64,000 nucleotides of DNA from Omphiscola glabra. Taxonomy: Eukaryota; Mollusca; Gastropoda; Lymnaeidae. Made by a program: the position numbers and the translations under genes. This document shows positions 1 through 64,000 of this stretch, piece by piece. Positions within the stretch are counted from its first letter, which is position 1. The number at the start of each line of letters is the position of its first letter. Under the pieces are notes generated by a model. The model was not told where the DNA came from. It did not search any database and saw only the letters and a list, made by a program, of their open reading frames with translations. The stretch is from assembly GCA_964017045.1 (NCBI GenBank), contig OZ024809.1:26404618-26468617 (forward strand), given 5' to 3'.

Positions 1-274
1 AACAGCATAAACTAGTTACTAAACTAATGCATTTATTCGATTTAATTTTTTTTTTTTTTTTTAACTTGACACAAGTAGGCTACACAGCTTCATCCTTATT
101 ATTTTTAACCCTTACAAAGGGAACATCCCTTTCTTGTAGCATTTATAATCTAGACTCGTGTCTTTTAAAGAGTTGATTCCTTGTGAAACAGATAAACAAT
201 TCCAAAAATCTTGGTTTGGCCTATACACTATATTACATGTAGGCATACGTTTTAATTTTCAGTGTATTTTTTTC
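1..274. other. AT-rich non-coding DNA
   Basis: No reading frame, repeat or RNA gene is recognised here. It is AT-rich flank of the small transposon that starts at 275. Confidence 0.5.
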
Positions 275-460
275 CAGAGGCGTAGATAGAGCGTTTGGCG
301 CCCGGGGACAAGATTCATTTTAAAGAGCCTCCCTTTCTTTTTTTCAACTCTCAACCCCATTATTTTCATCAATAAAATAACAACAAAGCCCATTTTTGTG
401 CCCCTAACTAGTCTGGCGCCCAGGGACATCTGTTCCCCTACCCCTTTAGCTACGCCTCTG
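275..460. mobile_element. hAT-like MITE, 186 bp
   Basis: The element has terminal inverted repeats of about 13 bases: it opens CAGAGGCGTAGAT and closes with the reverse complement of CAGAGGCGTAGCT. The 8 bases on the left (tttttttc, 267-274) and on the right (tatttttc, 461-468) match at 7 of 8 positions, as expected for the 8-bp duplications of hAT transposons. There is no transposase, so it is non-autonomous. A relative with a similar interior (the text around gcccatttttgtgcccc) lies at 23.8-24.0 kb. The short open frame across it is not a gene. Confidence 0.65.
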
Positions 461-744
461 TATTTTTCTTTTCTCTACAACACACACACACAACCATCTC
501 TTTTATGGTTCAGTCTTGAACTGTTATTTTTAATTTTCTTTGTAAAATTTAATTGTATTTATATTCCACGTGTAATCTACGGTCTACAACCAACTACAAG
601 AAAAACAGCAATAGAGTAGAGAAGAGCTTTTGCCTTAAACAAAGGGTTACAAAGTTTTATTTATAATTAAATACCCCTTGAAAACAAAGTTTTTCGTATA
701 AATCATTACCATTACCATGCATCTTATTTATTAATTTTATTTTT

Positions 745-1075
745 ATTAATATTCTAATGACCCACCCGCTTTTACAACGCATAATTATTTCACCAACTAT
801 TTCAGAAAAACGAAAGAAAATATTACGCACTTGTAAAATTTTTACGAATCTCATTTAGCACAGTTGTCGGGAATTTTATTTCGTGAAAACAATGTCATCA
901 TATTTCCTTTATCTTCCCCTTGAAAAGCAAGAAAAACTGATTATTTGGGGTTGAAGGTGGGGCTGCTATTTCATTTAGAACGTCTTGTCATCGGCAACGA
1001 GTCTACGTGCCAAGTTTCAGCTTCGAGAGGTGGGCGGGAAGTGTGTCAATTAGCTGTCCGAATATTTTGCCACAC
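745..1075 (+). repeat. dispersed repeat family R1, copy 1
   Basis: About 300 bases recur in diverged form at 14,155-14,455, 25,455-25,640 and 30,955-31,130 on this strand, and at 35,790-36,110 inverted. Shared landmarks are ttcaccaactatttcagaaa, gaaaatattacgca, a tcgggaattttat segment and a distal gcgggaagtg / gtcaat segment. I recognise no coding content. A MITE or SINE is likely, but its ends were not defined. Confidence 0.6.
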
Positions 1076-1232
1076 ATCTTCCCAGAAATAAACGCACGAA
1101 CAAAAGCGAAGTTAATGAAAAGGATTTAAAAATAAAAACTGCTTCTTGTTATATTTTATTTTTAAACTGCATTAATTTTGAAGAAATATTTTTAAAATTT
1201 TAATGCAGTTAGTAAAGGTTTAGCGTGCACAG

Positions 1233-1479
1233 ATGTTAACATCTACAATGTCAGACAATATGAACGACGCCAGAGAGGCAGCAGACATGGTAACGAGCCT
1301 ATCGAGCGCTGGGTCACAACTTGGTTACGTCAGCGATGAGTTGCGTCTCTGGTTCCAGGCCATCAATTTTGCCGTGATCTGTGAGCTCATCAACGTATTC
1401 GGCACCGTGACGAACGCAATGAACATCGTCGTGTTTGTCAAACAGGGCTTCAAGGATTCAGTCAACGTCACTTTGTTAG
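1233..1479 (+). CDS. Rhodopsin-like GPCR, exon 1 of 3
   Basis: This is the first coding exon of a G-protein coupled receptor that would sit in the plasma membrane and signal through heterotrimeric G proteins. The start is the first ATG of the open frame; other in-frame ATGs follow at codons 6 and 10. The extracellular N-terminus is about 42 residues. TM1 covers about residues 43-68 and contains GTVTNAMNIVVF, with the conserved TM1 asparagine. The exon ends after one base of a Gly codon (phase 1) at a GT donor. Joined to 2372-2586 and 3472-4086 it gives an uninterrupted 358-residue protein with seven hydrophobic segments. The ligand is not evident. It resembles the large chemosensory and peptide receptor families of gastropods; that placement is inference. 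Confidence 0.85.
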
Positions 1480-1499
1480 GTAACTCATTGGTGTTATAA

Positions 1500-1640
1500 G
1501 TTAATGGTAACTTATTGGTGGTAAAGTAAATGGTAGCTCATTGGTAGTAAAGTTAATGGTAAGTCATTGGTGTTATTTGTTAATGGTATAGCTCATTTGT
1601 GTTAAAGTTAATGTTAACTCTTTGGTGTTAAAGTTAGTGT
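1500..1640 (+). repeat. short degenerate tandem repeat in GPCR intron 1
   Basis: About five imperfect copies of a roughly 28-base unit with the core gttaatggtaactcattggt begin right after the exon 1 splice donor. The donor context (ttaggtaactcattgg) looks like the repeat itself, so this mini-array may have grown out of the exon-intron junction. Confidence 0.6.
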
Positions 1641-1648
1641 GTCAAAGG

Positions 1649-2265
1649 TTTTATCGTTAGCTATAAGATGCCACATTGGTAACATACAAATTTAGTCATA
1701 AAGTTCGTTAGCTATAAGATGCCACATTGGTAACATACACATTTAGTCATAAAGTTCGTTAGCTATAAGATGCCACATTGGTAACATACACATTTAGTCA
1801 TAAAGTTCGTTAGCTATAAGATGCCACATTGGTAACATACAAATTTAGTCATAAAGTTCGTTAGCTATAAGATGCCACATTGGTAACATACACATGTAGT
1901 CATAAAGTTCGTTAGCTATAAGATGCCACATTGGTAACATACACATTTAGTCATAAAGCTCGTTAGCTATAAGATGCCACATTGGTAACATACAAATTTA
2001 GTCATAAAGTTCGTTAGCTGTAAGATGCCACATTGGTAACATACAAATTTAGTCATAAAGTTCATTAGCTATAAGATGCCACATTGGTAACATACACATT
2101 TAGTCATAAAGCTCGTTAGCTATAAGATGCCACATTGGTAACATACACATTTAGTCATAAAGCTCGTTAGCTGTAAGATGCCACATTGGTAACATACACA
2201 TTTAGTCATAAAGTTCGTTAGCTATAAGAGGCCACATTGGTAACATACACATTTAGTCATAAAGT
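1649..2265 (+). repeat. 51-bp minisatellite, 12 copies, GPCR intron 1
   Basis: Twelve head-to-tail copies, counted from the word gccacattggtaacatac, recur every 51 bases from about 1,669 to 2,230. They differ at only a few positions (acacattt / acaaattt, agttcg / agctcg). The array makes up most of the 892-base intron. Confidence 0.9.
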
Positions 2266-2371
2266 CGTGACAGACTTTCAATGCGTGGGCGCCGAAGGAG
2301 ATGACCCAATTTCGACCAACCGTCTTCTGTCTTAAGAAACGTTTCCTCTTTTCTCATGAACGCATCCTCAG

Positions 2372-2586
2372 GATTGGCTGTTTCTGATCTCGGCTGCATG
2401 GTGACCTTGATCTGGATGAACCTATGCTTCAACCCGCTTTTTCATGATGCAGACTTGCCGTTCGAGACGATGGAGGTCCAGTATTTGACCGGAGGTTGGC
2501 CTCACGTCATATTTACCCGCATCACGAGTTGGATCACAGCCTTCATCACCGTGGAGAGGTGTCTGTGCATCGCCTTGCCTTTGAAG
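2372..2586 (+). CDS. Rhodopsin-like GPCR, exon 2 of 3
   Basis: The acceptor is ctcag before GATTGG and the donor is AAG before gtttgt; the exon runs from phase 1 to phase 0. It encodes residues 83-154. TM2 has the LAVSDL motif with the conserved aspartate. An extracellular loop follows, then TM3, which ends in E144-R145-C146 where rhodopsin-like receptors usually have D/E-R-Y/W. The next residues, CIALPLK, begin the second intracellular loop. The cysteine in the third position is unusual but occurs in divergent invertebrate receptors. Confidence 0.85.
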
Positions 2587-2826
2587 GTTTGTCAAGTTGC
2601 TGACCAATCAAATCGAGGCTGCCAATCTAGGGATGTAAGGAGCCATCCATAAATGACGTCACGCAAATTTTTTTTTTTAAGTATGGGGAAGGTTGGGTGT
2701 GGGGGCGGGAGGTGACACAAATTTGTGACGATGTATTATGGAGGTGTCTCCCTATGTGTTAAATTCGTGATGATTTTGAATTTTCTGTTAATTTATTTGG
2801 GGGTGGTGTAAAAATGGAAGAAAATA

Positions 2827-3387
2827 GTATGACACATTTATGGCCCCGTTAGTCTGCTCAAGAGGTCGGGTATGACACATTTATGGCCCTGTTAGTCTGC
2901 TCAAGAGGTCGGGTATGACACATTTATGGCCCCGTTAGTCTGCTCAAGAGGTCGGGTATGACACATTTATGGCCCCGTTAGTCTGCTCAAGAGGTCGGGT
3001 ATGACACATTTATGGCCCCGTTAGTCTGCTCAAGAGGTCGGGTATGACACATTTATGGCCCCGTTAGTCTGCTCAAGAGGTCGGGTATGACACATTTATG
3101 GCCCCGTTAGTCTGCTCAAGAGGTCGGGTATGACACATTTATGGCCCCGTTAGTCTGCTCAAGAGGTCGGGTATGACACATTTATGGCCCCGTTAGTCTG
3201 CTCAAGAGGTCGGGTATGACACATTTATGGCCCCGTTAGTCTGCTCAAGAGGTCGGGTATGACACATTTATGGCCCCGTTAGTCTGCTCAAGAGGTCGGG
3301 TATGACACATTTATGGCCCAGTTAGTCTGCTCAAGAGCTCGGGTATGACACATTTATGGCCCCGTTAGTCTGCTCAAGAGGTCGGGC
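2827..3387 (+). repeat. 43-bp minisatellite, 13 copies, GPCR intron 2
   Basis: Thirteen near-identical copies of a 43-base unit contain gacacatttatggccccgtt. Only two or three single-base variants are visible (for example cccag for cccgt near 3,318). The array takes up most of the 885-base intron 2 and is unrelated in sequence to the intron 1 array. Confidence 0.9.
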
Positions 3388-3471
3388 ATTATGTAATTAT
3401 AATGTCATTACTAAAATAAAATGCTACCGTTTGAGCTTCATTATTAATCTCAATTTTCCATCCCTGACCAG

Positions 3472-4086
3472 GTCAAATCCATCCTTACATCAAAGCGAGT
3501 CGCTTTAATTATGATCCTCCTATTCACAAGCCTGATATTCAGCGCCACGCCCGTCTACTACGCCAACAGAATTGGCTGGAAATTTTACCCCGGCGTAAAT
3601 AAAACCAAGCTGGGTATTCTCTACACCCCAGACCGGGAGTACATCGAAAAGGTATCTTTCGCCATCAACAACGTTGCCATACCGTTTGCGGCCTTCGTGA
3701 CCGTCATTGCGTCGACGATAATCCTTGTTGTAAAACTGCGGGGTAAAACAGAATGGCGTCAAAAGTCGGCTGCACCGGGAATCTCCGCATCCTTGTCCAG
3801 CCGCGACCAGAGAATCGCCCAGATGATCGTTGTGATATCCGTCCTGTTCATCGTCTGCTTCACTCCGGTGTGTATAATATTTATCGCCATGGCGGCAGTA
3901 CCAGAGTTTTCAATTACCGGGAAATTCAAGAATATGTTCTTCATTGTGTTTTCATTTGGGTTCATAATGGAGTCTATGAATTCGTCTGTTAATATTTTCA
4001 TCTACTACTATATGAGTAGCAAATACAGGGCGGCGTTTAGACAAATGTTTTGCATGGGGAGTGGAACTCAATTTATTCGGAAATAG
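3472..4086 (+). CDS. Rhodopsin-like GPCR, exon 3 of 3, with stop
   Basis: The acceptor is ccctgaccag before GTC (phase 0). The exon encodes residues 155-358. TM4 spans about 164-184, a loop of about 30 residues follows, TM5 spans about 216-241 with a central proline, and the third cytoplasmic loop (about 242-268) is basic and serine-rich. TM6 spans about 269-297 with CFTP (283-286) in place of the usual CWxP. TM7 spans about 308-334 and ends NIFIY (328-332), standing for NPxxY. A short basic tail (SSKYRAAFRQ, near 336-345) resembles helix 8. The gene looks intact: no frameshift, and the length is normal for the class. Confidence 0.9.
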   Translation, partial: VKSILTSKRVALIMILLFTSLIFSATPVYYANRIGWKFYPGVNKTKLGILYTPDREYIEKVSFAINNVAIPFAAFVTVIASTIILVVKLRGKTEWRQKSAAPGISASLSSRDQRIAQMIVVISVLFIVCFTPVCIIFIAMAAVPEFSITGKFKNMFFIVFSFGFIMESMNSSVNIFIYYYMSSKYRAAFRQMFCMGSGTQFIRK

Positions 4087-4217
4087 GCAAGAAGCAATTC
4101 CACCAAGAAGAGTTCTGACCAGGGATTTGGATCTCTGGAGAAGGGTCTTCTTGCCCGGAGCTGGAGCGGAGCTGAAGCTGGTACAATTTCTTACTGCTCC
4201 GAGCGCTAAAATATTTT

Positions 4218-4223
4218 AATAAA
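4218..4223 (+). promoter_or_regulatory. polyadenylation signal of the GPCR gene
   Basis: AATAAA lies 132 bases after the stop codon, followed by a T-rich stretch, as expected for a short 3' UTR. Confidence 0.6.
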
Positions 4224-4307
4224 TACTTTTTTTTAAAGATAAAAGTATAATTTGTATTTTAAATTAAAAATTAAAAAATACATTCATCAAAATTGTTGCT
4301 ATATTCT

Positions 4308-4690
4308 TCTATGTACCAGCTATGTTTCCCATTCTTCTACCAGCTATATTTCCCATTTTTCCACCAGCTATATTTCCCATTTTTCTACCAGCTATGTTTC
4401 CCATTCTTCTGCCAGTACCAACTATGTTTCCCATTCTTTTACCAGCTATATTTCCCATTCTTCTACCAGCTATATTTCCCATTCTTCTACCAGCTGTATT
4501 TCCCATTTTTATACCAGCTATGTTTCCCACTCTTCTACCAGCTATATTTCCTATTCCTCTACCAGCTATGTTGACCATTCGTCTACCAGTACCAGCTATG
4601 TTTCCCATTCGTCTACCAGTACCAGCTATATTTCCCATTCTTCTACCAGCTATGTTTCCCATTCTTCTGCCAGCTATGTTTCTCCACTAT
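4308..4690 (+). repeat. 24-bp minisatellite
   Basis: About sixteen copies of a 24-base unit have the core tttcccattcttctaccagc, with inserts of accagt. Because 24 is divisible by three, long open frames appear on both strands (for example repeated SYVSH and GRRMGNIA). These are products of the repeat and not evidence of proteins. Confidence 0.85.
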
Positions 4691-5157
4691 GCTACGACTT
4701 TGGCCCCACTTTTCTAACAGCCGTTTCCTCACTCATTTACAGTTATGTTGCCCCACTCTTCTACCAGCCGTGTTGCCGTACTCTCATGTGGCACTCTTAT
4801 GTTGCTTATACCTGCACAACTGTTGCCTCATTAATAAGAGGGGTAAGTGACAGTAATAAACAAATTTCTTTCAACGCTAAGAACACCCCAACCACCCCTC
4901 CCCCTCTTTTTAATTTTGTCTGAGCTTGGACTGGACCTGGAGCTTACAAAAATGTGTCCGTAGAAGAGCTGAAGCTGAGCTCAGCCAAAGAATGCCTGCT
5001 CCAAACTCCTTGTTAGAAATACCCAAGTCTTGACACTTGGGCAGTGATCTTTCAATCAAAGTATAATTTAGATGTATAGACATGCAAAAAAAAAAAAAAA
5101 AAAGGCAAGGAAGTGGGTTTAAAAAGGGCCACTTCCCCATGCGCCTATGCGATCCCA
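4691..5157. other. non-coding DNA downstream of the GPCR
   Basis: It holds the diffuse edge of the 24-base array to about 4,800, a poly-A run at about 5,084-5,103 and otherwise featureless sequence. No gene is seen. Confidence 0.4.
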
Positions 5158-5342
5158 ATCCAAAGGGATCCCGTTTAACGTAATATCTCGATCCCTTTGG
5201 GATCCCTTTTCTTGATGGGATCCCGTACCTGTTGGGATTCCGTTATCGGTGGGATCCCGTTACCGGTTTTATCCCGTTCCCGGTGGAATCCCATTCAGTA
5301 TGGGATTTATTCCCTGTTGTGATCCCTTTGCCAGTTGGGATT
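5158..5342 (+). repeat. degenerate gggatcccgtt repeat
   Basis: About eight or nine imperfect copies of a 17-20 base unit carry gggatcccgtt. The same kind of module occurs at 43,340-43,600 and 44,060-44,480, next to Helitron-like 3' ends, so this may be the remnant of a related non-autonomous element. Confidence 0.55.
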
Positions 5343-5345
5343 ACG

Positions 5346-6066
5346 TTTCTTGGTGTGTCACGTATGACCGTCTTGGTGTGTCACGTATGACCGTCTTGGT
5401 GTGTCACGTATGACCATCTTGGTGTGTCATGTATGACCGTCTTGGTGTGTCACGTATGACCGTCTTGGTGTGTCACGTATGACTATCTTGGTGTGTCATG
5501 TATGACCGTCTTGGTGTGTCGTGTATGACTGTCTTGGTGTGTCACATATGACCGTCTTGGTGTGTCACGTATGACCATATTGGTGTATCACATATGACCG
5601 TCTTGGTGTGTCGTGTATGACTGTCTTGGTGTGTCACATATGACCGTCTTGGTGTGTCATGTATGACCGTCTTGGTATGTCATGTATGACCGTCTTGGTG
5701 TGTCATGTATGACAGTCTTGGTGTGTCATGTATGGCCGTCCTGGTGTGTCGTGTATGACCGTCTTGGTGTGTCACGTATGACCGTCTTGGTGTGTCACGT
5801 ATGACCGTCTTGGTGTGTCACGTATGACCATCTTGGTGTGTCATATATGACCGTCTTGGTGTGTCACATATGACCGTCTTGGTGTGTCGTGTATGACTGT
5901 CTTGGTGTGTCACATATGACCGTCTTGGTGTGTCACATATGACCGTCTTGGTGTGTCATGTATGACCGTCTTGGTATGTCATGTATGACAGTCTTGGTAT
6001 GTCATGTATGATCGTCTTGATGTGTCATGTATGACGTCTTGGTGTGTCATGCATGACGTCTTGGTG
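5346..6066 (+). repeat. 23-bp minisatellite
   Basis: About 31 copies of a 23-base unit contain cttggtgtgtcacgtatgac. Variants alternate cacgtatgacc, catgtatgacc, cgtgtatgact and cacatatgacc in blocks. The array runs directly into the LTR-like unit at 6,067, whose first bases continue the repeat. Confidence 0.85.
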
Positions 6067-6310
6067 TGTCGGGGAAAAACACGTGAGGAGGAGTGTGTAT
6101 AAATGAGAGGAGTGTTGAAGGAGACAGTTACGAGTGGAGTCGATAGAGTGTGTGGTTTTTTCGTTGTGTGGAGTAGAAGTGATTTTTTTAAAAGGTTATA
6201 AGTCTTTTTGTGGTTCCTTATGCATTTCAACACATATGCATCCAAAGAATTAAATATATTTGTATGAACTGTTCCACTGCTTTCTGTTGTTTTTTTTTTC
6301 ATTCAACACA
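6067..6310 (+). mobile_element. candidate solo LTR with TATA-initiator promoter
   Basis: The unit starts TGTCGGGG and ends near TTCAACACA, so it has TG...CA-type ends. It contains TATAAAT at 6,098-6,104, an initiator-like CAGTT with its A 28 bases further on, and an AT-rich 3' part with poly-T just before the end. That layout fits an LTR of a retrotransposon. No second LTR, target duplication or pol gene was seen, and the start coincides with the end of a minisatellite, so the left edge is unsure. Confidence 0.35.
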
Positions 6311-7083
6311 TCGGCTCTTTAGGGGCTAAAAGAATTACAACACAAAATCTCTTTGGGAGCTAGAAGAATTACATCAGCTCTGCAGGAGCTGGAAGGACAG
6401 GAGTTATTTTAATCTGACATTCGTCTGTGGCTATAGCGCAGGGGACCTAGCCTCTAGACAACGTTCCTCCGACCACAGCCATGGCTAAGGATGTGACAAC
6501 ACATCACGAGGAGCAGAGCTCATTTGCAAAGAAAGGAAAACAAAAATAAGGATGCGCGAAACAAAACTCGTGCATAATAAAAAAAGCTTTTCGGAGGTCA
6601 AAAGTTAAAATAAAAACAATGCCAGAAGTTTAAGCCGCGCCTGCCATTCCAACTACTCCATTTCTCAAGATACATCCACATACACAGTCAATAAATTAAC
6701 ATAATACACAGCTTAAAGTAGAATTTTTGACCAATTTGTTTTGAACGATTACTGTTTCTTTTCCAATTTTTTTCCCAAGTACTTTAGTAATGCAACACAC
6801 ATTTCTTTAAAATAACTAAATATTGGTTTATATAAAAAAAAAAAAACAAAGGGAAATAATTAGCGTTTGTAACGAGAATGAATCAAAGTGTCAAAGGGAG
6901 GGAATTATTGTGTTTGGACGGAGAGAGAATTTACTAATAATAGTGTCATTTATATATTTATCTACTATAACTAACATGACATTATCATTACGTCTTATGG
7001 GGTTTTCTCAGATATAATAACTTAATGTATTCATAGCGATGTTTAATGACTATCTTGACTGAAAAACAAGTAGGAAACGTATA
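6311..7083. other. non-coding DNA, possible retroelement leader
   Basis: No supported gene. Just after the LTR-like unit there are short direct repeats (ggggctaaaagaattaca / gggagctagaagaattaca). A short frame beginning MAKDVTTHHEEQ at 6,481 is too brief to call a gag remnant. The rest is AT-rich. Confidence 0.35.
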
Positions 7084-7091
7084 GTTTTAAT

Positions 7092-7255
7092 CAGTGGCGT
7101 AACAACGGCTTGGCCCTGTGGCAGTTGCCAAGGGCGCCGGCCTGCACCAGTTCAAAAGGGCGCCGCCAAATCTCTAATTTTTAAATTTTTATTTAAATAT
7201 CAAGGGTGCCAAAAATAAATTAGCCAAGGGCGTCAAAAACCCAGTTACGCCTCTG
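7092..7255. mobile_element. hAT-like MITE with intact 8-bp target duplication
   Basis: A 164-base element with terminal inverted repeats: it opens CAGTGGCGTAAC and closes with the reverse complement of CAGAGGCGTAAC. It is flanked by perfect 8-base direct repeats gttttaat at 7,084-7,091 and 7,256-7,263. An 8-base duplication with CAG-type ends is the signature of hAT transposons. The interior has no coding sequence and repeats the words caagggcg and gccaaa. Confidence 0.8.
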
Positions 7256-7487
7256 GTTTTAATGTTGGTTAGTTCGACTGTAAAAATTAGATTATGATGT
7301 CAACATTGTGTATGCCGAGAATAGTGTTGACAAAACGAAAATCATTTTTAAGCAATAAGTTTTATTGTAAAATTAACAGTTGGCATCATCACTGACACTT
7401 ATCTGAACAAACAAACACACTCATCTGTTTAAAAAATTGACATTAAAATATGTTAATTTTTACAAAGACAAGTAACAGTTTTATTGA

Positions 7488-7709
7488 TCAGAACAAAATA
7501 TAACATTTGACAAAAAACAAGATTTTGAACAGCAAAGAAATTAATATATTTCTCATTGTTTGTGAGGCTTCAGGCAAACTGTCAACATTGGAAGTCCTTT
7601 TAGGATTATACCTTTTAAATCCCAAGTGAAAAGAGTGGGTTGTATGTGGATTTGATGCTTGCAACTCTATATAAAAGTTAAGCTTTGTACCAGGAAAGAT
7701 TAACATTTG
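7488..7709 (-). CDS. candidate 3'-terminal exon of the minus-strand Ig gene
   Basis: An open frame follows a possible acceptor (ctacttag at about 7,710) and ends in TGA. Two AATAAA motifs lie downstream on the same strand, near 7,475 and 7,357. It would encode about 73 residues with a polar stretch around RYNPKRTSNVDSLPEASQ and no recognised domain. It lies 5.3 kb downstream of the transmembrane exon on the same strand and needs a phase-1 donor, which that exon provides. No similarity supports the link, so this is speculative. Confidence 0.25.
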   Translation of the reverse strand, partial: QMLIFPGTKLNFYIELQASNPHTTHSFHLGFKRYNPKRTSNVDSLPEASQTMRNILISLLFKILFFVKCYILF

Positions 7710-7814
7710 ATACTCTAAGTAGTGTATCCCTCGTCACTAAAGTTATCGATCATTTTCATCGGGGGGAATAGTAGAAATCGCGGGCGTCGATGAATCTTTC
7801 TATCAAATAAAGGC

Positions 7815-8012
7815 ATGACAAAGATCATAATGGCAAACTCAGCCAACCAAGAGCATATCTCTCTGGCAGGAGATGCACTGGAGGAAGTGGAGGCGTTCAC
7901 TTATGTAGGCAGCACCATTGACTTAAATGGTGGATCCGAAGCGGATGTCAGGGCTAGAATTAGACAAGCTAGGTAAGCATCTGTGTTATTAAAAAAAATA
8001 TGGGAGTCAAAG
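7815..8012 (+). pseudogene. LINE reverse transcriptase fragment
   Basis: The translation includes EEVEAFTYVGSTIDLNGG, then ADVRARIRQAR, an in-frame stop, and LLKKIWESKEL. This is the typical reverse-transcriptase block (Y-x-G-S, then R-I-x-K-A-R, then the K-x-W-x-S segment) of RTE-like non-LTR retrotransposons. The minus-strand fragment at 22.95-23.6 kb carries the same block. The fragment is truncated on both sides and its right edge meets unrelated sequence before a minus-strand LINE. Confidence 0.7.
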
Positions 8013-8127
8013 GAGCTGCCGTATTCGTGTTGGTTCTGCAATTACTCAGCGTCGCTACTTGGCGTCACATCCTTTTTGTGTTTGTACGTTACTTTTATTT
8101 CAGTCTTTGTATGCCCTTACGATTTCA

Positions 8128-8750
8128 TAAAATTCTTGGTTCTGGTTCTGGTAGGGTGCGTTGCTGCCTCCATATACTGGCATATGTGCAACGGTTGGGG
8201 TAGCGATGCTGCCATCCTAACGGCTCCTAGTAGATGCCAGGGTAGCCTTGAAGCTTTCGATAGTTGTCGAGTTCACGACGGTATTGTCCAGTTGGTTCCA
8301 AGCGATTATTGTGCATGGGAAGAATGATTATTTATGTTGCACTGTGTTACTCCGAGGCACAGTGAATCATTTGCTACTTTTCAGGTAGTAATTTCTCATG
8401 GGGTTGTCAGAGGTTAAGTCAGTGTTTAGTGATTGCTTGACTCTAATTAATCGACCTGGCTTCTGTGGAGTGAGATAATTGTTTGCTGGGATTGCCGCAC
8501 TAGCCCCATGGCCACTTTATATAAGAATGTTAGGCGGATCTTTTCTCGTCTGTCCTTGAGGGAGTCGATGTCAAATCTGTTTACGAGGCCAGTGACGTAG
8601 CCAGGAGTGGTGGTTTTATAGTGACGTGCAATGAAGCGCATTGCGTTACGTTGGATTCGCTCCAACTTGTCCACGTCTTGCTTTCGGTATGGGTCTCAGA
8701 TGAGTGCACCATATTAACCAAGAAGGCAAATGGACATTTTGTATAAGTGA
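8128..8750 (-). pseudogene. LINE C-terminus and 3' end, family with (CCAGAA)n tail
   Basis: On the minus strand, after a WDPY-like segment with a stop where W is expected, the frame reads LERIQRNAMRFIARHY and then RREKIRLTFLYKVAMGL. Further on, with frameshifts, comes a W-N-x-L-like end near 8,300. This is the conserved C-terminal region of jockey/CR1-like reverse transcriptases. The minus-strand 3' end is a short (ccagaa)n tail near 8,128-8,152. A second copy of the same 3' end is at 41,868-42,140. The element is 5'-truncated and decayed. Confidence 0.7.
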
Positions 8751-8835
8751 TATAAGTCGCTTTTTTAGTTGTTTCCCTGTAAGAATTTTTAAAAAAGACA
8801 CGCATTAAAAAACTGATGCCATAAAAAAAAAGATG

Positions 8836-10868
8836 TTAATGTCTAGATCTTGTTTTTAGAAACATGTTAATGTCTAGATCTTGTTTTTAGAAACATGTTA
8901 ATGTCTAGATCTTGCTTTTCTAAACATGTTAATGTCTAGATCTTGTTTTTCTAAACATGTTAATGTCTAGATCTTGTTTTTCTAAACATGTTAATGTCTA
9001 GATCTTGTTTTTCTAAACATGTTAATGTCTAGATCTTGTTTTTCTAAACATGTTAATGTCTAGATCTTGTTTTTCTAAACATGTTAATGTCTAGATCTTG
9101 CTTTCAGAAACATGTTAATGTCTAGATCTTGCTTTTCTAAACATGTTAATGTCTAGATCTTGCTTTTCTAAACATGTTAATGTCTAGATCTTGCTTTCAG
9201 AAACATGTTAATGTCTAGATCTTGCTTTCAGAAACATGTTAATGTCTAGATCTTGCTTTTCTAAACATGTTAATGTCTAGATCTTGCTTTTCTAAACATG
9301 TTAATGTCTAGATCTTGCTTTCAGAAACATGTTAATGTCTAGATCTTGCTTTTCTAAACATGTTAATGTCTAGATCTTGCTTTTCTAAACATGTTAATGT
9401 CTAGATCTTGCTTTTCTAAACATGTTAATGTCTAGATCTTGCTTTCAGAAACATGTTAATGTCTAGATCTTGCTTTTCTAAACATGTTAATGTCTAGATC
9501 TTGCTTTTCTAAACATGTTAATGTCTAGATCTTGCTTTTCTAAACATGTTAATGTCTAGATCTTGCTTTTCTAAACATGTTAATGTCTAGATCTTGCTTT
9601 TCTAAACATGTTAATGTCTAGATCTTGCTTTCAGAAACATGTTAATGTCTAGATCTTGCTTTCAGAAACATGTTAATGTCTAGATCTTGCTTTCAGAAAC
9701 ATGTTAATGTCTAGATCTTGCTTTCAGAAACATGTTAACGTCTAGATCTTGCTTTCAGAAACATGTTAATGTCTAGATCTTGCTTTCAGAAACATGTTAA
9801 TGTCTAGATCTTGCTTTCAGAAACATGTTAATGTCTAGATCTTGCTTTCAGAAACATGTTAATGTCTAGATCTTGCTTTCAGAAACATGTTAACGTCTAG
9901 ATCTTGCTTTCAGAAACATGTTAATGTCTAGATCTTGCTTTCAGAAACATGTTAATGTCTAGATCTTGCTTTCAGAAACATGTTAATGTCTAGATCTTGC
10001 TTTCAGAAACATGTTAATTCTAGATCTTGCTTTCAGAAACATGTTAATGTCTAGATCTTGCTTTCAGAAACATGTTAATGTCTAGATCTTGCTTTCAGAA
10101 ACATGTTAATGTCTAGATCTTGCTTTCAGAAACATGTTAATGTCTAGATCTTGCTTTCAGAAACATGTTAATGTCTAGATCTTGCTTTCAGAAACATGTT
10201 AATGTCTAGATCTTGCTTTCAGAAACATGTTAATGTCTAGATCTTGCTTTCAGAAACATGTTAATGTCTAGATCTTGCTTTCAGAAACATGTTAATGTCT
10301 AGATCTTGCTTTCAGAAACATGTTAATGTCTAGATCTTGCTTTCAGAAACATGTTAACGTCTAGATCTTGCTTTCAGAAACATGTTAATGTCTAGATCTT
10401 GTTTTCAGAAACATGTTAATGTCTAGATCTTGCATTTAGAAACATGTTAACGTCTAGATATTGTTTTCAGAAAAATGTTAATGTCTAGATCTTGCTTTCA
10501 GAAACATGTTAATGTCTAGATATTGTTTTCAGAAAAATGTTAATGTCTAGATCTTGCTTTCAGGAACATGTTAATGTCTAGATCTTGCTTTCAGAAACAT
10601 GTTTATGTCTAGATCTTGTTTTCAGTTAATGTCTAGATCTTGCTTTCAGAAACATGTTAATGTCTAGATATTGTTTTCAGAAAAATGTTAATGTCTAGAT
10701 CTTGCTTTCAGGAACATGTTAATGTCTAGATCTTGCTTTCAGGAACATGTTAATGTCTAGATCTTGTTTTCAGTTATGAAATATGTTAATGTCTAGATCT
10801 CGTTTTCAGTTAATGTCTAGATCTTGTTTTCAGTTAATCTCTAGATCCTACTTTCAGAAACATGTTAA
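8836..10868 (+). repeat. 31-bp minisatellite, about 65 copies
   Basis: Two kilobases of a 31-base unit contain catgttaatgtctagatctt. Two variants are separated in space: the left part mostly has cttttctaaac and the right part cttt-cagaaac, with a mixed zone between about 9,100 and 9,650. The right end decays into shortened and mutated units after about 10,430. It lies in the presumed 3' part of the minus-strand Ig gene or downstream of it. Confidence 0.9.
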
Positions 10869-11289
10869 TATATAATTAAAATATTTTTTTTTTACATTTC
10901 ACACTTTACTTGACAATATACCAGGTAAACGAGAAATAGTATGATTAACTAGTTTTTAATATTATATTCATAAAAAGGCTAAAGGCTAAAGGCTATAGAC
11001 TAAAGGCTAAAGGCTAAAGGCTATAGGCTATAGGCTAAAGGCTATAGGCTAAAGGCTGTAGGCTATGCATGGGCGTAGGATAAGTTGCGTAAAGGGGGTT
11101 ATGCAACACTAGCGACATTTATTTTATGTGCGACTCAGGATGTCATTTTGACAAGTATACCTTTTGTTAACCCAACCTGATGCAGTAAGTTCTATCATCA
11201 TTTTAGTTCTTTGTGTTTTTAAAAGAAACATTTATTTTGTGCCACTGTATGAGATGATGAGTTTTGTGTGACCCACTCAGAAATGTTTG
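10869..11289. repeat. small aaggcta repeat in non-coding DNA
   Basis: A short array of 7-base units (aaggcta / taggcta) occupies 10,974-11,066. The rest of the interval has no recognisable feature. Confidence 0.6.
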
Positions 11290-12700
11290 CTGTTATCAGT
11301 CAAAGATGTAGTCACAGGAATGTTTGTAGCTGTGAGTCGAAGATGTAGTCACAGGAATGTAAGTAGTTGTGAGTCGAAGATGTAGTCACAGGAATGTAAG
11401 TAGCTGTGAGTCAAAGATGTAGTCACAGGAATGTTTGTAGCTGTGAGTCGAAGATGTAGTCATATGAATGTTTGTAATTGTGAGTCAAAGATGAAGTCAC
11501 AGGAATGTTTGTAGCTGTGAGTCAAAGATGTAATCACAGGAACGTAAGTAGCTGTGAGTCAAAGATGTAGTCATATGAATGTAAGTAGCTGTGAGTCGAA
11601 GATGTAGTCACAGGAATGTAAGTAGCTGTGAGTCAAAGATGTAGTCACAGGAATGTAAGTAGCTGTGAGTCAAAGATGTAGTCACAGGAATGTAAGTAGC
11701 TGTGAGTCAAAGATGTAGTCATTTTAATGTTTGTAGCTGTGATTCGAAGATGTAGTCAAAGGAATGTAAGTAGCTGTGAGTCGAAGATGTAGTCACAGGA
11801 ATGTAAGTAGCTGTGAGTCAAAGATGTAGTCATTTTAATGTTTGTAGCTGTGATTCGAAGATGTAGTCAAAGGAATGTAAGTAGCTGTGAGTCAAAGATG
11901 TAGTCATTTTAATGTTTGTAGCTGTGATTCGAAGCTGTAGTCACAGGAATGTTTGTAGATGTGAGTCAAAGATGTAGTCATATAAATGTTTGTAACTGTG
12001 AGTCAAAGATGAAGTCACAGGAATGTTTGTAGCTGTGAGTCAAAGATGTAGTCACAAGAATATTTGTAGTTGTGAGTCAAAGATGTAGTCACATGAATGT
12101 TTGTAGCTGTGAGTCAAAGATGTAGTCACATGAATGTTTGTAGCTGTGAGTCAAAGATGTAGTCACAGGAATGTATGTAGCTGTGAGTCAAAGATGTAGT
12201 CACATGAATGTTTGTAGCTGTGAGTCAAAGATGTAGTCACAGGAATGTAAGTAGCTGTGAGTCAAATATGTAGTCACAAGAATGTTTGTAGCTGTGAGTC
12301 AAAGATGTAGACACAAGAATGTAAGTAGCTGTGAGTCGAAGATGTAGTCACAGGAATGTTTGTAGCTGTGATTCGAAGATGTGGTCATTTTAATGTTTGT
12401 ACCTGTCAGTCAAATATGTAGTCACAGGAATGTTTGTAGCTGTGAGTCAAAGATGAAGTCACAGGAATGTAAGTAGCTGTGAGTCAAAGATGTAGTCACA
12501 GGAATGTAAGTAGCTGTGAGTCAAAGATGTAGTCACAGGAATGTAAGTAGCTGTGAGTCAAAGATGTAGTCACAGGAATGTAAGTAGCTGTGAGTCGAGG
12601 ATGTAGTCACAGGAATGTATGTAGCTGTGAGTCAAAGATGTAGTCACAGGAATGTTTGTTGATGCGAGTTAAAGATCTCAGGAATTTTTAATGTAGCGAT
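11290..12700 (+). repeat. 37-bp minisatellite, about 38 copies
   Basis: The unit is about 37 bases with core gtgagtcaaagatgtagtca. Alternate forms end aatgtaag or aatgtttg, and some carry cattttaatg in place of cacaggaatg. Several three-unit blocks recur, for example near 11,700 and 11,830, which suggests unequal exchange by blocks. The array begins about 280 bases downstream of the transmembrane exon of the minus-strand Ig gene, so it probably lies in an intron. Confidence 0.85.
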
Positions 12701-12979
12701 TCAAAGATGTGATCGTGATACGTTATTTACCTTCAGTTATATTTACTGAAGCGAATTCGTGTGTGTAAATTTTCAGTAAAGGTGTTAGAAACCAAATCAA
12801 ACTTATTCCTACGATAACTGTAGCAATAATAAATTGGACAGCTTAAGTCTGATCTGGTTTTTGTCAGTGAGATTTCTGGCGAGCGTTATTGTGTGCTCCT
12901 TTTAAACACAATTTTACAGCCATGCATACATCATAAATAAGTATTCTTTGCAATTGTGTTTATAAAATACAGCACCTAC

Positions 12980-13114
12980 CATGTTCACATTGGTTTTTTA
13001 AAAGATAGAACAAAGCAACGGCCAACGGAGCAAGAATCGCCAGCGGTACAACTGTACCAACGATCGCCTGCGTCAAGATTTCACCGTGACTTTCTGTCGG
13101 AGATGAGAGGGGAG
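12980..13114 (-). CDS. IgSF membrane protein, transmembrane exon
   Basis: A 135-base exon (acceptor ttacag, donor gtaggt; phase 1 to phase 1). It encodes a short stalk PLSSPTESHGEILTQ, then a hydrophobic helix of about 21 residues from AIVGTVVPLAILAPLAVALF to YLL, then KNQCEH. The order (Ig domain, polar stalk, hydrophobic helix, basic residue) is that of a type I membrane protein. Its phase matches the phase-1 end of the exon at 13,638-13,461, and the joined frame is open. The cytoplasmic part must lie at lower coordinates and was not identified with confidence. Confidence 0.75.
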
Positions 13115-13460
13115 CTGTAACGAAAATGGTGTTTGTGTTTAGTCATAAAGATTTTGAATGTGAAAATATTTAATTCAATATTTTAGAGATAATAGTTGGA
13201 TTTTAGTGTAAAAAAAAGTAAGGTGGTTCTGAATGATAATTCAGTAAATAATTCTACAATTTATTTTTTGTTAACAAGAAAATTGATGTGTTAGTGTTAG
13301 CCGTAAAAAAAAAGGGGTGGGGGGGGGGTGTGTCGAGTATAAGCAATGTTGAAAGTCTAAAAATATAAACAAATGACTTCGTCATAACAATTAAGATGAT
13401 TACTGTCACTTTAATAAAGTTGTAGATTGAGAGAAATAGTTTTAAAAACAGTAAACTTAC

Positions 13461-13638
13461 ACGTGATAGTGACTTTTTGAGTAATATTCACTGATTTAAT
13501 TATTAGTTTTTTTAGCAGAATGAACCCTTGGCACCTGTAAATGCCGGTGTCACTGATTTTGACTGCTTTAATGCTTAGAAAAATTTCTTTTTTGTCGCTA
13601 CGGTGGGGACTCCACCCACGAGCCGCTATCAATGGATT
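13461..13638 (-). CDS. IgSF membrane protein, Ig domain C-terminal half
   Basis: This 178-base exon starts in phase 0 after ctttcag and ends in phase 1 at gtaagt. It encodes the second half of an Ig fold. The segment KEIFLSIKAVKISDTGIYRC has the L-x-I strand E pattern followed by D-T-G-x-Y-x-C, the hallmark of strand F with the second disulfide cysteine. The exon is homologous in position and phase to 46,430-46,631 of the plus-strand gene (D-A-G-E-Y-I-C). Confidence 0.8.
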
Positions 13639-13942
13639 CTGAAAGTGAGAAAGAGAGAGAGACAGAGAGTAAGATAGAAGTGATCAACACAAATTCAATG
13701 TGTAGTCTCATGTGAATGAATTCAATAACACTTAATGCATGCATAGATAACAGCGATCTAACGTTCATTCAAAACTCAAGCAGCAGTCTGTTCATATGGT
13801 TGTTAGACAATCACACAACTGTGATTGACGTGTGAGGTTTAAAGGTCGGGAAGGGGGGTGTGGAGGGGGAAGATGCGCGTGGGGGCGTGGCGAAGGTGGT
13901 GGAGTGGGGTTCGGGGATGGAGGTGGACGTATGAAGTGAGTG
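13639..13942. other. intron of the minus-strand Ig gene
   Basis: The part next to the exon carries a purine-rich ga repeat on the plus strand, which is the pyrimidine tract of the acceptor on the minus strand. Nothing else is recognised before the 14-base array. Confidence 0.5.
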
Positions 13943-14140
13943 ATGCATGTGGGTCAATGGAGGTGGGTCAATGGAAGTGGGTCAATGGAGTTGGGTCAAT
14001 GGAGGTGGGACAATGGAGGTGGGACAATGGATGTGGGACAATGGAGGTGGGGCAATGGATATGGGGCAATGAATATGGGTCAATGGAGGTGGGGCAATGG
14101 AGGTGTGTAAATAAGGTGGGTAAATGAAGTAAGATAAATG
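13943..14140 (+). repeat. 14-bp minisatellite
   Basis: About fourteen copies of a 14-base unit of the form ggtgggtcaatgga, with gacaatgg and ggcaatgg variants, within the intron of the minus-strand Ig gene. Confidence 0.8.
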
Positions 14141-14154
14141 GAGGTGGGTAATAG

Positions 14155-14455
14155 TCTAATGTCCCACCCACTTTTTCATCGCAGATTTATTTCACCAACT
14201 ATTTCAGAAAAAAAACGATAGAAAATATTACGCACCAAACTCACGTGCGATGTTTTTTTTTAAAAAAGAATTTCATTTGTGCAGCTATCGGGAATTTTAT
14301 TCTATCTTCCCCTTGGAAAAAAAGGAACAACGATTTTTTGGGGGAAGGGGTCTGCGGCTGAAAATGTGACATCGGCACCGAGAATATGTGCCATATTCCA
14401 GATCGATTAGTGGACGGGAAGTGGGTCAACTAAACGTCTGAAGATTTTTCCAGCC
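14155..14455 (+). repeat. dispersed repeat R1, copy 2
   Basis: It matches the R1 copy at 745-1,075 in order: cccacccactttt, ttcaccaactatttcagaaa, gaaaatattacgcacc, atcgggaattttat, and a distal ggacgggaagtgggtcaa. It is non-coding. Confidence 0.65.
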
Positions 14456-14784
14456 AACCACCTGACGAAACCCTCGTTCTTACTATAAGATTGACGAGAC
14501 GTTCGACCTTACTATATAGTTGGTGTATGAGCTGTATGATCTTAAAATACTTATATTCAGCCAGCAAGGACTATCTTTGATACACCATGCCCTATCTCAT
14601 CCGATGGGCCAGTGTAACAATAACAACCAATTTCGATATACTAACGCCAACCGGATTAGTTGTCCAATACTGTTTATTCTGTAATCAAGTATCTATTCTG
14701 GATATATAAAATAATGTAGAAGTAGACAAACACACAATTCAACTCCCTGTTTAAAGGCCATCAATGCACACAACAACACTAGAA

Positions 14785-14875
14785 CTAATACGTCACTTCC
14801 CCTACACAAATACGTCACAACATTCTCACACGATATATAAAGCTAAACATATACTCTCTAACTAAACATGTTTTA
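14785..14875 (+). repeat. promoter-like repeat P1, copy 1
   Basis: Two TACGTCA (CRE-like) sites at 14,789 and 14,811 are followed by TATATAAAG at 14,834, then actctctaactaaacatg. The same order recurs at 63,848-63,975 (plus) and 58,868-58,995 (minus). It could be a fragment of an LTR or another transposon promoter. Confidence 0.45.
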
Positions 14876-15520
14876 CGTATCAACTTATCCACATTGATTT
14901 CATACCCTTGACAGCATTCACGATCAACAGCCAAGGTAATGATTGTAGTATATTATTTGTTTTAAAAAAGGTTCTGGTTAGATATCTTCAAAAGGATGTA
15001 TCAAGGGAAAAAAATTGTAAGAAAATAATTTATTTATTTTTTTAAAGGATATCCTTCTTTGTCTAGTCTAAGGAATCCTGGATGCAAAATCTTATACATG
15101 CCTTGTGGCCGTTCCTGATCATTGGGTATTTATAAAGATAAATCTAAATTAAATTATTTATTTTAAAAATTGTTTTAAGAATGCAAATATCTACGCAGCT
15201 CTACTGAAATGATTGCAAACCACAATCTTCCACTGAAAAGTCATGCGGAACTAAGAACAGGGGACACAACTTTAAATCCTTTAAACGTTGGACAACGAAC
15301 TTTGGTTTTTCTTTCCCTTTGACTAACTTGATTCATTTGGGCAGAACAACTGAGTTATCAACTTTAGAAAACAGACCCGAGACAGTCACGTATAATCTAA
15401 TCAAGTCTCATTTGAAAGGAACAAACTTAGTTACAATGTGTCTTGGCTCAAGTTATCTTACAATATTAGGACAAAAAGGAGGAGAGTTGTGAGAAATTAA
15501 ATTCAAATGAAAAAAAGTGA
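14876..15520. other. intronic DNA of the minus-strand Ig gene
   Basis: AT-rich sequence in which no exon, repeat or mobile element is recognised. Confidence 0.4.
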
Positions 15521-15541
15521 CTAGAAAAAAGTGTCACCTAC

Positions 15542-15750
15542 TGTGAAATTGGCATCAACTCCAGATTTTTCATCGAGATTTAAATCATATACCATAAGGT
15601 TAGAAAAATTGTCCTCTTGGAAGGTCCTCCGTGCAAGGGCTAACTTTATGACTACAAATGTGTCGTCTGGAAGTTTAGAGTTAAGAATCGCCACTGAGCA
15701 TTTTAGGAGCAGTTCGTCCCCTTCCTGGCACTGATCTCGTCCTATTTGAC
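15542..15750 (-). CDS. IgSF membrane protein, Ig domain N-terminal half
   Basis: A 209-base exon with acceptor aatgtag; the donor that keeps the frame is gtaggt after NFT. It runs from phase 1 to phase 0. It encodes CQEGDELLLKCSVAI, with the strand B cysteine after E-G-D-x-L-x-L-x-C, then a polar region ending GVDANFT. It pairs with 13,638-13,461 to make one Ig domain split by an intron of about 1.9 kb. An alternative donor four bases downstream (gtgaca) would break the frame. The upstream exons, including the signal peptide, were not found. Confidence 0.75.
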
Positions 15751-16079
15751 CTACATTAAGATGCAAATGAGAATAAATGTTCGAAATTAATTGTAAGAAA
15801 GTAAATTAAATAGTAGAAATTTATTATATATTTATATATATAAACACGTATTGTCTAATTCACACACCAAACGTTTTGATTTGAAATGTATAGAAAGCTT
15901 CTGTGCATTTCAATTTTACGTTTCACACAAATGCTTTTTGTGTGTTCATTTTTAAAATTTTCTTAAGCATCCATTGCTTCATATATTATAAGTACCTTAA
16001 AAATAATAATAAATTGACAAAATGTTATGTAGTTAATATAATTATATAAAACGTTGTATGTAAGTAATCCTTATATTGA
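15751..16079. other. AT-rich non-coding DNA
   Basis: Possible intron or upstream region of the minus-strand Ig gene. No feature is recognised. Confidence 0.4.
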
Positions 16080-16275
16080 TGAAAGATAAAAGTGTTCGCT
16101 TCCGCTTATCAGATGCCACTTGCATTCAGTTATCAGTCAAACCTTTCTATTGCTTCTTATGGTCAGATGTCACTTCACATGCCTTAAGTTAACAGGCACA
16201 TATCTCTTTTTCATCATACAGTCAGATGCCACTTGCTTTCAACTAACAGGCAAACATTTCTATTGCATAATAAGA
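16080..16275 (+). repeat. three imperfect copies of a ~65-bp unit
   Basis: Three diverged tandem copies share cagatgccacttgc, taacaggcaaac and tttctattgc. Confidence 0.6.
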
Positions 16276-16279
16276 ATAA

Positions 16280-16725
16280 CGTTAATAGAATGATTATAAG
16301 AATCTCATTTTAAGAATAAATTATAGGAATCAAGTTATAAAAATCAAGTTATTAAGAATCAGGTGATAGGAATCAAGTTATTAGAATCAGGTATTAAGGA
16401 TCGGGTTATAAGAATCAGGTTACAAAAGTCAAGTTGTAAGCAGGGGCGTCATTTCCGGTTCTTTAGGGGGTGGGTGCCAAAACTTGGTCGGCTTTTCAAG
16501 TTGTTTACAACTGGAGGCGCCACAGTGAATAGCAGTTTAAATAAAACCTGACCTACCCAAATGAGGTCACTGGTTATAAGAACCTTGTAATAAGAATCAA
16601 ATTTTTAGAATCAAGTTATAAGAATTAAGTTATAAGAATCAGGTTATAAGAATTGATGATAATAATCAGGTTATAAGAATCAGATTATAAGTATCGGGCG
16701 AAAATCATCAGATTATAAGAATCAG
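16280..16725 (+). repeat. degenerate ttataagaatcaggt array
   Basis: Many imperfect 13-15 base units of ttataagaatcaggt / caagtt flank the homogeneous 24-base array and reappear once at 17,248-17,275. A single unrelated block (16,438-16,570, including gcgtcatttccgg) interrupts it and may be a small insertion. Confidence 0.7.
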
Positions 16726-17262
16726 GTTTTGACGCATTATAAGAATCAGGTTTTGACGCATTATAAGAATCAGGTTTTGACGCATTATAAGAATCAGGTT
16801 TTGACGCATTATAAGAATCAGGTTTTGACGCATTATAAGAATCAGGTTTTGACGCATTATAAGAATCAGGTTTTGACGCATTATAAGAATCAGGTTTTGA
16901 CGCATTATAAGAATCAGGTTTTGACGCATTATAAGAATCAGGTTTTGACGCATTATAAGAATCAGGTTTTGACGCATTATAAGAATCAGGTTTTGACGCA
17001 TTATAAGAATCAGGTTTTGACGCATTATAAGAATCAGGTTTTGACGCATTATAAGAATCAGGTTTTGACGCATTATAAGAATCAGGTTTTGACGCATTAT
17101 AAGAATCAGGTTTTGACGCATTATAAGAATCAGGTTTTGACGCATTATAAGAATCAGGTTTTGACGCATTATAAGAATCAGGTTTTGACGCATTATAAGA
17201 ATCAGGTTTTGACGCATTATAAGAATCAGGTTTTGACGCATTATAAGAATCAGGTTATAAGA
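16726..17262 (+). repeat. 24-bp array, 22 apparently identical copies
   Basis: The unit contains ttttgacgcattataagaat and repeats 22 times without a visible substitution. It looks like an amplification of one variant unit of the surrounding degenerate array, with ttgacgc inserted. Because the period is a multiple of three, both strands have long open frames (octapeptides MRQNLILI and LTHYKNQV). There is no promoter, start context or codon evidence, so no protein is called. Confidence 0.9.
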
Positions 17263-17369
17263 GTAATGTTATAAATGTAATGAATCATTAAATGACCCCT
17301 TAGTCACATCGAATTTCTTTTAAAATATATTTTTTGACTAGTTCAAAAAACAAATTGCGAAAAAACAAG

Positions 17370-18341
17370 GGAGAGCAGGTAGTAAGTGTATGGGAGAGCA
17401 GGTGGTAGTGGCAAAGGAGAGCAGGTGGTGGTGGCAAAAGGAGAGCAGGTGGTGGTGACAAGGAAGAGCAGGTGATGGTGGCAAAGGAGAGCAGGTGGTG
17501 TGGCAAGGGAGAGTAGGTGGTGGTGGCAAGGGAGAGCAGGTGGTGTGGCAAGTGAGATTAGTTGGTGGTGGCAAGGGAGAGCAGGTAATGGTGGCAAGGG
17601 AGATCAGGTGATGGTTTCAATGGATAGCAGGTGGTGTGGCAAGGGAGAGCAAGTGGTGTGGCAAAGGAGAGCAGGTGGTGGTGGCAAGGGAGAGCAGGTG
17701 GTGGTGGCAAGGGAGAGCAGGTGGTGGTGGCAATGGAGAGCTGGTGGTGGTAAGGGATAGTAGGTGGTGGTGACAAGGGAGAGCAGGTGAGGGTGGCAAG
17801 GAGGAGCAGGTGGTGGTGGCAAGGGAAAACAGGTAGTTTTGGCAAGGGAGAGCAGGTGGTGGTGGCAAGGGAGAGCAGGTGGTGGTAGCAAAGGAGATCA
17901 GGTGGTGGTGGCAAGGGAGAGCAGGTAGTGGTGGCATGGGGGAGCTTGTTGAGGTGGCAAGGGGGAGCAGTTGGTGGTGGTGGCAAGGGAGACCAGGTGG
18001 TGGTGGCAAAGGAGAGCAGGTGGTGTTGCAAGGGAGAGCAGGTGGTGGTGGCAAGGTAGAGCAGGTGGTGGTGGCAAGGTACAGCAGGTGGTGGTGGCAT
18101 AGGAGAGCAGGTGGTGTTGCAAGGGAGAGCAGGTGGTGGTGGCAAGCGAGAGCAGGTGGTGGTGGCAAAGGAGAGTAGATGTTGGTGGCAAGGGAGAGCA
18201 AGTGGTGATGACAAGCGAGCGCAGGTGGTGGTGGTAAGGGAGAGCAAGTAGTGTGGCAAGGGATAGTAGATGGTTGTGGCAAGGGAGAGTAGGTGGTGGT
18301 AAGGGAGAGCAGGTGATTGTGGTAAAGGAGAGTAGGTGCTC
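17370..18341 (+). repeat. 23-bp GT-rich minisatellite, left part
   Basis: About 40 copies of a 23-base unit contain gggagagcaggtggtggtgg. Units vary in length (20-26) by loss or gain of ggt triplets. The array resumes at 18,893 after an inserted LINE fragment. Long open frames on both strands are repeat artefacts. Confidence 0.85.
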
Positions 18342-18892
18342 TCAGAAGAGCATCGACTGGTTGGAGGCAGTACAGCGAAGGGCAGCACGCTTTGTCCTGA
18401 ACCGCTACAGGAATACCTCTAGTGTTGGCAGCATGCTGGAAACACTGGGCTGGTCACTATTGGAGGAACGACGACGACAGTCCAGGCTCTCCATGAATTA
18501 CAAGATATATAATGGGCTAGTCCACTGCTCTGGCATTAAACAGAAACTCGTCCCTTTCCCCCATAGACAGCGACGAGGCCATGACAGTCAGTTCCGGCTC
18601 ATACCAGCGAGAAGCCAGTATAGGAACTGCTCATTCCTACCAAAGACAATCAGGGACTGGAACAAGCTTCCAAAAGGAACAGTTGAGGCGACAACACTTG
18701 ACTCATTTGCGTCTATTGCCTCAGGCCTTCCAACCCCTAGTGCATGATACCCTCAAACAGTTACTCTTGTGACCAGTGAAATATCCTCATCAATACCAGG
18801 CACAGAGACATTGCAAATCCCATCTACATTCATAGGAGCCATAATGATCAATAAATTGATCGTGGGACCTTAATATAAAGAAGAAGACGAAG
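18342..18892 (+). pseudogene. LINE C-terminal fragment inserted in a minisatellite
   Basis: The open frame reads DWLEAVQRRAARFVLNRY, then LGWSLLEERRRQSRLSMNYKI, and later SFLPKTIRDWNKLP, to a TGA at 18,747. This is the conserved C-terminal region of CR1/jockey-type reverse transcriptases (LE-x-VQR-x-A-A-R-F, L-x-W-x-x-L-x-x-R-R, R-T-I-x-D-W-N-x-L-P). A 3' UTR of about 145 bases follows with atgatcaataaattgatcgt and a gaagaagac tail. The frame is open over about 400 bases, so the insertion may be fairly recent. It is strongly 5'-truncated. Confidence 0.8.
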
Positions 18893-19015
18893 GTGGTTGA
18901 TGTTATGGGAGAGTAGGTGGTTTGCAAGTGAGAGTAGATGGTTGTGTTAAAGAATAGTAAGGGGTGATGGCAAGGGAGAGTAGGTGCTGTTGCTGGAAAT
19001 AGGGAGAAGGTGGGA
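18893..19015 (+). repeat. 23-bp GT-rich minisatellite, right part
   Basis: It continues the array interrupted by the LINE, with more diverged units (gggagagtaggtg, gtgagagtagatggttg). Confidence 0.7.
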
Positions 19016-19940
19016 GTGGAATTTTTCAAAATATATAATTGAAACAGGCATTTCCAAGCTATATAAATAATAAGCTTTTGGTGGCCGATTAATTGGTAAT
19101 AGGCAAGATAAGACAGGTAGATAATTTGACAATCGATAAATTTGATAAGTAGTGCAACACACTATTATTCTGAGAATGTTTTAAATGAGGTAATGTGAGC
19201 CGTCGCGTGTGCCCTGCAACTCCTGAGGCTGAGGCTGCAGAGTGCCTCGGATATGTATGGCAACCTGATATGTAAGAGGACCCAAAGTTAGGATGTGAAA
19301 TACTGAACAGAATAGACTACAGGTGGACAACCCCCCCCCCTAATCAATCAACGGTACTGTGGGTAGCACAGGATGGCACAAAGTAAAATTATATGGCCAC
19401 AAAGGAGTGACAGACCCAAACAATTGAAGAACCTCTGTAACGACCTGTAAATTAAGTAGTCATATTTGCTTCTCTAGGCATCGCGTGTCTGACCATGCAA
19501 CCATAATTTGACCTGGGTCAGACAACAATGAGAACTCGTGAACTGTAATCACATAAAATATTTCATCATTCTGAGCTGGTTGTGCTGAGCAGCTAGGACA
19601 CATTTGTAAAAGTCGATAGCCGCTCTAAAACCGAATTGCGAAAACCAATCAAAAACCGATTGCTACCAAAGCACTATATTAAGATCACTAGTTGTAATAA
19701 CAATATGCTCATGTTATCATATATCTGTTATCTAACCAGACGCCATCTGTAAGAAGATTGCCATCAGTATTAAAGTACGATCCATTTGAACAAAACTCTG
19801 AAATCAGAATGCCAAATAGAGCCGTCGAAACACAGAAGAATGTCAGTTTGTTTTATTTATGTAATTAGTTAAAATGATTAAGCTCATTCCACAGCGCAGT
19901 GTTCATTGTTTTTCTGGTGTCTCTCCTACGTCCTAATCGC
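19016..19940. other. unassigned non-coding DNA
   Basis: No gene or repeat is recognised. A poly-C run of about 10 lies at 19,330. Confidence 0.35.
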
Positions 19941-19942
19941 TG

Positions 19943-20014
19943 ATTGGTTGAAATTTTAACGTATGGGGTTGTGCTAACTATGGAAATTTCCATTACGTCA
20001 TGATCTATAAATAA
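19943..20014 (+). promoter_or_regulatory. CCAAT / CRE / TATA cluster
   Basis: An inverted CCAAT box (ATTGG, 19,943), a CRE-like TTACGTCATGA (19,993-20,003) and TATAAATAA (20,006-20,014) lie in one 72-base stretch on the plus strand. No coding sequence follows on this strand, so it may be an orphan or transposon promoter. Confidence 0.3.
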
Positions 20015-20099
20015 TATTCATGTAGGTCGTATCTGGTTGTTTTTAAAAAATTGATTTTTTTAAAGTACATCTATAAATTTCGTTACACATTTTGATATA

Positions 20100-20640
20100 T
20101 TATTACCAGGACTTTGCAAAGGGGATGGGGAAAGAGGGTACACACCGGTCGCTAACAGCCAAGAGGCACCAAAGTCTTCTTCAGATGGCATCTTAGTGAA
20201 TTCATCATCATGGACGCTACAGCCCACGAAAGACCCTTGCCTGCTCCAACACTGCTTTCCATTTGGATCGATCCACGGCTCTCCGCCTTCATGTGCGAAC
20301 CCCCAGCTAGTTTAAGTCCTTCTCTACATCGTCGATCCATCTTAGTCTTGGTCGACCGGTGAGCCGTCTGCCCCTAGGGTTCTGCCTGTAGATCCCTTTT
20401 GATTCTCTGCAATCCGGCATCCTCTCAATGTGTCGTATTCAACATAGTCTGCTTTTTTTTTATTTTGCCACTATGGGTGGGTCTTCGTACAATTGATTTA
20501 GCTCTTGGATTGTACGGATTCTTCAAACATCATTGTCTATCACCGGTCATATATTTTCCTGAGGAGTTTCCTCTCCCGTGTATTATAAGCAGGTTCTCTA
20601 CTTTTCAGGTAAGGGACCAAGTCTCACTAGCGTAATTTAC
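20100..20640 (-). pseudogene. LINE C-terminal remnant
   Basis: On the minus strand, the frame ending near 20,320 reads MPDCRESKGIYRQNPRGRR and then TGRPRLRWIDDVEKDL before a stop, with LGVR and RRAVDRSKWKAVLEQAR beyond. Upstream (to 20,640) SETWSLT-like and IVRRPTHSGKI segments appear in other frames. This is the C-terminus of an RTE-like endonuclease/reverse transcriptase (R-x-T-G-R-P-R-L-R-W-x-D-D-V). Several stops and frameshifts show it is dead. Confidence 0.65.
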
Positions 20641-20739
20641 GACAGGTCTTACGTTAGTGGTGCATAGTGACTGCTTTTGTCCCGTTTTGCTTCATAGTAG
20701 TTTTTGTAGGCTGAGATAAGAACGATATCTTGCTTTCAT

Positions 20740-21245
20740 CCTTTATTTTACCTCTGACATTATTTCATTGTACTCATTTATGGTCACCCCTAGTATCGCG
20801 GCACACATCGATTAAGTGCTCTACTGTTTCGTTATATAGTTTACAGGGTCGGTAGTTAAGATTATTATGTGAGTCGAGTTGATATAGCTAGCTGCGTGTC
20901 TGACAGTGTTCCGTTGGCATCTGTTGGCATATGTGTAATTAGGGTTCGTTCGCCCACGTGGAAGTTGCCACCAGGGGTCGCTCTCACTAGGTCAAGGCAA
21001 GATGCGTTAGAGCTGACGTGCCTTGTCACTGTCTGCCCACTCGTTGAACCACTCTTCCTAAATGTGTATTTTAAGCAAGGCCTTGACCCACATTTGAGTC
21101 ATGACATGTCTAGAGTAGAGAGGGACAAGTTCTTGTTTAATGCTGGAACAGTGGACCAGACAATTTTTTATCCTGCACATCATGGAGAGACTGGATTATC
21201 ATGGCAGCTCATCTCCCCCTCAGTTAACCGACGAAGATCCTGTTG
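20740..21245 (-). pseudogene. probable LINE remnant (RNase H-to-C-terminal region)
   Basis: Minus-strand frames contain EEWFNEWADSDKARQL and, after a frame change, RPCKLYNETVEHLIDVCR, a degenerate C-x-x-C/H knuckle like that near the end of some LINE ORF2 proteins. It lies on the same strand as the remnant at 20.1-20.6 kb but may be another element. The plus-strand open frame over the same bases (20,869-21,264) looks like a shadow. Confidence 0.4.
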
Positions 21246-21825
21246 GACAAAATTGTCATTTTAAACAGTTTAAAAAAGAATAGTATCTGCTGCCTTTAAC
21301 CGATTACAAGTAGTGGAATCAATAAAATATCGCTACGCCGATACATTTGATGATCCGTATATTTAAGGCTAATCTTGTTAAAGGCGAACAGTATTCGATT
21401 ATAAATCTCACACAGGCCGCTCCTGATTATATGACGAAGTCTTACTTCCCGTCGTTCGCATATATCGGTATTTGTATTCATTTATTTTTTTCTACCTGAC
21501 AAGTTTAAAGTCTATAATTTTAATAAAAGTATTAAACATGTGCAATCTAGTTTCAAATTATATTTCATCATAAAAGCATGACTTTAAAATTGTAAAAAAA
21601 GTTTCCTGAATAACAGAGGATTTAAAAAAATGCCTAGCCTATATTTATTATGCCCCACCTAATTTTACGGATTTAAAAAACATATTTCCCCAGATCAAAA
21701 AGTCAAATAGAAACACTGAATTCAACTATACCCCAAAGGCATCTCTTGATTTTGAAATAAAAAAAATAATTTCGGCAAAAAACTTTCAAGTCCCATCTAC
21801 CGTTCAAGATTCATCGTACTTACTT
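21246..21825. other. AT-rich non-coding DNA
   Basis: No gene, repeat or element is recognised. Confidence 0.35.
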
Positions 21826-22944
21826 ATGCCTTTTACCCCGTCTGGGGAATAGGCCGTCCAAAAGAATTATGTCTTTTACCCCGTCTGGGGAATAGGCCGT
21901 CCAAAAGAATTATGTCTTTTACCCCGTCTGGGGAATAGGCCGTCCAAAAGAATTATGCCTTTTACCCCGTCTGGGGAATAGGCCGTCTAAAAGAATTATG
22001 CCTTTTACCCCGTCTGGGGAATAGGCCGTCCAAAAGAATTATGCCTTTTACCCCGTCTGGGGAATAGGCCGTCCAAAAGAATTATGCCTTTTACCCCGTC
22101 TGGGGAATTGGCCGTCCAAAAGAATTATGTCTTTTACCCCGTCTGGGGAATAGGCCGTCCAAAAGAATTATGTCTTTTACCCCGTCTGGGGAATAGGCCG
22201 TCCAAAAGAATTATGTCTTTTACCCCGTCTGGGGAATAGGCCGTCTAAAAGAATTATGTCTTTTACCCCGTCTGGGGAATAGGCCGTCTAAAAGAATTAT
22301 GTCTTTTACCCCGTCTGGGGAATAGGCCGTCCAAAAGAATTATGCCTTTTACCCCGTCTGGGGAATAGGCCGTCTAAAAGAATTATGTCTTTTACCCCGT
22401 CTGGGGAATAGGCCGTCTAAAAGAATTATGTCTTTTACCCCGTCTGGGGAATAGGCCGTCTAAAAGAATTATGTCTTTTACCCCGTCTGGGGAATAGGCC
22501 GTCTAAAAGAATTATGCCTTTTACCCCGTCTGGGGAATAGGCCGTCTAAAAGAATTATGCCTTTTACCCCGTCTGGGGAATAGGCCGTCCAAAAGAATTA
22601 TGTCTTTTACCCCGTCTGGGGAATAGGCCGTCTAAAAGAATTATGTCTTTTACCCCGTCTGGGGAATAGGCCGTCTAAAAGAATTATGCCTTTTACCTCG
22701 TCTGGGGAATAGGCCGTCTAAAAGAATTATGCCTTTTACCCCGTCTGTGGAATAGGCCGTCTAAAAGAATTATGCCCTTTACCCCGTCTGGGGCATAGGC
22801 CGTCTAAAAGAATTATGCCCTTTACCCCTCTGGGGAATAGGCCGCCTAAAAGAATTATGCCTTTTACCCCGTCTGGGGAATAGGCCGTCCAAAAAAATTA
22901 TGCCTTTTACCCCTTCTGGGGAATAGGCCGTCTAAAAGAATGTT
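21826..22944 (+). repeat. 43-bp minisatellite, 26 copies
   Basis: The unit carries ttttaccccgtctggggaat. It includes a small hairpin (cccc gtct gggg). Variants cctttt / tctttt and cgtcc / cgtct occur in blocks, and the rightmost five or six units are the most mutated. It abuts the 3' end of the LINE remnant at 22,950. Confidence 0.9.
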
Positions 22945-22949
22945 CCATT

Positions 22950-23605
22950 TATCTCGGGTCAGTGCTTTCCTTTCCAATGCTTCTAGTTGTATCCCATACT
23001 ATGTGTGCCTGCCTCTAGCTCGTGTCTCCGTGTATTTTTAGAGCCTCTTCTCTTTATTTTTTTCCCGGTGGATTTCATGTTAGGGATTGTCTGGTGATTT
23101 TATCTGAGGGTTTGCCGTGAGTTTGCTCTATCCACCACCATCTTTTCCTTATGATGTCTTCAGCAATAGGCTCCTAGTCTAATATGTCTTTTTTGTAAGG
23201 CTTTGTTTGTGATGGTGTTTGGTCATTTGATGTTCAGAATCTTTCAAAGGCAAGTGTTTCTGAAGGTCTGTATTTTCTGAAAAATACTTTCCGTTGTTTC
23301 CCAATTTGCGGCTTCATAGAGTAGGCCTGTTTTGACATGAGGTTTAAAATTCTGACTTTGGTTTGAAAAGTCAGCTCATCTGAGGTTAATATTTTCTTTT
23401 ATAACACAAATGCCTAACTAGCCTTTCCAATTCCTGCTCTGACATCCACATCGGTTCCACCATTTATGTCAATGGTGCTGCCTTAGTAGGTGAGTCCCCC
23501 CACTTCTTCATTGCACTTCCTGCCAGAGAGTTACGCTCATGGTTGGCTGAGTTAAACTTCATGATATTTGGCTTATATAAATAAAAGCAAGATTTATCGG
23601 CCCTC
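22950..23605 (-). pseudogene. RTE-like LINE C-terminal remnant
   Basis: Reading the minus strand from 23,600: a YxGSTIDINGGTD block with a stop in place of the residue before G, then VRAGIGKA, TFQTKVRILNLMSK, a region matching the K-T-x-L-L-Y-G-S-E-T-W segment in other frames, IAEDIIRKRWWWIEQTHGKP, and finally KNTRRHELEAGTHSMGYN. This order is the C-terminal half of RTE-like reverse transcriptases. At least four frame changes or stops are present. It is the same family as the plus-strand fragment at 7,815-8,012. Confidence 0.7.
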
Positions 23606-23782
23606 GATTTCTGCTCTATATCCCGATGAAAATGAAAATATTAGTGCCAATATGGGCAGCTAAATAGTTTTGCCACTCTTCCTTTCACGATACTAACTCT
23701 GCATTGGCTCAAAAATGCCGCACATCCATATAAAGAAAAATTGACACCCGAATTAACAACCTCATCCTCCCATTTTCTACGC

Positions 23783-24009
23783 CACTGGCACGGGTGTAAC
23801 TAGAGTGTTTGGCGTCAGGGAACATGATTCAATATACGCCCCCCTCTCAACTCTGAAATGAATTACCTTTAACCATTTAATACCACCAAAGCCCTTTTTG
23901 GTGCCCCCGATAGCTGTGCAAGGGAATGATCAATAAATTGATGTGGGCCCTTAATATATAGAAGAAGAAGAATGTATGTCCCATCTGCCAAGCCTTAGCC
24001 ACGCCTCTG
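23783..24009. mobile_element. hAT-like MITE copy carrying a nested LINE tail
   Basis: The interior matches the MITE at 275-460 (agagtgtttggcg, a ccctctcaactct region, aaagccctttttggtgcccc) and the right end is acgcctctg. The left terminal repeat is poor, and just before it lies another MITE-type end (ctacgccactg, 23,777-23,787). At about 23,925-23,972 it is interrupted by atgatcaataaattgat...gaagaagaagaa, the 3' tail of the LINE family at 18.3-18.9 kb. Confidence 0.6.
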
Positions 24010-24890
24010 GAACTGCCCCACTCCCAAAAAAATATAATAATCTTAAATGCCCCCCCCCCCCGGGGGGAAATGTCTAAATAAACACTGGTAGTGTCAATTA
24101 GAATCAGAAGAAGCAAAAAAGTTGTAATTTTTTGAAAACACTCAAACTAAAACTGTGTTTGAATTAGTATTTGATTTAAACGTCAATGGTGCGCAAACAA
24201 ATATTAAACAGAGCACAGTTTGGCATTACATAAATATTGATGCGTAAGGAAGGTTAGAAAAGATGGGAGGCAGCCAATGGAACCAAAAATGTATAAAAGT
24301 ATAAAATAATTGTCTAATCAAACTTATCGTAGATGTATCTCCAAGTAGGTACGTCTGATGTTTTCGAAAATGCGTTAATTAAACATTTTAATAAGGAATT
24401 AATAACTTTGGTGTTTGAGACATTTGAAAAGTTTAATAAATTGCTATAAAAAGGTAGAATATGTTATAACAAAAACCAAAAGGGCTATTTCATACAAGGA
24501 GTACCTTGACTTCATGTGCGTGTTTATTGGGAGTCACTTCCTTTATTTTATTTTTTATAGAGTTACATTTTCATTAATATGACGGTAGCATATTTTTATT
24601 GGTTGATTAATTATAATTTTAAAATTTTCATTGGTTGGCTTATCAATATGTTAATGTGCTCCGCCATTTTATGAAATGAATTTGGATGATGACCAGAATG
24701 TGTTTCATTAATTTTTTGATATTATTGTCGATGGAAACTGAAATAAAGTGTGTAAAATTGTATTCCATGAAACTGTAAGTTGGGTTTTCATTATTTCTTT
24801 ATTTTATAATTAATTTTGGCCATTTTTCTTTGTTTATTTTTCATTTTCCTAATTTTTAGGTTAGGGATAGGGTGAAAACTCTGATTCCGA
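24010..24890. other. AT-rich non-coding DNA
   Basis: It has a poly-C/poly-G palindrome (cccccccccc-ggggggg) at 24,051-24,067. No gene or repeat is otherwise recognised. Confidence 0.4.
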
Positions 24891-24904
24891 CATGGTCAAA
24901 ACCC

Positions 24905-25105
24905 TCTTTATGGATGAATTTAAGGTTCAGGTTAGGGTGAGGGACAGATTTAGGGTTCAGGTTATGGTGAGGGACAGATTTTGGGTTCATGTTAGGGTGA
25001 GGGATATATTTAGGGTTCAGGTTAGGGTGAGTGATAGATTTAGGGTTCAGGTTAGGGTGAGGGATAGATTTAGGCTTCAGGTTAGGGTGAGAGATGGATT
25101 TAGGT
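24905..25105 (+). repeat. 30-bp minisatellite, about 7 copies
   Basis: The unit is about 30 bases with core tttagggttcaggttagggt and a second part gagggayagat. The open frame over it (repeated RVQVRVRDRF) is a product of the period. Confidence 0.8.
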
Positions 25106-25149
25106 CATTTTCAAAAACTTTTTATTCGTAATTTTAGCAAAAATATGAG

Positions 25150-25247
25150 TTATTTTATTTTTCCACCGCCGCCATCTTGGTTGCCCCTACCCGTGAACAC
25201 GTAAAAGTTCGCGGTTCGAGGCAACCAAGATGGCGGCCATAATAAAA
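25150..25247. repeat. inverted repeat with YY1-like core
   Basis: Two 18-base arms are perfect inverted repeats (gccgccatcttggttgcc at 25,168-25,185 and its complement at 25,220-25,237), separated by 34 bases. Each arm holds GCCGCCATCTTGG, the YY1-type motif. Outer flanks (attttatt / aataaaat) extend the symmetry imperfectly. Confidence 0.75.
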
Positions 25248-25454
25248 TGCGAGGTACTTCTTGTGCGAATTTACCCAAAAAAGATTTAGTATTTTGAAAA
25301 TCTCAAATTTATTACTAAAATATATACATTCTTGATATATCCCGCTAAACATTGACAGCAATGCGTCAACTTTCCATCTATTAAAATTATTTGCCAAAAC
25401 ATGAACTCAAGTAACGCCTGCACACTTTTTATTCCACGCCCATGAACTATATTA

Positions 25455-25640
25455 AATATTCTGATGTCTCAACCACTTTTACACCGAATATGTTTTACAC
25501 CATACTTAAATTGAGATGATCTCATTTTCCGAAAAGAAAATATTACGCGTCAAACGCAGTTTAAAAAATATATTTAGCGTAGTCATCTTGCATTATATTT
25601 TTTGCGTTATTGAACTCATTATTGAACGATACTTTCTTTC
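25455..25640 (+). repeat. dispersed repeat R1, copy 3
   Basis: R1-like text: attccacgcccatgaac, ccacttttacaccgaatat, gaaaagaaaatattacgc, then a tcttgcattatattt region. It is closest to copy 4 at 30,955-31,130, with which it also shares the preceding tgcacactttttat. Confidence 0.6.
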
Positions 25641-26520
25641 GAACACGTATGATTATTTGTAATATACTCTCAATACCAAATTCGCTGATTAGGAAGCAGC
25701 CACGATTTTTAGGAAGCGGACAAAAAAAATGTATACAGTATACAGTCCACTAGTCACCATAATAAATATAAGATGTATATATATATATATATATCTATAT
25801 AAATATATATACGCTCCTTGGTAGATTGTCACTCATCGCTAAAGCTATTTTAGTTGACGTTTTACTCGTTAACTGGGTTTTATAATCACAGGTGATTAGG
25901 GTAAACAATTTTGATTCGTTAGTTTTCAGTTGAGTTTGTATTGTAATGTATAGTAGCAATTGGTTGAAAGAGAAAAACAAAATTTTAGGAGAGAATATGG
26001 TAGAGTGGGTTGCTATATAGACAAGGTGTTTACGTCATCTTTCCCCGTGAATGAACTCTAGCTGACACCAAGCTCGGAACTTCATTTAGTGTGTGGTTAG
26101 CTAAAAATGGTCTAACTTGACCATGTTTACAGCTAAATAAAATTAATAGTCTTTATCCTTAGAATTCTGTAGAAAAATCTGGAGAAATCTGGAAAGGAAA
26201 ACAATGTGTAAGCCAGTTTGAGAAATGTTTTTGAAACAGGCTATATATATTGAGCGACAGGAAGGAACGGAAAGATTTTCGGCTATCGTTTATTACGAGA
26301 TATTTTTAACATACGAGACAGAGAATTGTTTACTAACTATTCCTGTGTGTGTGTAGATTCTTTTTTATCATTGTACCTTTCATAAGATTGTATCTTATTT
26401 AACATTGTACAGGTACAATCCAATCATTATACTGTAAGTCAAAAGCCTTAGTAGTTTTATTTCCTTTTGATTTTGTAACTCATTATTAACTTAATAATAT
26501 TTAGTAATTATAATTAGCCC
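25641..26520. other. AT-rich non-coding DNA
   Basis: It includes a short (AT)n run at about 25,775-25,810. No gene is recognised. Confidence 0.4.
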
Positions 26521-27020
26521 TATTATTATTATTATTGGTAGTTTTATATTGCATGGTACCCCAACCTAGGACTGGGCTCACCACGCTGTACATACATGTT
26601 AACAAACATAATCATGAAATTAAAAATTAACAAACATTAATTAAATAAAACAAAACAAATGCTTATTCGCTCAAACCATTACATAACTATTTACTTGTCA
26701 AGCCATGGACGGCACCCATCATCGTTTATCGGTCAGAGGGGGGAATCAGTCAGAATAGTAGAGTTTAAAGAGATATTTTTTTGAGTGCAGTTTTGAAGGC
26801 TGTGGTGGTCGGTATATTGCGGATGTGTAGTGGGAGAGAATTCCATTGTTTGGGGGAACAAAAAGAAAGGGATCGTTTACCTTGTGTTTTTAGGCGAGTC
26901 CTGGGGATAGAACGAATACGCGCATATTCGGAGGAGTGAAGCTGTCGAAGGGGTGAAAAGACAGAGAGTAGTTCAGTTATATAAGAAGGGCAGGAATTCG
27001 AGAAAAAGTTTGGATATCGT
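26521..27020 (-). pseudogene. LINE C-terminus and 3' UTR, (ATT)n tail
   Basis: On the minus strand the frame reads LHSSEYARIRSIPRTRLK, then SFCSPKQWNSLPLHIRNI and PTTTAFKTALKK, ending after one frameshift in a T run with YLFKLYYSD. This is the extreme C-terminus of a CR1-like reverse transcriptase (W-N-S-L-P ... F-K-x-x-L-K-x-Y-L). A 3' UTR of about 190 bases follows and ends in an aat repeat on the minus strand (26,520-26,536). A second, shorter copy of the same region is at 38,722-38,860. Confidence 0.75.
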
Positions 27021-27262
27021 TTTTCTTTGTTATTGTATTTAACATATGGTATCGTCTTTTGTTTTGTACTGTTTTAGAACGAGCCATATACTAAAATAAG
27101 AGATTAATTTCTCCACACGGATAACAGTAAGTAACATGTTTCTTTGTCGTTTTGCAGTGCCTCTCCCTCTATTAATTTCAAAACATATTACCCGTTCACT
27201 GAAAACATAAAAATACAAGAAAATATGCCCCCCCCCCAAGCACCATGATTGTATATGTCTTT

Positions 27263-27361
27263 ACGCACCACTTAACACGCCTCCTGCACATCAGGGGTTA
27301 GGTTACACTTGGTTGAAACCCCTGATGTATAGTGTGACCACGAGCGTGTTAAGTAGTGGCT
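27263..27361. repeat. palindromic element, about 99 bp
   Basis: Outer arms caccacttaacacgc (27,266-27,280) and gcgtgttaagtagtg (27,344-27,358) pair at 14 of 15 positions. Inner arms acatcaggggtt and aacccctgatgt pair perfectly over 12. It could fold as a cruciform and may be a fold-back MITE. Confidence 0.65.
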
Positions 27362-28090
27362 TGTTACGAGTTGGTCCCCCGTTTTTTGCTCAGAGTTGAT
27401 TAGTATATTGTCAGTTAACTCATGTTGCATTGTCAACACTACGGTGCTACTGTTAAGTTACCTACTGTTAATGGCCTGCTATATAAAACAGGGTTACCGG
27501 AAATTTGTTTGAAAGAAATTATGTGGACAGAAAATTGATTGACGGAAGTATGATCGAACCGAAATTTGATCGAACGGAAAAGTGGTCGAAAGGAAGTTCG
27601 GTCGAATTGATTTTTCAGTCCACACGATTAAATTTTCGTCAAAAACAAATACGTTTATCGCTGATAGTTTCAGTTTCACAAATAGATACCTTTATAACCG
27701 ATGGTTTAAAAAACAGATACCTTTATCATCGAATCAAATGATTCTCTTCTCTTTTCTCCATTCGTTTTAAATTCTATTTATCACACACTCTTGTGTATCT
27801 GAGCTTTTCCTTAAACGCTTTGAAAAGGTGCAACTGCAAATGAGTGCTGTCAGAACGTGCAAGACATTTTGGGAATGTAATCACTCAGCAAGGCTGTACT
27901 GAAAATGAGGATTGCATTTTTAATCTTGATACTACCGATGGGATTCACAAGAATTACACGTTTGTTATGGGGACATTAGTAGGACTTTGTAATATAAGAA
28001 AATATAAATGTAAATTAATCCCCGAAAGACATTTCAATCCTGTGTAAATCTTTCATTCAACATTTTTTTTCTATCAATATTGGCTCCCAA
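27362..28090. other. upstream region of the plus-strand Ig gene
   Basis: It contains imperfect gatcgaacggaaa-type repetition at 27,500-27,610. An open frame at 27,844-28,047 has no recognised similarity and is not called. No clear TATA box is seen near the signal-peptide exon. Confidence 0.4.
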
Positions 28091-28102
28091 GATGACGTCT
28101 TT

Positions 28103-28163
28103 ATGCCATATTTGAAAAGCAAAATAATGACGTTTGTCTTCATTGCTGCTATTCTATCAATGG
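28103..28163 (+). CDS. secreted or membrane IgSF protein, signal-peptide exon
   Basis: The exon encodes MPYLKSKIMTFVFIAAILSM plus the first base of the next codon, and ends in a strong donor GGgtaagtg (phase 1). A basic N-region followed by a hydrophobic core (FVFIAAIL) is a typical signal peptide. An internal ATG at 28,127 would give a shorter form that still has the core. The upstream ATG at 28,092 runs into a stop after seven codons. The next exon with compatible phase is 38,529-38,615, so the first intron would be 10.4 kb. That linkage is inference. Confidence 0.6.
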
Positions 28164-28569
28164 GTAAGTGTCAAGTTTATCATTAACCCATAGCGAACAT
28201 GGTTTTGAATCTGTCAAACATACAAAAATGAAGAAAAGTTTTGTTGTAAGGGATCCCCCCCCCCGCCCCCCGCGTTTTAATTCAAGGAAATCTCATGCAA
28301 AATAGCTAGTTAAAAAGCCTTTTGCAAAATTTTTTTGCTCGCCATCTGCGATGTTTGCACTTGGAGAGTAATAGCTGTAAATGGGTTAATACTAAATTAT
28401 CTTTCAGAGGCTTCCCATTGGACATCTATATTCTAACTCTTATTTACTAACATGGAACTCGTTTACTAAACCGGCAAGAAGCAAATTCTTGAACCAAACA
28501 TTTTTCTTGAGTAATTGCATGTCCCTCTGCAACAAAAAATATTTTTACAAATACAGGAAATTAAGTCTT

Positions 28570-29310
28570 GAGATACTACAACTTGTAAGTCTTGAGATGC
28601 TTTAACTTGTAAGTCTTGAGATGCTACAACTTGTAAGTCTAGAGATGCTACAACATGTAAGTCTTGAGATGCTACAACTTGTAAGTCTTGAGATGCTAAA
28701 ACTTGTAAGTCTTGAGATGCTACAACTAGTAAGTCTTGAGATACTAAAGCGTGTAAGTCTTGAGATACTACAACTTGTATGTCTTGAGATGCTACAACTT
28801 CTAAGTCTAGAGATGCTACAACTTGTAAGTCTATAGATGCTACAACTTGTAAGTCTTGAGATGCTACAACTTGTAAGTCTAGAGATGCTACAACTTCTAA
28901 GTCTATAGATGCTACAACTTGTAAGTCTAGAGATGCTACAACTTGTAAGTCTTGAGATGCTATTACTTGTAAGTCTTGAGATGCTACAACTAGTAAGTCT
29001 TGAGATACTAAAGCGTGTAAGTCTTGAGATACTACAACTTGTATGTCTTGAGATGCTACAACTTGTAAGTCTAAAGATGCTACAACTTGTAAGTCTTGAG
29101 ATGCTACAACTTGTAAGTCTAGAGATGCTACAACTTGTAAGTCTTGAGATGCTACTACTTGTAAGTCTTGAGATGCTAAAACTTGTAAGTCTTGAGATAC
29201 TACAGCGTGTAAGTCTTGAGATACTACAACTTGTATGTCTTGAGATGCTACAACTTGTAAGTCTTGAGATACTACTACTTGTAAGTCTTGAGATTTATAG
29301 CTGGCAAGCC
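28570..29310 (+). repeat. 24-bp minisatellite, about 31 copies
   Basis: The unit contains taagtcttgagatgctacaa; variants agag / atag / taaag and aaagcgtg are interspersed. A block of about six units (from ctagtaagtcttgagatact, 28,726 and 28,989) recurs. It lies in the first intron of the plus-strand Ig gene. The open frame (repeated LEMLQLVS) is a product of the period. Confidence 0.85.
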
Positions 29311-29690
29311 TTGAGAAACTATAGCTGGTTAATGTTGAGACACTATAGATTATCAGTGTTGGTACACAGGTTATATGTGTATGATATACACATAGAACAT
29401 GTCATTAAATGTTTGACCAACATTCAGCCACACCACTAGCAAAACAAAATGTTGGAATACACTGCACAAGGAATGCTAAGAGTTTATTTAACATATGACA
29501 GACATTTTATTCAGTTAACGAGCATTAATGACAGATGCATTAGTGGTCATTCTATTCATCCCATTGGTAAACAGGTTAATTATGTCATGCTGCGGGGTTT
29601 AGCTTACCTTGAAAACTACACAGGTGTGCTATAGCTAATCGGCGTGCCTTACTAGGGCGGCCTGTAAAACTATACTACCAACATATTAAT
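29311..29690. other. intronic non-coding DNA
   Basis: No feature is recognised apart from trailing degenerate repeat units to about 29,340. Confidence 0.4.
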
Positions 29691-29765
29691 AATAATAATA
29701 ATAATAATAAAGTTTATTTAAAAATCACGCTTCATCCCCAAAGGCTCGAAGCGCGTAAAATAAAT
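29691..29765 (-). mobile_element. 3' end of a SINE or LINE with (ATT)n tail
   Basis: The plus strand shows an aat repeat followed by aaagtttatttaaaaatcac and a cccaaaggctcgaagcgcg region. Read on the minus strand this is a GC-rich 3' end with an AATAAA-like motif and an (ATT)n tail, the common form of CR1-like and derived SINE ends in molluscs. Confidence 0.45.
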
Positions 29766-29766
29766 C

Positions 29767-30071
29767 CGATGTTAGATGTTCGAGAGGCCTCACTGCTGCC
29801 TGTTAGGCGCACGTGAACTCCATCTCCCCATCTCCGGGTTTTCAGGATGATACAGGTTTGTGTGAATTCCGTAGGTAGGTAAAATGACGGCAAAGTGGTG
29901 CACGGAAAATGTTAAATTAGTCCAGTGCCACTGCTGAATCTGGTAACGCTCCGATGTTAGATGTTCGAGAGGCCTCACTGCTGCCTGTTAGGCGCACGTG
30001 AACTCCATCTCCCCATCTCCGGGTTTTTCAGGATGATACAGGTTTGTGTGAATTCCGTAGGTAGGTAAAAT
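29767..30071. repeat. direct duplication of about 120 bp
   Basis: The segment starting ccgatgttagatgttcgaga and ending ggtaggtaaaat occurs at 29,767-29,883 and again at 29,951-30,071, a step of 184 bases. The two copies are nearly identical by eye (one extra t in the second), so the duplication looks recent. Confidence 0.75.
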
Positions 30072-30134
30072 ATTATCACAGGCGCTCCAAACGGCCGGCA
30101 TTTTCCCCGATAGGCCAGTCCACCACAATCTCCT

Positions 30135-30480
30135 TATGAGGACATTCATCCTGTGATGACAATCACCCTATGATAACAATTGCCTAATAATAACAATCAC
30201 CCTATAATGACAATCAACCTATGATGACAATCACCCTATAATGACAAACACCCTTTGATGACAATCACCCTATAATGACAAACACCCTTTGATGACAATC
30301 ACCATATAATGACAAACACCCTTTGATGACAATCACCATATAATGACAAAAACCCCGTGATGACAATCACCCTATAATAACAATCTACCCATGATGACAA
30401 TTGCCCTACGATAAAAAAAAAAACCTATGTTAACAATCCCCCCCCCCCCCCCCCATGGTGACAATCCGCCTTCGATGACT
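30135..30480 (+). repeat. 25-26 bp minisatellite and poly-C tract
   Basis: About 13 degenerate units pair gatgacaatcaccctat with aatgacaaacacccttt, followed by a poly-C run of about 18 at 30,437-30,454. Confidence 0.7.
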
Positions 30481-30954
30481 ACTTCGCGAAAAAAGGTCAC
30501 CGTTATGTTACACTTACTTCTGTAGTTATTGCCCCTTAAGACAATAATCTGCAGCATATAGAACGCATTCAACTTACCGCCCCTGGAAGGCGTACTTGCG
30601 TTTGTCACCGGTGCGTAGCTCCAGCCGCCATGTGGTTCCAGTTGTGAAATGGAAGATATGTTTTGCAGTGTGTGTTGGAAATTGGTATCTCGACCAAAAA
30701 AACCAACCAAATAAATTATTCATAGTTTTGTACTCATATTTCCGCTCATATGTAGATTTAGAACATAATTTATTTGATAAAGACCGCCAAACAATGGCGA
30801 CAACAATGCGTGAACTTCCCATCTACTAAACGTCCTTGAAAAAAACATTAATTCGAATAACGCACATTTAAGAATCCCAATTTTTGATACAACCCCCCCC
30901 CCCCCATTTTTTTTCATGATCCGTCACTGCACACTTTTTATTTCACGCCCATGA
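30481..30954. other. non-coding DNA with a segment shared with 25.3 kb
   Basis: Around 30,790-30,840 the text (caatgcgtgaacttcccatc) resembles 25,360-25,385 (caatgcgtcaactttccatc), so the repeat unit shared with R1 copy 3 probably starts here. No gene is seen. Confidence 0.4.
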
Positions 30955-31130
30955 ACGTAACTACTATTCTAATACCACAACTACTTTTAAACCGAATATT
31001 TATTACACCATATTTAAATTGAGACATTTTCATTTTCTGAAAGAAAAATAATATATATTACACACCAGACGCAGTTGAGTTAATAAGAAAGCAAACTCAT
31101 TTGGTGTAGTTATCGGGAATTATATTTTGG
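30955..31130 (+). repeat. dispersed repeat R1, copy 4
   Basis: R1-like sequence (ccacaactacttttaaaccg, gaaagaaaaataatatatat, cagacgcagttgag, tatcgggaattatat), followed by the AT repeat into which a Helitron is inserted. Confidence 0.6.
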
Positions 31131-31149
31131 ATGAAATCTCACTACAAAC

Positions 31150-31150
31150 G

Positions 31151-31237
<87 letters not shown>
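31150..31237. repeat. (AT)n microsatellite, Helitron target
   Basis: About 40 AT dinucleotides with a single interruption near 31,184-31,191. The Helitron terminus begins immediately after it. Similar AT sequence lies on the other side of the element at 35,499-35,540. Confidence 0.8.
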
Positions 31238-31238
<1 letters not shown>

Positions 31239-31279
31239 TAGCGTGTACCCGGCATCCATACAATGCCACTCAAGAAAGA

Positions 31280-32530
31280 AAGTGTTTGCGTTTTAATTAT
31301 GTTTCTTGGAGAGCTTTTAAATACACAATGTTTTTGTTTTTCCGCCTGGTGCATACACGAATAAATTAGAAGGTTTTCTGACGCGAGAGCAGGCCACATA
31401 CAGTTGTCCATTGGAGAAGCACGGTTTTTTTTTTTGGGCATAATTGTTGGAATCATTGGGATGCGTGGCAGCAGTTTATCTTCTTCTTTAAATTTCCCAT
31501 TTAAAATAGTAGCTTCGATTATATTGTTCATCATGTTTTTCACTGAAAGCTTGGTGCCGTTGCAAAGTGGTGAATTTATGTTTCGTAAAAGAATGATAGG
31601 CACGCCAATTTTCAGTGTTAAAACGTGTGACGGGATGCCTGGCAAGCCAAGAGATTTCAAGAATTCCGTTATATAATTGACAACTTCGTCATGATTCAAT
31701 ACAGTATCGATGGACTTGTACGTTGTCGTTTCGCCTGGGATTTCATTTTGGATGCTTAAGGTGATGGCATTGACATCGTTGTTTTAGGCTGCTAATATAG
31801 CACGTGCACTGAGCCATTGATGATTTTTGTAATTTTTGCGATATTCGGAAAAACTCTATGAATAAATTCGTCGATGGTTGCTGTAATTTTACAGAAACTT
31901 GTTGGAAAAGTTAAACATTGTGTGGATTCATCGATTGCCGTTTTCCCATTCCCAATGTCCAACAATTGTTTTGCAAAACGTTCAACGGATGCATCATTGT
32001 GTAGTTGTACACGCATATTTGTCTTTAAAGTCAATTTCTGTACATGTCGCCATAAAACTGATGATTTTAGACATGCATTTAATTCATCGGCAGCTGTTGA
32101 ACGTGGTATAACTGGAAGAGTTTGTCGAAAATCACCAGATAATAAAATAAGTGCGCCACCAAAGAGCTGTTCATTTCCTCGATAATCTTTAAGTGTTCGA
32201 TGCAGCACTTCCAATGCTTTTTTGTGCGCCATAGTACATTCGTCCCATATAATGAGTTGACATTATTGGAGTACTTTACCCATTCCAGAATATTTATTTA
32301 TATTGCATGTTGGTGTCTCGGTCATTTGCATATTCAATGGCAATTTCAGTCCTGAATGCGCTGTTCGTCCACCCTCCAAAAGAGTTGCTGCAATTCCAGA
32401 TGATGCGATTGCCAATGCAATATTTTATCGAGATCGTATGGTTACCAAAATAATTGAAATTTGGAACGTTTTGCCTGTGCCTCCGGGAGCATCTAGGAAA
32501 TATAATCCATCACTTTGACTTGCAATTGCA
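31280..32530 (-). pseudogene. Helitron PIF1-like helicase, near-intact core
   Basis: In minus-strand order: FLDAPGGTGKT (Walker A, about 32,465-32,500), LLEGGRTAHSGLKLPLN, IIWDECTMAHKKALEV (Walker B, D-E), ALILLSGDFRQTLPVIPR (motif III), LKTNMRVQ, and after several frame changes GQLYVACSRVRKPSNLFVYA (motif VI) near 31,350-31,410. This is the superfamily 1B helicase of Helitrons, which unwinds DNA during rolling-circle transposition. The frame is broken by an in-frame stop after Walker A, one before Walker B and frameshifts after 31,800. Confidence 0.85.
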
Positions 32531-34260
32531 TTTATAATTATGCATTACACTATGTGTTATTCTGGAGCCTATTTCGGAAGATTTCTTTGAAAAAATTTTA
32601 CCCAATTCGTCGATATCAAAGTGTGTTTCTCGATGCATATTCTGACGGAAAAGGTTTATTGCAGATCGATTCGGTGCAGTCATTCTCAACTCTACCAGTG
32701 CTTTATTAGCGATTGCCAAACACATGCCATCAATCAAAATCAATGCCTCATTATGCACGTTTGATGTAAATTTGAATGTCCGTTTTTTTATTCGTTGCAC
32801 GCATACGATGTAGAATGTCTTCACTCATGTACTCTTTGTAATTCTACCAAAGATTTTTTGGATTGGATGGGAAGCATGTTGTCAATATGATTGAAAACAA
32901 AGTGCGTATTTGCTGTGGTTGAGCAATATTGGATGCATCAGAAAGTGAAGTGTCCCAATGAGCATCGTTTTCCAAAAGTTTTAATTCTTGGCAAGCTTCA
33001 CGATATGTGGCACATACTTGACCGTTTAATGTTCTCAATTCTTGGAAGGATGTTGGTCCACGTACGTTAATTAACAGTAATTACAGAAACTTGTTGGCAA
33101 AGTTAAACATTGTGTGGATTCATCGATTGCCGTTTTCCCATTCCCAATGTCCAACAATTGTTTTGCAAAACGTTCAACGGATGCATCATTGTGTAGTTGT
33201 ACACGCATATTTGTCTTTAAAGTCAACTGGAAAGCTTCACGATATGTGGCACATACTTGACCGTTTACTGTTCTCAATTCTTGGAAGGATGTTGGTCCAC
33301 GTACGTTAATTAACAGTAATTACAGAAACTTGTTGGCAAAGTTAAACATTGTGTGGATTCATCGATTGCCGTTTTCCCATTCCCAATGTCCAACAATTGT
33401 TTTGCAAAACGTTCAACGGATGCATCATTGTGTAGTTGTACACGCATATTTGTCTTTAAAGTCAACTGGAAAGCTTCACGATATGTGGCACATACTTGAC
33501 CGTTTACTGTTCTCAATTCTTGGAAGGATGTTGGTCCACGTACGTTAATTAACAGTAATCGCAAGTAAAAGCATTCTGCATTGTTTGGGTGAACAGTGTA
33601 CAGACGGCCTAATGCGTCGGTCGAATATAAATTGGGGTGTTCTTCAAATGCTTTACTCTGTTTGCGACGTTGAAAACTTTTTGCTGATGCATTCCATGTG
33701 TAACATGTTGGCACTTCAGATTAAAGTAGGGTCTTTGCAAAAATATCATTCACGCACAATGAGAAAAAGGCACTTAACGTTGTTTGCGGAGGTGACAATG
33801 CTCTTACATGTGCGTTTTGTAACGTGAAGTACATGCACTGTACATTTTTAAGGTGCAATGACAAATGAACAACTGTTGGATGGCTTTCATGGATTGGAAA
33901 TGATAAAATGCGCGATACTGCTTCATTGCTATTAATGTAGCGTCCAAGTTAATATTGGTAGACTTCATCGATTGATCCAGTTGCTTTTTCCTCTCCAAAA
34001 ACTGTCAAATCCTTTCCTTTGTTAACATTTTTGAAAATGTACTTGATCGATCTCATCGAATTGCTATACTCGACATTGATGTGTGTTTTGAACGTTTTTG
34101 AGAGTAACGGTGAATACGGTACAACCCAACGATTATTGACTTCAACATCATTGTTTCGTACTTTTAAGTTATTGATATGCCACCATCTTCAGTTGATCGT
34201 CGACGAGATAATGGATATTCGTCATTGCAGTGACAGTCTACGCAACAAAAGATCTTAGGT
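32530..34260 (-). pseudogene. Helitron region between Rep and helicase, broken
   Basis: Minus-strand segments in order from 34,260: RRSTEDGGISIT, a segment with KHTSMSSIAI, then TCYTWNASAKSFQRRKQ, NLYSTDALGRLYTVHPNNAE, RGPTSFQELRTVNGQVCATY, LLENDAHWDTSLSDASNIAQ, and finally FTSNVHNEALILIDGMCLAI with RMTAPNRSAINL. These are the conserved blocks between the HUH nuclease and the helicase of animal Helitrons. A 239-base chimeric duplication interrupts the frame at 33,071-33,548. Confidence 0.75.
33071..33548 (-). repeat. two identical 239-bp chimeric repeats inside the Helitron
   Basis: Positions 33,071-33,309 and 33,310-33,548 appear identical. Each unit joins the RGPTSFQELRTVNGQVCATY region to about 147 bases of the helicase (LKTNMRVQLHNDASVERFAK and onward) whose original copy is at about 31,889-32,035. 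The helicase piece therefore occurs three times in the element, twice out of place. The joint reads ATYREAF then QLTLKTNMRV. Confidence 0.85.
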
Positions 34261-35498
34261 ATCGTTTCGTACATTTTCCATCAGACATGCATGGTGCATT
34301 TTTGTTGAGTAAGCCACATGGATCGTGAATCATGTTTTTGGTGACGATTTCTAATAACTATTGATCAATGTCGCACACAAAATTTAATGTCGCTATATGA
34401 TTAAAAATGTATCCATACATGCATTAGCTCTGTTTGAAATTATATTTATATAGCTCATATAGGAAAAAATAAAAATTTGGGCCCTTGGCTAAAAACGAAA
34501 AACAAATTTTAAAATGGTTGTAACGTTTTAAAAAATCTTTGCGGGCGTGCGCCTAATCTCTCACTAATGTTTTATCGCATTCTGATAAATTGTTTAGGAG
34601 CGCATACGGACATTTTTTTTTACTAAGCTCGTATAAGGAAAAAAAATTTGGGGCCTTCGACACAAAACGAAATATTTTATAAAGGTAATAATGACTTGGA
34701 AAAATGCTCCGTCTTGTTGACAACAACTCACCTCCTTTTTATCGCAATCACTTAAATCTTGTAGGAGCGAATACTGTTTTAAACTATATTTATATAGGTC
34801 TTAAAAATACAAACATAGGGCCCGTGGCTAAAAACGGAATATTTTAAAACGGTTGTAATGATTCAAAAAACTTTTCGGGCGTGTTCACATCATCTCAATA
34901 AAGTTTTATCGCATTCTGATAAATGGTATAGGAGTGCATACGGAAATTATTTTTTACAAATCTCTTAGAAATAAAAACGAATTTGGGGCCAACGGCCAAA
35001 AATCGAATATTCTAAAAGTCTTCTGATGACTCACTAAAAATTTGCGGTCTTATGGACAACAATTCACTTAAGTTTTGTTGCAATCGCATTAATGTTTTAG
35101 ATGCGCATAAGGTTTGAAAATATATTTATACAGCTCATATTAGAAAAAACGAAAATAGGGCCCCTGGCTCAAAACGGAATATTTAAAAACGGTTGTATTA
35201 ATTTAAAACCTTTGCGGGCGTGTTCACAACATTTTATCAAAGTTTTATCGCATTCGGATAAATGGTGTAGGAGCGCATACGGAAAATTCTTTTTACAAAG
35301 CTCGTATAAGAAGAAAAACGAATAAAGGGCCAACGGCCGAAGACGGAACATTTTATAAGGGTTGTAATGACTCGGTTAAATGTCCTGGTATGTGGACAAC
35401 AAATCAGCAAGTTTTGTCGCAATTGCATGAATGGTGTAGGAGCGCATACGAGACATACAAAGATACATGCATGCATACATTCATTTTATATATATAGA

Positions 35499-35789
35499 TA
35501 TATATTTTTAAAATTTATTTATAAATAAAAAATATATATACATAAGAGATATTGAAGGTACGAGTGGATGCTGAGTAGTTTACATTGCATATTGATGATG
35601 ATGTTTTTGATTTGAGCTCATATGTCTTGACTTGTGTTGACTTGCGTCAAGTCTTCATGTGCAGTGTATACAAATACAAAGACAATGTAGTCACGTGAAG
35701 CAATTCGTGACCAGACTTTCCTTTTTAATATTTGCAGAATGGCGCGAAGATCCTTTATATTATCTTCGTTTTTATTTGTGGCTGGCTCA
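35499..35789. other. AT-rich flank of the Helitron
   Basis: It includes the (AT)-rich remainder of the target and sequence with tcttgacttgtgttgacttg repetition near 35,627. No gene. Confidence 0.4.
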
Positions 35790-36110
35790 CTGAATGGACG
35801 GGTGGGAAAATTTTCGGATGACTAATTGACCCACTTTCCGTTAAGCTATCGAGCTGGAACTTGGCACATGGACTCGTTGCCAATGACAACACATTCTTTC
35901 AAATTTTCAGCCCAAACTCCGCAAAATCTTTTTCCCCCATGTTTTTCAAGTGGCAGATAAAAAATGAAATCCCGATACGGTCAGTCCACTTAATGAGATT
36001 CTTTAAAAAAAAAAATCGCAAATGCGTTAGGTGCGAATATTTTTTTTTCTTCTTCTGAAATATTTGGTGAAATTAATCGGCTGTGAAACAGGGAATGGTT
36101 CGTTACAACA
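35790..36110 (-). repeat. dispersed repeat R1, copy 5 (inverted)
   Basis: The reverse complement carries the same landmarks as copies 1 and 2: tttcaccaaatatttcagaa, atattcgcacc, and at the other end gtgggtcaattagtc and cgaaaattttccc. Confidence 0.65.
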
Positions 36111-36159
36111 TTAATATACTTCAGTGGGGTGAAAAAAAAATGTGCGGTTGCTAGCTGTG

Positions 36160-36190
36160 TTCGGTGACCCCGGGGGGGGGGGGGGGCGAT
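36160..36190. repeat. poly-G tract
   Basis: A run of about 17 G at 36,171-36,187 on the plus strand. Similar G or C runs occur at 30,437, 42,187 and 48,546. Confidence 0.8.
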
Positions 36191-36382
36191 GGGTATCAGG
36201 CTAATTGGGATTCTTATAACATGCGTCAATCGAGTACCCGGCACGCTTTGCAATGCCACTCAAAGAAAGAAAGTGTTTGTATTTTAATTATGTTTCTTTG
36301 AATTAGTTTTCATAGACAAATAATTTTTTACTTTTTTTTTCCGTCTGGTGCGAACACAAATAAATGAGAAGGTTTTTCGACG

Positions 36383-36895
36383 CTTGAGTCGACCGCATAC
36401 TGCTGTCCACGTGAGAAGTGTTCAGGGTCACATAGTCTGTCCACGTGAGAAGTGAGCAGGCCACACATAGCTGTTCACGTGATAAGTGAGCAGGCCGCAT
36501 ACAGCTGTCCACGTGAGAAGGGAGCAGGCCACATACAGCTGTCCACGTGCGCAGTGAGCAGGCTGCACACAGCTGTCCACGTGGGAAGTGAGCAGGCCAC
36601 ATAAAGCTGTCCACGTGAGAAATGAGCAGGCCGAATACAGCTGTCCACGTGAGAAGTGAGCAGCCTGCATACAGCTGTCACCGTGAGAAGGGAGCAGGCC
36701 ACATACAGCTGTCCACGTGAGAAGTGAGCAGGCCGCATACAGCTGTCCACGTGAGAAGTGAGCAGGCCATATACAGCTGTCCACGTGAGAAGTGAGCAGG
36801 CCATATACAGCTGTCCACCTGAGAAGTGAGCAGGCCGCATATAGCTGTCCACATGAAGAGGGAGCAGGCCACATACAGCTGTCCACGTGAGAAGC
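36383..36895 (-). repeat. 34-bp array derived from helicase motif VI
   Basis: About fifteen copies of a 34-base unit (plus strand cagctgtccacgtgagaagt and onward). On the minus strand the unit reads FSRGQLYVACSL, FSRGQLYAACSL and similar, matching F-S-x-G-Q-L-Y-V-A-C-S-R, the motif VI end of the Helitron helicase seen at about 31,400 and 61,640. Because 34 is not a multiple of three, three successive units are read in three frames, so this cannot be a functional domain repeat. Confidence 0.8.
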
Positions 36896-37111
36896 ATGAA
36901 ATTTCACAATTTCTTCCACACACTTTAACGATTGATCAACCCATGCAGTAGCTCTGTTTTCTGTATTTTTATAGCTTAAATAAGAAAATAATAATTAGGG
37001 CCCACGGCCCTTAGCGGTATATTGAAAAATGGTTGTACTAATTTAGAAACTTTAGCGGGCGTGCGCACAGCAACACACAAAAGTGTTATCGCAACGCGGA
37101 CGAATGGTATA

Positions 37112-37430
37112 GGAGACTGCAACTTCCATTGTCACCCAGAGTTATCGTTCATACCGGGGAGTAAAAAGAACGTACACAAAGATGGCTGCTCACATTTAAA
37201 GATGGCTGCTCACATGGCAAAAACAGCATTTGAGACCATGCGAGTTGAAGAATTAAAGACATTTTTACGGGAATTGCATCAGCCGGTATCTGGAAATAAA
37301 GCAGAACTTGTAGATCGTACACGCGGCTGTGTAGCGTTGCGAATTTGTGGGGGGAAAAACCTATGTATCTGAGACATTTTTTCAAATTTCTAGGCGAAAA
37401 AGATTAACAAGGGCAAAAACTTCTGCTTCT
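37112..37430 (+). pseudogene. captured SAP-like domain fragment
   Basis: Within the Helitron derivative, on the opposite strand, an open frame encodes MRVEELKTFLRELHQPVSG followed by NKAELVDRTRG. This matches the SAP motif pattern (L-K-x-x-E-L-K-x-x-L-R-x-x-x-x-x-x-S-G-x-K-A-x-L-V-x-R), a helix-loop-helix that binds AT-rich DNA. The preceding sequence has a duplicated aagatggctgctcacat. The frame stops at 37,370. It has no Helitron-like sequence around it, so capture of a host or transposon gene piece is the likeliest origin. Confidence 0.55.
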
Positions 37431-37852
37431 TCAGAGAATTGCAGTGCCCTATAGGAACGCATGCGGAAATTATATTTATAAAGCTCATATAAGAACAAAA
37501 TAATTTAGGGCCCGTATCAAAACAGAATATTGTAAGATGGTTGTACTAATTCAGACATCCTCTCATTATGTCACACAGAAACTCGAAATGTCGCTTTTTG
37601 TATTTGATTCAATTCCATCCACCCATGAAATAGCTCTGTTTGAAATTATATTTATATAGCTCAGAGAAGAAAAAACGAATTTAGGATCCCTGGCCCAAAA
37701 ACAGAATATTTTAAAATGGTTGAATTAATTTGCAAAAATTGGCGCGTTTATGGAGAACAACTCACCAAAGTTTTATCGCAATCGGATTAATGAAATGATA
37801 TATGAGCGCATACGGGACACACATACATACAGATATTCATTATATATATAGA

Positions 37853-38528
37853 TAGATTTATACGAAAAACTTGTAAAATATTCTTGTCGTTCGAGTTTTC
37901 CTGGAAATTCCAATATTGGTATTTGAAAAAAAAATGTGTTAAGGGTCATTAGAGTACATATAAATGGATGAAGAGTGTTGTGTTAAAATACTTCACTGCA
38001 GCATCTAGTTTAAATGTTCAAAAAATTTAATTATCTTAAAAAAAGCCAGACTTACAAGAACTCTTGAAAACATTGAATTTGGAGCTAATCCAGTTTCAGG
38101 TGATATTCAAACTGAGCACAGCCTGGAACCATGATTTACAGACAAACCTAACTTTTAAAAGATGTCATATAAAAAAATAATGTGTTAACTATTCTCAAAT
38201 CTATGATGGTTTATCAATTAAAAAAGAGGATCCTCCCCCCCCCCCTTTTTTTTCAAAATAGGGTCAAATAATAATCCCAAAGTTAAGGGAACTAGAAAAA
38301 TCATTCAGATAAAATATTCCAGCTAGGTTTTTAAAGTGATCCAATAACAGTCTGAAGGACTTTGTCTCATCATTTTTTAAATATTTGAGGTCCTGGGCGC
38401 AAAAGAATTTAATCTTTAATGCATCTTTAAAAACACACCAATAAAGAAAATTAATTGTAAAATTGTTTTCCTTTGAGTTGCTTAAACACAGCCAAGGGTG
38501 ATATTTATTTCTTTTCTTGTTCCACAGT
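37853..38528. other. intronic DNA of the plus-strand Ig gene
   Basis: AT-rich with a poly-C run at 38,235. No exon or repeat is recognised before the acceptor at 38,528. Confidence 0.4.
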
Positions 38529-38615
38529 AGTTCCCGGTGTTCCCTGTAAAATCTACAGAGAAACTAATGCAATTGAAGGTATAGATTGCAAAGAGGATCG
38601 TATTCCTGTTCAAGG
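38529..38615 (+). CDS. IgSF protein, small two-cysteine exon
   Basis: An 87-base exon, phase 1 at both ends, with acceptor tttcttgttccacag and donor Ggtaagc. Joined to the signal-peptide exon it continues VVPGVPCKIYRETNAIEGID and then CKEDRIPVQG, leading into the first Ig half. Two cysteines lie 14 residues apart. Excellent splice sites on both sides, an open frame and matching phases support it. I do not recognise the module; it might be an N-terminal extension of the first Ig domain. Confidence 0.6.
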
Positions 38616-38721
38616 TAAGCACATAAATGATATATTATTTATTATTATTTATTTACTTATATATATATACAGAGTGGGCTAATAAAAGTAGGAACATCTC
38701 GTAGCACAGTAAGAGAAAGAT

Positions 38722-38860
38722 CTTTCACCGTATGTCTTTGTGCGAGTTTTGGGGACAGAAAGAATACGCCCGTCTGTGGAGGAGCGAAGCTGTCGAAGGG
38801 GTGAATAGACAGAGAGAAGTTCGAATAGATAGGAAGGGCATGAAAGCAAGAAAAAGTTGT
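38722..38860 (-). pseudogene. LINE C-terminal fragment (same family as 26.5-27.0 kb)
   Basis: The minus strand reads RQLRSSTDGRILSVPKTRTK and then YGERSFSYCA, matching the RQLHSSEYARIRSIPRTRLK region of the fragment at 26.5-27.0 kb. It is truncated on both sides. Confidence 0.6.
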
Positions 38861-39224
38861 GGCAGAGAACAGATATTCAATTCGTTAATGAGCTTTAATT
38901 TGATTAAATTGTAACCGTTGAGTTATTTTAGCATTTAATAATAAGAAAAATAGATTTTAAAAAAACCAAACATTTTTTTCCCCTCTGACACCATTTCACA
39001 AAGAGCTCATTTGAATCAAAGTTTTAGAAACAGTAGATTAAAAAAAATCGCTCCTACACATATAATGGCGCATTATTCAAAGCGGGAAACCCACTTAGTT
39101 TGTATTTATACTGAGTTGCAGTTACTCTGTTAGAAACACACCTAGTTTGTATGTCTACTGAGTGGCAGTTAATTTGTTAGAAACTCACTCAGTCCTTACC
39201 CCTGGTTTGTTATCAACACACTGC
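38861..39224. other. intronic non-coding DNA
   Basis: It contains two to three degenerate copies of a ~55-base segment with tagtttgtatntctactgagt near 39,090-39,190. No gene. Confidence 0.4.
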
Positions 39225-39700
39225 CACGGTAATGCGTTATAGGTCAAACGTTAAAGGTCATGCATTATAGGTCATGCGTTATAGGTCAAACGTTATAGGT
39301 CATGCATTATAGGTCACGCGTTATAGGTCAAACGTTATAGATCATGCGTTATAGGTTATGCGTTATAGGTCATAATTTATGCCATGCGATATTGGTTATA
39401 CGTTATAGGTCATACGTTATAGGTCATACGTTATAGGTCATGCGTTATAGGTCATGCGTTATCGGTCATGCGTTATCGGTCATGCGTTATTGGTCATGCG
39501 TTTTAGGTCATGCGTTACAGGTCATGCGTTATCGGTCATGCGTTATTGGTCATGCGTTTTAGGTCATGCGTTACAGGTCATGCGTTATTGGTCATGCGTT
39601 ATAGGTCTTGCGTTATAAGTCATGCGTTAACGGTCATGAGTTATATGTCATAAGTTATCGGTCATACGTTTAGGCCATACTTTATATGTCATGCGTAAGT
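39225..39700 (+). repeat. 14-bp minisatellite
   Basis: About 34 copies of gcgttataggtcat, with ttatcgg, ttattgg, ttacagg and ttttagg variants. One 70-base block is duplicated (39,465 and 39,528). Confidence 0.85.
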
Positions 39701-40025
39701 GAAGCTGGGACACATTTCCCTGACCAACAATTTTCTTCAAATCTGTGGTCCATCCTGAATATCCATATGGCAAAAAGCAAAGTGTAGCACATTGTATCAT
39801 AGTCTTCTCTGGATGGTTATATGTTTTTAAAAATGCGTGTTTCGAATGCACCATTTGCACTGTAAAAAAAAAAAAAGCAGCAAATTCTCCTCTGACAGTG
39901 AGAGCTTTTATAGTGATGGAGAGCGCAATATTTACCTTTTTAACCAAGTATATCATGCTATATTCAATCGGTGTTTGTTGAGACCCGCTGGTCCTCACTT
40001 GGCTCACACACCCCCACCCATCGTT

Positions 40026-41105
40026 TTGCCACGTGTTATGACTCAATTAGGCTAGGTCATACACAGCTGAATTGCCATAAACAATGATAATTTTCCAGTC
40101 AACCAGGAACGTAGTTAGCTTAGTGAAACGCAACCCATGTCCAGAGCGTAATGAACCAAACGGTCAGCGTATGAAACGATGTTTGACCCAGAAATTTGCA
40201 TCTAGTGTTTGCATGCGAGATGCAGGTATAAATAGTGAGCGCAGCGCGCTATTCAGTCTCTCTCTTTCATGTAATTGAAATACAAGCAAGAGCCTGGCCA
40301 AGGATAATTGCGGTTAGAGTTTGTCTTGCCAAGAGTTATTGTGTTAGTAATAGTAGTATTGTTAATTGTTAGTTTCATATGTTTATAATGTTCGTATTTT
40401 TGTTAGTAGGACATGTTAGGATGGTAGCTAGTTATTCAGTCACTGTTAGAGTATTACGTTAGATTATGATTAATTTTTAATAACGTGATGGGATTGTAAT
40501 CCCTAGTTGTAGTTTATGTGTTGTATTTGTTATTCTCTTTACAGCCAGTTAAGTTAGGTTCAGTTAGCATAGGATTAGATAGGATATCAAATAGCAGAGT
40601 AAAGCAGTACATAGAAGAGTTGTGTTGAGTCGATTATAAAGTAGAAGAGAGCCCATTAGAACTCATTACGCAGTAAAGTATCAGTATACGTTCAGAGGTT
40701 AGTGCAGTCTAACTCTGACGCAATATTAATAGAGGCATATTGTAAGACGGAAGGCATCGCTCTAAAATTAGCAGAAGTAGGTAGAAGACGAAGCAACAAA
40801 GATGGCGTGTTTGTATACACGTAGAAGCACTGGGCGTGACTGGCATTTCATCACCCCTGCACCTGGGGGAGAGAAGGGAGCAGATCGGAGAACCTTTGTT
40901 GTGTGTTGTGGAGCCTGCCGTGTGTAGCTGACCCTGAGAAGAATCCAGACCCTAATCAGAGACGTTTGATCCATCGCACCAGTCCAGTCTCAGATATCAT
41001 TAGTAACCAAACTGTATCAATTAATTTCTTGTGTATGCGTATGTATTTCATGAAGTATTTTTTTTTTTTAGTAATTAAATATATATTTCTGGGTTGAACC
41101 ACCTG
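40026..41105 (+). mobile_element. LTR-like unit with TATA-initiator promoter
   Basis: TATAAATA at 40,227-40,234 is followed by the initiator TCAGTC with its A 28 bases further on, a textbook core promoter. A transcript-like region of about 840 bases without open frame follows, ending in an A/T-rich part (aattaaatatatatttctgg) near 41,090. The left edge tgttatgact at 40,026 is a guess. No partner LTR or coding part was found. A promoter of a non-coding RNA gene is the alternative. Confidence 0.35.
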
Positions 41106-41277
41106 TGTTCTTAAGTCTTAAGTAAAATATGAGAGAGAGAGAGCGAGCGAGAGTGCCTTAGTAGCGTTTGTGAGCGAGGAGTAATTTATTATAACTGTTG
41201 AAAGTAATCATTCCCTAGACATAGTAATACTAATCGACGTAGCGCTAGGGACCAAACAATATATATCATCATCATCA

Positions 41278-41866
41278 TCATCATGTCCCTTAGTTGTTGG
41301 ACCGTTGGGGCGCCACAGATGACATGAAAACTATCCTTCTCCATTCCTCTCTGTCTTCTGCACTGCGTACAGCATCGCCTAGTTTTAATCCCGTCCACTC
41401 TTTGATGTTATCTTCCCATCTTTTTCTTTGTCTTCCTCTTCTTCTCCCTCCTCTAGTTGTGTCCTGCATGATTTCTTTGTCGAGCCCTTGTTTCATTGTT
41501 AAGTGGCCAAACCATTCAAGTTTTCGCTTTTTTTACCAACACCACGAGGTCATCGTACTGCCCAATTGCTTTACGAATCATTTCTTTCACTTGTTCATTT
41601 GTGATGGGGTCTCTATAGCAGATGCGAAGAATGCTTCTGAAACATCTCATCTCTATCGCCTTTATTTTCCTTTCGAGTTTTGCTGTTAATGTCCAGGACT
41701 CACAGGCATACAAGAAAATGGAGAGGAATAGTGAGCGCATCAGCCTGATTTTGGTGCTGGGGGCTATATTTTTGTGGTTCCATATTTTCTTGAGCCTCTT
41801 TATGTATATTGCAATAGAAATCCTCAACAGCGTTCGGTTTTCCTGATTTATCTTTAGCATTTCCTC
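41278..41866 (-). pseudogene. RTE-like LINE C-terminus with (GAT)n tail
   Basis: The minus strand reads IKRLKKIWNHKNIAPSTKIR, SLFLSIFLYACESWTLTAKL, EMRCFRSILRICYRDPITNE, then after one base lost or gained in an A run near 41,530, RKLEWFGHLTMKQGL, GRQRKRWEDNIKEWTGL and REEWRRIVF. This is the full C-terminal region of an RTE-like reverse transcriptase. The 3' end is a (gat)n tail at 41,266-41,284 following cccaacggtccaac. Apart from the single frameshift the frame is open, so it is relatively young. Confidence 0.8.
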
Positions 41867-41867
41867 T

Positions 41868-42140
41868 GGTTCTGGTAGTGTACGTTGCTGCATCCATATA
41901 GTAGCATATGTGCAACGGTTGGGGAAACGATGCTGCCATCCTAACGGCTCCAGGGCAGCCTGGGAGCTTTCGATAGATGTCGAATTCACGGCGGCATTGT
42001 CCAGGTGGTCACAAGCGATTATTGTGCGTGGGGAGAATGATTGTTTATGTTGCACTGTGTTACTCCGAGGAACAATGAAGCTTTTGATATTGTTCCGGGT
42101 GTAATTGCTCATTGGTTCAAATTGGATCATCTCATAGCCA
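41868..42140 (-). pseudogene. second copy of the LINE 3' end seen at 8.1 kb
   Basis: The minus strand matches 8,140-8,370 closely: PRSNTVQHKQSF, PRTIIA, then the 3' UTR with cgttgcacatatgctac and the tail ccagaaccag. It is joined head to tail to the RTE-like fragment at 41,866, so the combined open frame is a chance fusion of two elements. Confidence 0.7.
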
Positions 42141-42186
42141 CAGACGTTACCAATACATTCCATAATTGTACCGAAATTGTTTGGCT

Positions 42187-42216
42187 GAGATGAGGGGGGG
42201 GGGGGGGGGGGGGTTC
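42187..42216. repeat. poly-G tract
   Basis: A run of about 21-22 G on the plus strand, just to the right of the LINE fragment. Confidence 0.8.
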
Positions 42217-42224
42217 CTATAAAA

Positions 42225-42760
42225 TCATTCCGTTGATAAAGTTAAAAAATTTTCCATTAAAATTAGTTTAAAATTGCCATTGATATAGATTTTAAAATTA
42301 TAAAACTTTCTGGAAAAGTCTAGACTGGCCCTGAATGGATTGGATAGTATTAATTTTAAACCCACTGATATTTCAGTATGAAAGGGTAATGCTACTTAGC
42401 AAGGCCTTGATCCATCAATTCACATAGAAGATATAGAGTTGTCTGTAGGTCTATTGGTATTTATATAGCTTATATAAGGAAAATGGAAATGGATATGAGG
42501 AGTTAAGCACCCTTCGGTATTTGAATATGAATAATTAATTGTATGTCTACTAAGTTTGGTCAAGATTAATTTATTCATGTAGGAGTATTTGTTGCATATT
42601 TTATTTACACAGTTCATATCAGAATAAAAACGATTTTGTGCCCCCCTCCGGCTCCAAACGAAATGTTATAAAAAGTTCATTACTTAAAAATATATGTGCC
42701 AAGTTTAGTCAAGAGCCATCAATCTATATAAAAGCCTTTGTGGAACAAACAAACAAACAA
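42225..42760. repeat. dispersed repeat R2, copy 1
   Basis: A diverged interspersed repeat shared with 43,610-43,980, 44,750-45,480 and 45,690-45,850. Landmarks in order: ttaaaattngtttaaaa, gccatngatatag, a ttctggaa block, ttttaaaccca, gatccatcaattcacat, and a distal ccggc-caaacg-aatgttataaa with gtcaagatccatc. It ends at tctatataaaagcctttgtg near 42,724. It has no coding content. Confidence 0.6.
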
Positions 42761-42840
42761 ACAAAGCCACAAGCCCACACATGTTCACTTATTTATATGA
42801 TATGATTGAGTGATGACGAACATATTTCTGAATCTTTCAG

Positions 42841-43034
42841 GAACATGTCAAGACATAATTAGCCAGCAAGAAGTTGAGGAGGGGGGACAAGTTTTCGTCA
42901 CGTGTTCTGCAAGGTCCCTGCGACTTCCCGATTCGGAAGCTGTCCTTCTGGAACTGTTTCACCAGGGAAGGCGGGAGACAGTGGCTCGTATGCTGGCATC
43001 TTATTCTGTCAGAAGTCATGAAAAAAATTTTACG
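42841..43034 (+). CDS. IgSF protein, Ig domain 1, N-terminal half
   Basis: A 194-base exon, phase 1 to phase 0 (acceptor aatctttcag, donor gtatat). It encodes TCQDIISQQEVEEGGQVFVT followed by C, with strand B pattern E-E-G-G-x-V-x-V-T-C, then a polar region ending SHEKNFT. The ending NFT at the donor is the same as in the minus-strand gene exon (DANFT), supporting common descent. It needs the C-terminal half at 46,430-46,631. Confidence 0.8.
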
Positions 43035-43154
43035 GTATATTTGATCGTCTTGATTCAGAGTTTAAAATGTTTTTAAAAATTCACGTAAAACTAATACATC
43101 TTCTACAAATTTGGGTGCATGTCCAACCTGAACAATCTCTTATATAACAATGTA

Positions 43155-43600
43155 CTAGCAAATATACCCGGCGTTTCCCGGGATTGCATTCGGGCAAACA
43201 ACAACTTCTACGGCATTTTAATTAACATTAAAATTAAGCGCCAAGTAAAACAAAAACACCCCGATAGTACAAAAATATAAAAGAATTAAATTGTTTCCTA
43301 TAAGAACACATTTAAAAAACGCGTGTAAACATTTCGTCCCACGATAGGATCCGATTTCCAAAGAAGGATACCATATTCCAATAGGATCCAGTTGCTGTTG
43401 GAATCCCGATCCTACTGGGATCGCATTCCCATTGGGATACCGATCCCGATTGGCATCCCGTTTCCAAATGGGATCACATATCCCATTGGGTTTCCGGCTC
43501 CATTTAGATACCGATTCCGATTGGGATCCCGTTCATTAATGGGATCCCATATTCCATTGTTATCCCGGCTCTATTGGGCTCCCGATCCCAATTGCCATTA
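43155..43600 (-). mobile_element. Helitron-like 3' end with gggatcccg module
   Basis: On the minus strand this ends ACGCCGGGTATATTTGCTAG (to 43,155) with the hairpin CCCGG-n6-CCGGG just before and a T after: a Helitron 3' terminus. To the right (43,340-43,600) is a degenerate array of gggatcccgatt-type units. The 5' end was not located, so the right limit is approximate. Confidence 0.5.
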
Positions 43601-43609
43601 AAAATCATT

Positions 43610-43980
43610 CAGATAAACAATGAAGTTAAAATTTATAAATTTGTCCCATTAAAATTGGTTTAAAAACGCCATAGATATAGCTTTTTTAAAATGATCGTAA
43701 TTTCTGGAATATTCTATATAGGATATCGTTAGTTTTAAATCCACCGGTATTTTAATACAGACAATGAAGGATATTGCTATCAAGCTAGGTCTAAATCCAC
43801 CAATTCACATATAACCTATAGTGTTTTCTAAGCTAAGCCCCCGCCCTCAAACGAAATGTTGTTAAAGTTCTCAACCTCTTAAGAGTTCCTTCTGGATAAT
43901 GATAGATATATGTGCCAAGTTTGGTCATGATCCATAAATCCATGTTAAAGCCTTTGTGGAACAAACCCACAAAGAAATTT
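43610..43980. repeat. dispersed repeat R2, copy 2
   Basis: Same landmarks as copy 1, ending with gcctttgtggaacaaac just before the next Helitron-like 3' end at 43,984. Confidence 0.6.
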
Positions 43981-43983
43981 TCA

Positions 43984-44480
43984 CTAGCGGATGCACACGG
44001 CATTATGCCGGGATAACATTCGGAACGAAGGAACTTCTACAGTCTACAGCCTTATAATAATTTCGAACTCTGTGGGCTCCCAATCCTGTCGGTATCCCGC
44101 TCACGTTAGTATACCAGTTCCCGGTGAGATTCCGATCCCTCTGGATCCCAATACCGGTATGATCCTAATCCCGTCGGTACTCTGATCTCGTTGGTATCTC
44201 GATACCAGTGGGATATCGATACCGGCGGATCCCGATAGCTGTCGGATCCCCATACCGGTAGGGTACCAATCTCGGTAGGTTTGAGTTATCCTATAGGCTC
44301 CCTATCCGAGTGGGTTACTTATCCCATTATGATGTCGATCCCGTTAGTATCCCATTTCCTGGTGGGATCCTCTTCTCTGATGGGATCCCATTACATTATA
44401 GGATCACGATCCCGGTTTGATCCAGTTACCCGATTGGATCGCGTTACCGTTGGTTTCAATTGACTGCTTGATCTCGTTAA
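43984..44480 (-). mobile_element. second Helitron-like 3' end with gggatcccg module
   Basis: On the minus strand it ends GTGTGCATCCGCTAG (to 43,984) after the hairpin CGGCA-TAA-TGCCG, with T following. The first 60 bases resemble the element at 43,155 (aacttctac). At 44,060-44,480 it holds a degenerate array of gatcccggt / gggatccc units. The 5' end was not located. Confidence 0.5.
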
Positions 44481-44749
44481 CGTTACTTTAAGCTATTATA
44501 TCCCTTTATATATCCCCGTAGAACTATTTAGAAATTTATGGAACATTCTAGATTAAATTTTTAAACCTCCTCAAAATGTGTAAAAATAAATTTCTAAGTA
44601 TTTATTTTTGGACCTCGAAAAATCATACAACCAAATGCGTTGTTATAGCTATAATACATTTAAGCTTAAACAGGGGACCCAGTGGGGGCCCATTCCCTAA
44701 TTTTAACGAATCGGTTTTGTCTGAAATGGGGAACCCCCAAAAAATCATT

Positions 44750-45850
44750 TAGATAATTTATGGATTAAAATTAAAAATTTGTCCGATTAAGATCGGTTTA
44801 AACATGCCACAGATTAAGCTTTTTAAATTTATCGAATTTTCTTGAGAATTCTAGACTTGATATTCTTGGTTTTAAATCCACCGATATTTCAATACGGATA
44901 CGTGTATTGATACCACGCTAGGCCTATATCCATCAATTCACATATAAACTATAGTGTTGTCTAAGCCTAATGATATTTACATAGATTAAATAAGGAAAAA
45001 TGAAATGGGGCCTCCGGCCCCACATGGATGGATATTATGAGTTCGGTGACACTTCGAATTTTAATTTGGTTAATCAAGTGTATGTGTACTAAGTTTGGTC
45101 AAGATTCATCTATTCATGTAGGAGTATTAAGCATATTGATATTTATATAGCTTAATAAGAAAAAATGAAATGGGGCCCCCGGAACCAGAGGGATGGATAT
45201 TATGAGTTCAGTACCCTTTGGTATTTGAATTGATAATCAAGTGTATGTGTACTATGTTTGTTCAAGATCCATCTACTCATGTAGGAGTATTTGTTGTTAA
45301 TCTTTATTTATAAAGCTTATATAGGAAAAAACGACAGTTTAGGCCCCCGGCCCCAAACGGAATGTTATAAAATATTCATAATCCCTTAAGAGATCCTTCC
45401 GGATAATGATGGGTATATGTGCCAAAGTTGGTCAAGATCCATCCATCCATGTAGGAGTATTAAGCCTATTGACCTATAGAGCTTTCTGGAATATTCTAGA
45501 TTAAATGTATTATCGTCCTGGAACTGTGTAAAAACTGTATTTTCTAAGTAAATATGCTTCGAATACGAAAAATTATACAACTAAAGGCATTTCTACAACA
45601 ACTATAGTAAATTTAATTTAAAAGAGAGACCCTATGGACCCATTCCATAATTGTAACGAATTAGCTTTGCCTGAGATAGGTCGCCCTATAATAATCAGAA
45701 AGATAAATAATACAGATACATTTAATTTTGTTTCCCATTTAAATCTAATGAATAATGCCATAGATATAGCGTTTTAAAATTATCGAACTTTCATAAAAAT
45801 TCTAGATTTGATATTATTAGTTTTAAATACACCGATATTTCATGTTGTTA
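44750..45850. repeat. dispersed repeat R2, copies 3 and 4
   Basis: 44,750-45,480 carries the full series of R2 landmarks, with the distal part (gggccnccggccc, atgagttc, gtgtatgtgtactaagtttg) itself repeated two to three times. 45,690-45,850 is another partial copy. The interval between them has no other feature. Confidence 0.55.
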
Positions 45851-46084
45851 GACATGATATAACCAAAATTCCCAGCAGAGGATGTAAACAGTATGACGGA
45901 GTTACTTACTTGAAATGGGGTGGGAAGAGCTGAGTGATAATTTGTGAATGAGGAGTGCTTCCGTTTTGTCAACATTAAGCTTCAACTTGCTGAGTATCCT
46001 CCGTGACTTGACATCACCAATGCTTTTCCGCAAATTCCGGACAGCGGAATCGACAAGAGAGTGATGGGTATGCCTGTATAGCTG

Positions 46085-46295
46085 CTGTCACCCGCGAATG
46101 ACTGGCTCTCCATTGATGATGTGTCCATTGATGATGTGTCCATTGATGATGTGTCCATTGATGATGTGTCCATTGATGATGTGTCCATTGATGACTTGTT
46201 AATTGATGATGTGTCTCTTGATGATGTGTCTCTTGATTATGTATTTATTTATGATGTGTCTCTTGATGATGTGTCCATTGGTGATGTGTCTGTCG
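46085..46295 (+). repeat. 15-bp minisatellite
   Basis: About twelve copies of a 15-base unit gatgatgtgtccatt, the right half being more diverged. It lies 135 bases before the next Ig exon. Confidence 0.8.
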
Positions 46296-46429
46296 AATGA
46301 ATTATCATGGAACGTGCTTTTGTGAGAACCTATCTGTCAAATTGAGAAGTCGATTTAAAGACCATTGATAAATAAAATTTATGTGATAAAAATGGTACAA
46401 TTTATATAATTTCAACTATTTTCCATAAG

Positions 46430-46631
46430 ATTGCATCGGATCCTATCAGAAACTGGAAAATATCACGTTCTCAGAGATGGAGCAGACAATCAGAATCTTC
46501 CAATACATTAATCAGCAGACTTCAGTTAGCCATTTATAACTTCACACCGGCTGATGCTGGTGAATACATTTGTTACGCATTGGACCCGTGGACACATGCC
46601 TGCAGGTGTGTTGGAACTGTGCGAGTGAAAG
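46430..46631 (+). CDS. IgSF protein, Ig domain 1, C-terminal half
   Basis: A 202-base exon, phase 0 to phase 1 (acceptor ttttccataag, donor Ggtacg). The encoded strand E to F region reads LISRLQLAIYNFTPADAGEY and then ICYALD. D-A-G-E-Y-I-C is the canonical Ig strand F with the second disulfide cysteine. The end is ACRCVGTVRVK. N-F-T is a potential N-glycosylation site, and two extra cysteines (A-C-R-C) near the G strand are unusual. Confidence 0.85.
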
Positions 46632-47029
46632 GTACGATTTGTCATTCTTAAACATGTGTAGTAATTGAGGCATCAGGACCCCGAACGCCATAGAACTGTA
46701 ACAACTTGGATTTTAGACATGATAATGTCTAATGATGTCCGCCGTTTTTTGTTTTGGTATCCGAATGTCCAGAACGTTGTTCTCGTAATTTGTAACCCGA
46801 ACAATTTTTTTGAAAAAATTCGAGACCCGGGCATTTTAAATTTTCAAAATTAAAAACAATACTCTTGAAACCATTTTGCGCTAACGGATATCCAAAGATA
46901 CAAATACAATAAACTAAAACGATAAAAGGATTTGTCCGCTTGATTAATTCTGATTCAAGCTGTATAATATATATATATATGCGCTTGAAAGAAAAAAGAA
47001 AATGTTTTATAGTTTTTTATTAATCCCTT
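46632..47029. other. intronic non-coding DNA
   Basis: It holds a short AT repeat at 46,965-46,980. No exon or element is recognised. Confidence 0.4.
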
Positions 47030-48349
47030 CAGAGTAATTATGCTTAAATCAATTGACAGAGATTATGCTTTAATATATTAACAGGGATCATGTTTTAATT
47101 CATTGGTAGGGTCATGTTTTAATCCATTGACATGGATCACGTTTAATCCATTGATAGAGATTATATTTACATCCATAAACAGGGATCATGCTTTAATCCA
47201 TTTAGAGGGATCATGTTTTAAACAATTGAAAGGAATGATGTTTTAATCCATCGACGTGGATCCTGCTTTAATCCATTGACAGGAAACATGTTTTAATCCA
47301 ATGACAGGGATCATGTTTTAATCCATTTAGAGGGATCATGTTTTAAAACATTGACAGGAATGATGCTTTAATCCATTGACTTGGATCATGTTTTAATAAA
47401 TTAGAAGATTCATGCTTTAATCCATTAACAAAGCTCATGTTTAAATCCATTGACAGAGATCATATTTAAATTCTTTAACATGGATCATGTTTTAAACTTT
47501 TAGAGGGATCATGTTTTAAACCATTGACAGGAATGATGTTTTAATCCATTGAGAGGATTGATGTTTTGTTTCCATTGACTGGGATCATGTTAATCCATTG
47601 AGAAGGATGTTGTTTTAATCCAAAGACAGGGATCATAGCTTAATCCAATCACAAGGATGATTTGTTAATCAATTGACAGGGATCATGTATAAATCCATTG
47701 AAAGAAATTATGTTTTAATTTATTGACTATATTTATGTTTTAATCCATTGACAGGGAACATGTTCAATCCATTGACAGGGATTAAGTTTTAATCCAAATT
47801 AGTGATCATATTTTAATTCATTTTTTGTTGACCATGTTTTAATCCATTGACAGGGATCATATTTAAATCCATTGAGATGGATTATGTTTCAATCCATTGA
47901 ATGAGATCATGTTTTAATCTAATGACAAGGATCATGTGTTAATACATTGATGGTGATCATGTTTTAATCCATTGTCAAGGATCAGGTTTAAACCCATTTA
48001 TAGGGATCATGTTTTAATCCATTTACATGGATCATGTTTCAATCTATTGAGAAGGATCATGTTTTAATCAATTGACTGGGAGCATGTTTTAATCCATTGA
48101 AATGATTGATTTTTTTGTTTCCTTTGACTGGAATCATGTTTAATCCATTGACCTGGTTCATGTTTAATCCATTGAAAAAGATTTTGTTTTAATCTATTGA
48201 AAGGGATCATGTTTTAATCCAAAGACAGGGATCTTATTTAAATTCAATGACAGGAATCATTGTTAATTAATTGACATTTATCATGTTTCAATCCATGGAA
48301 AGAAATGTTTTAATCCATTGACTGTGATTATGTTTTAATCCATTGCCAG
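47030..48349 (+). repeat. 25-bp degenerate array ending at an exon
   Basis: About 50 units of roughly 25 bases with core tttaatccattgacagggat. Units are strongly diverged (acaggg, agaggg, acatgg and so on). The last unit reads tttaatccattgccag and forms the 3' splice site of the exon at 48,350; that exon's first bases GGAACATG continue the unit (compare gacagggaacatg at 47,750). Confidence 0.85.
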
Positions 48350-48522
48350 GGAACATGTCAACGGTGAACAAAACTATTTTGGAAGAAGGGGAAAGCTTTA
48401 CGGTCACCTGCACCACGTACACAATGAATCTGTTTCCATTTACAGTGCCCACCAGACATATCCTTGCTATAAGTCTTATTACTGATAAGATGGCACTTAT
48501 TGACACAATTACTAATTATAAG
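48350..48522 (+). CDS. IgSF protein, Ig domain 2, N-terminal half
   Basis: A 173-base exon, phase 1 to phase 0, donor AAGgtaata. It encodes NMSTVNKTILEEGESFTVTC with the strand B pattern E-E-G-E-S-F-T-V-T-C, matching the first Ig half of the gene, then a hydrophobic stretch HILAISLI and the end DTITNYK. The matching C-terminal half should follow on the plus strand, but none was found before the window ends. It may lie beyond the satellite or be lost. Confidence 0.75.
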
Positions 48523-49009
48523 GTAATACGTTGTTGTGGTTTTTTTTTTTGGTGGGGGGGGGGGGGAAGAATTATTTATCTAATTTTTTATTTGCTTTTT
48601 AAAATAAATAGTAGTTATTCTTATATCTGAAACTTAAACTCAAAATCTACAATGGCAATTAAATATTATACCACTATCACATGGATTGTCACCATTTTAA
48701 AGCCACTTGACCCCCCCCCCCTTCTATCCCATCCTCACACCCAAGGGTAGACCTATATATAAAATAAATGTTCAGAAATAAACGATTTCTCTAACCACTA
48801 TGGTAGATTTTTAAACAAATGTAAGAATGTAAGGATGTAAGAATATGAGAAATATTTGAAATTGCACATGACTAAAAATGAAACATAAACGAAGCCTTTA
48901 TTTAAACATTATATTTTCATTTGTAGTAGCTAAGCCTAGTTTTTAAATTCTAAACAAAAATTAGCAACGATTTAGATATTTACTTTTTCACTGGTCATTT
49001 ATTCTTAAT
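48523..49009. other. intronic DNA, poly-G and poly-C tracts
   Basis: It contains tt-ggtgggggggggggg at about 48,549-48,567 and a poly-C run at 48,710. No exon is recognised. Confidence 0.4.
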
Positions 49010-52000
49010 GTGATGGATGCATGGGTCTAGTGACGGATGCATGGGTCTAGTGATGGATGTATGGGTCTAGTGAAGGATGCATGGGCCTAGTGATGGATGA
49101 TAGGCTTAGTTATGGATGCATGGGTCTAGAGATGGATGCATGGGTCTAGTTATGAATGCATGGGTCTAGTGATGGATGCGTGGGTCTAGAGATGGATGCA
49201 TGGGTCTAGTGATGGATGCATGGGTCTAGTGATGAATGCATGGGTCTAGTGATGGATGCATGGGTCTAGTTATGGATGCATGGGTCTAGAGATGGATGCA
49301 TGGGTCTAGAGATGGATGCATGGGTCTAGTGATGAATGCATGGGTCTAGTGATAAATGCATGGGTCTAGTGATGGATGCATGGGTCTAGTGATGGATGTA
49401 TGGGTCTAGTGATGGATGCATGGGTCTAGTGATGGATGCATGGGTCTAGGGATGGATGCATGGGTCTAGTGATGAATAACATGCTTAGTGATTGATGTAT
49501 GGGTCTAGTGATGAATGCATGGGTCTAGTGATGGATGCATGGGTCTAGTGATGAATGCATGGGTCTAGTGAAGAATACATGGGTCTAGTGATGGATGACA
49601 GGCTTAGTGATGGATGCATGGGTCTAGTGATGAATGCATGGGTCTAGTGATGGATGCATGGGTCTAGTGATTGATGCATGGGTCTAGTGATGAATGCATG
49701 GGTCTAGTGATTGATGACAGGCTTAGTGATTGATGCATGGGTCTAGTGATGGATGCATGGGTCTAGTGATGGATGACAGGCTTAGTGATTGATGCATGGG
49801 TCTAGTGAGGAATGCATGGGTCTAGTGATGGATGCATAAGTCTAGTGATTGATGCATGGGTCTAGTGATGAATGCATGGGTCTAGTGATTGATGACAGGC
49901 TTAGTGATTGATGCAAGGGTCTAGTGATGGATGCATGGGTCTAGTGATGGATGACAGGCTTAGTGATTGATGCATGGGTCTAGTGATGAATGCATCGGTC
50001 TAGTGATGGATGATAGGCTAAATGATTGATGCATGGGTCTAGTGATGGATGCATAGGTCTAGTGATGAATGCATGGGTCTAGTGATGGTTGATAGGCTTA
50101 GTGATTGATGCATGAGTCTAGTGATGGATGCATGGGTCTAGAGATAAATGCATGGGTCTAGTGATGAATGCATGGGTCTAGTGATGGATGCATGGGTCTA
50201 GTGATGGATGCATGGGTCTAGTGATGAATGCATGGGTCTAGTGATGAATGCATGGGTCTAGTGATGGATGCATGGGTCTAGTGATGAATGCATGGGTATA
50301 GTGATGGATGATAGGCTTAGTGATTGATGCATGGGTCTAGTGATGGATGCATGGGTCTAGAGATAAATGCATGGGTCTAGTGATGAATGCATGGGTCTAG
50401 TGATGGATGCATGGGTCTAGTGATGGATGCATGGGTCTAGAGATGGATGCATGGGTCCAGGGATGGATGCATGGGTCTAGTGATGAATGCATGGGTCTAG
50501 TGATGGATGCATGGGTCTAGTGATGAATGCATGGGTCTAGTGATGAATGCATGGGTCTAGTGATGGATGCATGGGTCTAGTGATGGATGCATGGGTCTAG
50601 TGATGAATGCATGGGTCTAGTGATGAATGCATGGGTCTAGAGATGGATGCATGGGTCTAGAGATGGATGCATGGGTCTAGTGATGGATGCATGGGTCTAG
50701 AGATGGATGCATGGGTCTAGAGATGGATGCATGGGTCTAGTGATGAATGCATGGGTCTAGTGATTGATGCATGGGTCTAGTGATGGATACATGGGTCTAG
50801 TGATGGATGTATGGGTCTAGTGATGGATGTATGGGTCAAGTGATTGATGCATGGGTCTAGGGATGGATGCATGGGTCTAGTGATGAATAACAGGCTTAGT
50901 GATTGATTTATGGGTCTAGTGATGAATGCATGGGTCTAGTGATGGATGCATGGGTCTAGTGATGAATGCATGGGTCTAGTGAAGAATACATGGGTCTAGT
51001 GATGGATGCATGGGTCTAGTGATTGATGCATGGGTCTAGTGATGAATGCATGGGTCTAGTGATTGATGACAGGCTTAGTGATTGATGCATGGGTCTAGTG
51101 ATGGATGCATGGGTCTAGTGATGGATGACAGGCTTAGTGATTGATGCATGGGTCTAGTGATGAATGCATGGGTCTAGTGATTGATGACAGGCTTAGTGAT
51201 TGATGCATGGGTCTAGTAATGGATGCATGGGTCTAGTGATGAATGACAGGCTTAGTGATTGATGCATGGGTCTAGTGATGAATGCATGGGTCTAGTGATG
51301 GATGATAGGCTAAGAGATTGATGCATGGGTCTAGTGATGGATGCATGGGTCTAGTGATGAATGCATGGGTCTAGTGATGGATGCATGGGTCTAGTGATGG
51401 ATGCATGGGTCTAGTGATGAATGCATGGGTCTAGTGATGAATGCATGGGTCTAGTGATGGATGCATGGGTCTAGTGATGAATGCATGGGTCTAGTGATGG
51501 ATGATAGGCTTAGTGATTGATGCATGGGTCTAGTGATGGATGCATGGGTCTAGAGATAAATGAATGGGTCTAGTGATGAATGCATGGGTCTAGTGATGGA
51601 TGCATGGGTCTAGTGATGGATGCATGGGTCTAGAGTAGGATGCATGGGTCCAGGGATGGATGCATGGGTCTAGTGATGAATGCATGGGTCTAGTGATGGA
51701 TGCATGGGTCTAGTGATGAATGCATGGGTTTAGTGATGAATGCATGGGTCTAGTGATGGATGCATGGGTCTAGTGATGGATGCATGGGTCTAGTGATGAA
51801 TGCATGGGTCTAGTGATGAATGCATGGGTCTAGAGATGGATGCATGGGTCTAGAGATGGATGCATGGGTCTAGTGATGGATGCATGGGTCTAGAGATGGA
51901 TGCATGGGTCTAGAGATGGATGCATGGGTCTAGTGATGAATGCATGGGTCTAGTGATTGATGCATGGGTCTAGTGATGGATGCATGGGTCTAGTGATGGA

Positions 52001-55000
52001 TGTATGGGTCTAGTGATGGATGTATGGGTCTAGTGATGGATTTATGTGTCTAGGGATGGATGCATGGGTCTAGTGATGAATAACAGGCTTAGTGATTGAT
52101 GTATGGGTCTAGTGATGAATGCATGGGTCTAGTGATGGATGCATGGGTCTAGTGATTAATGCATGGGTCTAGTGAAGAATACATGGGTCTAGTGATGCAT
52201 GACAGGCTTAGTGATGGATGCATGGGTCTAGTGATGAATGCATGGGTCTAGTGATGGATGCATGGGTCTAGTGATTGATGCATGGGTCTAGTGATGAATG
52301 CATGGGTCTAGTGATTGATGACAGGCTTAGTGATTGATGCATGGGTCTAGTGATGGATGCATGGGTCTAGTGATGGATGACAGGCTTAGTGATTGATGCA
52401 TGGGTCTAGTGAGGAATGCATGGGTCTAGTGATGGATGCATGGGTCTAGTGATTGATGCATGGGTCTAGTGATGAATTTATGGGTCTAGTGATTGATGAC
52501 AGGCTTAGTGATTGATGCATGGGTCTAGTGATGGATGCATGGGTCTAGTGATGGATGCATGGGTCTAGTGATGGATGACAGGCTTAGTGATTGATGCATG
52601 GGTCTAGTGATGAATGCATGGGTCTAGTGATGGATGATAGGCTTAGTGATTGATGCATGGGTCTAGTGATGGATGCATGGGTCTAGTGATGGATGCATGG
52701 GTCTAGTGATGGATGCATGGGTCTAGAGATGGATGCATGGGTCTAGTGATGGATGCATGGGTCTAGTGATGGATGCATGGGTCTAGTGATGGATGCATGG
52801 GTCTAGTGATGGATGCATGGGTCTAGTGATGGATGCATGGGTCCAGGGATGGATGCATGGGTCTAGTGATGAATGCATGGGTCTAGTGATGGATGCATGG
52901 GTCTAAGGATGAATGCATGGGTCTAGTAATGAATGCATGGGTCTAGTGATGGATGCATGGGTCTAGTGATGGATGCATGGGTCTAGTGATGAATGCATGG
53001 GTCTAGTGATGAATGCATGGGTCTAGAGATGGATGCATGGGTCTAGAGATGGATGCATGGGTCTAGTGATGGATGCATGGGTCTATAGATGGATGCATGG
53101 GTCTAGTGATGAATGCATGGGTCTAGTGATTGATGCATGGGTCTAGTGATGAATGCATGGGTCTAGTGATGGATGCATGGGTCTAGTGATGAATGCATGG
53201 GTCTAGTGATGGATGCATGGGTCTAGAGATGGATGCATGGGTCTAGTGATGAATGCATGGGTCTAGTGATGAATGCATGGGTCTAGAGATGGATGCATGG
53301 GTCTAGTGATGGATGCATGGGTCTAGTGATGAATGCATGGGTCTAGAGATGGATGCATGGGTCTAGTGATGGATGCATGGGTCTAATGATGAATGCATGG
53401 GTCTAGTGATGGATGCATGGGTCTAGTGATGGATGCATGGGTCTAGAGATGAATGCATGGGTCTAGAGATGGATGCATGGGTCTAGTGATGAATGCATGG
53501 GTCTAGTGATGGATGCATGGGTCTAGTGATGAATGCATGGGTCTAGTGATGAATGCATGGGTCTAGTGATGAATGCATGGGTCTAGTGACGGATGCATGG
53601 GTCTAGTGATGAATGCATGAGTCTAGAGATGGATGCATGGGTCTAGTGATTGATGCATGGGTCTAGTGATGAATGCATGGGTCTAGTGATTGATGCATGG
53701 GTCTAGTGATGAATGCATGGGTCTAGTGATGGATGCATGGGTCTAGTGATGAATGCATGGGTCTAGTGATGGATGCATGGGTCTAGAGATGGATGCATGG
53801 GTCTAGTGATGAATGCATGGGTCTAGTGATGAATGCATGGGTCTAGAGATGGATGCATGGGTCTAGTGATGAATGCATGAGTCTAGAGATGGATGCATGG
53901 GTCTAGTGATGGATGCATGGGTCTAGTGATGGATGCATGGGTCTAGTGATGGATGCGTGGGTCTAGAGATGGATGCATGGGTCTAGTGATGGATGCATGG
54001 GTCTAGTGATGAATGCATGGGTCTAGTGATGAATGCATGGGTCTAGAGATGGATGCATGGGTCTAGAGATGGATGCATGGGTCTAGTGATGGATGCATGG
54101 GTCTAGTGATGGATGCATGGGTCTAGAGATGGATGCATGGGTCTAGTGATGAATGCATGGGTCTAGTGATTGATGCATGGGTCTAGTGATGAATGCATGG
54201 GTCTAGTGATGGATGCATGGGTCTAGTGATGAATGCATGGGTCTAGTGACGGATGCATGGGTCTAGAGATGGATGAATGGGTCTAGTGATGAATGCATGG
54301 GTCTAGTGATGAATGCATGGGTCTAGAGATGGATGCATGGGTCTAGTGATGGATGCATGGGTCTAGTGATGAATGCATGGGTCTAGAGATGGATGCATGG
54401 GTCTAGTGATGGATGCATTGGTCTAATGATGAATGCATGGGTCTAGTGATGGATGCATGGGTCTAGTGATGGATGCATGGGTCTAGAGATGAATGCATGG
54501 GTCTAGAGATGGATGCATGGGTCTAGTGATGAATGCATGGGTCTAGTGGTGGATGCATGGGTCTAGTGATGAATGCATGGGTCTAGTGATGAATGCATGG
54601 GTCTAGTGATGAATTCATGGGTCTAGTGACGGATGCATGGGTCTAGTGATGAATGCATGAGTCTAGAGATGGATGCATGGGTCTAGTGATTGATGCATGG
54701 GTCTAGTGATGAATGCATGAGTCTAGTGATTGATGACAGGCTTAGTGATTGATGCATGGGTCTAGTGATTGATGCATGGGTCTAGTGATGGATGATAGGC
54801 TTAGTGATTGATGCATGGGTCTATTGATGAATGCATGGGTCTAGTGATGGATGCATGGGTCTAGAGATGGATGCATGGGTCTAGTGATGGATTCATGTAT
54901 CTAGAGATGGATGCATTGGTCTAGTGATGAATGCATGGGTCTAGAGATGGATGCATGGGTCTAGTGATGAATGCATGGGTCTAGTGATGAATGCATGGGT

Positions 55001-56130
55001 CTAGTGATGGATGCATGGGTCTAGTGATTGATGCATGGGTCTAGTGATGAATGCATGGGTCTAGTGATGAATGCATGGGTCTAGAGATGGATGCATGGGT
55101 CTAGAGATGGATGCATGGGTCTAGTGATGAATGCATGGGTCTAGAGATGGACGCATGGGTCTAGAGATGGATGCATGGGTCTAGTGATGAATGCATGGGT
55201 CTAGTGATGGATGCATGGGTCTAGTGATGGATGCATGGGTCTAGTGATAGATGAATGGGTCTAGTGATGAATGCATGGGTCTAGTGATGGATGCATGGAT
55301 CTAGTGATGGATGCATGGGTTTAGAGATGGATGCATGGGTCTAGTGATGAATGCATGGGTCTAGTGATGAATGCATGGGTCTAGAGATGGATGCATGGAT
55401 CTAGTGATGGATGCATGGGTCTAGTGATGAATGCATGGGTCTAGAGATGGATGCATGGGTCTAGTGATGGATGCATGGGTCTAGTGATGAATGCATGGGT
55501 CTAGTGATGGATGCATGGGTCTAGTGATGGATGCATGGGTCTAGAGATGAATGCATGGGTCTAGAGATGGTTGCATGGGTCTAGTGATGAATGCATGGGT
55601 CTAGTGATGGATGCATGGGTCTAGTGATGAATGCATGGGTCTAGTGATGGATGCATGGGTCTAGTGATGAATGCATGGGTCTAGTGATGAATGCATGGGT
55701 CTAGTGATGAATGCATGGGTCTAGTGATGAATGCATGGGTCTAGTGACGGATGCATGGGTCTAGTGATGAATGCATGAGTCTAGAGATGGATGCATGGGT
55801 CTAGTGATTGATGCATGGGTCTAGTGATAAATGCATGGGTCTAGTGATTGATGACAGGCTTAGTGATTGATGCATGGGTCTAGTGATGAATGCATGGGTC
55901 TAGTGATGGATGATAGGCATAGTGATTGATGCATTGGTCTAGTGATGAATGCATGGGTCTAGTGATGGATGCATGGGTCTAGAGATGGATGCATGTGTCT
56001 AGTGATGGATTCATGTATCTAGAGATGGATGCATTGGTCTAGTGATGAATGCATGGGTCTAGAGGATGAATGCATGGGTCTAGTGATGGATGACAGGCTT
56101 AGTGATGGATCCTAGGTTTAGTTATGGATA
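49010..56130 (+). repeat. 20-bp satellite, about 7.1 kb
   Basis: About 350 copies of gatggatgcatgggtctagt with dialects gatgaatgc, gattgatgc, agagatgg, and a short variant carrying gatgacaggcttagt or gataggcttagt. The period of 20 and the tag in each unit close every plus-strand frame, so there are no open frames across the block. Rare variants recur at long intervals (gatgaataac at 49,471, 50,882, 52,075; gacggatgc with catgagtc at 53,588, 54,628, 55,746), showing higher-order repetition of about 1.0-1.4 kb. Confidence 0.95.
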
Positions 56131-57355
56131 CAATAGTCTAGTGTTGAATGATTGACTTATAATTGGATGCATGGTTAATGGTAGGTGACAGGCTGATTGT
56201 GATGGATACATGTATATAGTTGTATGAGATATATTTAGTGATTGCTGTTAGGCTTATTGATAGATGCATGGTCTAGTGATGGATCTAAGTTTTAGTGATA
56301 GTTGCAGAGCTCTAGTATTGTATTATAGGCTTAGTGACGGATGCATAGTTCTAGTAATGGAGGACAAGCTTAGAGACGGGGGCATGTTCAAGTAATTTGA
56401 TTATTTGCTTAGTGATTCATACATGAAGCTATTGATGGTTAATGTTGTTTATTTATAATGATAGTCTTAATGATGGATGCATGGACTAATGGTGAATGAT
56501 AGGCGTAGAGATTGATGCACGGTGTAATTGTGGATTATAGGCTTAGCGATGGATGTATGGATTTAGTGCTGGATGTCAGGCTTAGTAATGTATGCTTATG
56601 TCTAGTGATGGATAATAGGCTTAGTGATGGATTCATGGATCTAACATTTAATGATATTCTTAGTGATGGATGCATGGGTCAAATGATTAATGATATTCTA
56701 AGTGATTGATGCATGTTTAGTGATGAATTATTGGCTTATTGATCAATGTATAAGTTTAGTGATGGATGATATGCTTAGTGATGATGCGTGGTCTAAGTTT
56801 GGATGAAAGGCTTAATGGTGGATGCATGGGTCTAAATATGGATGAGAGAATTAAAGTTGTTTGCTTGGTGGGGTGTTCGATCTTAGGCATAGACATGGTT
56901 GCCTGGTCTCCTGGTGCATGAAAGACTTAGAGAGGGATACATGGTCTTAGGTTCATGATAAGCTTAGAGACATGTTCAAGTAATTTGATCATAGTCTTAG
57001 TTTTGGATGCATGGTCTCGTGATGGATTAAAGGCTTAGTGGTGGATACAGGGATCTTCTCGTATGTGACATACTTAGTGAGGGATGTTAAGTTTAGTGAG
57101 GTATGCAGCGGTCTAGTAGCGGATGATAGGCTGAATAACGGATGCATGTACAAGTGAAGGATGATACACTTAGAGATGGATGTATGAGTCAAGTGATGGA
57201 TGATATGCTTAATGGAAGATGTATGATCTAGAATGGATCATAGGCTTAGTTATTTATGAATGGACTATTGTAGGCTCATAGGTTTAGTTATGGATGCATG
57301 TGTAGTCATGGCTTACTGATGGATGTATAATCTAAAGATGGATCATAGGCTTGGG
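56131..57355 (+). repeat. decayed right edge of the 20-bp satellite
   Basis: Units remain recognisable (gatggatgcatgg, aggcttagtgatgg) but diverge progressively to the right, with variable length. This is the expected edge of an array kept uniform by unequal exchange in its middle. Confidence 0.8.
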
Positions 57356-57498
57356 GATCGATTAACAAACATAATACATTTATATAGTTATTTATGTGAA
57401 ATCGTAAGCTATTCACAAAAGTGATGTGTGAAGACCTGTCTGAGCAAAAATAATTTTCACAAGTTGTCTATGTGAAGTCTTGATAAGTAAAATCATTA

Positions 57499-59170
57499 TC
57501 TATATATATAAAAATGAATGTATGTATGTATCTTGTATGTCTCGTATGCGCTCCCACACCATTCATGCAAATGCGAGAAAACTTTAATAAGTTGTTGGCC
57601 ACCCACCCGGGCATTAAAATGAGTCATTACAAAACTTTTAACATATTCCGTTTTCGGCCATTGGCCCTTAATTCTTTTTTTCCTTATATGAGCATTGTAA
57701 AAATAATTTCCGTATGCGCTCCTAAACCAGTTATTCGAATGCGATAAAACTTTGGTGAGATGTTGCGAACACGCCCGCGTAGGCTTTTGATTTATTACAA
57801 CCGTTTTAAAATGTTCCAATTTGAGCCAGGGGCCCTATGTTCGTTTTTTTATAATATGAGCTATATAAATATAATTTCAAACCGTATGCTCTCCTACACC
57901 ATTTATGCGATTGCAATAAAACTTTGGTAAGTATTTGTCCACAAGCCCGTGCATTTTATTAAGTCATTAAATCCCTTTTAAAACATTCCGTTTTTTGGCC
58001 GATGGCTCCAAATTCGTTTTTTTTCTAATACGAGCTTTGTAAAATATAATTTCCGTATGCGCTCCTATAAATTATTCCGTTTTGGTTTGTTCGCCCCAAA
58101 TTCTTTTTTTTTTCTATACGAGCTTTGTAAAAAATAACTTCAATATGAGCTCCTATACCATTTATCAGATCGCGATAAAACTTTAGTGAGAGATTATGCG
58201 AACGCCTGCAAAGGATTTTAAAATATTACAACCATTTTAAAATTTGTTTTCCGTTTTAAGCCAAGTGCCCTAATTTTGTTTTTTTTCCTATATTAGCTAT
58301 ATAAATATATTTTCAAACGGAGCTAATGCATGGATGGATAGATTTTTAATCAGATAAAAATAGCGACATTAGGTGTGTGAGTTAATAAGTAGGTTTCTGA
58401 AGTAATATTACAATTCTACAATATTCCGTTTTTTGCCGGAGGCCTTAAATGCTTTTTCCATCCCTTATATAGATAACCATTCATCCGATTGTGATAAAAC
58501 TTTGGTGAATTGATATGAGAACTACCGCAAATGTTTCTAAATAAGAACAACATGTTTGCCGTAATATAGTTTGTTTTTTCTTATTAGAGTTTTATAACTA
58601 TAATTTCATACAGTGCTATTCCATAGGTGGATTGAATTTAATCAAATACAAGAGTGATATTTCAGTTTGTATGTTACATATATAGTAAGTAGGTTCTGAA
58701 TTAATGCAACCATTTTACAATATTTCGTTTGGGCCGGGGCCTTACATTCGTTTTGTTTTCTTAAATGAGCTTTATCAATACAATTTTAAACAGAGCTATC
58801 AAAACAACCACCCTTGAACAAATGCCAAGAGACAGCACATTTTTAGTAAGAGCAGGGAAAAAACATTATTTCATGTTTAGTGTAGAGAGTATTTTTGTTG
58901 TTTTTATAAATAAGCTTGAATTTAGTGACGTATTTTAGAATCGGAAATGACGTTGTAAACGTGTTATGGTTTTGAATAGCAATGACTGGGTAATTCTATA
59001 ATAGAGTGTTAGAATTTCGGAGTTGTTTTGTTTTATGAAAAGACATTTGACATGAATCAATGATTTCTTAAGTAATTAAATTACCCAATAGACAACGAAG
59101 GTAACTATGATAACATCTAGATTTTAACGCTTGAATTTATGATTTAAAGTAATGTGACCCCTATACAACT
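57499..59170 (+). mobile_element. Helitron 5' end with repeated ~165-bp units
   Basis: It starts TCTATATATATAAAAATGAA with a host A before the TC, the plus-strand counterpart of the 5' end at 35,498. Diverged units with gtatgcgctcc, gataaaactttggtgag and a ccgttttnggcc block recur to about 58,800. A promoter-like repeat (P1) at 58,868-58,995 seems to be inserted near the end. The coding part follows from about 59,400. Confidence 0.75.
58868..58995 (-). repeat. promoter-like repeat P1, copy 2 (inverted)
   Basis: Its reverse complement matches 63,848-63,972 nearly base for base (taaacgtgt / gacgtattttagaatcgg, tttataaataagcttgaatt, actaaacatg). It contains two CRE-like cgtca motifs and a TATA-like ttataaa. 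Confidence 0.7.
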
Positions 59171-59399
59171 GGTATTCTACTGCCAACAACAAAGGTTCAT
59201 ATTGTCGGAGGTTTTATGTGAAAAGATGGGAGAGCCTAAAATGTGAAAATTATTAACTTTAAAAATATCGTAAATAAATTGAATCAAATACAAACAGCGA
59301 TATTTTATTTTGTGTGTGACGTAACAAGTGGTGATAATTGTGAAATTACCATTGTATATCACTTGCATTTGTAATATTCGTCACAAAGCAATACCTTTG

Positions 59400-61560
59400 C
59401 TGTCAAATCAATGATGCCGCCGAAACAAAAAGCTTTTGGTCTTTCCACACTTCAAGCATAAAAGAAAAAGTGATCACGAGCTTCGGAAACAGTCCAGCAA
59501 TGGCAAGCAACACTGCAAACTGCTCGAGTACGCAATGCTCATTCCCGTTCCTTTGACACAGTGGATCAACTGGAAGCAAGACTGGAAACAGCTTGAGCAC
59601 GCAATGCTCAAAACCGTTCATCTAAAACGGTCGAGCAACGTGAAGCAAAACCGGAAACCGCCCGAGTACGAAATGCTTAATCCAGACGAACACAGCACGC
59701 TGAATTAAATCTTTGTGCATTCCATTATGACGCTAATTTTGATTACAGTCTTCATCCAAGCGTGGTTATTGGAAAAATTGATAAATTATGTGTGTATTGC
59801 AGTGCCCTCAAATTTAATAATGAAACAGCGGGAATTTGCTGCGCGGGTAGAAAAGTAAAATTGCCAGAATTACATTCACCACCAGCACCATTGTCAACGT
59901 TGGTATCAGGTGACACAAGCCAATCGAATTTTTTTCTTGGCAAACATACGAAAGTGCAATTCATGTTTCCAAATGACATCGTTCGGTGCAACAAATATCG
60001 TCCGCGATAAATACATCTCAACATTTAAAGTGCAAGCGCAAATTTATCATCGTGCCGGACCGCTACTACCATTGTCAAAAACAGATCACACATTTCTTCA
60101 AATTTAATTCATGGGGAATACTGAAGAAGAAGTCGATCAACGTTGTCATATCAATACGGGCACTAAACGAAAAATTGTCGCTGCATTGCAAGCTTTATTT
60201 TTGCAACACAACGAATTAATTCAATTGTTTAGAATTGCACTTCAACAAATTCCGACAGATGACTACATATTTGTTGTTAAAACAAAACACCTGTCGGCCA
60301 ACACGAAAGACAATACAATGCACCAACAATTGATCGAGTGGCGGTCGTTATAGTTGGCGAAGAATTTAACTCACGTGATATAATTCTTCATCGCAGAAAT
60401 GGTGATGTTCAGCGAGTCTCAGAAACACATCGCTCATACGACGGATTGCAATGTCCAATTTTATTTTGGCAAGGAGAAGATGGATATCATTTCAACATCA
60501 AATTGAGAAATCCACAAACAGATAAGGAATGGAATAAGAAAGTTCCATGAATTACTATTCATATCGATTGATGATTCGTGAGAGTGCCGAAAATCATATC
60601 TTGAAATGTCGACAATTGTTCCATCAATACATTGTTGCGATAATTGAAACCGAACGACTCCTTTACATTCGATTAAATCAAAGCAAGTTGCGTTCCGAAG
60701 AGTACATTCATTTACGTGATGCAGTTGTGAATGATGGCAATGTGAATCCAAATGAATTAGGAAAAATGGTTATACTGCCGGCCACATTTACTGGGAGTCT
60801 ACGTCACATGCATGAAAACGCACAAGATGCAAGGACATATGTTCGTGTATATGGCCGCCAAGATTTTTTTTATTACCTTTACATGCAACCCTATGTGGGA
60901 TGAAATACAAGAACTGTTGTTAACTGGACAATCATCGTTAGATCGTCACGATATTACTGCGCGTGTGTTCAAACGAAAATTGAAATCTTTAATCGATTTT
61001 ATTGTCAAGCATTATGTTTTTGGAGAGACACGATGTTGGATGTATTTCGTTGAATGGCAAAGAATAGGATTGCCACATGCCCGCATTTTAATTTGGTTGA
61101 TCGAAAAATTTAAACCAGATCAAATTGATCTAATCATTTCCGCAGAAATACCAGATGGTGACAATGATCAATATTTATTAGAAATTGTCACCAAAAACAT
61201 GAATTAAGGTCCGTGTGGCTTATGCAAAAAAAATTCACAATGCATGTCTAATTGGAATTGTACGAAAAAATACACAAGAGATTTAGCTGCGGAGAATGGC
61301 ACTAGCAATTACGGATATCCACTATATATCGTCGACAGTCAACTGAAGATGGTGGTATATCAATCACTTTAAAAGTACAAAACAATGATGTTGAAGTCGA
61401 TAATCGTTGGGTTGTACCGTATTCACTGTTACTCTTGAAAACATTCAAAGCACACATCAATATCGAGTATTGCAATTCTGTGAAATCGATCAAGTACAGA
61501 TGCAAATATGTTAACAAAGGAAGCGATTTGGCAGTTTTGGAGTGGAAAAGCAACCGGATC
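59400..61560 (+). pseudogene. Helitron Rep (HUH) half, broken
   Basis: Plus-strand segments in order: repeats of A-R-V-R-N-A (59,480-59,690), YDANFDYSLHPSVVIGKID, KLCVYCSALKFNNETAGICC, GRKVKLPELHSPPAPLSTLV, HRAGPLLPLSKTD, YSYRLMIRESAENHILKCRQ, VILPATFTGSLRHMHENAQD, ARTYVRVYG, FITFTCNPMWDE, HDITARVFKRKLKSLIDFIV, GETRCWMYFVEWQRIGLPHA, EIPDGDNDQYLLEIVTKNMN, and near 61,490-61,525 IKYRCKYVNKGSD. These are the zinc-finger-like, Helitron-N and Rep blocks of animal Helitrons. The two catalytic tyrosines (Y-x3-Y) are present. The HUH histidine pair is damaged: CAT-GCC-CGC gives H-A-R at 61,076-61,084. At least four frameshifts or stops occur. Confidence 0.8.
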
Positions 61561-62300
61561 AATAGATCTGTTTGGTGCATACACGAATAAATCGAAAGTT
61601 TTTCCGACGCGAGCGCTGGCCACATACATGTGTCCATGGGAGAAGCATGGGTTTTCCCAATTTAGTCCGCAAACTTGTAGCTTTGTCCCTGTGCTTTGTT
61701 GATGGTCATTGCTCTGGAACCAATTTCGGAAAATTCATTTGAACAAATGTACCCAATTCGTCGATATGAAAGTGTGTTTCTCGATGCAAATCCCGATGGG
61801 AAAGTTTGTTTGCAGTTCGATTCAGAGCAGTCATTCCCAACACTACAAGTACAAGTGCTTTGTTAGCGATTGCCAAACACATTTCCTCAATCGAAATCAA
61901 TGCCTCATTATACACGTTTGGTGTAAATTGCATTTCCGCAAACGATGTAAAATGTCTTCACTCATTTAGTCTTTGTATTTCTCCAAAAGATCTTTTTGAT
62001 AGAATGGGAAGCATGGTGTCAACATGATTGAAAACAAAGTGCGTATTTGCTGTGGTTGAGCAATATTCGATGCATCAGAGAGCGAAGTATCCCAATGAGC
62101 ATCGTTTTCCAGAAGTTTTAATTCTTGGAACGATTCACGATATGTTTCACATACGTGACCGTTTACTGTTCACAATTCTTGGAATGATGTTGGTCCACGT
62201 ACGTTGATTAACAATAATCTCAAGTAAAAGCATTCTGCACTGTTTGGGTGAATATTGTACAGATCTCCTAATATGTCTATTGAATATAAATTGGGGATTA
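61560..62300 (-). pseudogene. Helitron helicase-side fragments, inverted relative to Rep
   Basis: On the minus strand from about 62,270: a LRLLLINVRGPTSFQE-like block, TVNGHVCETYRESFQELKLL, NDAHWDTSLSDASNIAQPQQ, FTPNVYNEALISIEEMCLAI, TALNRTANKLSHRDLHRETH, then a jump to THASPMDTCMWPALASEK, the motif VI end near 61,640. The central helicase (Walker A and B) is missing. The Rep half next to it lies on the other strand, so this is a rearranged composite. Confidence 0.7.
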
Positions 62301-62337
62301 TGAATATAAAATAAAAGCGGAAAAAAAATATTGTGTA

Positions 62338-62609
62338 CTAGCGAGAACCCAGCATGCATTGCAATGCCACACAAGAAAAAAAAGTGTTTGTGTTTTAATT
62401 ACTTTTTGAAGTAATTTTTAAATAGAAAATATTTTTTGCTCTTTCTGTCTGGTGCGTACACAAATAAATTGGAAGATTTTTCGACGCATGAACATCCCAC
62501 AGGAGTATGCACAACAAATCACAAAAGTTTTATCGCAATCAGATGAATTGTATGGGAGCGCATACCGGACGTATATACATACATTAATTTTTATATATGT
62601 ATAAATATA
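62338..62609 (-). mobile_element. short non-autonomous Helitron, about 270 bp
   Basis: The 3' end on the minus strand is GGGTTCTCGCTAG after the palindrome GCATTGCAATGC (62,338-62,370), with T following. The other end carries the subterminal words gtatgcgctccca and gataaaactttt and an AT-rich start near 62,609. It joins a helicase 3' tail directly to the 5' end, an internally deleted element. Confidence 0.6.
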
Positions 62610-63847
62610 GTTTACCAAATAAAAGATGCCTTTTGTGCAACTATTCAAGGAAGCGTTCTGTCTACAATCCATCCATCCGTCCGTCTGTCCGTCTTTTGAT
62701 ATTAATGGGAATAATTGTATAAATTTACTTACGTTTTGTTAACGTCATTGATTTTCTTAATTGGTAAAATGAGAATATAGCATCTATTTTTCACAACTGT
62801 AATATCATTGGATTTAAAGAAATTACCATCCACGTAAAATTATACACACCTTATTTCCTAACCCCCATATATATGTACCTATGAACGTTAATTATTTGTC
62901 AAATTCATTCTGAGATGTATAGTGTGCTGCCTTGCGTAAATTAAACTAGTGTATTTCTTCTTCTCCCCTTTGCCCCAAACAGAGTTTTAAAGGAATTAAT
63001 AAAATCATCAACGGGATTGTAACCCCCTTACTTACTCAATATTTTTTTTTTTTGCATTTCACATGCTTTGTTCTTATTTGGATAATTGATAAGTGCATTA
63101 GTGAATGTTATTTGGATATGTTCTTTCGCTGCACTGATCGCATTAAACCGCATTTTTGTATTAAAGTATATTTAAAGGGTATTTTTTGTACTACTTTATA
63201 AATTGCATAAAAGTAAATTTTGAATAAAAGTAAAAACTTATTAAATGTTAAAATACAACGCTAAAGTTGTATTTTATTTTTTAAAATTTTAGCAATTTAA
63301 AAAGCAATCTATTATATTAATTTATTAATTTTACTTATAGAGGAGGAAAATACATTATCAGTTTTGTCCCTCATCGTTATAAAATCAAAGAAACTTAGAG
63401 CTGTGGCTAAAACAGCCAATCGCACTATGACGTGATATGAGTAATTGTTTAGATCAAATTAATTTAATTTTTTTTTTGCAATATTAACAACGCACTAAAA
63501 TAAGCATTAAGAATAACATATGTTTGGTTTTTCCCGATAAATGTGATTAAGATGCAATTCTTAGATCATACTATTTTGATTAATAATTTTTTTCATAACT
63601 TTTACATTCGGATAAAATGCTTAAAATAGTTCCTTAGTCGTATATTTATATATATTTGTTTATTATAATAATAATACTTAAACTTTTGCTAAGATAAAAC
63701 CGGAAATATAACACTTTTTTGCGCATATAAATTTATTCGATTTCCGTAAAATAATAGAAAATAACTATGATTGTTTTTGAGAGTACGAAAGTATTAACAT
63801 ATATTCGGTTCTTTGGCGTTATGTCAGCATAGCTTATTCTTATATAT
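62610..63847. other. AT-rich non-coding DNA
   Basis: A short ccatccatccgtccgtctgtccgt microsatellite-like stretch lies at 62,670-62,694. No gene, repeat family or RNA gene is recognised in the remainder. Confidence 0.4.
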
Positions 63848-63975
63848 ATATTACTCAATCATTGCTATTCACAACCATAACACGTTTATAACGTCATATC
63901 CGATTCTAAAATACGTCACAAAATTCAAGCTTATTTATAAAAACAACAAAAATACTCTCTACACTAAACATGCAA
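63848..63975 (+). repeat. promoter-like repeat P1, copy 3
   Basis: An inverted partner of 58,868-58,995 and a diverged relative of 14,785-14,875: aacgtca, aaatacgtcacaa, ttataaaaac, then actctctacactaaacatg. The repeat probably continues past the window end. Confidence 0.65.
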
Positions 63976-64000
63976 CAAAGTGTTTTCTCTGCCCTTACAC

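What the first reader, a model, noticed from the sequence alone, without database searches (positions are those of the whole stretch)
12980..48522. Two divergent Ig-superfamily genes with the same exon architecture
Seen: five Ig half-exons, three on plus and two on minus, all fit one scheme: N-half phase 1 to 0, C-half phase 0 to 1. N-halves share E-G/E-x-x-x-V-x-C near the start, and two of the three end in N-F-T at the donor. The minus gene continues into a transmembrane exon; the plus gene starts with a signal peptide. Known: split-Ig exons of this kind build Ig arrays in many IgSF genes, and gastropods have expanded secreted Ig-lectin (FREP-type) families. Inference: this may be part of a cluster of paired secreted or membrane Ig immune-type receptors. 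No lectin or fibrinogen domain is visible, so the FREP link is open.
Basis: partly seen in the sequence, partly recalled or inferred. Interest (0 to 1): 0.75.

Follow-up and report, generated by a model that had tools for sequence, protein, structure and literature searches.

The report
Split-exon Ig genes in a snail
The stretch holds parts of two back-to-back immunoglobulin-domain genes, probably of a freshwater snail; the larger one runs beyond the window, has at least three Ig domains and no lectin domain that could be found, and its middle domain changes unusually fast, as in proteins that track a changing partner.

Summary
The plus gene is only half inside the window: the missing half of Ig2 lies at 74590-74806 and a third Ig at 75310-86640. 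An unnamed Lymnaea stagnalis protein has the same sequence order across three of the five predicted junctions. Ig1 has matches at six other loci on contigs C17, C2, C4 and C19. Between two C2 duplicates Ig2 has 4.4 times the amino-acid-changing divergence of Ig1 at similar silent divergence; Ig2 is also the fast domain against Lymnaea. None of the 74 fibrinogen matches listed for this genome lies on C17, and no lectin family was found in the 13.9 kb after Ig3 on the coding strand, so the FREP reading fails its defining test. No further Ig half-exon was recognised in 264 kb. The minus gene is a weakly related Ig plus membrane-span protein. Immune function is inferred, not shown.

The parts
12980..13114 (-). 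Minus gene: membrane-span exon, phase 1 in, phase 1 out (PLSSPTESHGEILTQAIVGTVVPLAILAPLAVALFYLLKNQCEH)
   Evidence: reading frame and AG/GT seen; hydrophobic stretch read by eye
13461..13638 (-). Minus gene: Ig C-half exon, phase 0 to 1, motif DTGIYRC
   Evidence: best non-self hit of the Ig2 C-half profile among 6094 ORFs, E 0.11; Pfam Ig models below cut-off
15542..15750 (-). Minus gene: Ig N-half exon, phase 1 to 0, motif EGDELLLKC, ends ANFT at the donor
   Evidence: best non-self hit of the Ig1 N-half profile, E 0.82, but not in the top eight of the pooled N profile
28103..28163 (+). Plus gene: candidate signal-peptide exon MPYLKSKIMTFVFIAAILSM, phase-1 donor
   Evidence: only plus-strand candidate before N1 with donor score 5 or more; not supported by homology
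42841..43034 (+). Plus gene: Ig1 N-half exon, phase 1 to 0, ends KNFT at the donor
   Evidence: four further genome matches, 44-83% identity
46430..46631 (+). Plus gene: Ig1 C-half exon, phase 0 to 1, motif DAGEYIC
   Evidence: six further genome matches, 38-87% identity; N1+C1 over the Pfam ig cut-off, 26.5 against 21.8 bits
48350..48522 (+). Plus gene: Ig2 N-half exon, phase 1 to 0, fast-evolving in its second part. The gene goes on outside the window: Ig2 C half 74590-74806, Ig3 N half 75310-75404, Ig3 C half 86370-86640 (window numbering continued)

Best explanation
The plus gene encodes an extracellular protein of at least three Ig domains, each built from two half-exons (1 to 0, 0 to 1), spread over about 44 kb from N1 to the last exon found (58 kb if the signal exon at 28103 belongs to it). 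It is one of a small dispersed family in this genome with a relative in Lymnaea stagnalis. Shown: anatomy, paralogues, conserved Ig1 and Ig3, fast Ig2. Inferred: Ig1 and Ig3 serve as framework or partner-binding domains, and Ig2, most of all its region after the first cysteine, meets a changing ligand, most likely a non-self surface; the protein is secreted or surface-bound (no membrane span recognised so far). The minus gene is a separate Ig-plus-membrane-span receptor, distantly related in its Ig domain, that could act as a cell-bound sensor; nothing shows that the two work together.
For: Exon frames, splice sites and phases. Chance control. Six paralogous loci for Ig1. Lymnaea protein P0001 runs through the junctions Ig2N/Ig2C, Ig2C/Ig3N and Ig3N/Ig3C. 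Spliced product over the cut-off of five Pfam Ig families. C2 duplicates A and B: Ig1 20.8 of 308.3 non-synonymous sites changed, Ig2 102.7 of 343, Fisher p 6e-15, silent sites 18.2 of 84.7 and 25.3 of 89, p 0.38. Against Lymnaea: Ig2 N tail 11 of 32 identical, Ig2 C 39 of 66, Ig3 N 26 of 32, Ig3 C 71 of 90.
Against: No expression or splicing data for this species. Ig2 as a whole does not show more non-synonymous than silent change between A and B (0.30 against 0.28, p 0.79), so relaxed constraint explains most of it. Between the window gene and B the Ig2 C half has a low ratio, 0.19, with silent sites near saturation. The C terminus was not found. The kinship of the minus gene is weak. Fast evolution is not specific to immunity.
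Confidence: 0.55

Rival explanations
1. The plus gene is a FREP or other VIgL gene (Ig plus fibrinogen, C-type lectin or galectin) whose lectin exons were missed.
For: Snail host, Ig domains at the N end, weakly Ig-like V/I type sequence; FREPs have one or two IgSF domains (passages of PMC7588048). The genome does hold many fibrinogen matches, mostly on contig C14.
Against: 0 of 74 listed fibrinogen matches on C17; no lectin family in three coding-strand frames from 86640 to 100500; three Ig domains rather than one or two; Lymnaea model ends shortly after Ig3; an ABC-transporter match on the other strand at about 100580-100852 limits the room. The search list is a lower bound and split exons can escape Pfam.
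Confidence: 0.1
2. Ordinary cell-adhesion or neural IgSF protein under relaxed constraint in Ig2, without immune role.
For: Best matches among solved structures are titin, cell recognition molecule and other general Ig proteins; Ig2 change in A/B is near the silent rate.
Against: Only one database relative among 1973 and 5265 candidates, unlike conserved adhesion proteins; lineage duplications; the second part of the Ig2 N half (codons 31-70) changes more than alignable non-coding DNA between A and B (39 of 94 against 955 of 4452, a comparison chosen after looking).
Confidence: 0.2
3. A fast-evolving reproductive or self-recognition protein (gamete, seminal or allorecognition) rather than a defence protein.
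For: Same evolutionary pattern would be expected; nothing in the sequence decides (inference).
Against: No direct evidence either way.
Confidence: 0.15
4. The two genes form a paired unit: a membrane receptor and a secreted partner from one ancestral Ig gene, sharing a control region between them.
For: Divergent orientation; the minus Ig halves rank first after self for the Ig2C and Ig1N profiles.
Against: The pooled N profile does not find the minus N half and E-values are 0.1 or worse; at least 12 kb with Helitron-like remains lies between them; whether the other loci carry a minus-type neighbour was not tested.
Confidence: 0.1

Closest known systems
Unnamed Ig-like protein of Lymnaea stagnalis (P0001, 233 aa)
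   Same: 64% identity over 59% of the query; same order Ig2 tail, Ig2 C half, Ig3 N half, Ig3 C half across the predicted junctions
   Different: The model lacks Ig1 and the start of Ig2 and ends VNASETEVTHE after Ig3; that ending was not found here
FREPs and other VIgLs of gastropods
   Same: Snail IgSF proteins with N-terminal V-type Ig domains (passages of PMC7588048 and PMC12074976)
   Different: No fibrinogen or lectin domain found, three Ig domains, other contig than the fibrinogen matches. FREP exon phases were not compared: the DNA could not be fetched
Single-pass diverse transmembrane genes of Biomphalaria (PTC1/PTC2 and similar, some with Ig)
   Same: One membrane span and, in some members, an Ig domain (passages of PMC10875847); resembles the minus gene in outline
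   Different: No sequence relationship tested; the minus gene has no database relative at E 1 or better among 155 candidates
Molluscan defence molecule of Lymnaea (recalled: secreted, several Ig domains)
   Same: Multi-Ig secreted snail protein (recalled; only titles and abstract openings seen)
   Different: Sequence not compared

Membership tests
Immunoglobulin superfamily (plus gene) | Match to a curated Ig family over its cut-off | tested here: met
   Spliced 384-aa product over cut-off for Ig_3, ig, I-set, V-set, Ig_2
Immunoglobulin superfamily (minus gene) | Match to a curated Ig family over its cut-off | tested here: inconclusive
   Best 16.9 bits against a cut-off of 30; motif, phases and profile ranks speak for it
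FREP | C-terminal fibrinogen domain | tested here: not met
   0 of 74 listed genome matches on C17; none in coding-strand frames 86640-100500
FREP | One or two N-terminal IgSF domains | tested here: not met
   Three Ig domains found
FREP | Signal peptide | tested here: inconclusive
   Candidate exon 28103-28163 only
CREP/GREP (C-type lectin or galectin VIgL) | Lectin domain downstream of Ig | tested here: not met
   No lectin family among Pfam matches in three coding-strand frames 86640-100500; split exons could be missed
FREP | Ig exon phases alike | not tested
Biomphalaria PTC-type transmembrane receptors (minus gene) | Sequence homology to PTC genes | not tested
   No PTC sequence at hand; one search found no relative

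The most novel reading that the evidence does not exclude
A snail family of Ig-only recognition proteins, without lectin domain, in which a conserved Ig1 and Ig3 hold a hypervariable Ig2 whose region after the first cysteine is under diversifying selection: a germline-diversified variable Ig receptor lineage parallel to FREPs, with a membrane-bound Ig relative encoded next to it.
Probability: 0.3. Interest if true: 0.65.

Novelty: new member of a known kind. Interest (0 to 1): 0.42.

Why it matters
Snail immune recognition is mostly discussed through Ig-lectin hybrids. A dispersed Ig-only family with one domain changing several times faster than its neighbours is a concrete, testable candidate for a lectin-free recognition system, and shows how half-exons scattered over tens of kilobases with minisatellites between them hide such genes from annotation: only one partial relative turned up in the protein collection searched.

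Tried and rejected
FREP reading: rejected after the genome search for PF00147 and Pfam scans after Ig3. Local cluster: not seen in 264 kb. C terminus: search for the Lymnaea ending and for membrane-span exons gave nothing convincing. Structure prediction of P0001 without an alignment failed (mean pLDDT 33); no fold search was made. Minus gene: no protein relative, no cytoplasmic or signal exon found; the Bflower and Fibrinogen_BP matches are below cut-off and, I infer, come from tandem repeats. Rfam: no match in the window. Genome searches with Ig3 C half, Ig2 C half and the minus C half did not complete, so copy numbers of Ig2, Ig3 and of the minus gene are unknown, and the species was not identified.
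Full report
Setting. The only protein relative found is from the pond snail Lymnaea stagnalis, so I take the animal to be a freshwater snail; the species was not identified.

The observation. In one search I looked at 24 half-exons (11 N, 13 C) from the two window genes and the paralogous loci; for 22 of 24 the expected phase pair is in the printed list, and for the other two (N2 donor and C1 acceptor of locus A) the expected site is visible in the printed sequence but scored below my print limits. A rule built on motif, phase and splice sites finds exactly the five in the window and one more C half in 264 kb; 60 Markov resamplings gave a mean of 0.03 N (maximum 1) and no C halves. The rule was tuned after seeing the exons and does not find Ig3.

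The plus gene beyond the window. Joining 100 kb on each side showed the second half of Ig2 at 74590-74806. A paralogue on C2 (locus B) led to a third Ig, whose halves lie at 75310-75404 and 86370-86640 in continued window numbering, again 1 to 0 and 0 to 1. A 7-kb array of a 20-base repeat (49010-56129) sits in the intron that splits Ig2. The spliced product (384 aa without signal peptide) passes the cut-off of five Pfam Ig families. Lymnaea protein P0001 (233 aa) runs through three of the five predicted junctions with matching residues on both sides; whether that model rests on transcripts is unknown to me. The signal exon is a guess (28103-28163), and the last exon was not found: no Pfam lectin, fibrinogen or other domain over cut-off in the three coding-strand frames from 86640 to 100500, no convincing membrane-span exon, and an ABC-transporter match on the opposite strand at about 100580-100852 limits the room.

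Family. Ig1 N half matches four other places (83, 52, 51 and 44% identity), Ig1 C half six (87 to 38%): C17 at 29.6 Mb, C2 at 24.8, 25.74 and 25.88 Mb, C4 at 41.9 Mb and C19 at 5.4 Mb. The tool states that such counts are lower bounds. In the protein collection only P0001 was found, with the single sequence (1 of 1973 candidates) and with a six-row profile (1 of 5265); sensitivity is limited to relatives sharing short words.

Evolution. Between the C2 duplicates A and B, Ig1 has 20.8 of 308.3 non-synonymous sites changed and Ig2 102.7 of 343 (Fisher p 6e-15), while silent change is 18.2 of 84.7 and 25.3 of 89 (p 0.38). Against Lymnaea the identities are 11 of 32 (Ig2 N tail), 39 of 66 (Ig2 C), 26 of 32 (Ig3 N) and 71 of 90 (Ig3 C). 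So Ig2 is the fast domain in two independent comparisons. Whether this is selection for change is open. Ig2 as a whole changes at the silent rate (0.30 against 0.28, p 0.79). Codons 31-70 of the Ig2 N half reach 39 of 94 against 955 of 4452 for alignable non-coding DNA (p 1e-5), but I chose that split after looking, silent change in the same codons is also raised (7.8 of 26.2), the non-coding rate is biased low because only alignable stretches count, and I used 10 of the 14 alignment rows, dropping four that contain exons. Between the window gene and B, where silent sites are near saturation, the Ig2 C half has the highest non-synonymous distance of the five exons compared (0.56) but a low ratio (0.19); Ig2 N was not compared there.

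The minus gene. Its Ig halves and membrane-span exon are in frame and in phase, but Pfam Ig models stay below cut-off (16.9 of 30 bits) and no relative was found (0 of 155 candidates at E 1). Profiles of Ig2 C halves and Ig1 N halves each rank it first after the plus gene among 6094 ORFs of 264 kb, with E 0.11 and 0.82; the pooled C profile also ranks it next (0.099), whereas the pooled N profile, the Ig2 N profile and the Ig1 C profile do not favour it. I read it as a distant relative. A pairwise comparison points the same way: minus C half against Ig2 C of locus B, E 0.007 in a 20-kb target.

FREP question. [quoted passage not shown] Here the count is three and the fibrinogen domain is not found; of the 74 genome matches to PF00147 listed, most lie on C14 and none on C17. 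Common descent of the Ig domains with FREPs stays open because the C14 Ig exons could not be fetched and were not compared.

Literature. Seven library searches; passages only were seen of PMC7588048, PMC10875847, PMC12074976, PMC7919325 and PMC5349689. None of those passages describes this gene family; that is not a claim that it is unpublished.

Verdict. A sound observation of ordinary building blocks (split Ig exons) that belong to an apparently undescribed, lineage-limited Ig family with one fast domain. Immune function is the most likely reading but rests on pattern alone.

Noticed in passing
window 49010-56129: Array of about 357 copies of a 20-base unit with strong G over C skew (0.57-0.59 between 50 and 56 kb), inside the intron that splits Ig2.
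   Followed up: partly
window 31241-32262, minus strand: PIF1-like helicase fragments, as in Helitron transposons (PF05970, PF21530); the Helitron label is from general knowledge.
   Followed up: no
window 36995-37369, plus strand: SAP domain (PF02037, 34 bits) in a 125-aa ORF.
   Followed up: no
G000 contig C14, about 13.9-14.5, 17.7-21.4 and 25.3-26.1 Mb: Most of the 74 fibrinogen-domain matches of this genome lie here, many as two exons split near profile position 88: probable FReD/FREP arrays.
   Followed up: no
G000 C2:25743971 and C2:25875069: Two recent duplicates of the three-Ig gene 131 kb apart, with alignable introns and a fast-diverging Ig2.
   Followed up: yes
window coordinates -64125 to -56120 (upstream flank): About 8 kb of a tandem repeat with a 34-base step, seen as repeated ORFs on the minus strand.
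   Followed up: no
L009:6580-6852, minus strand (window numbering 100580-100852): ABC transporter membrane region (PF00664, E 7.9e-14): neighbouring gene on the opposite strand.
   Followed up: no
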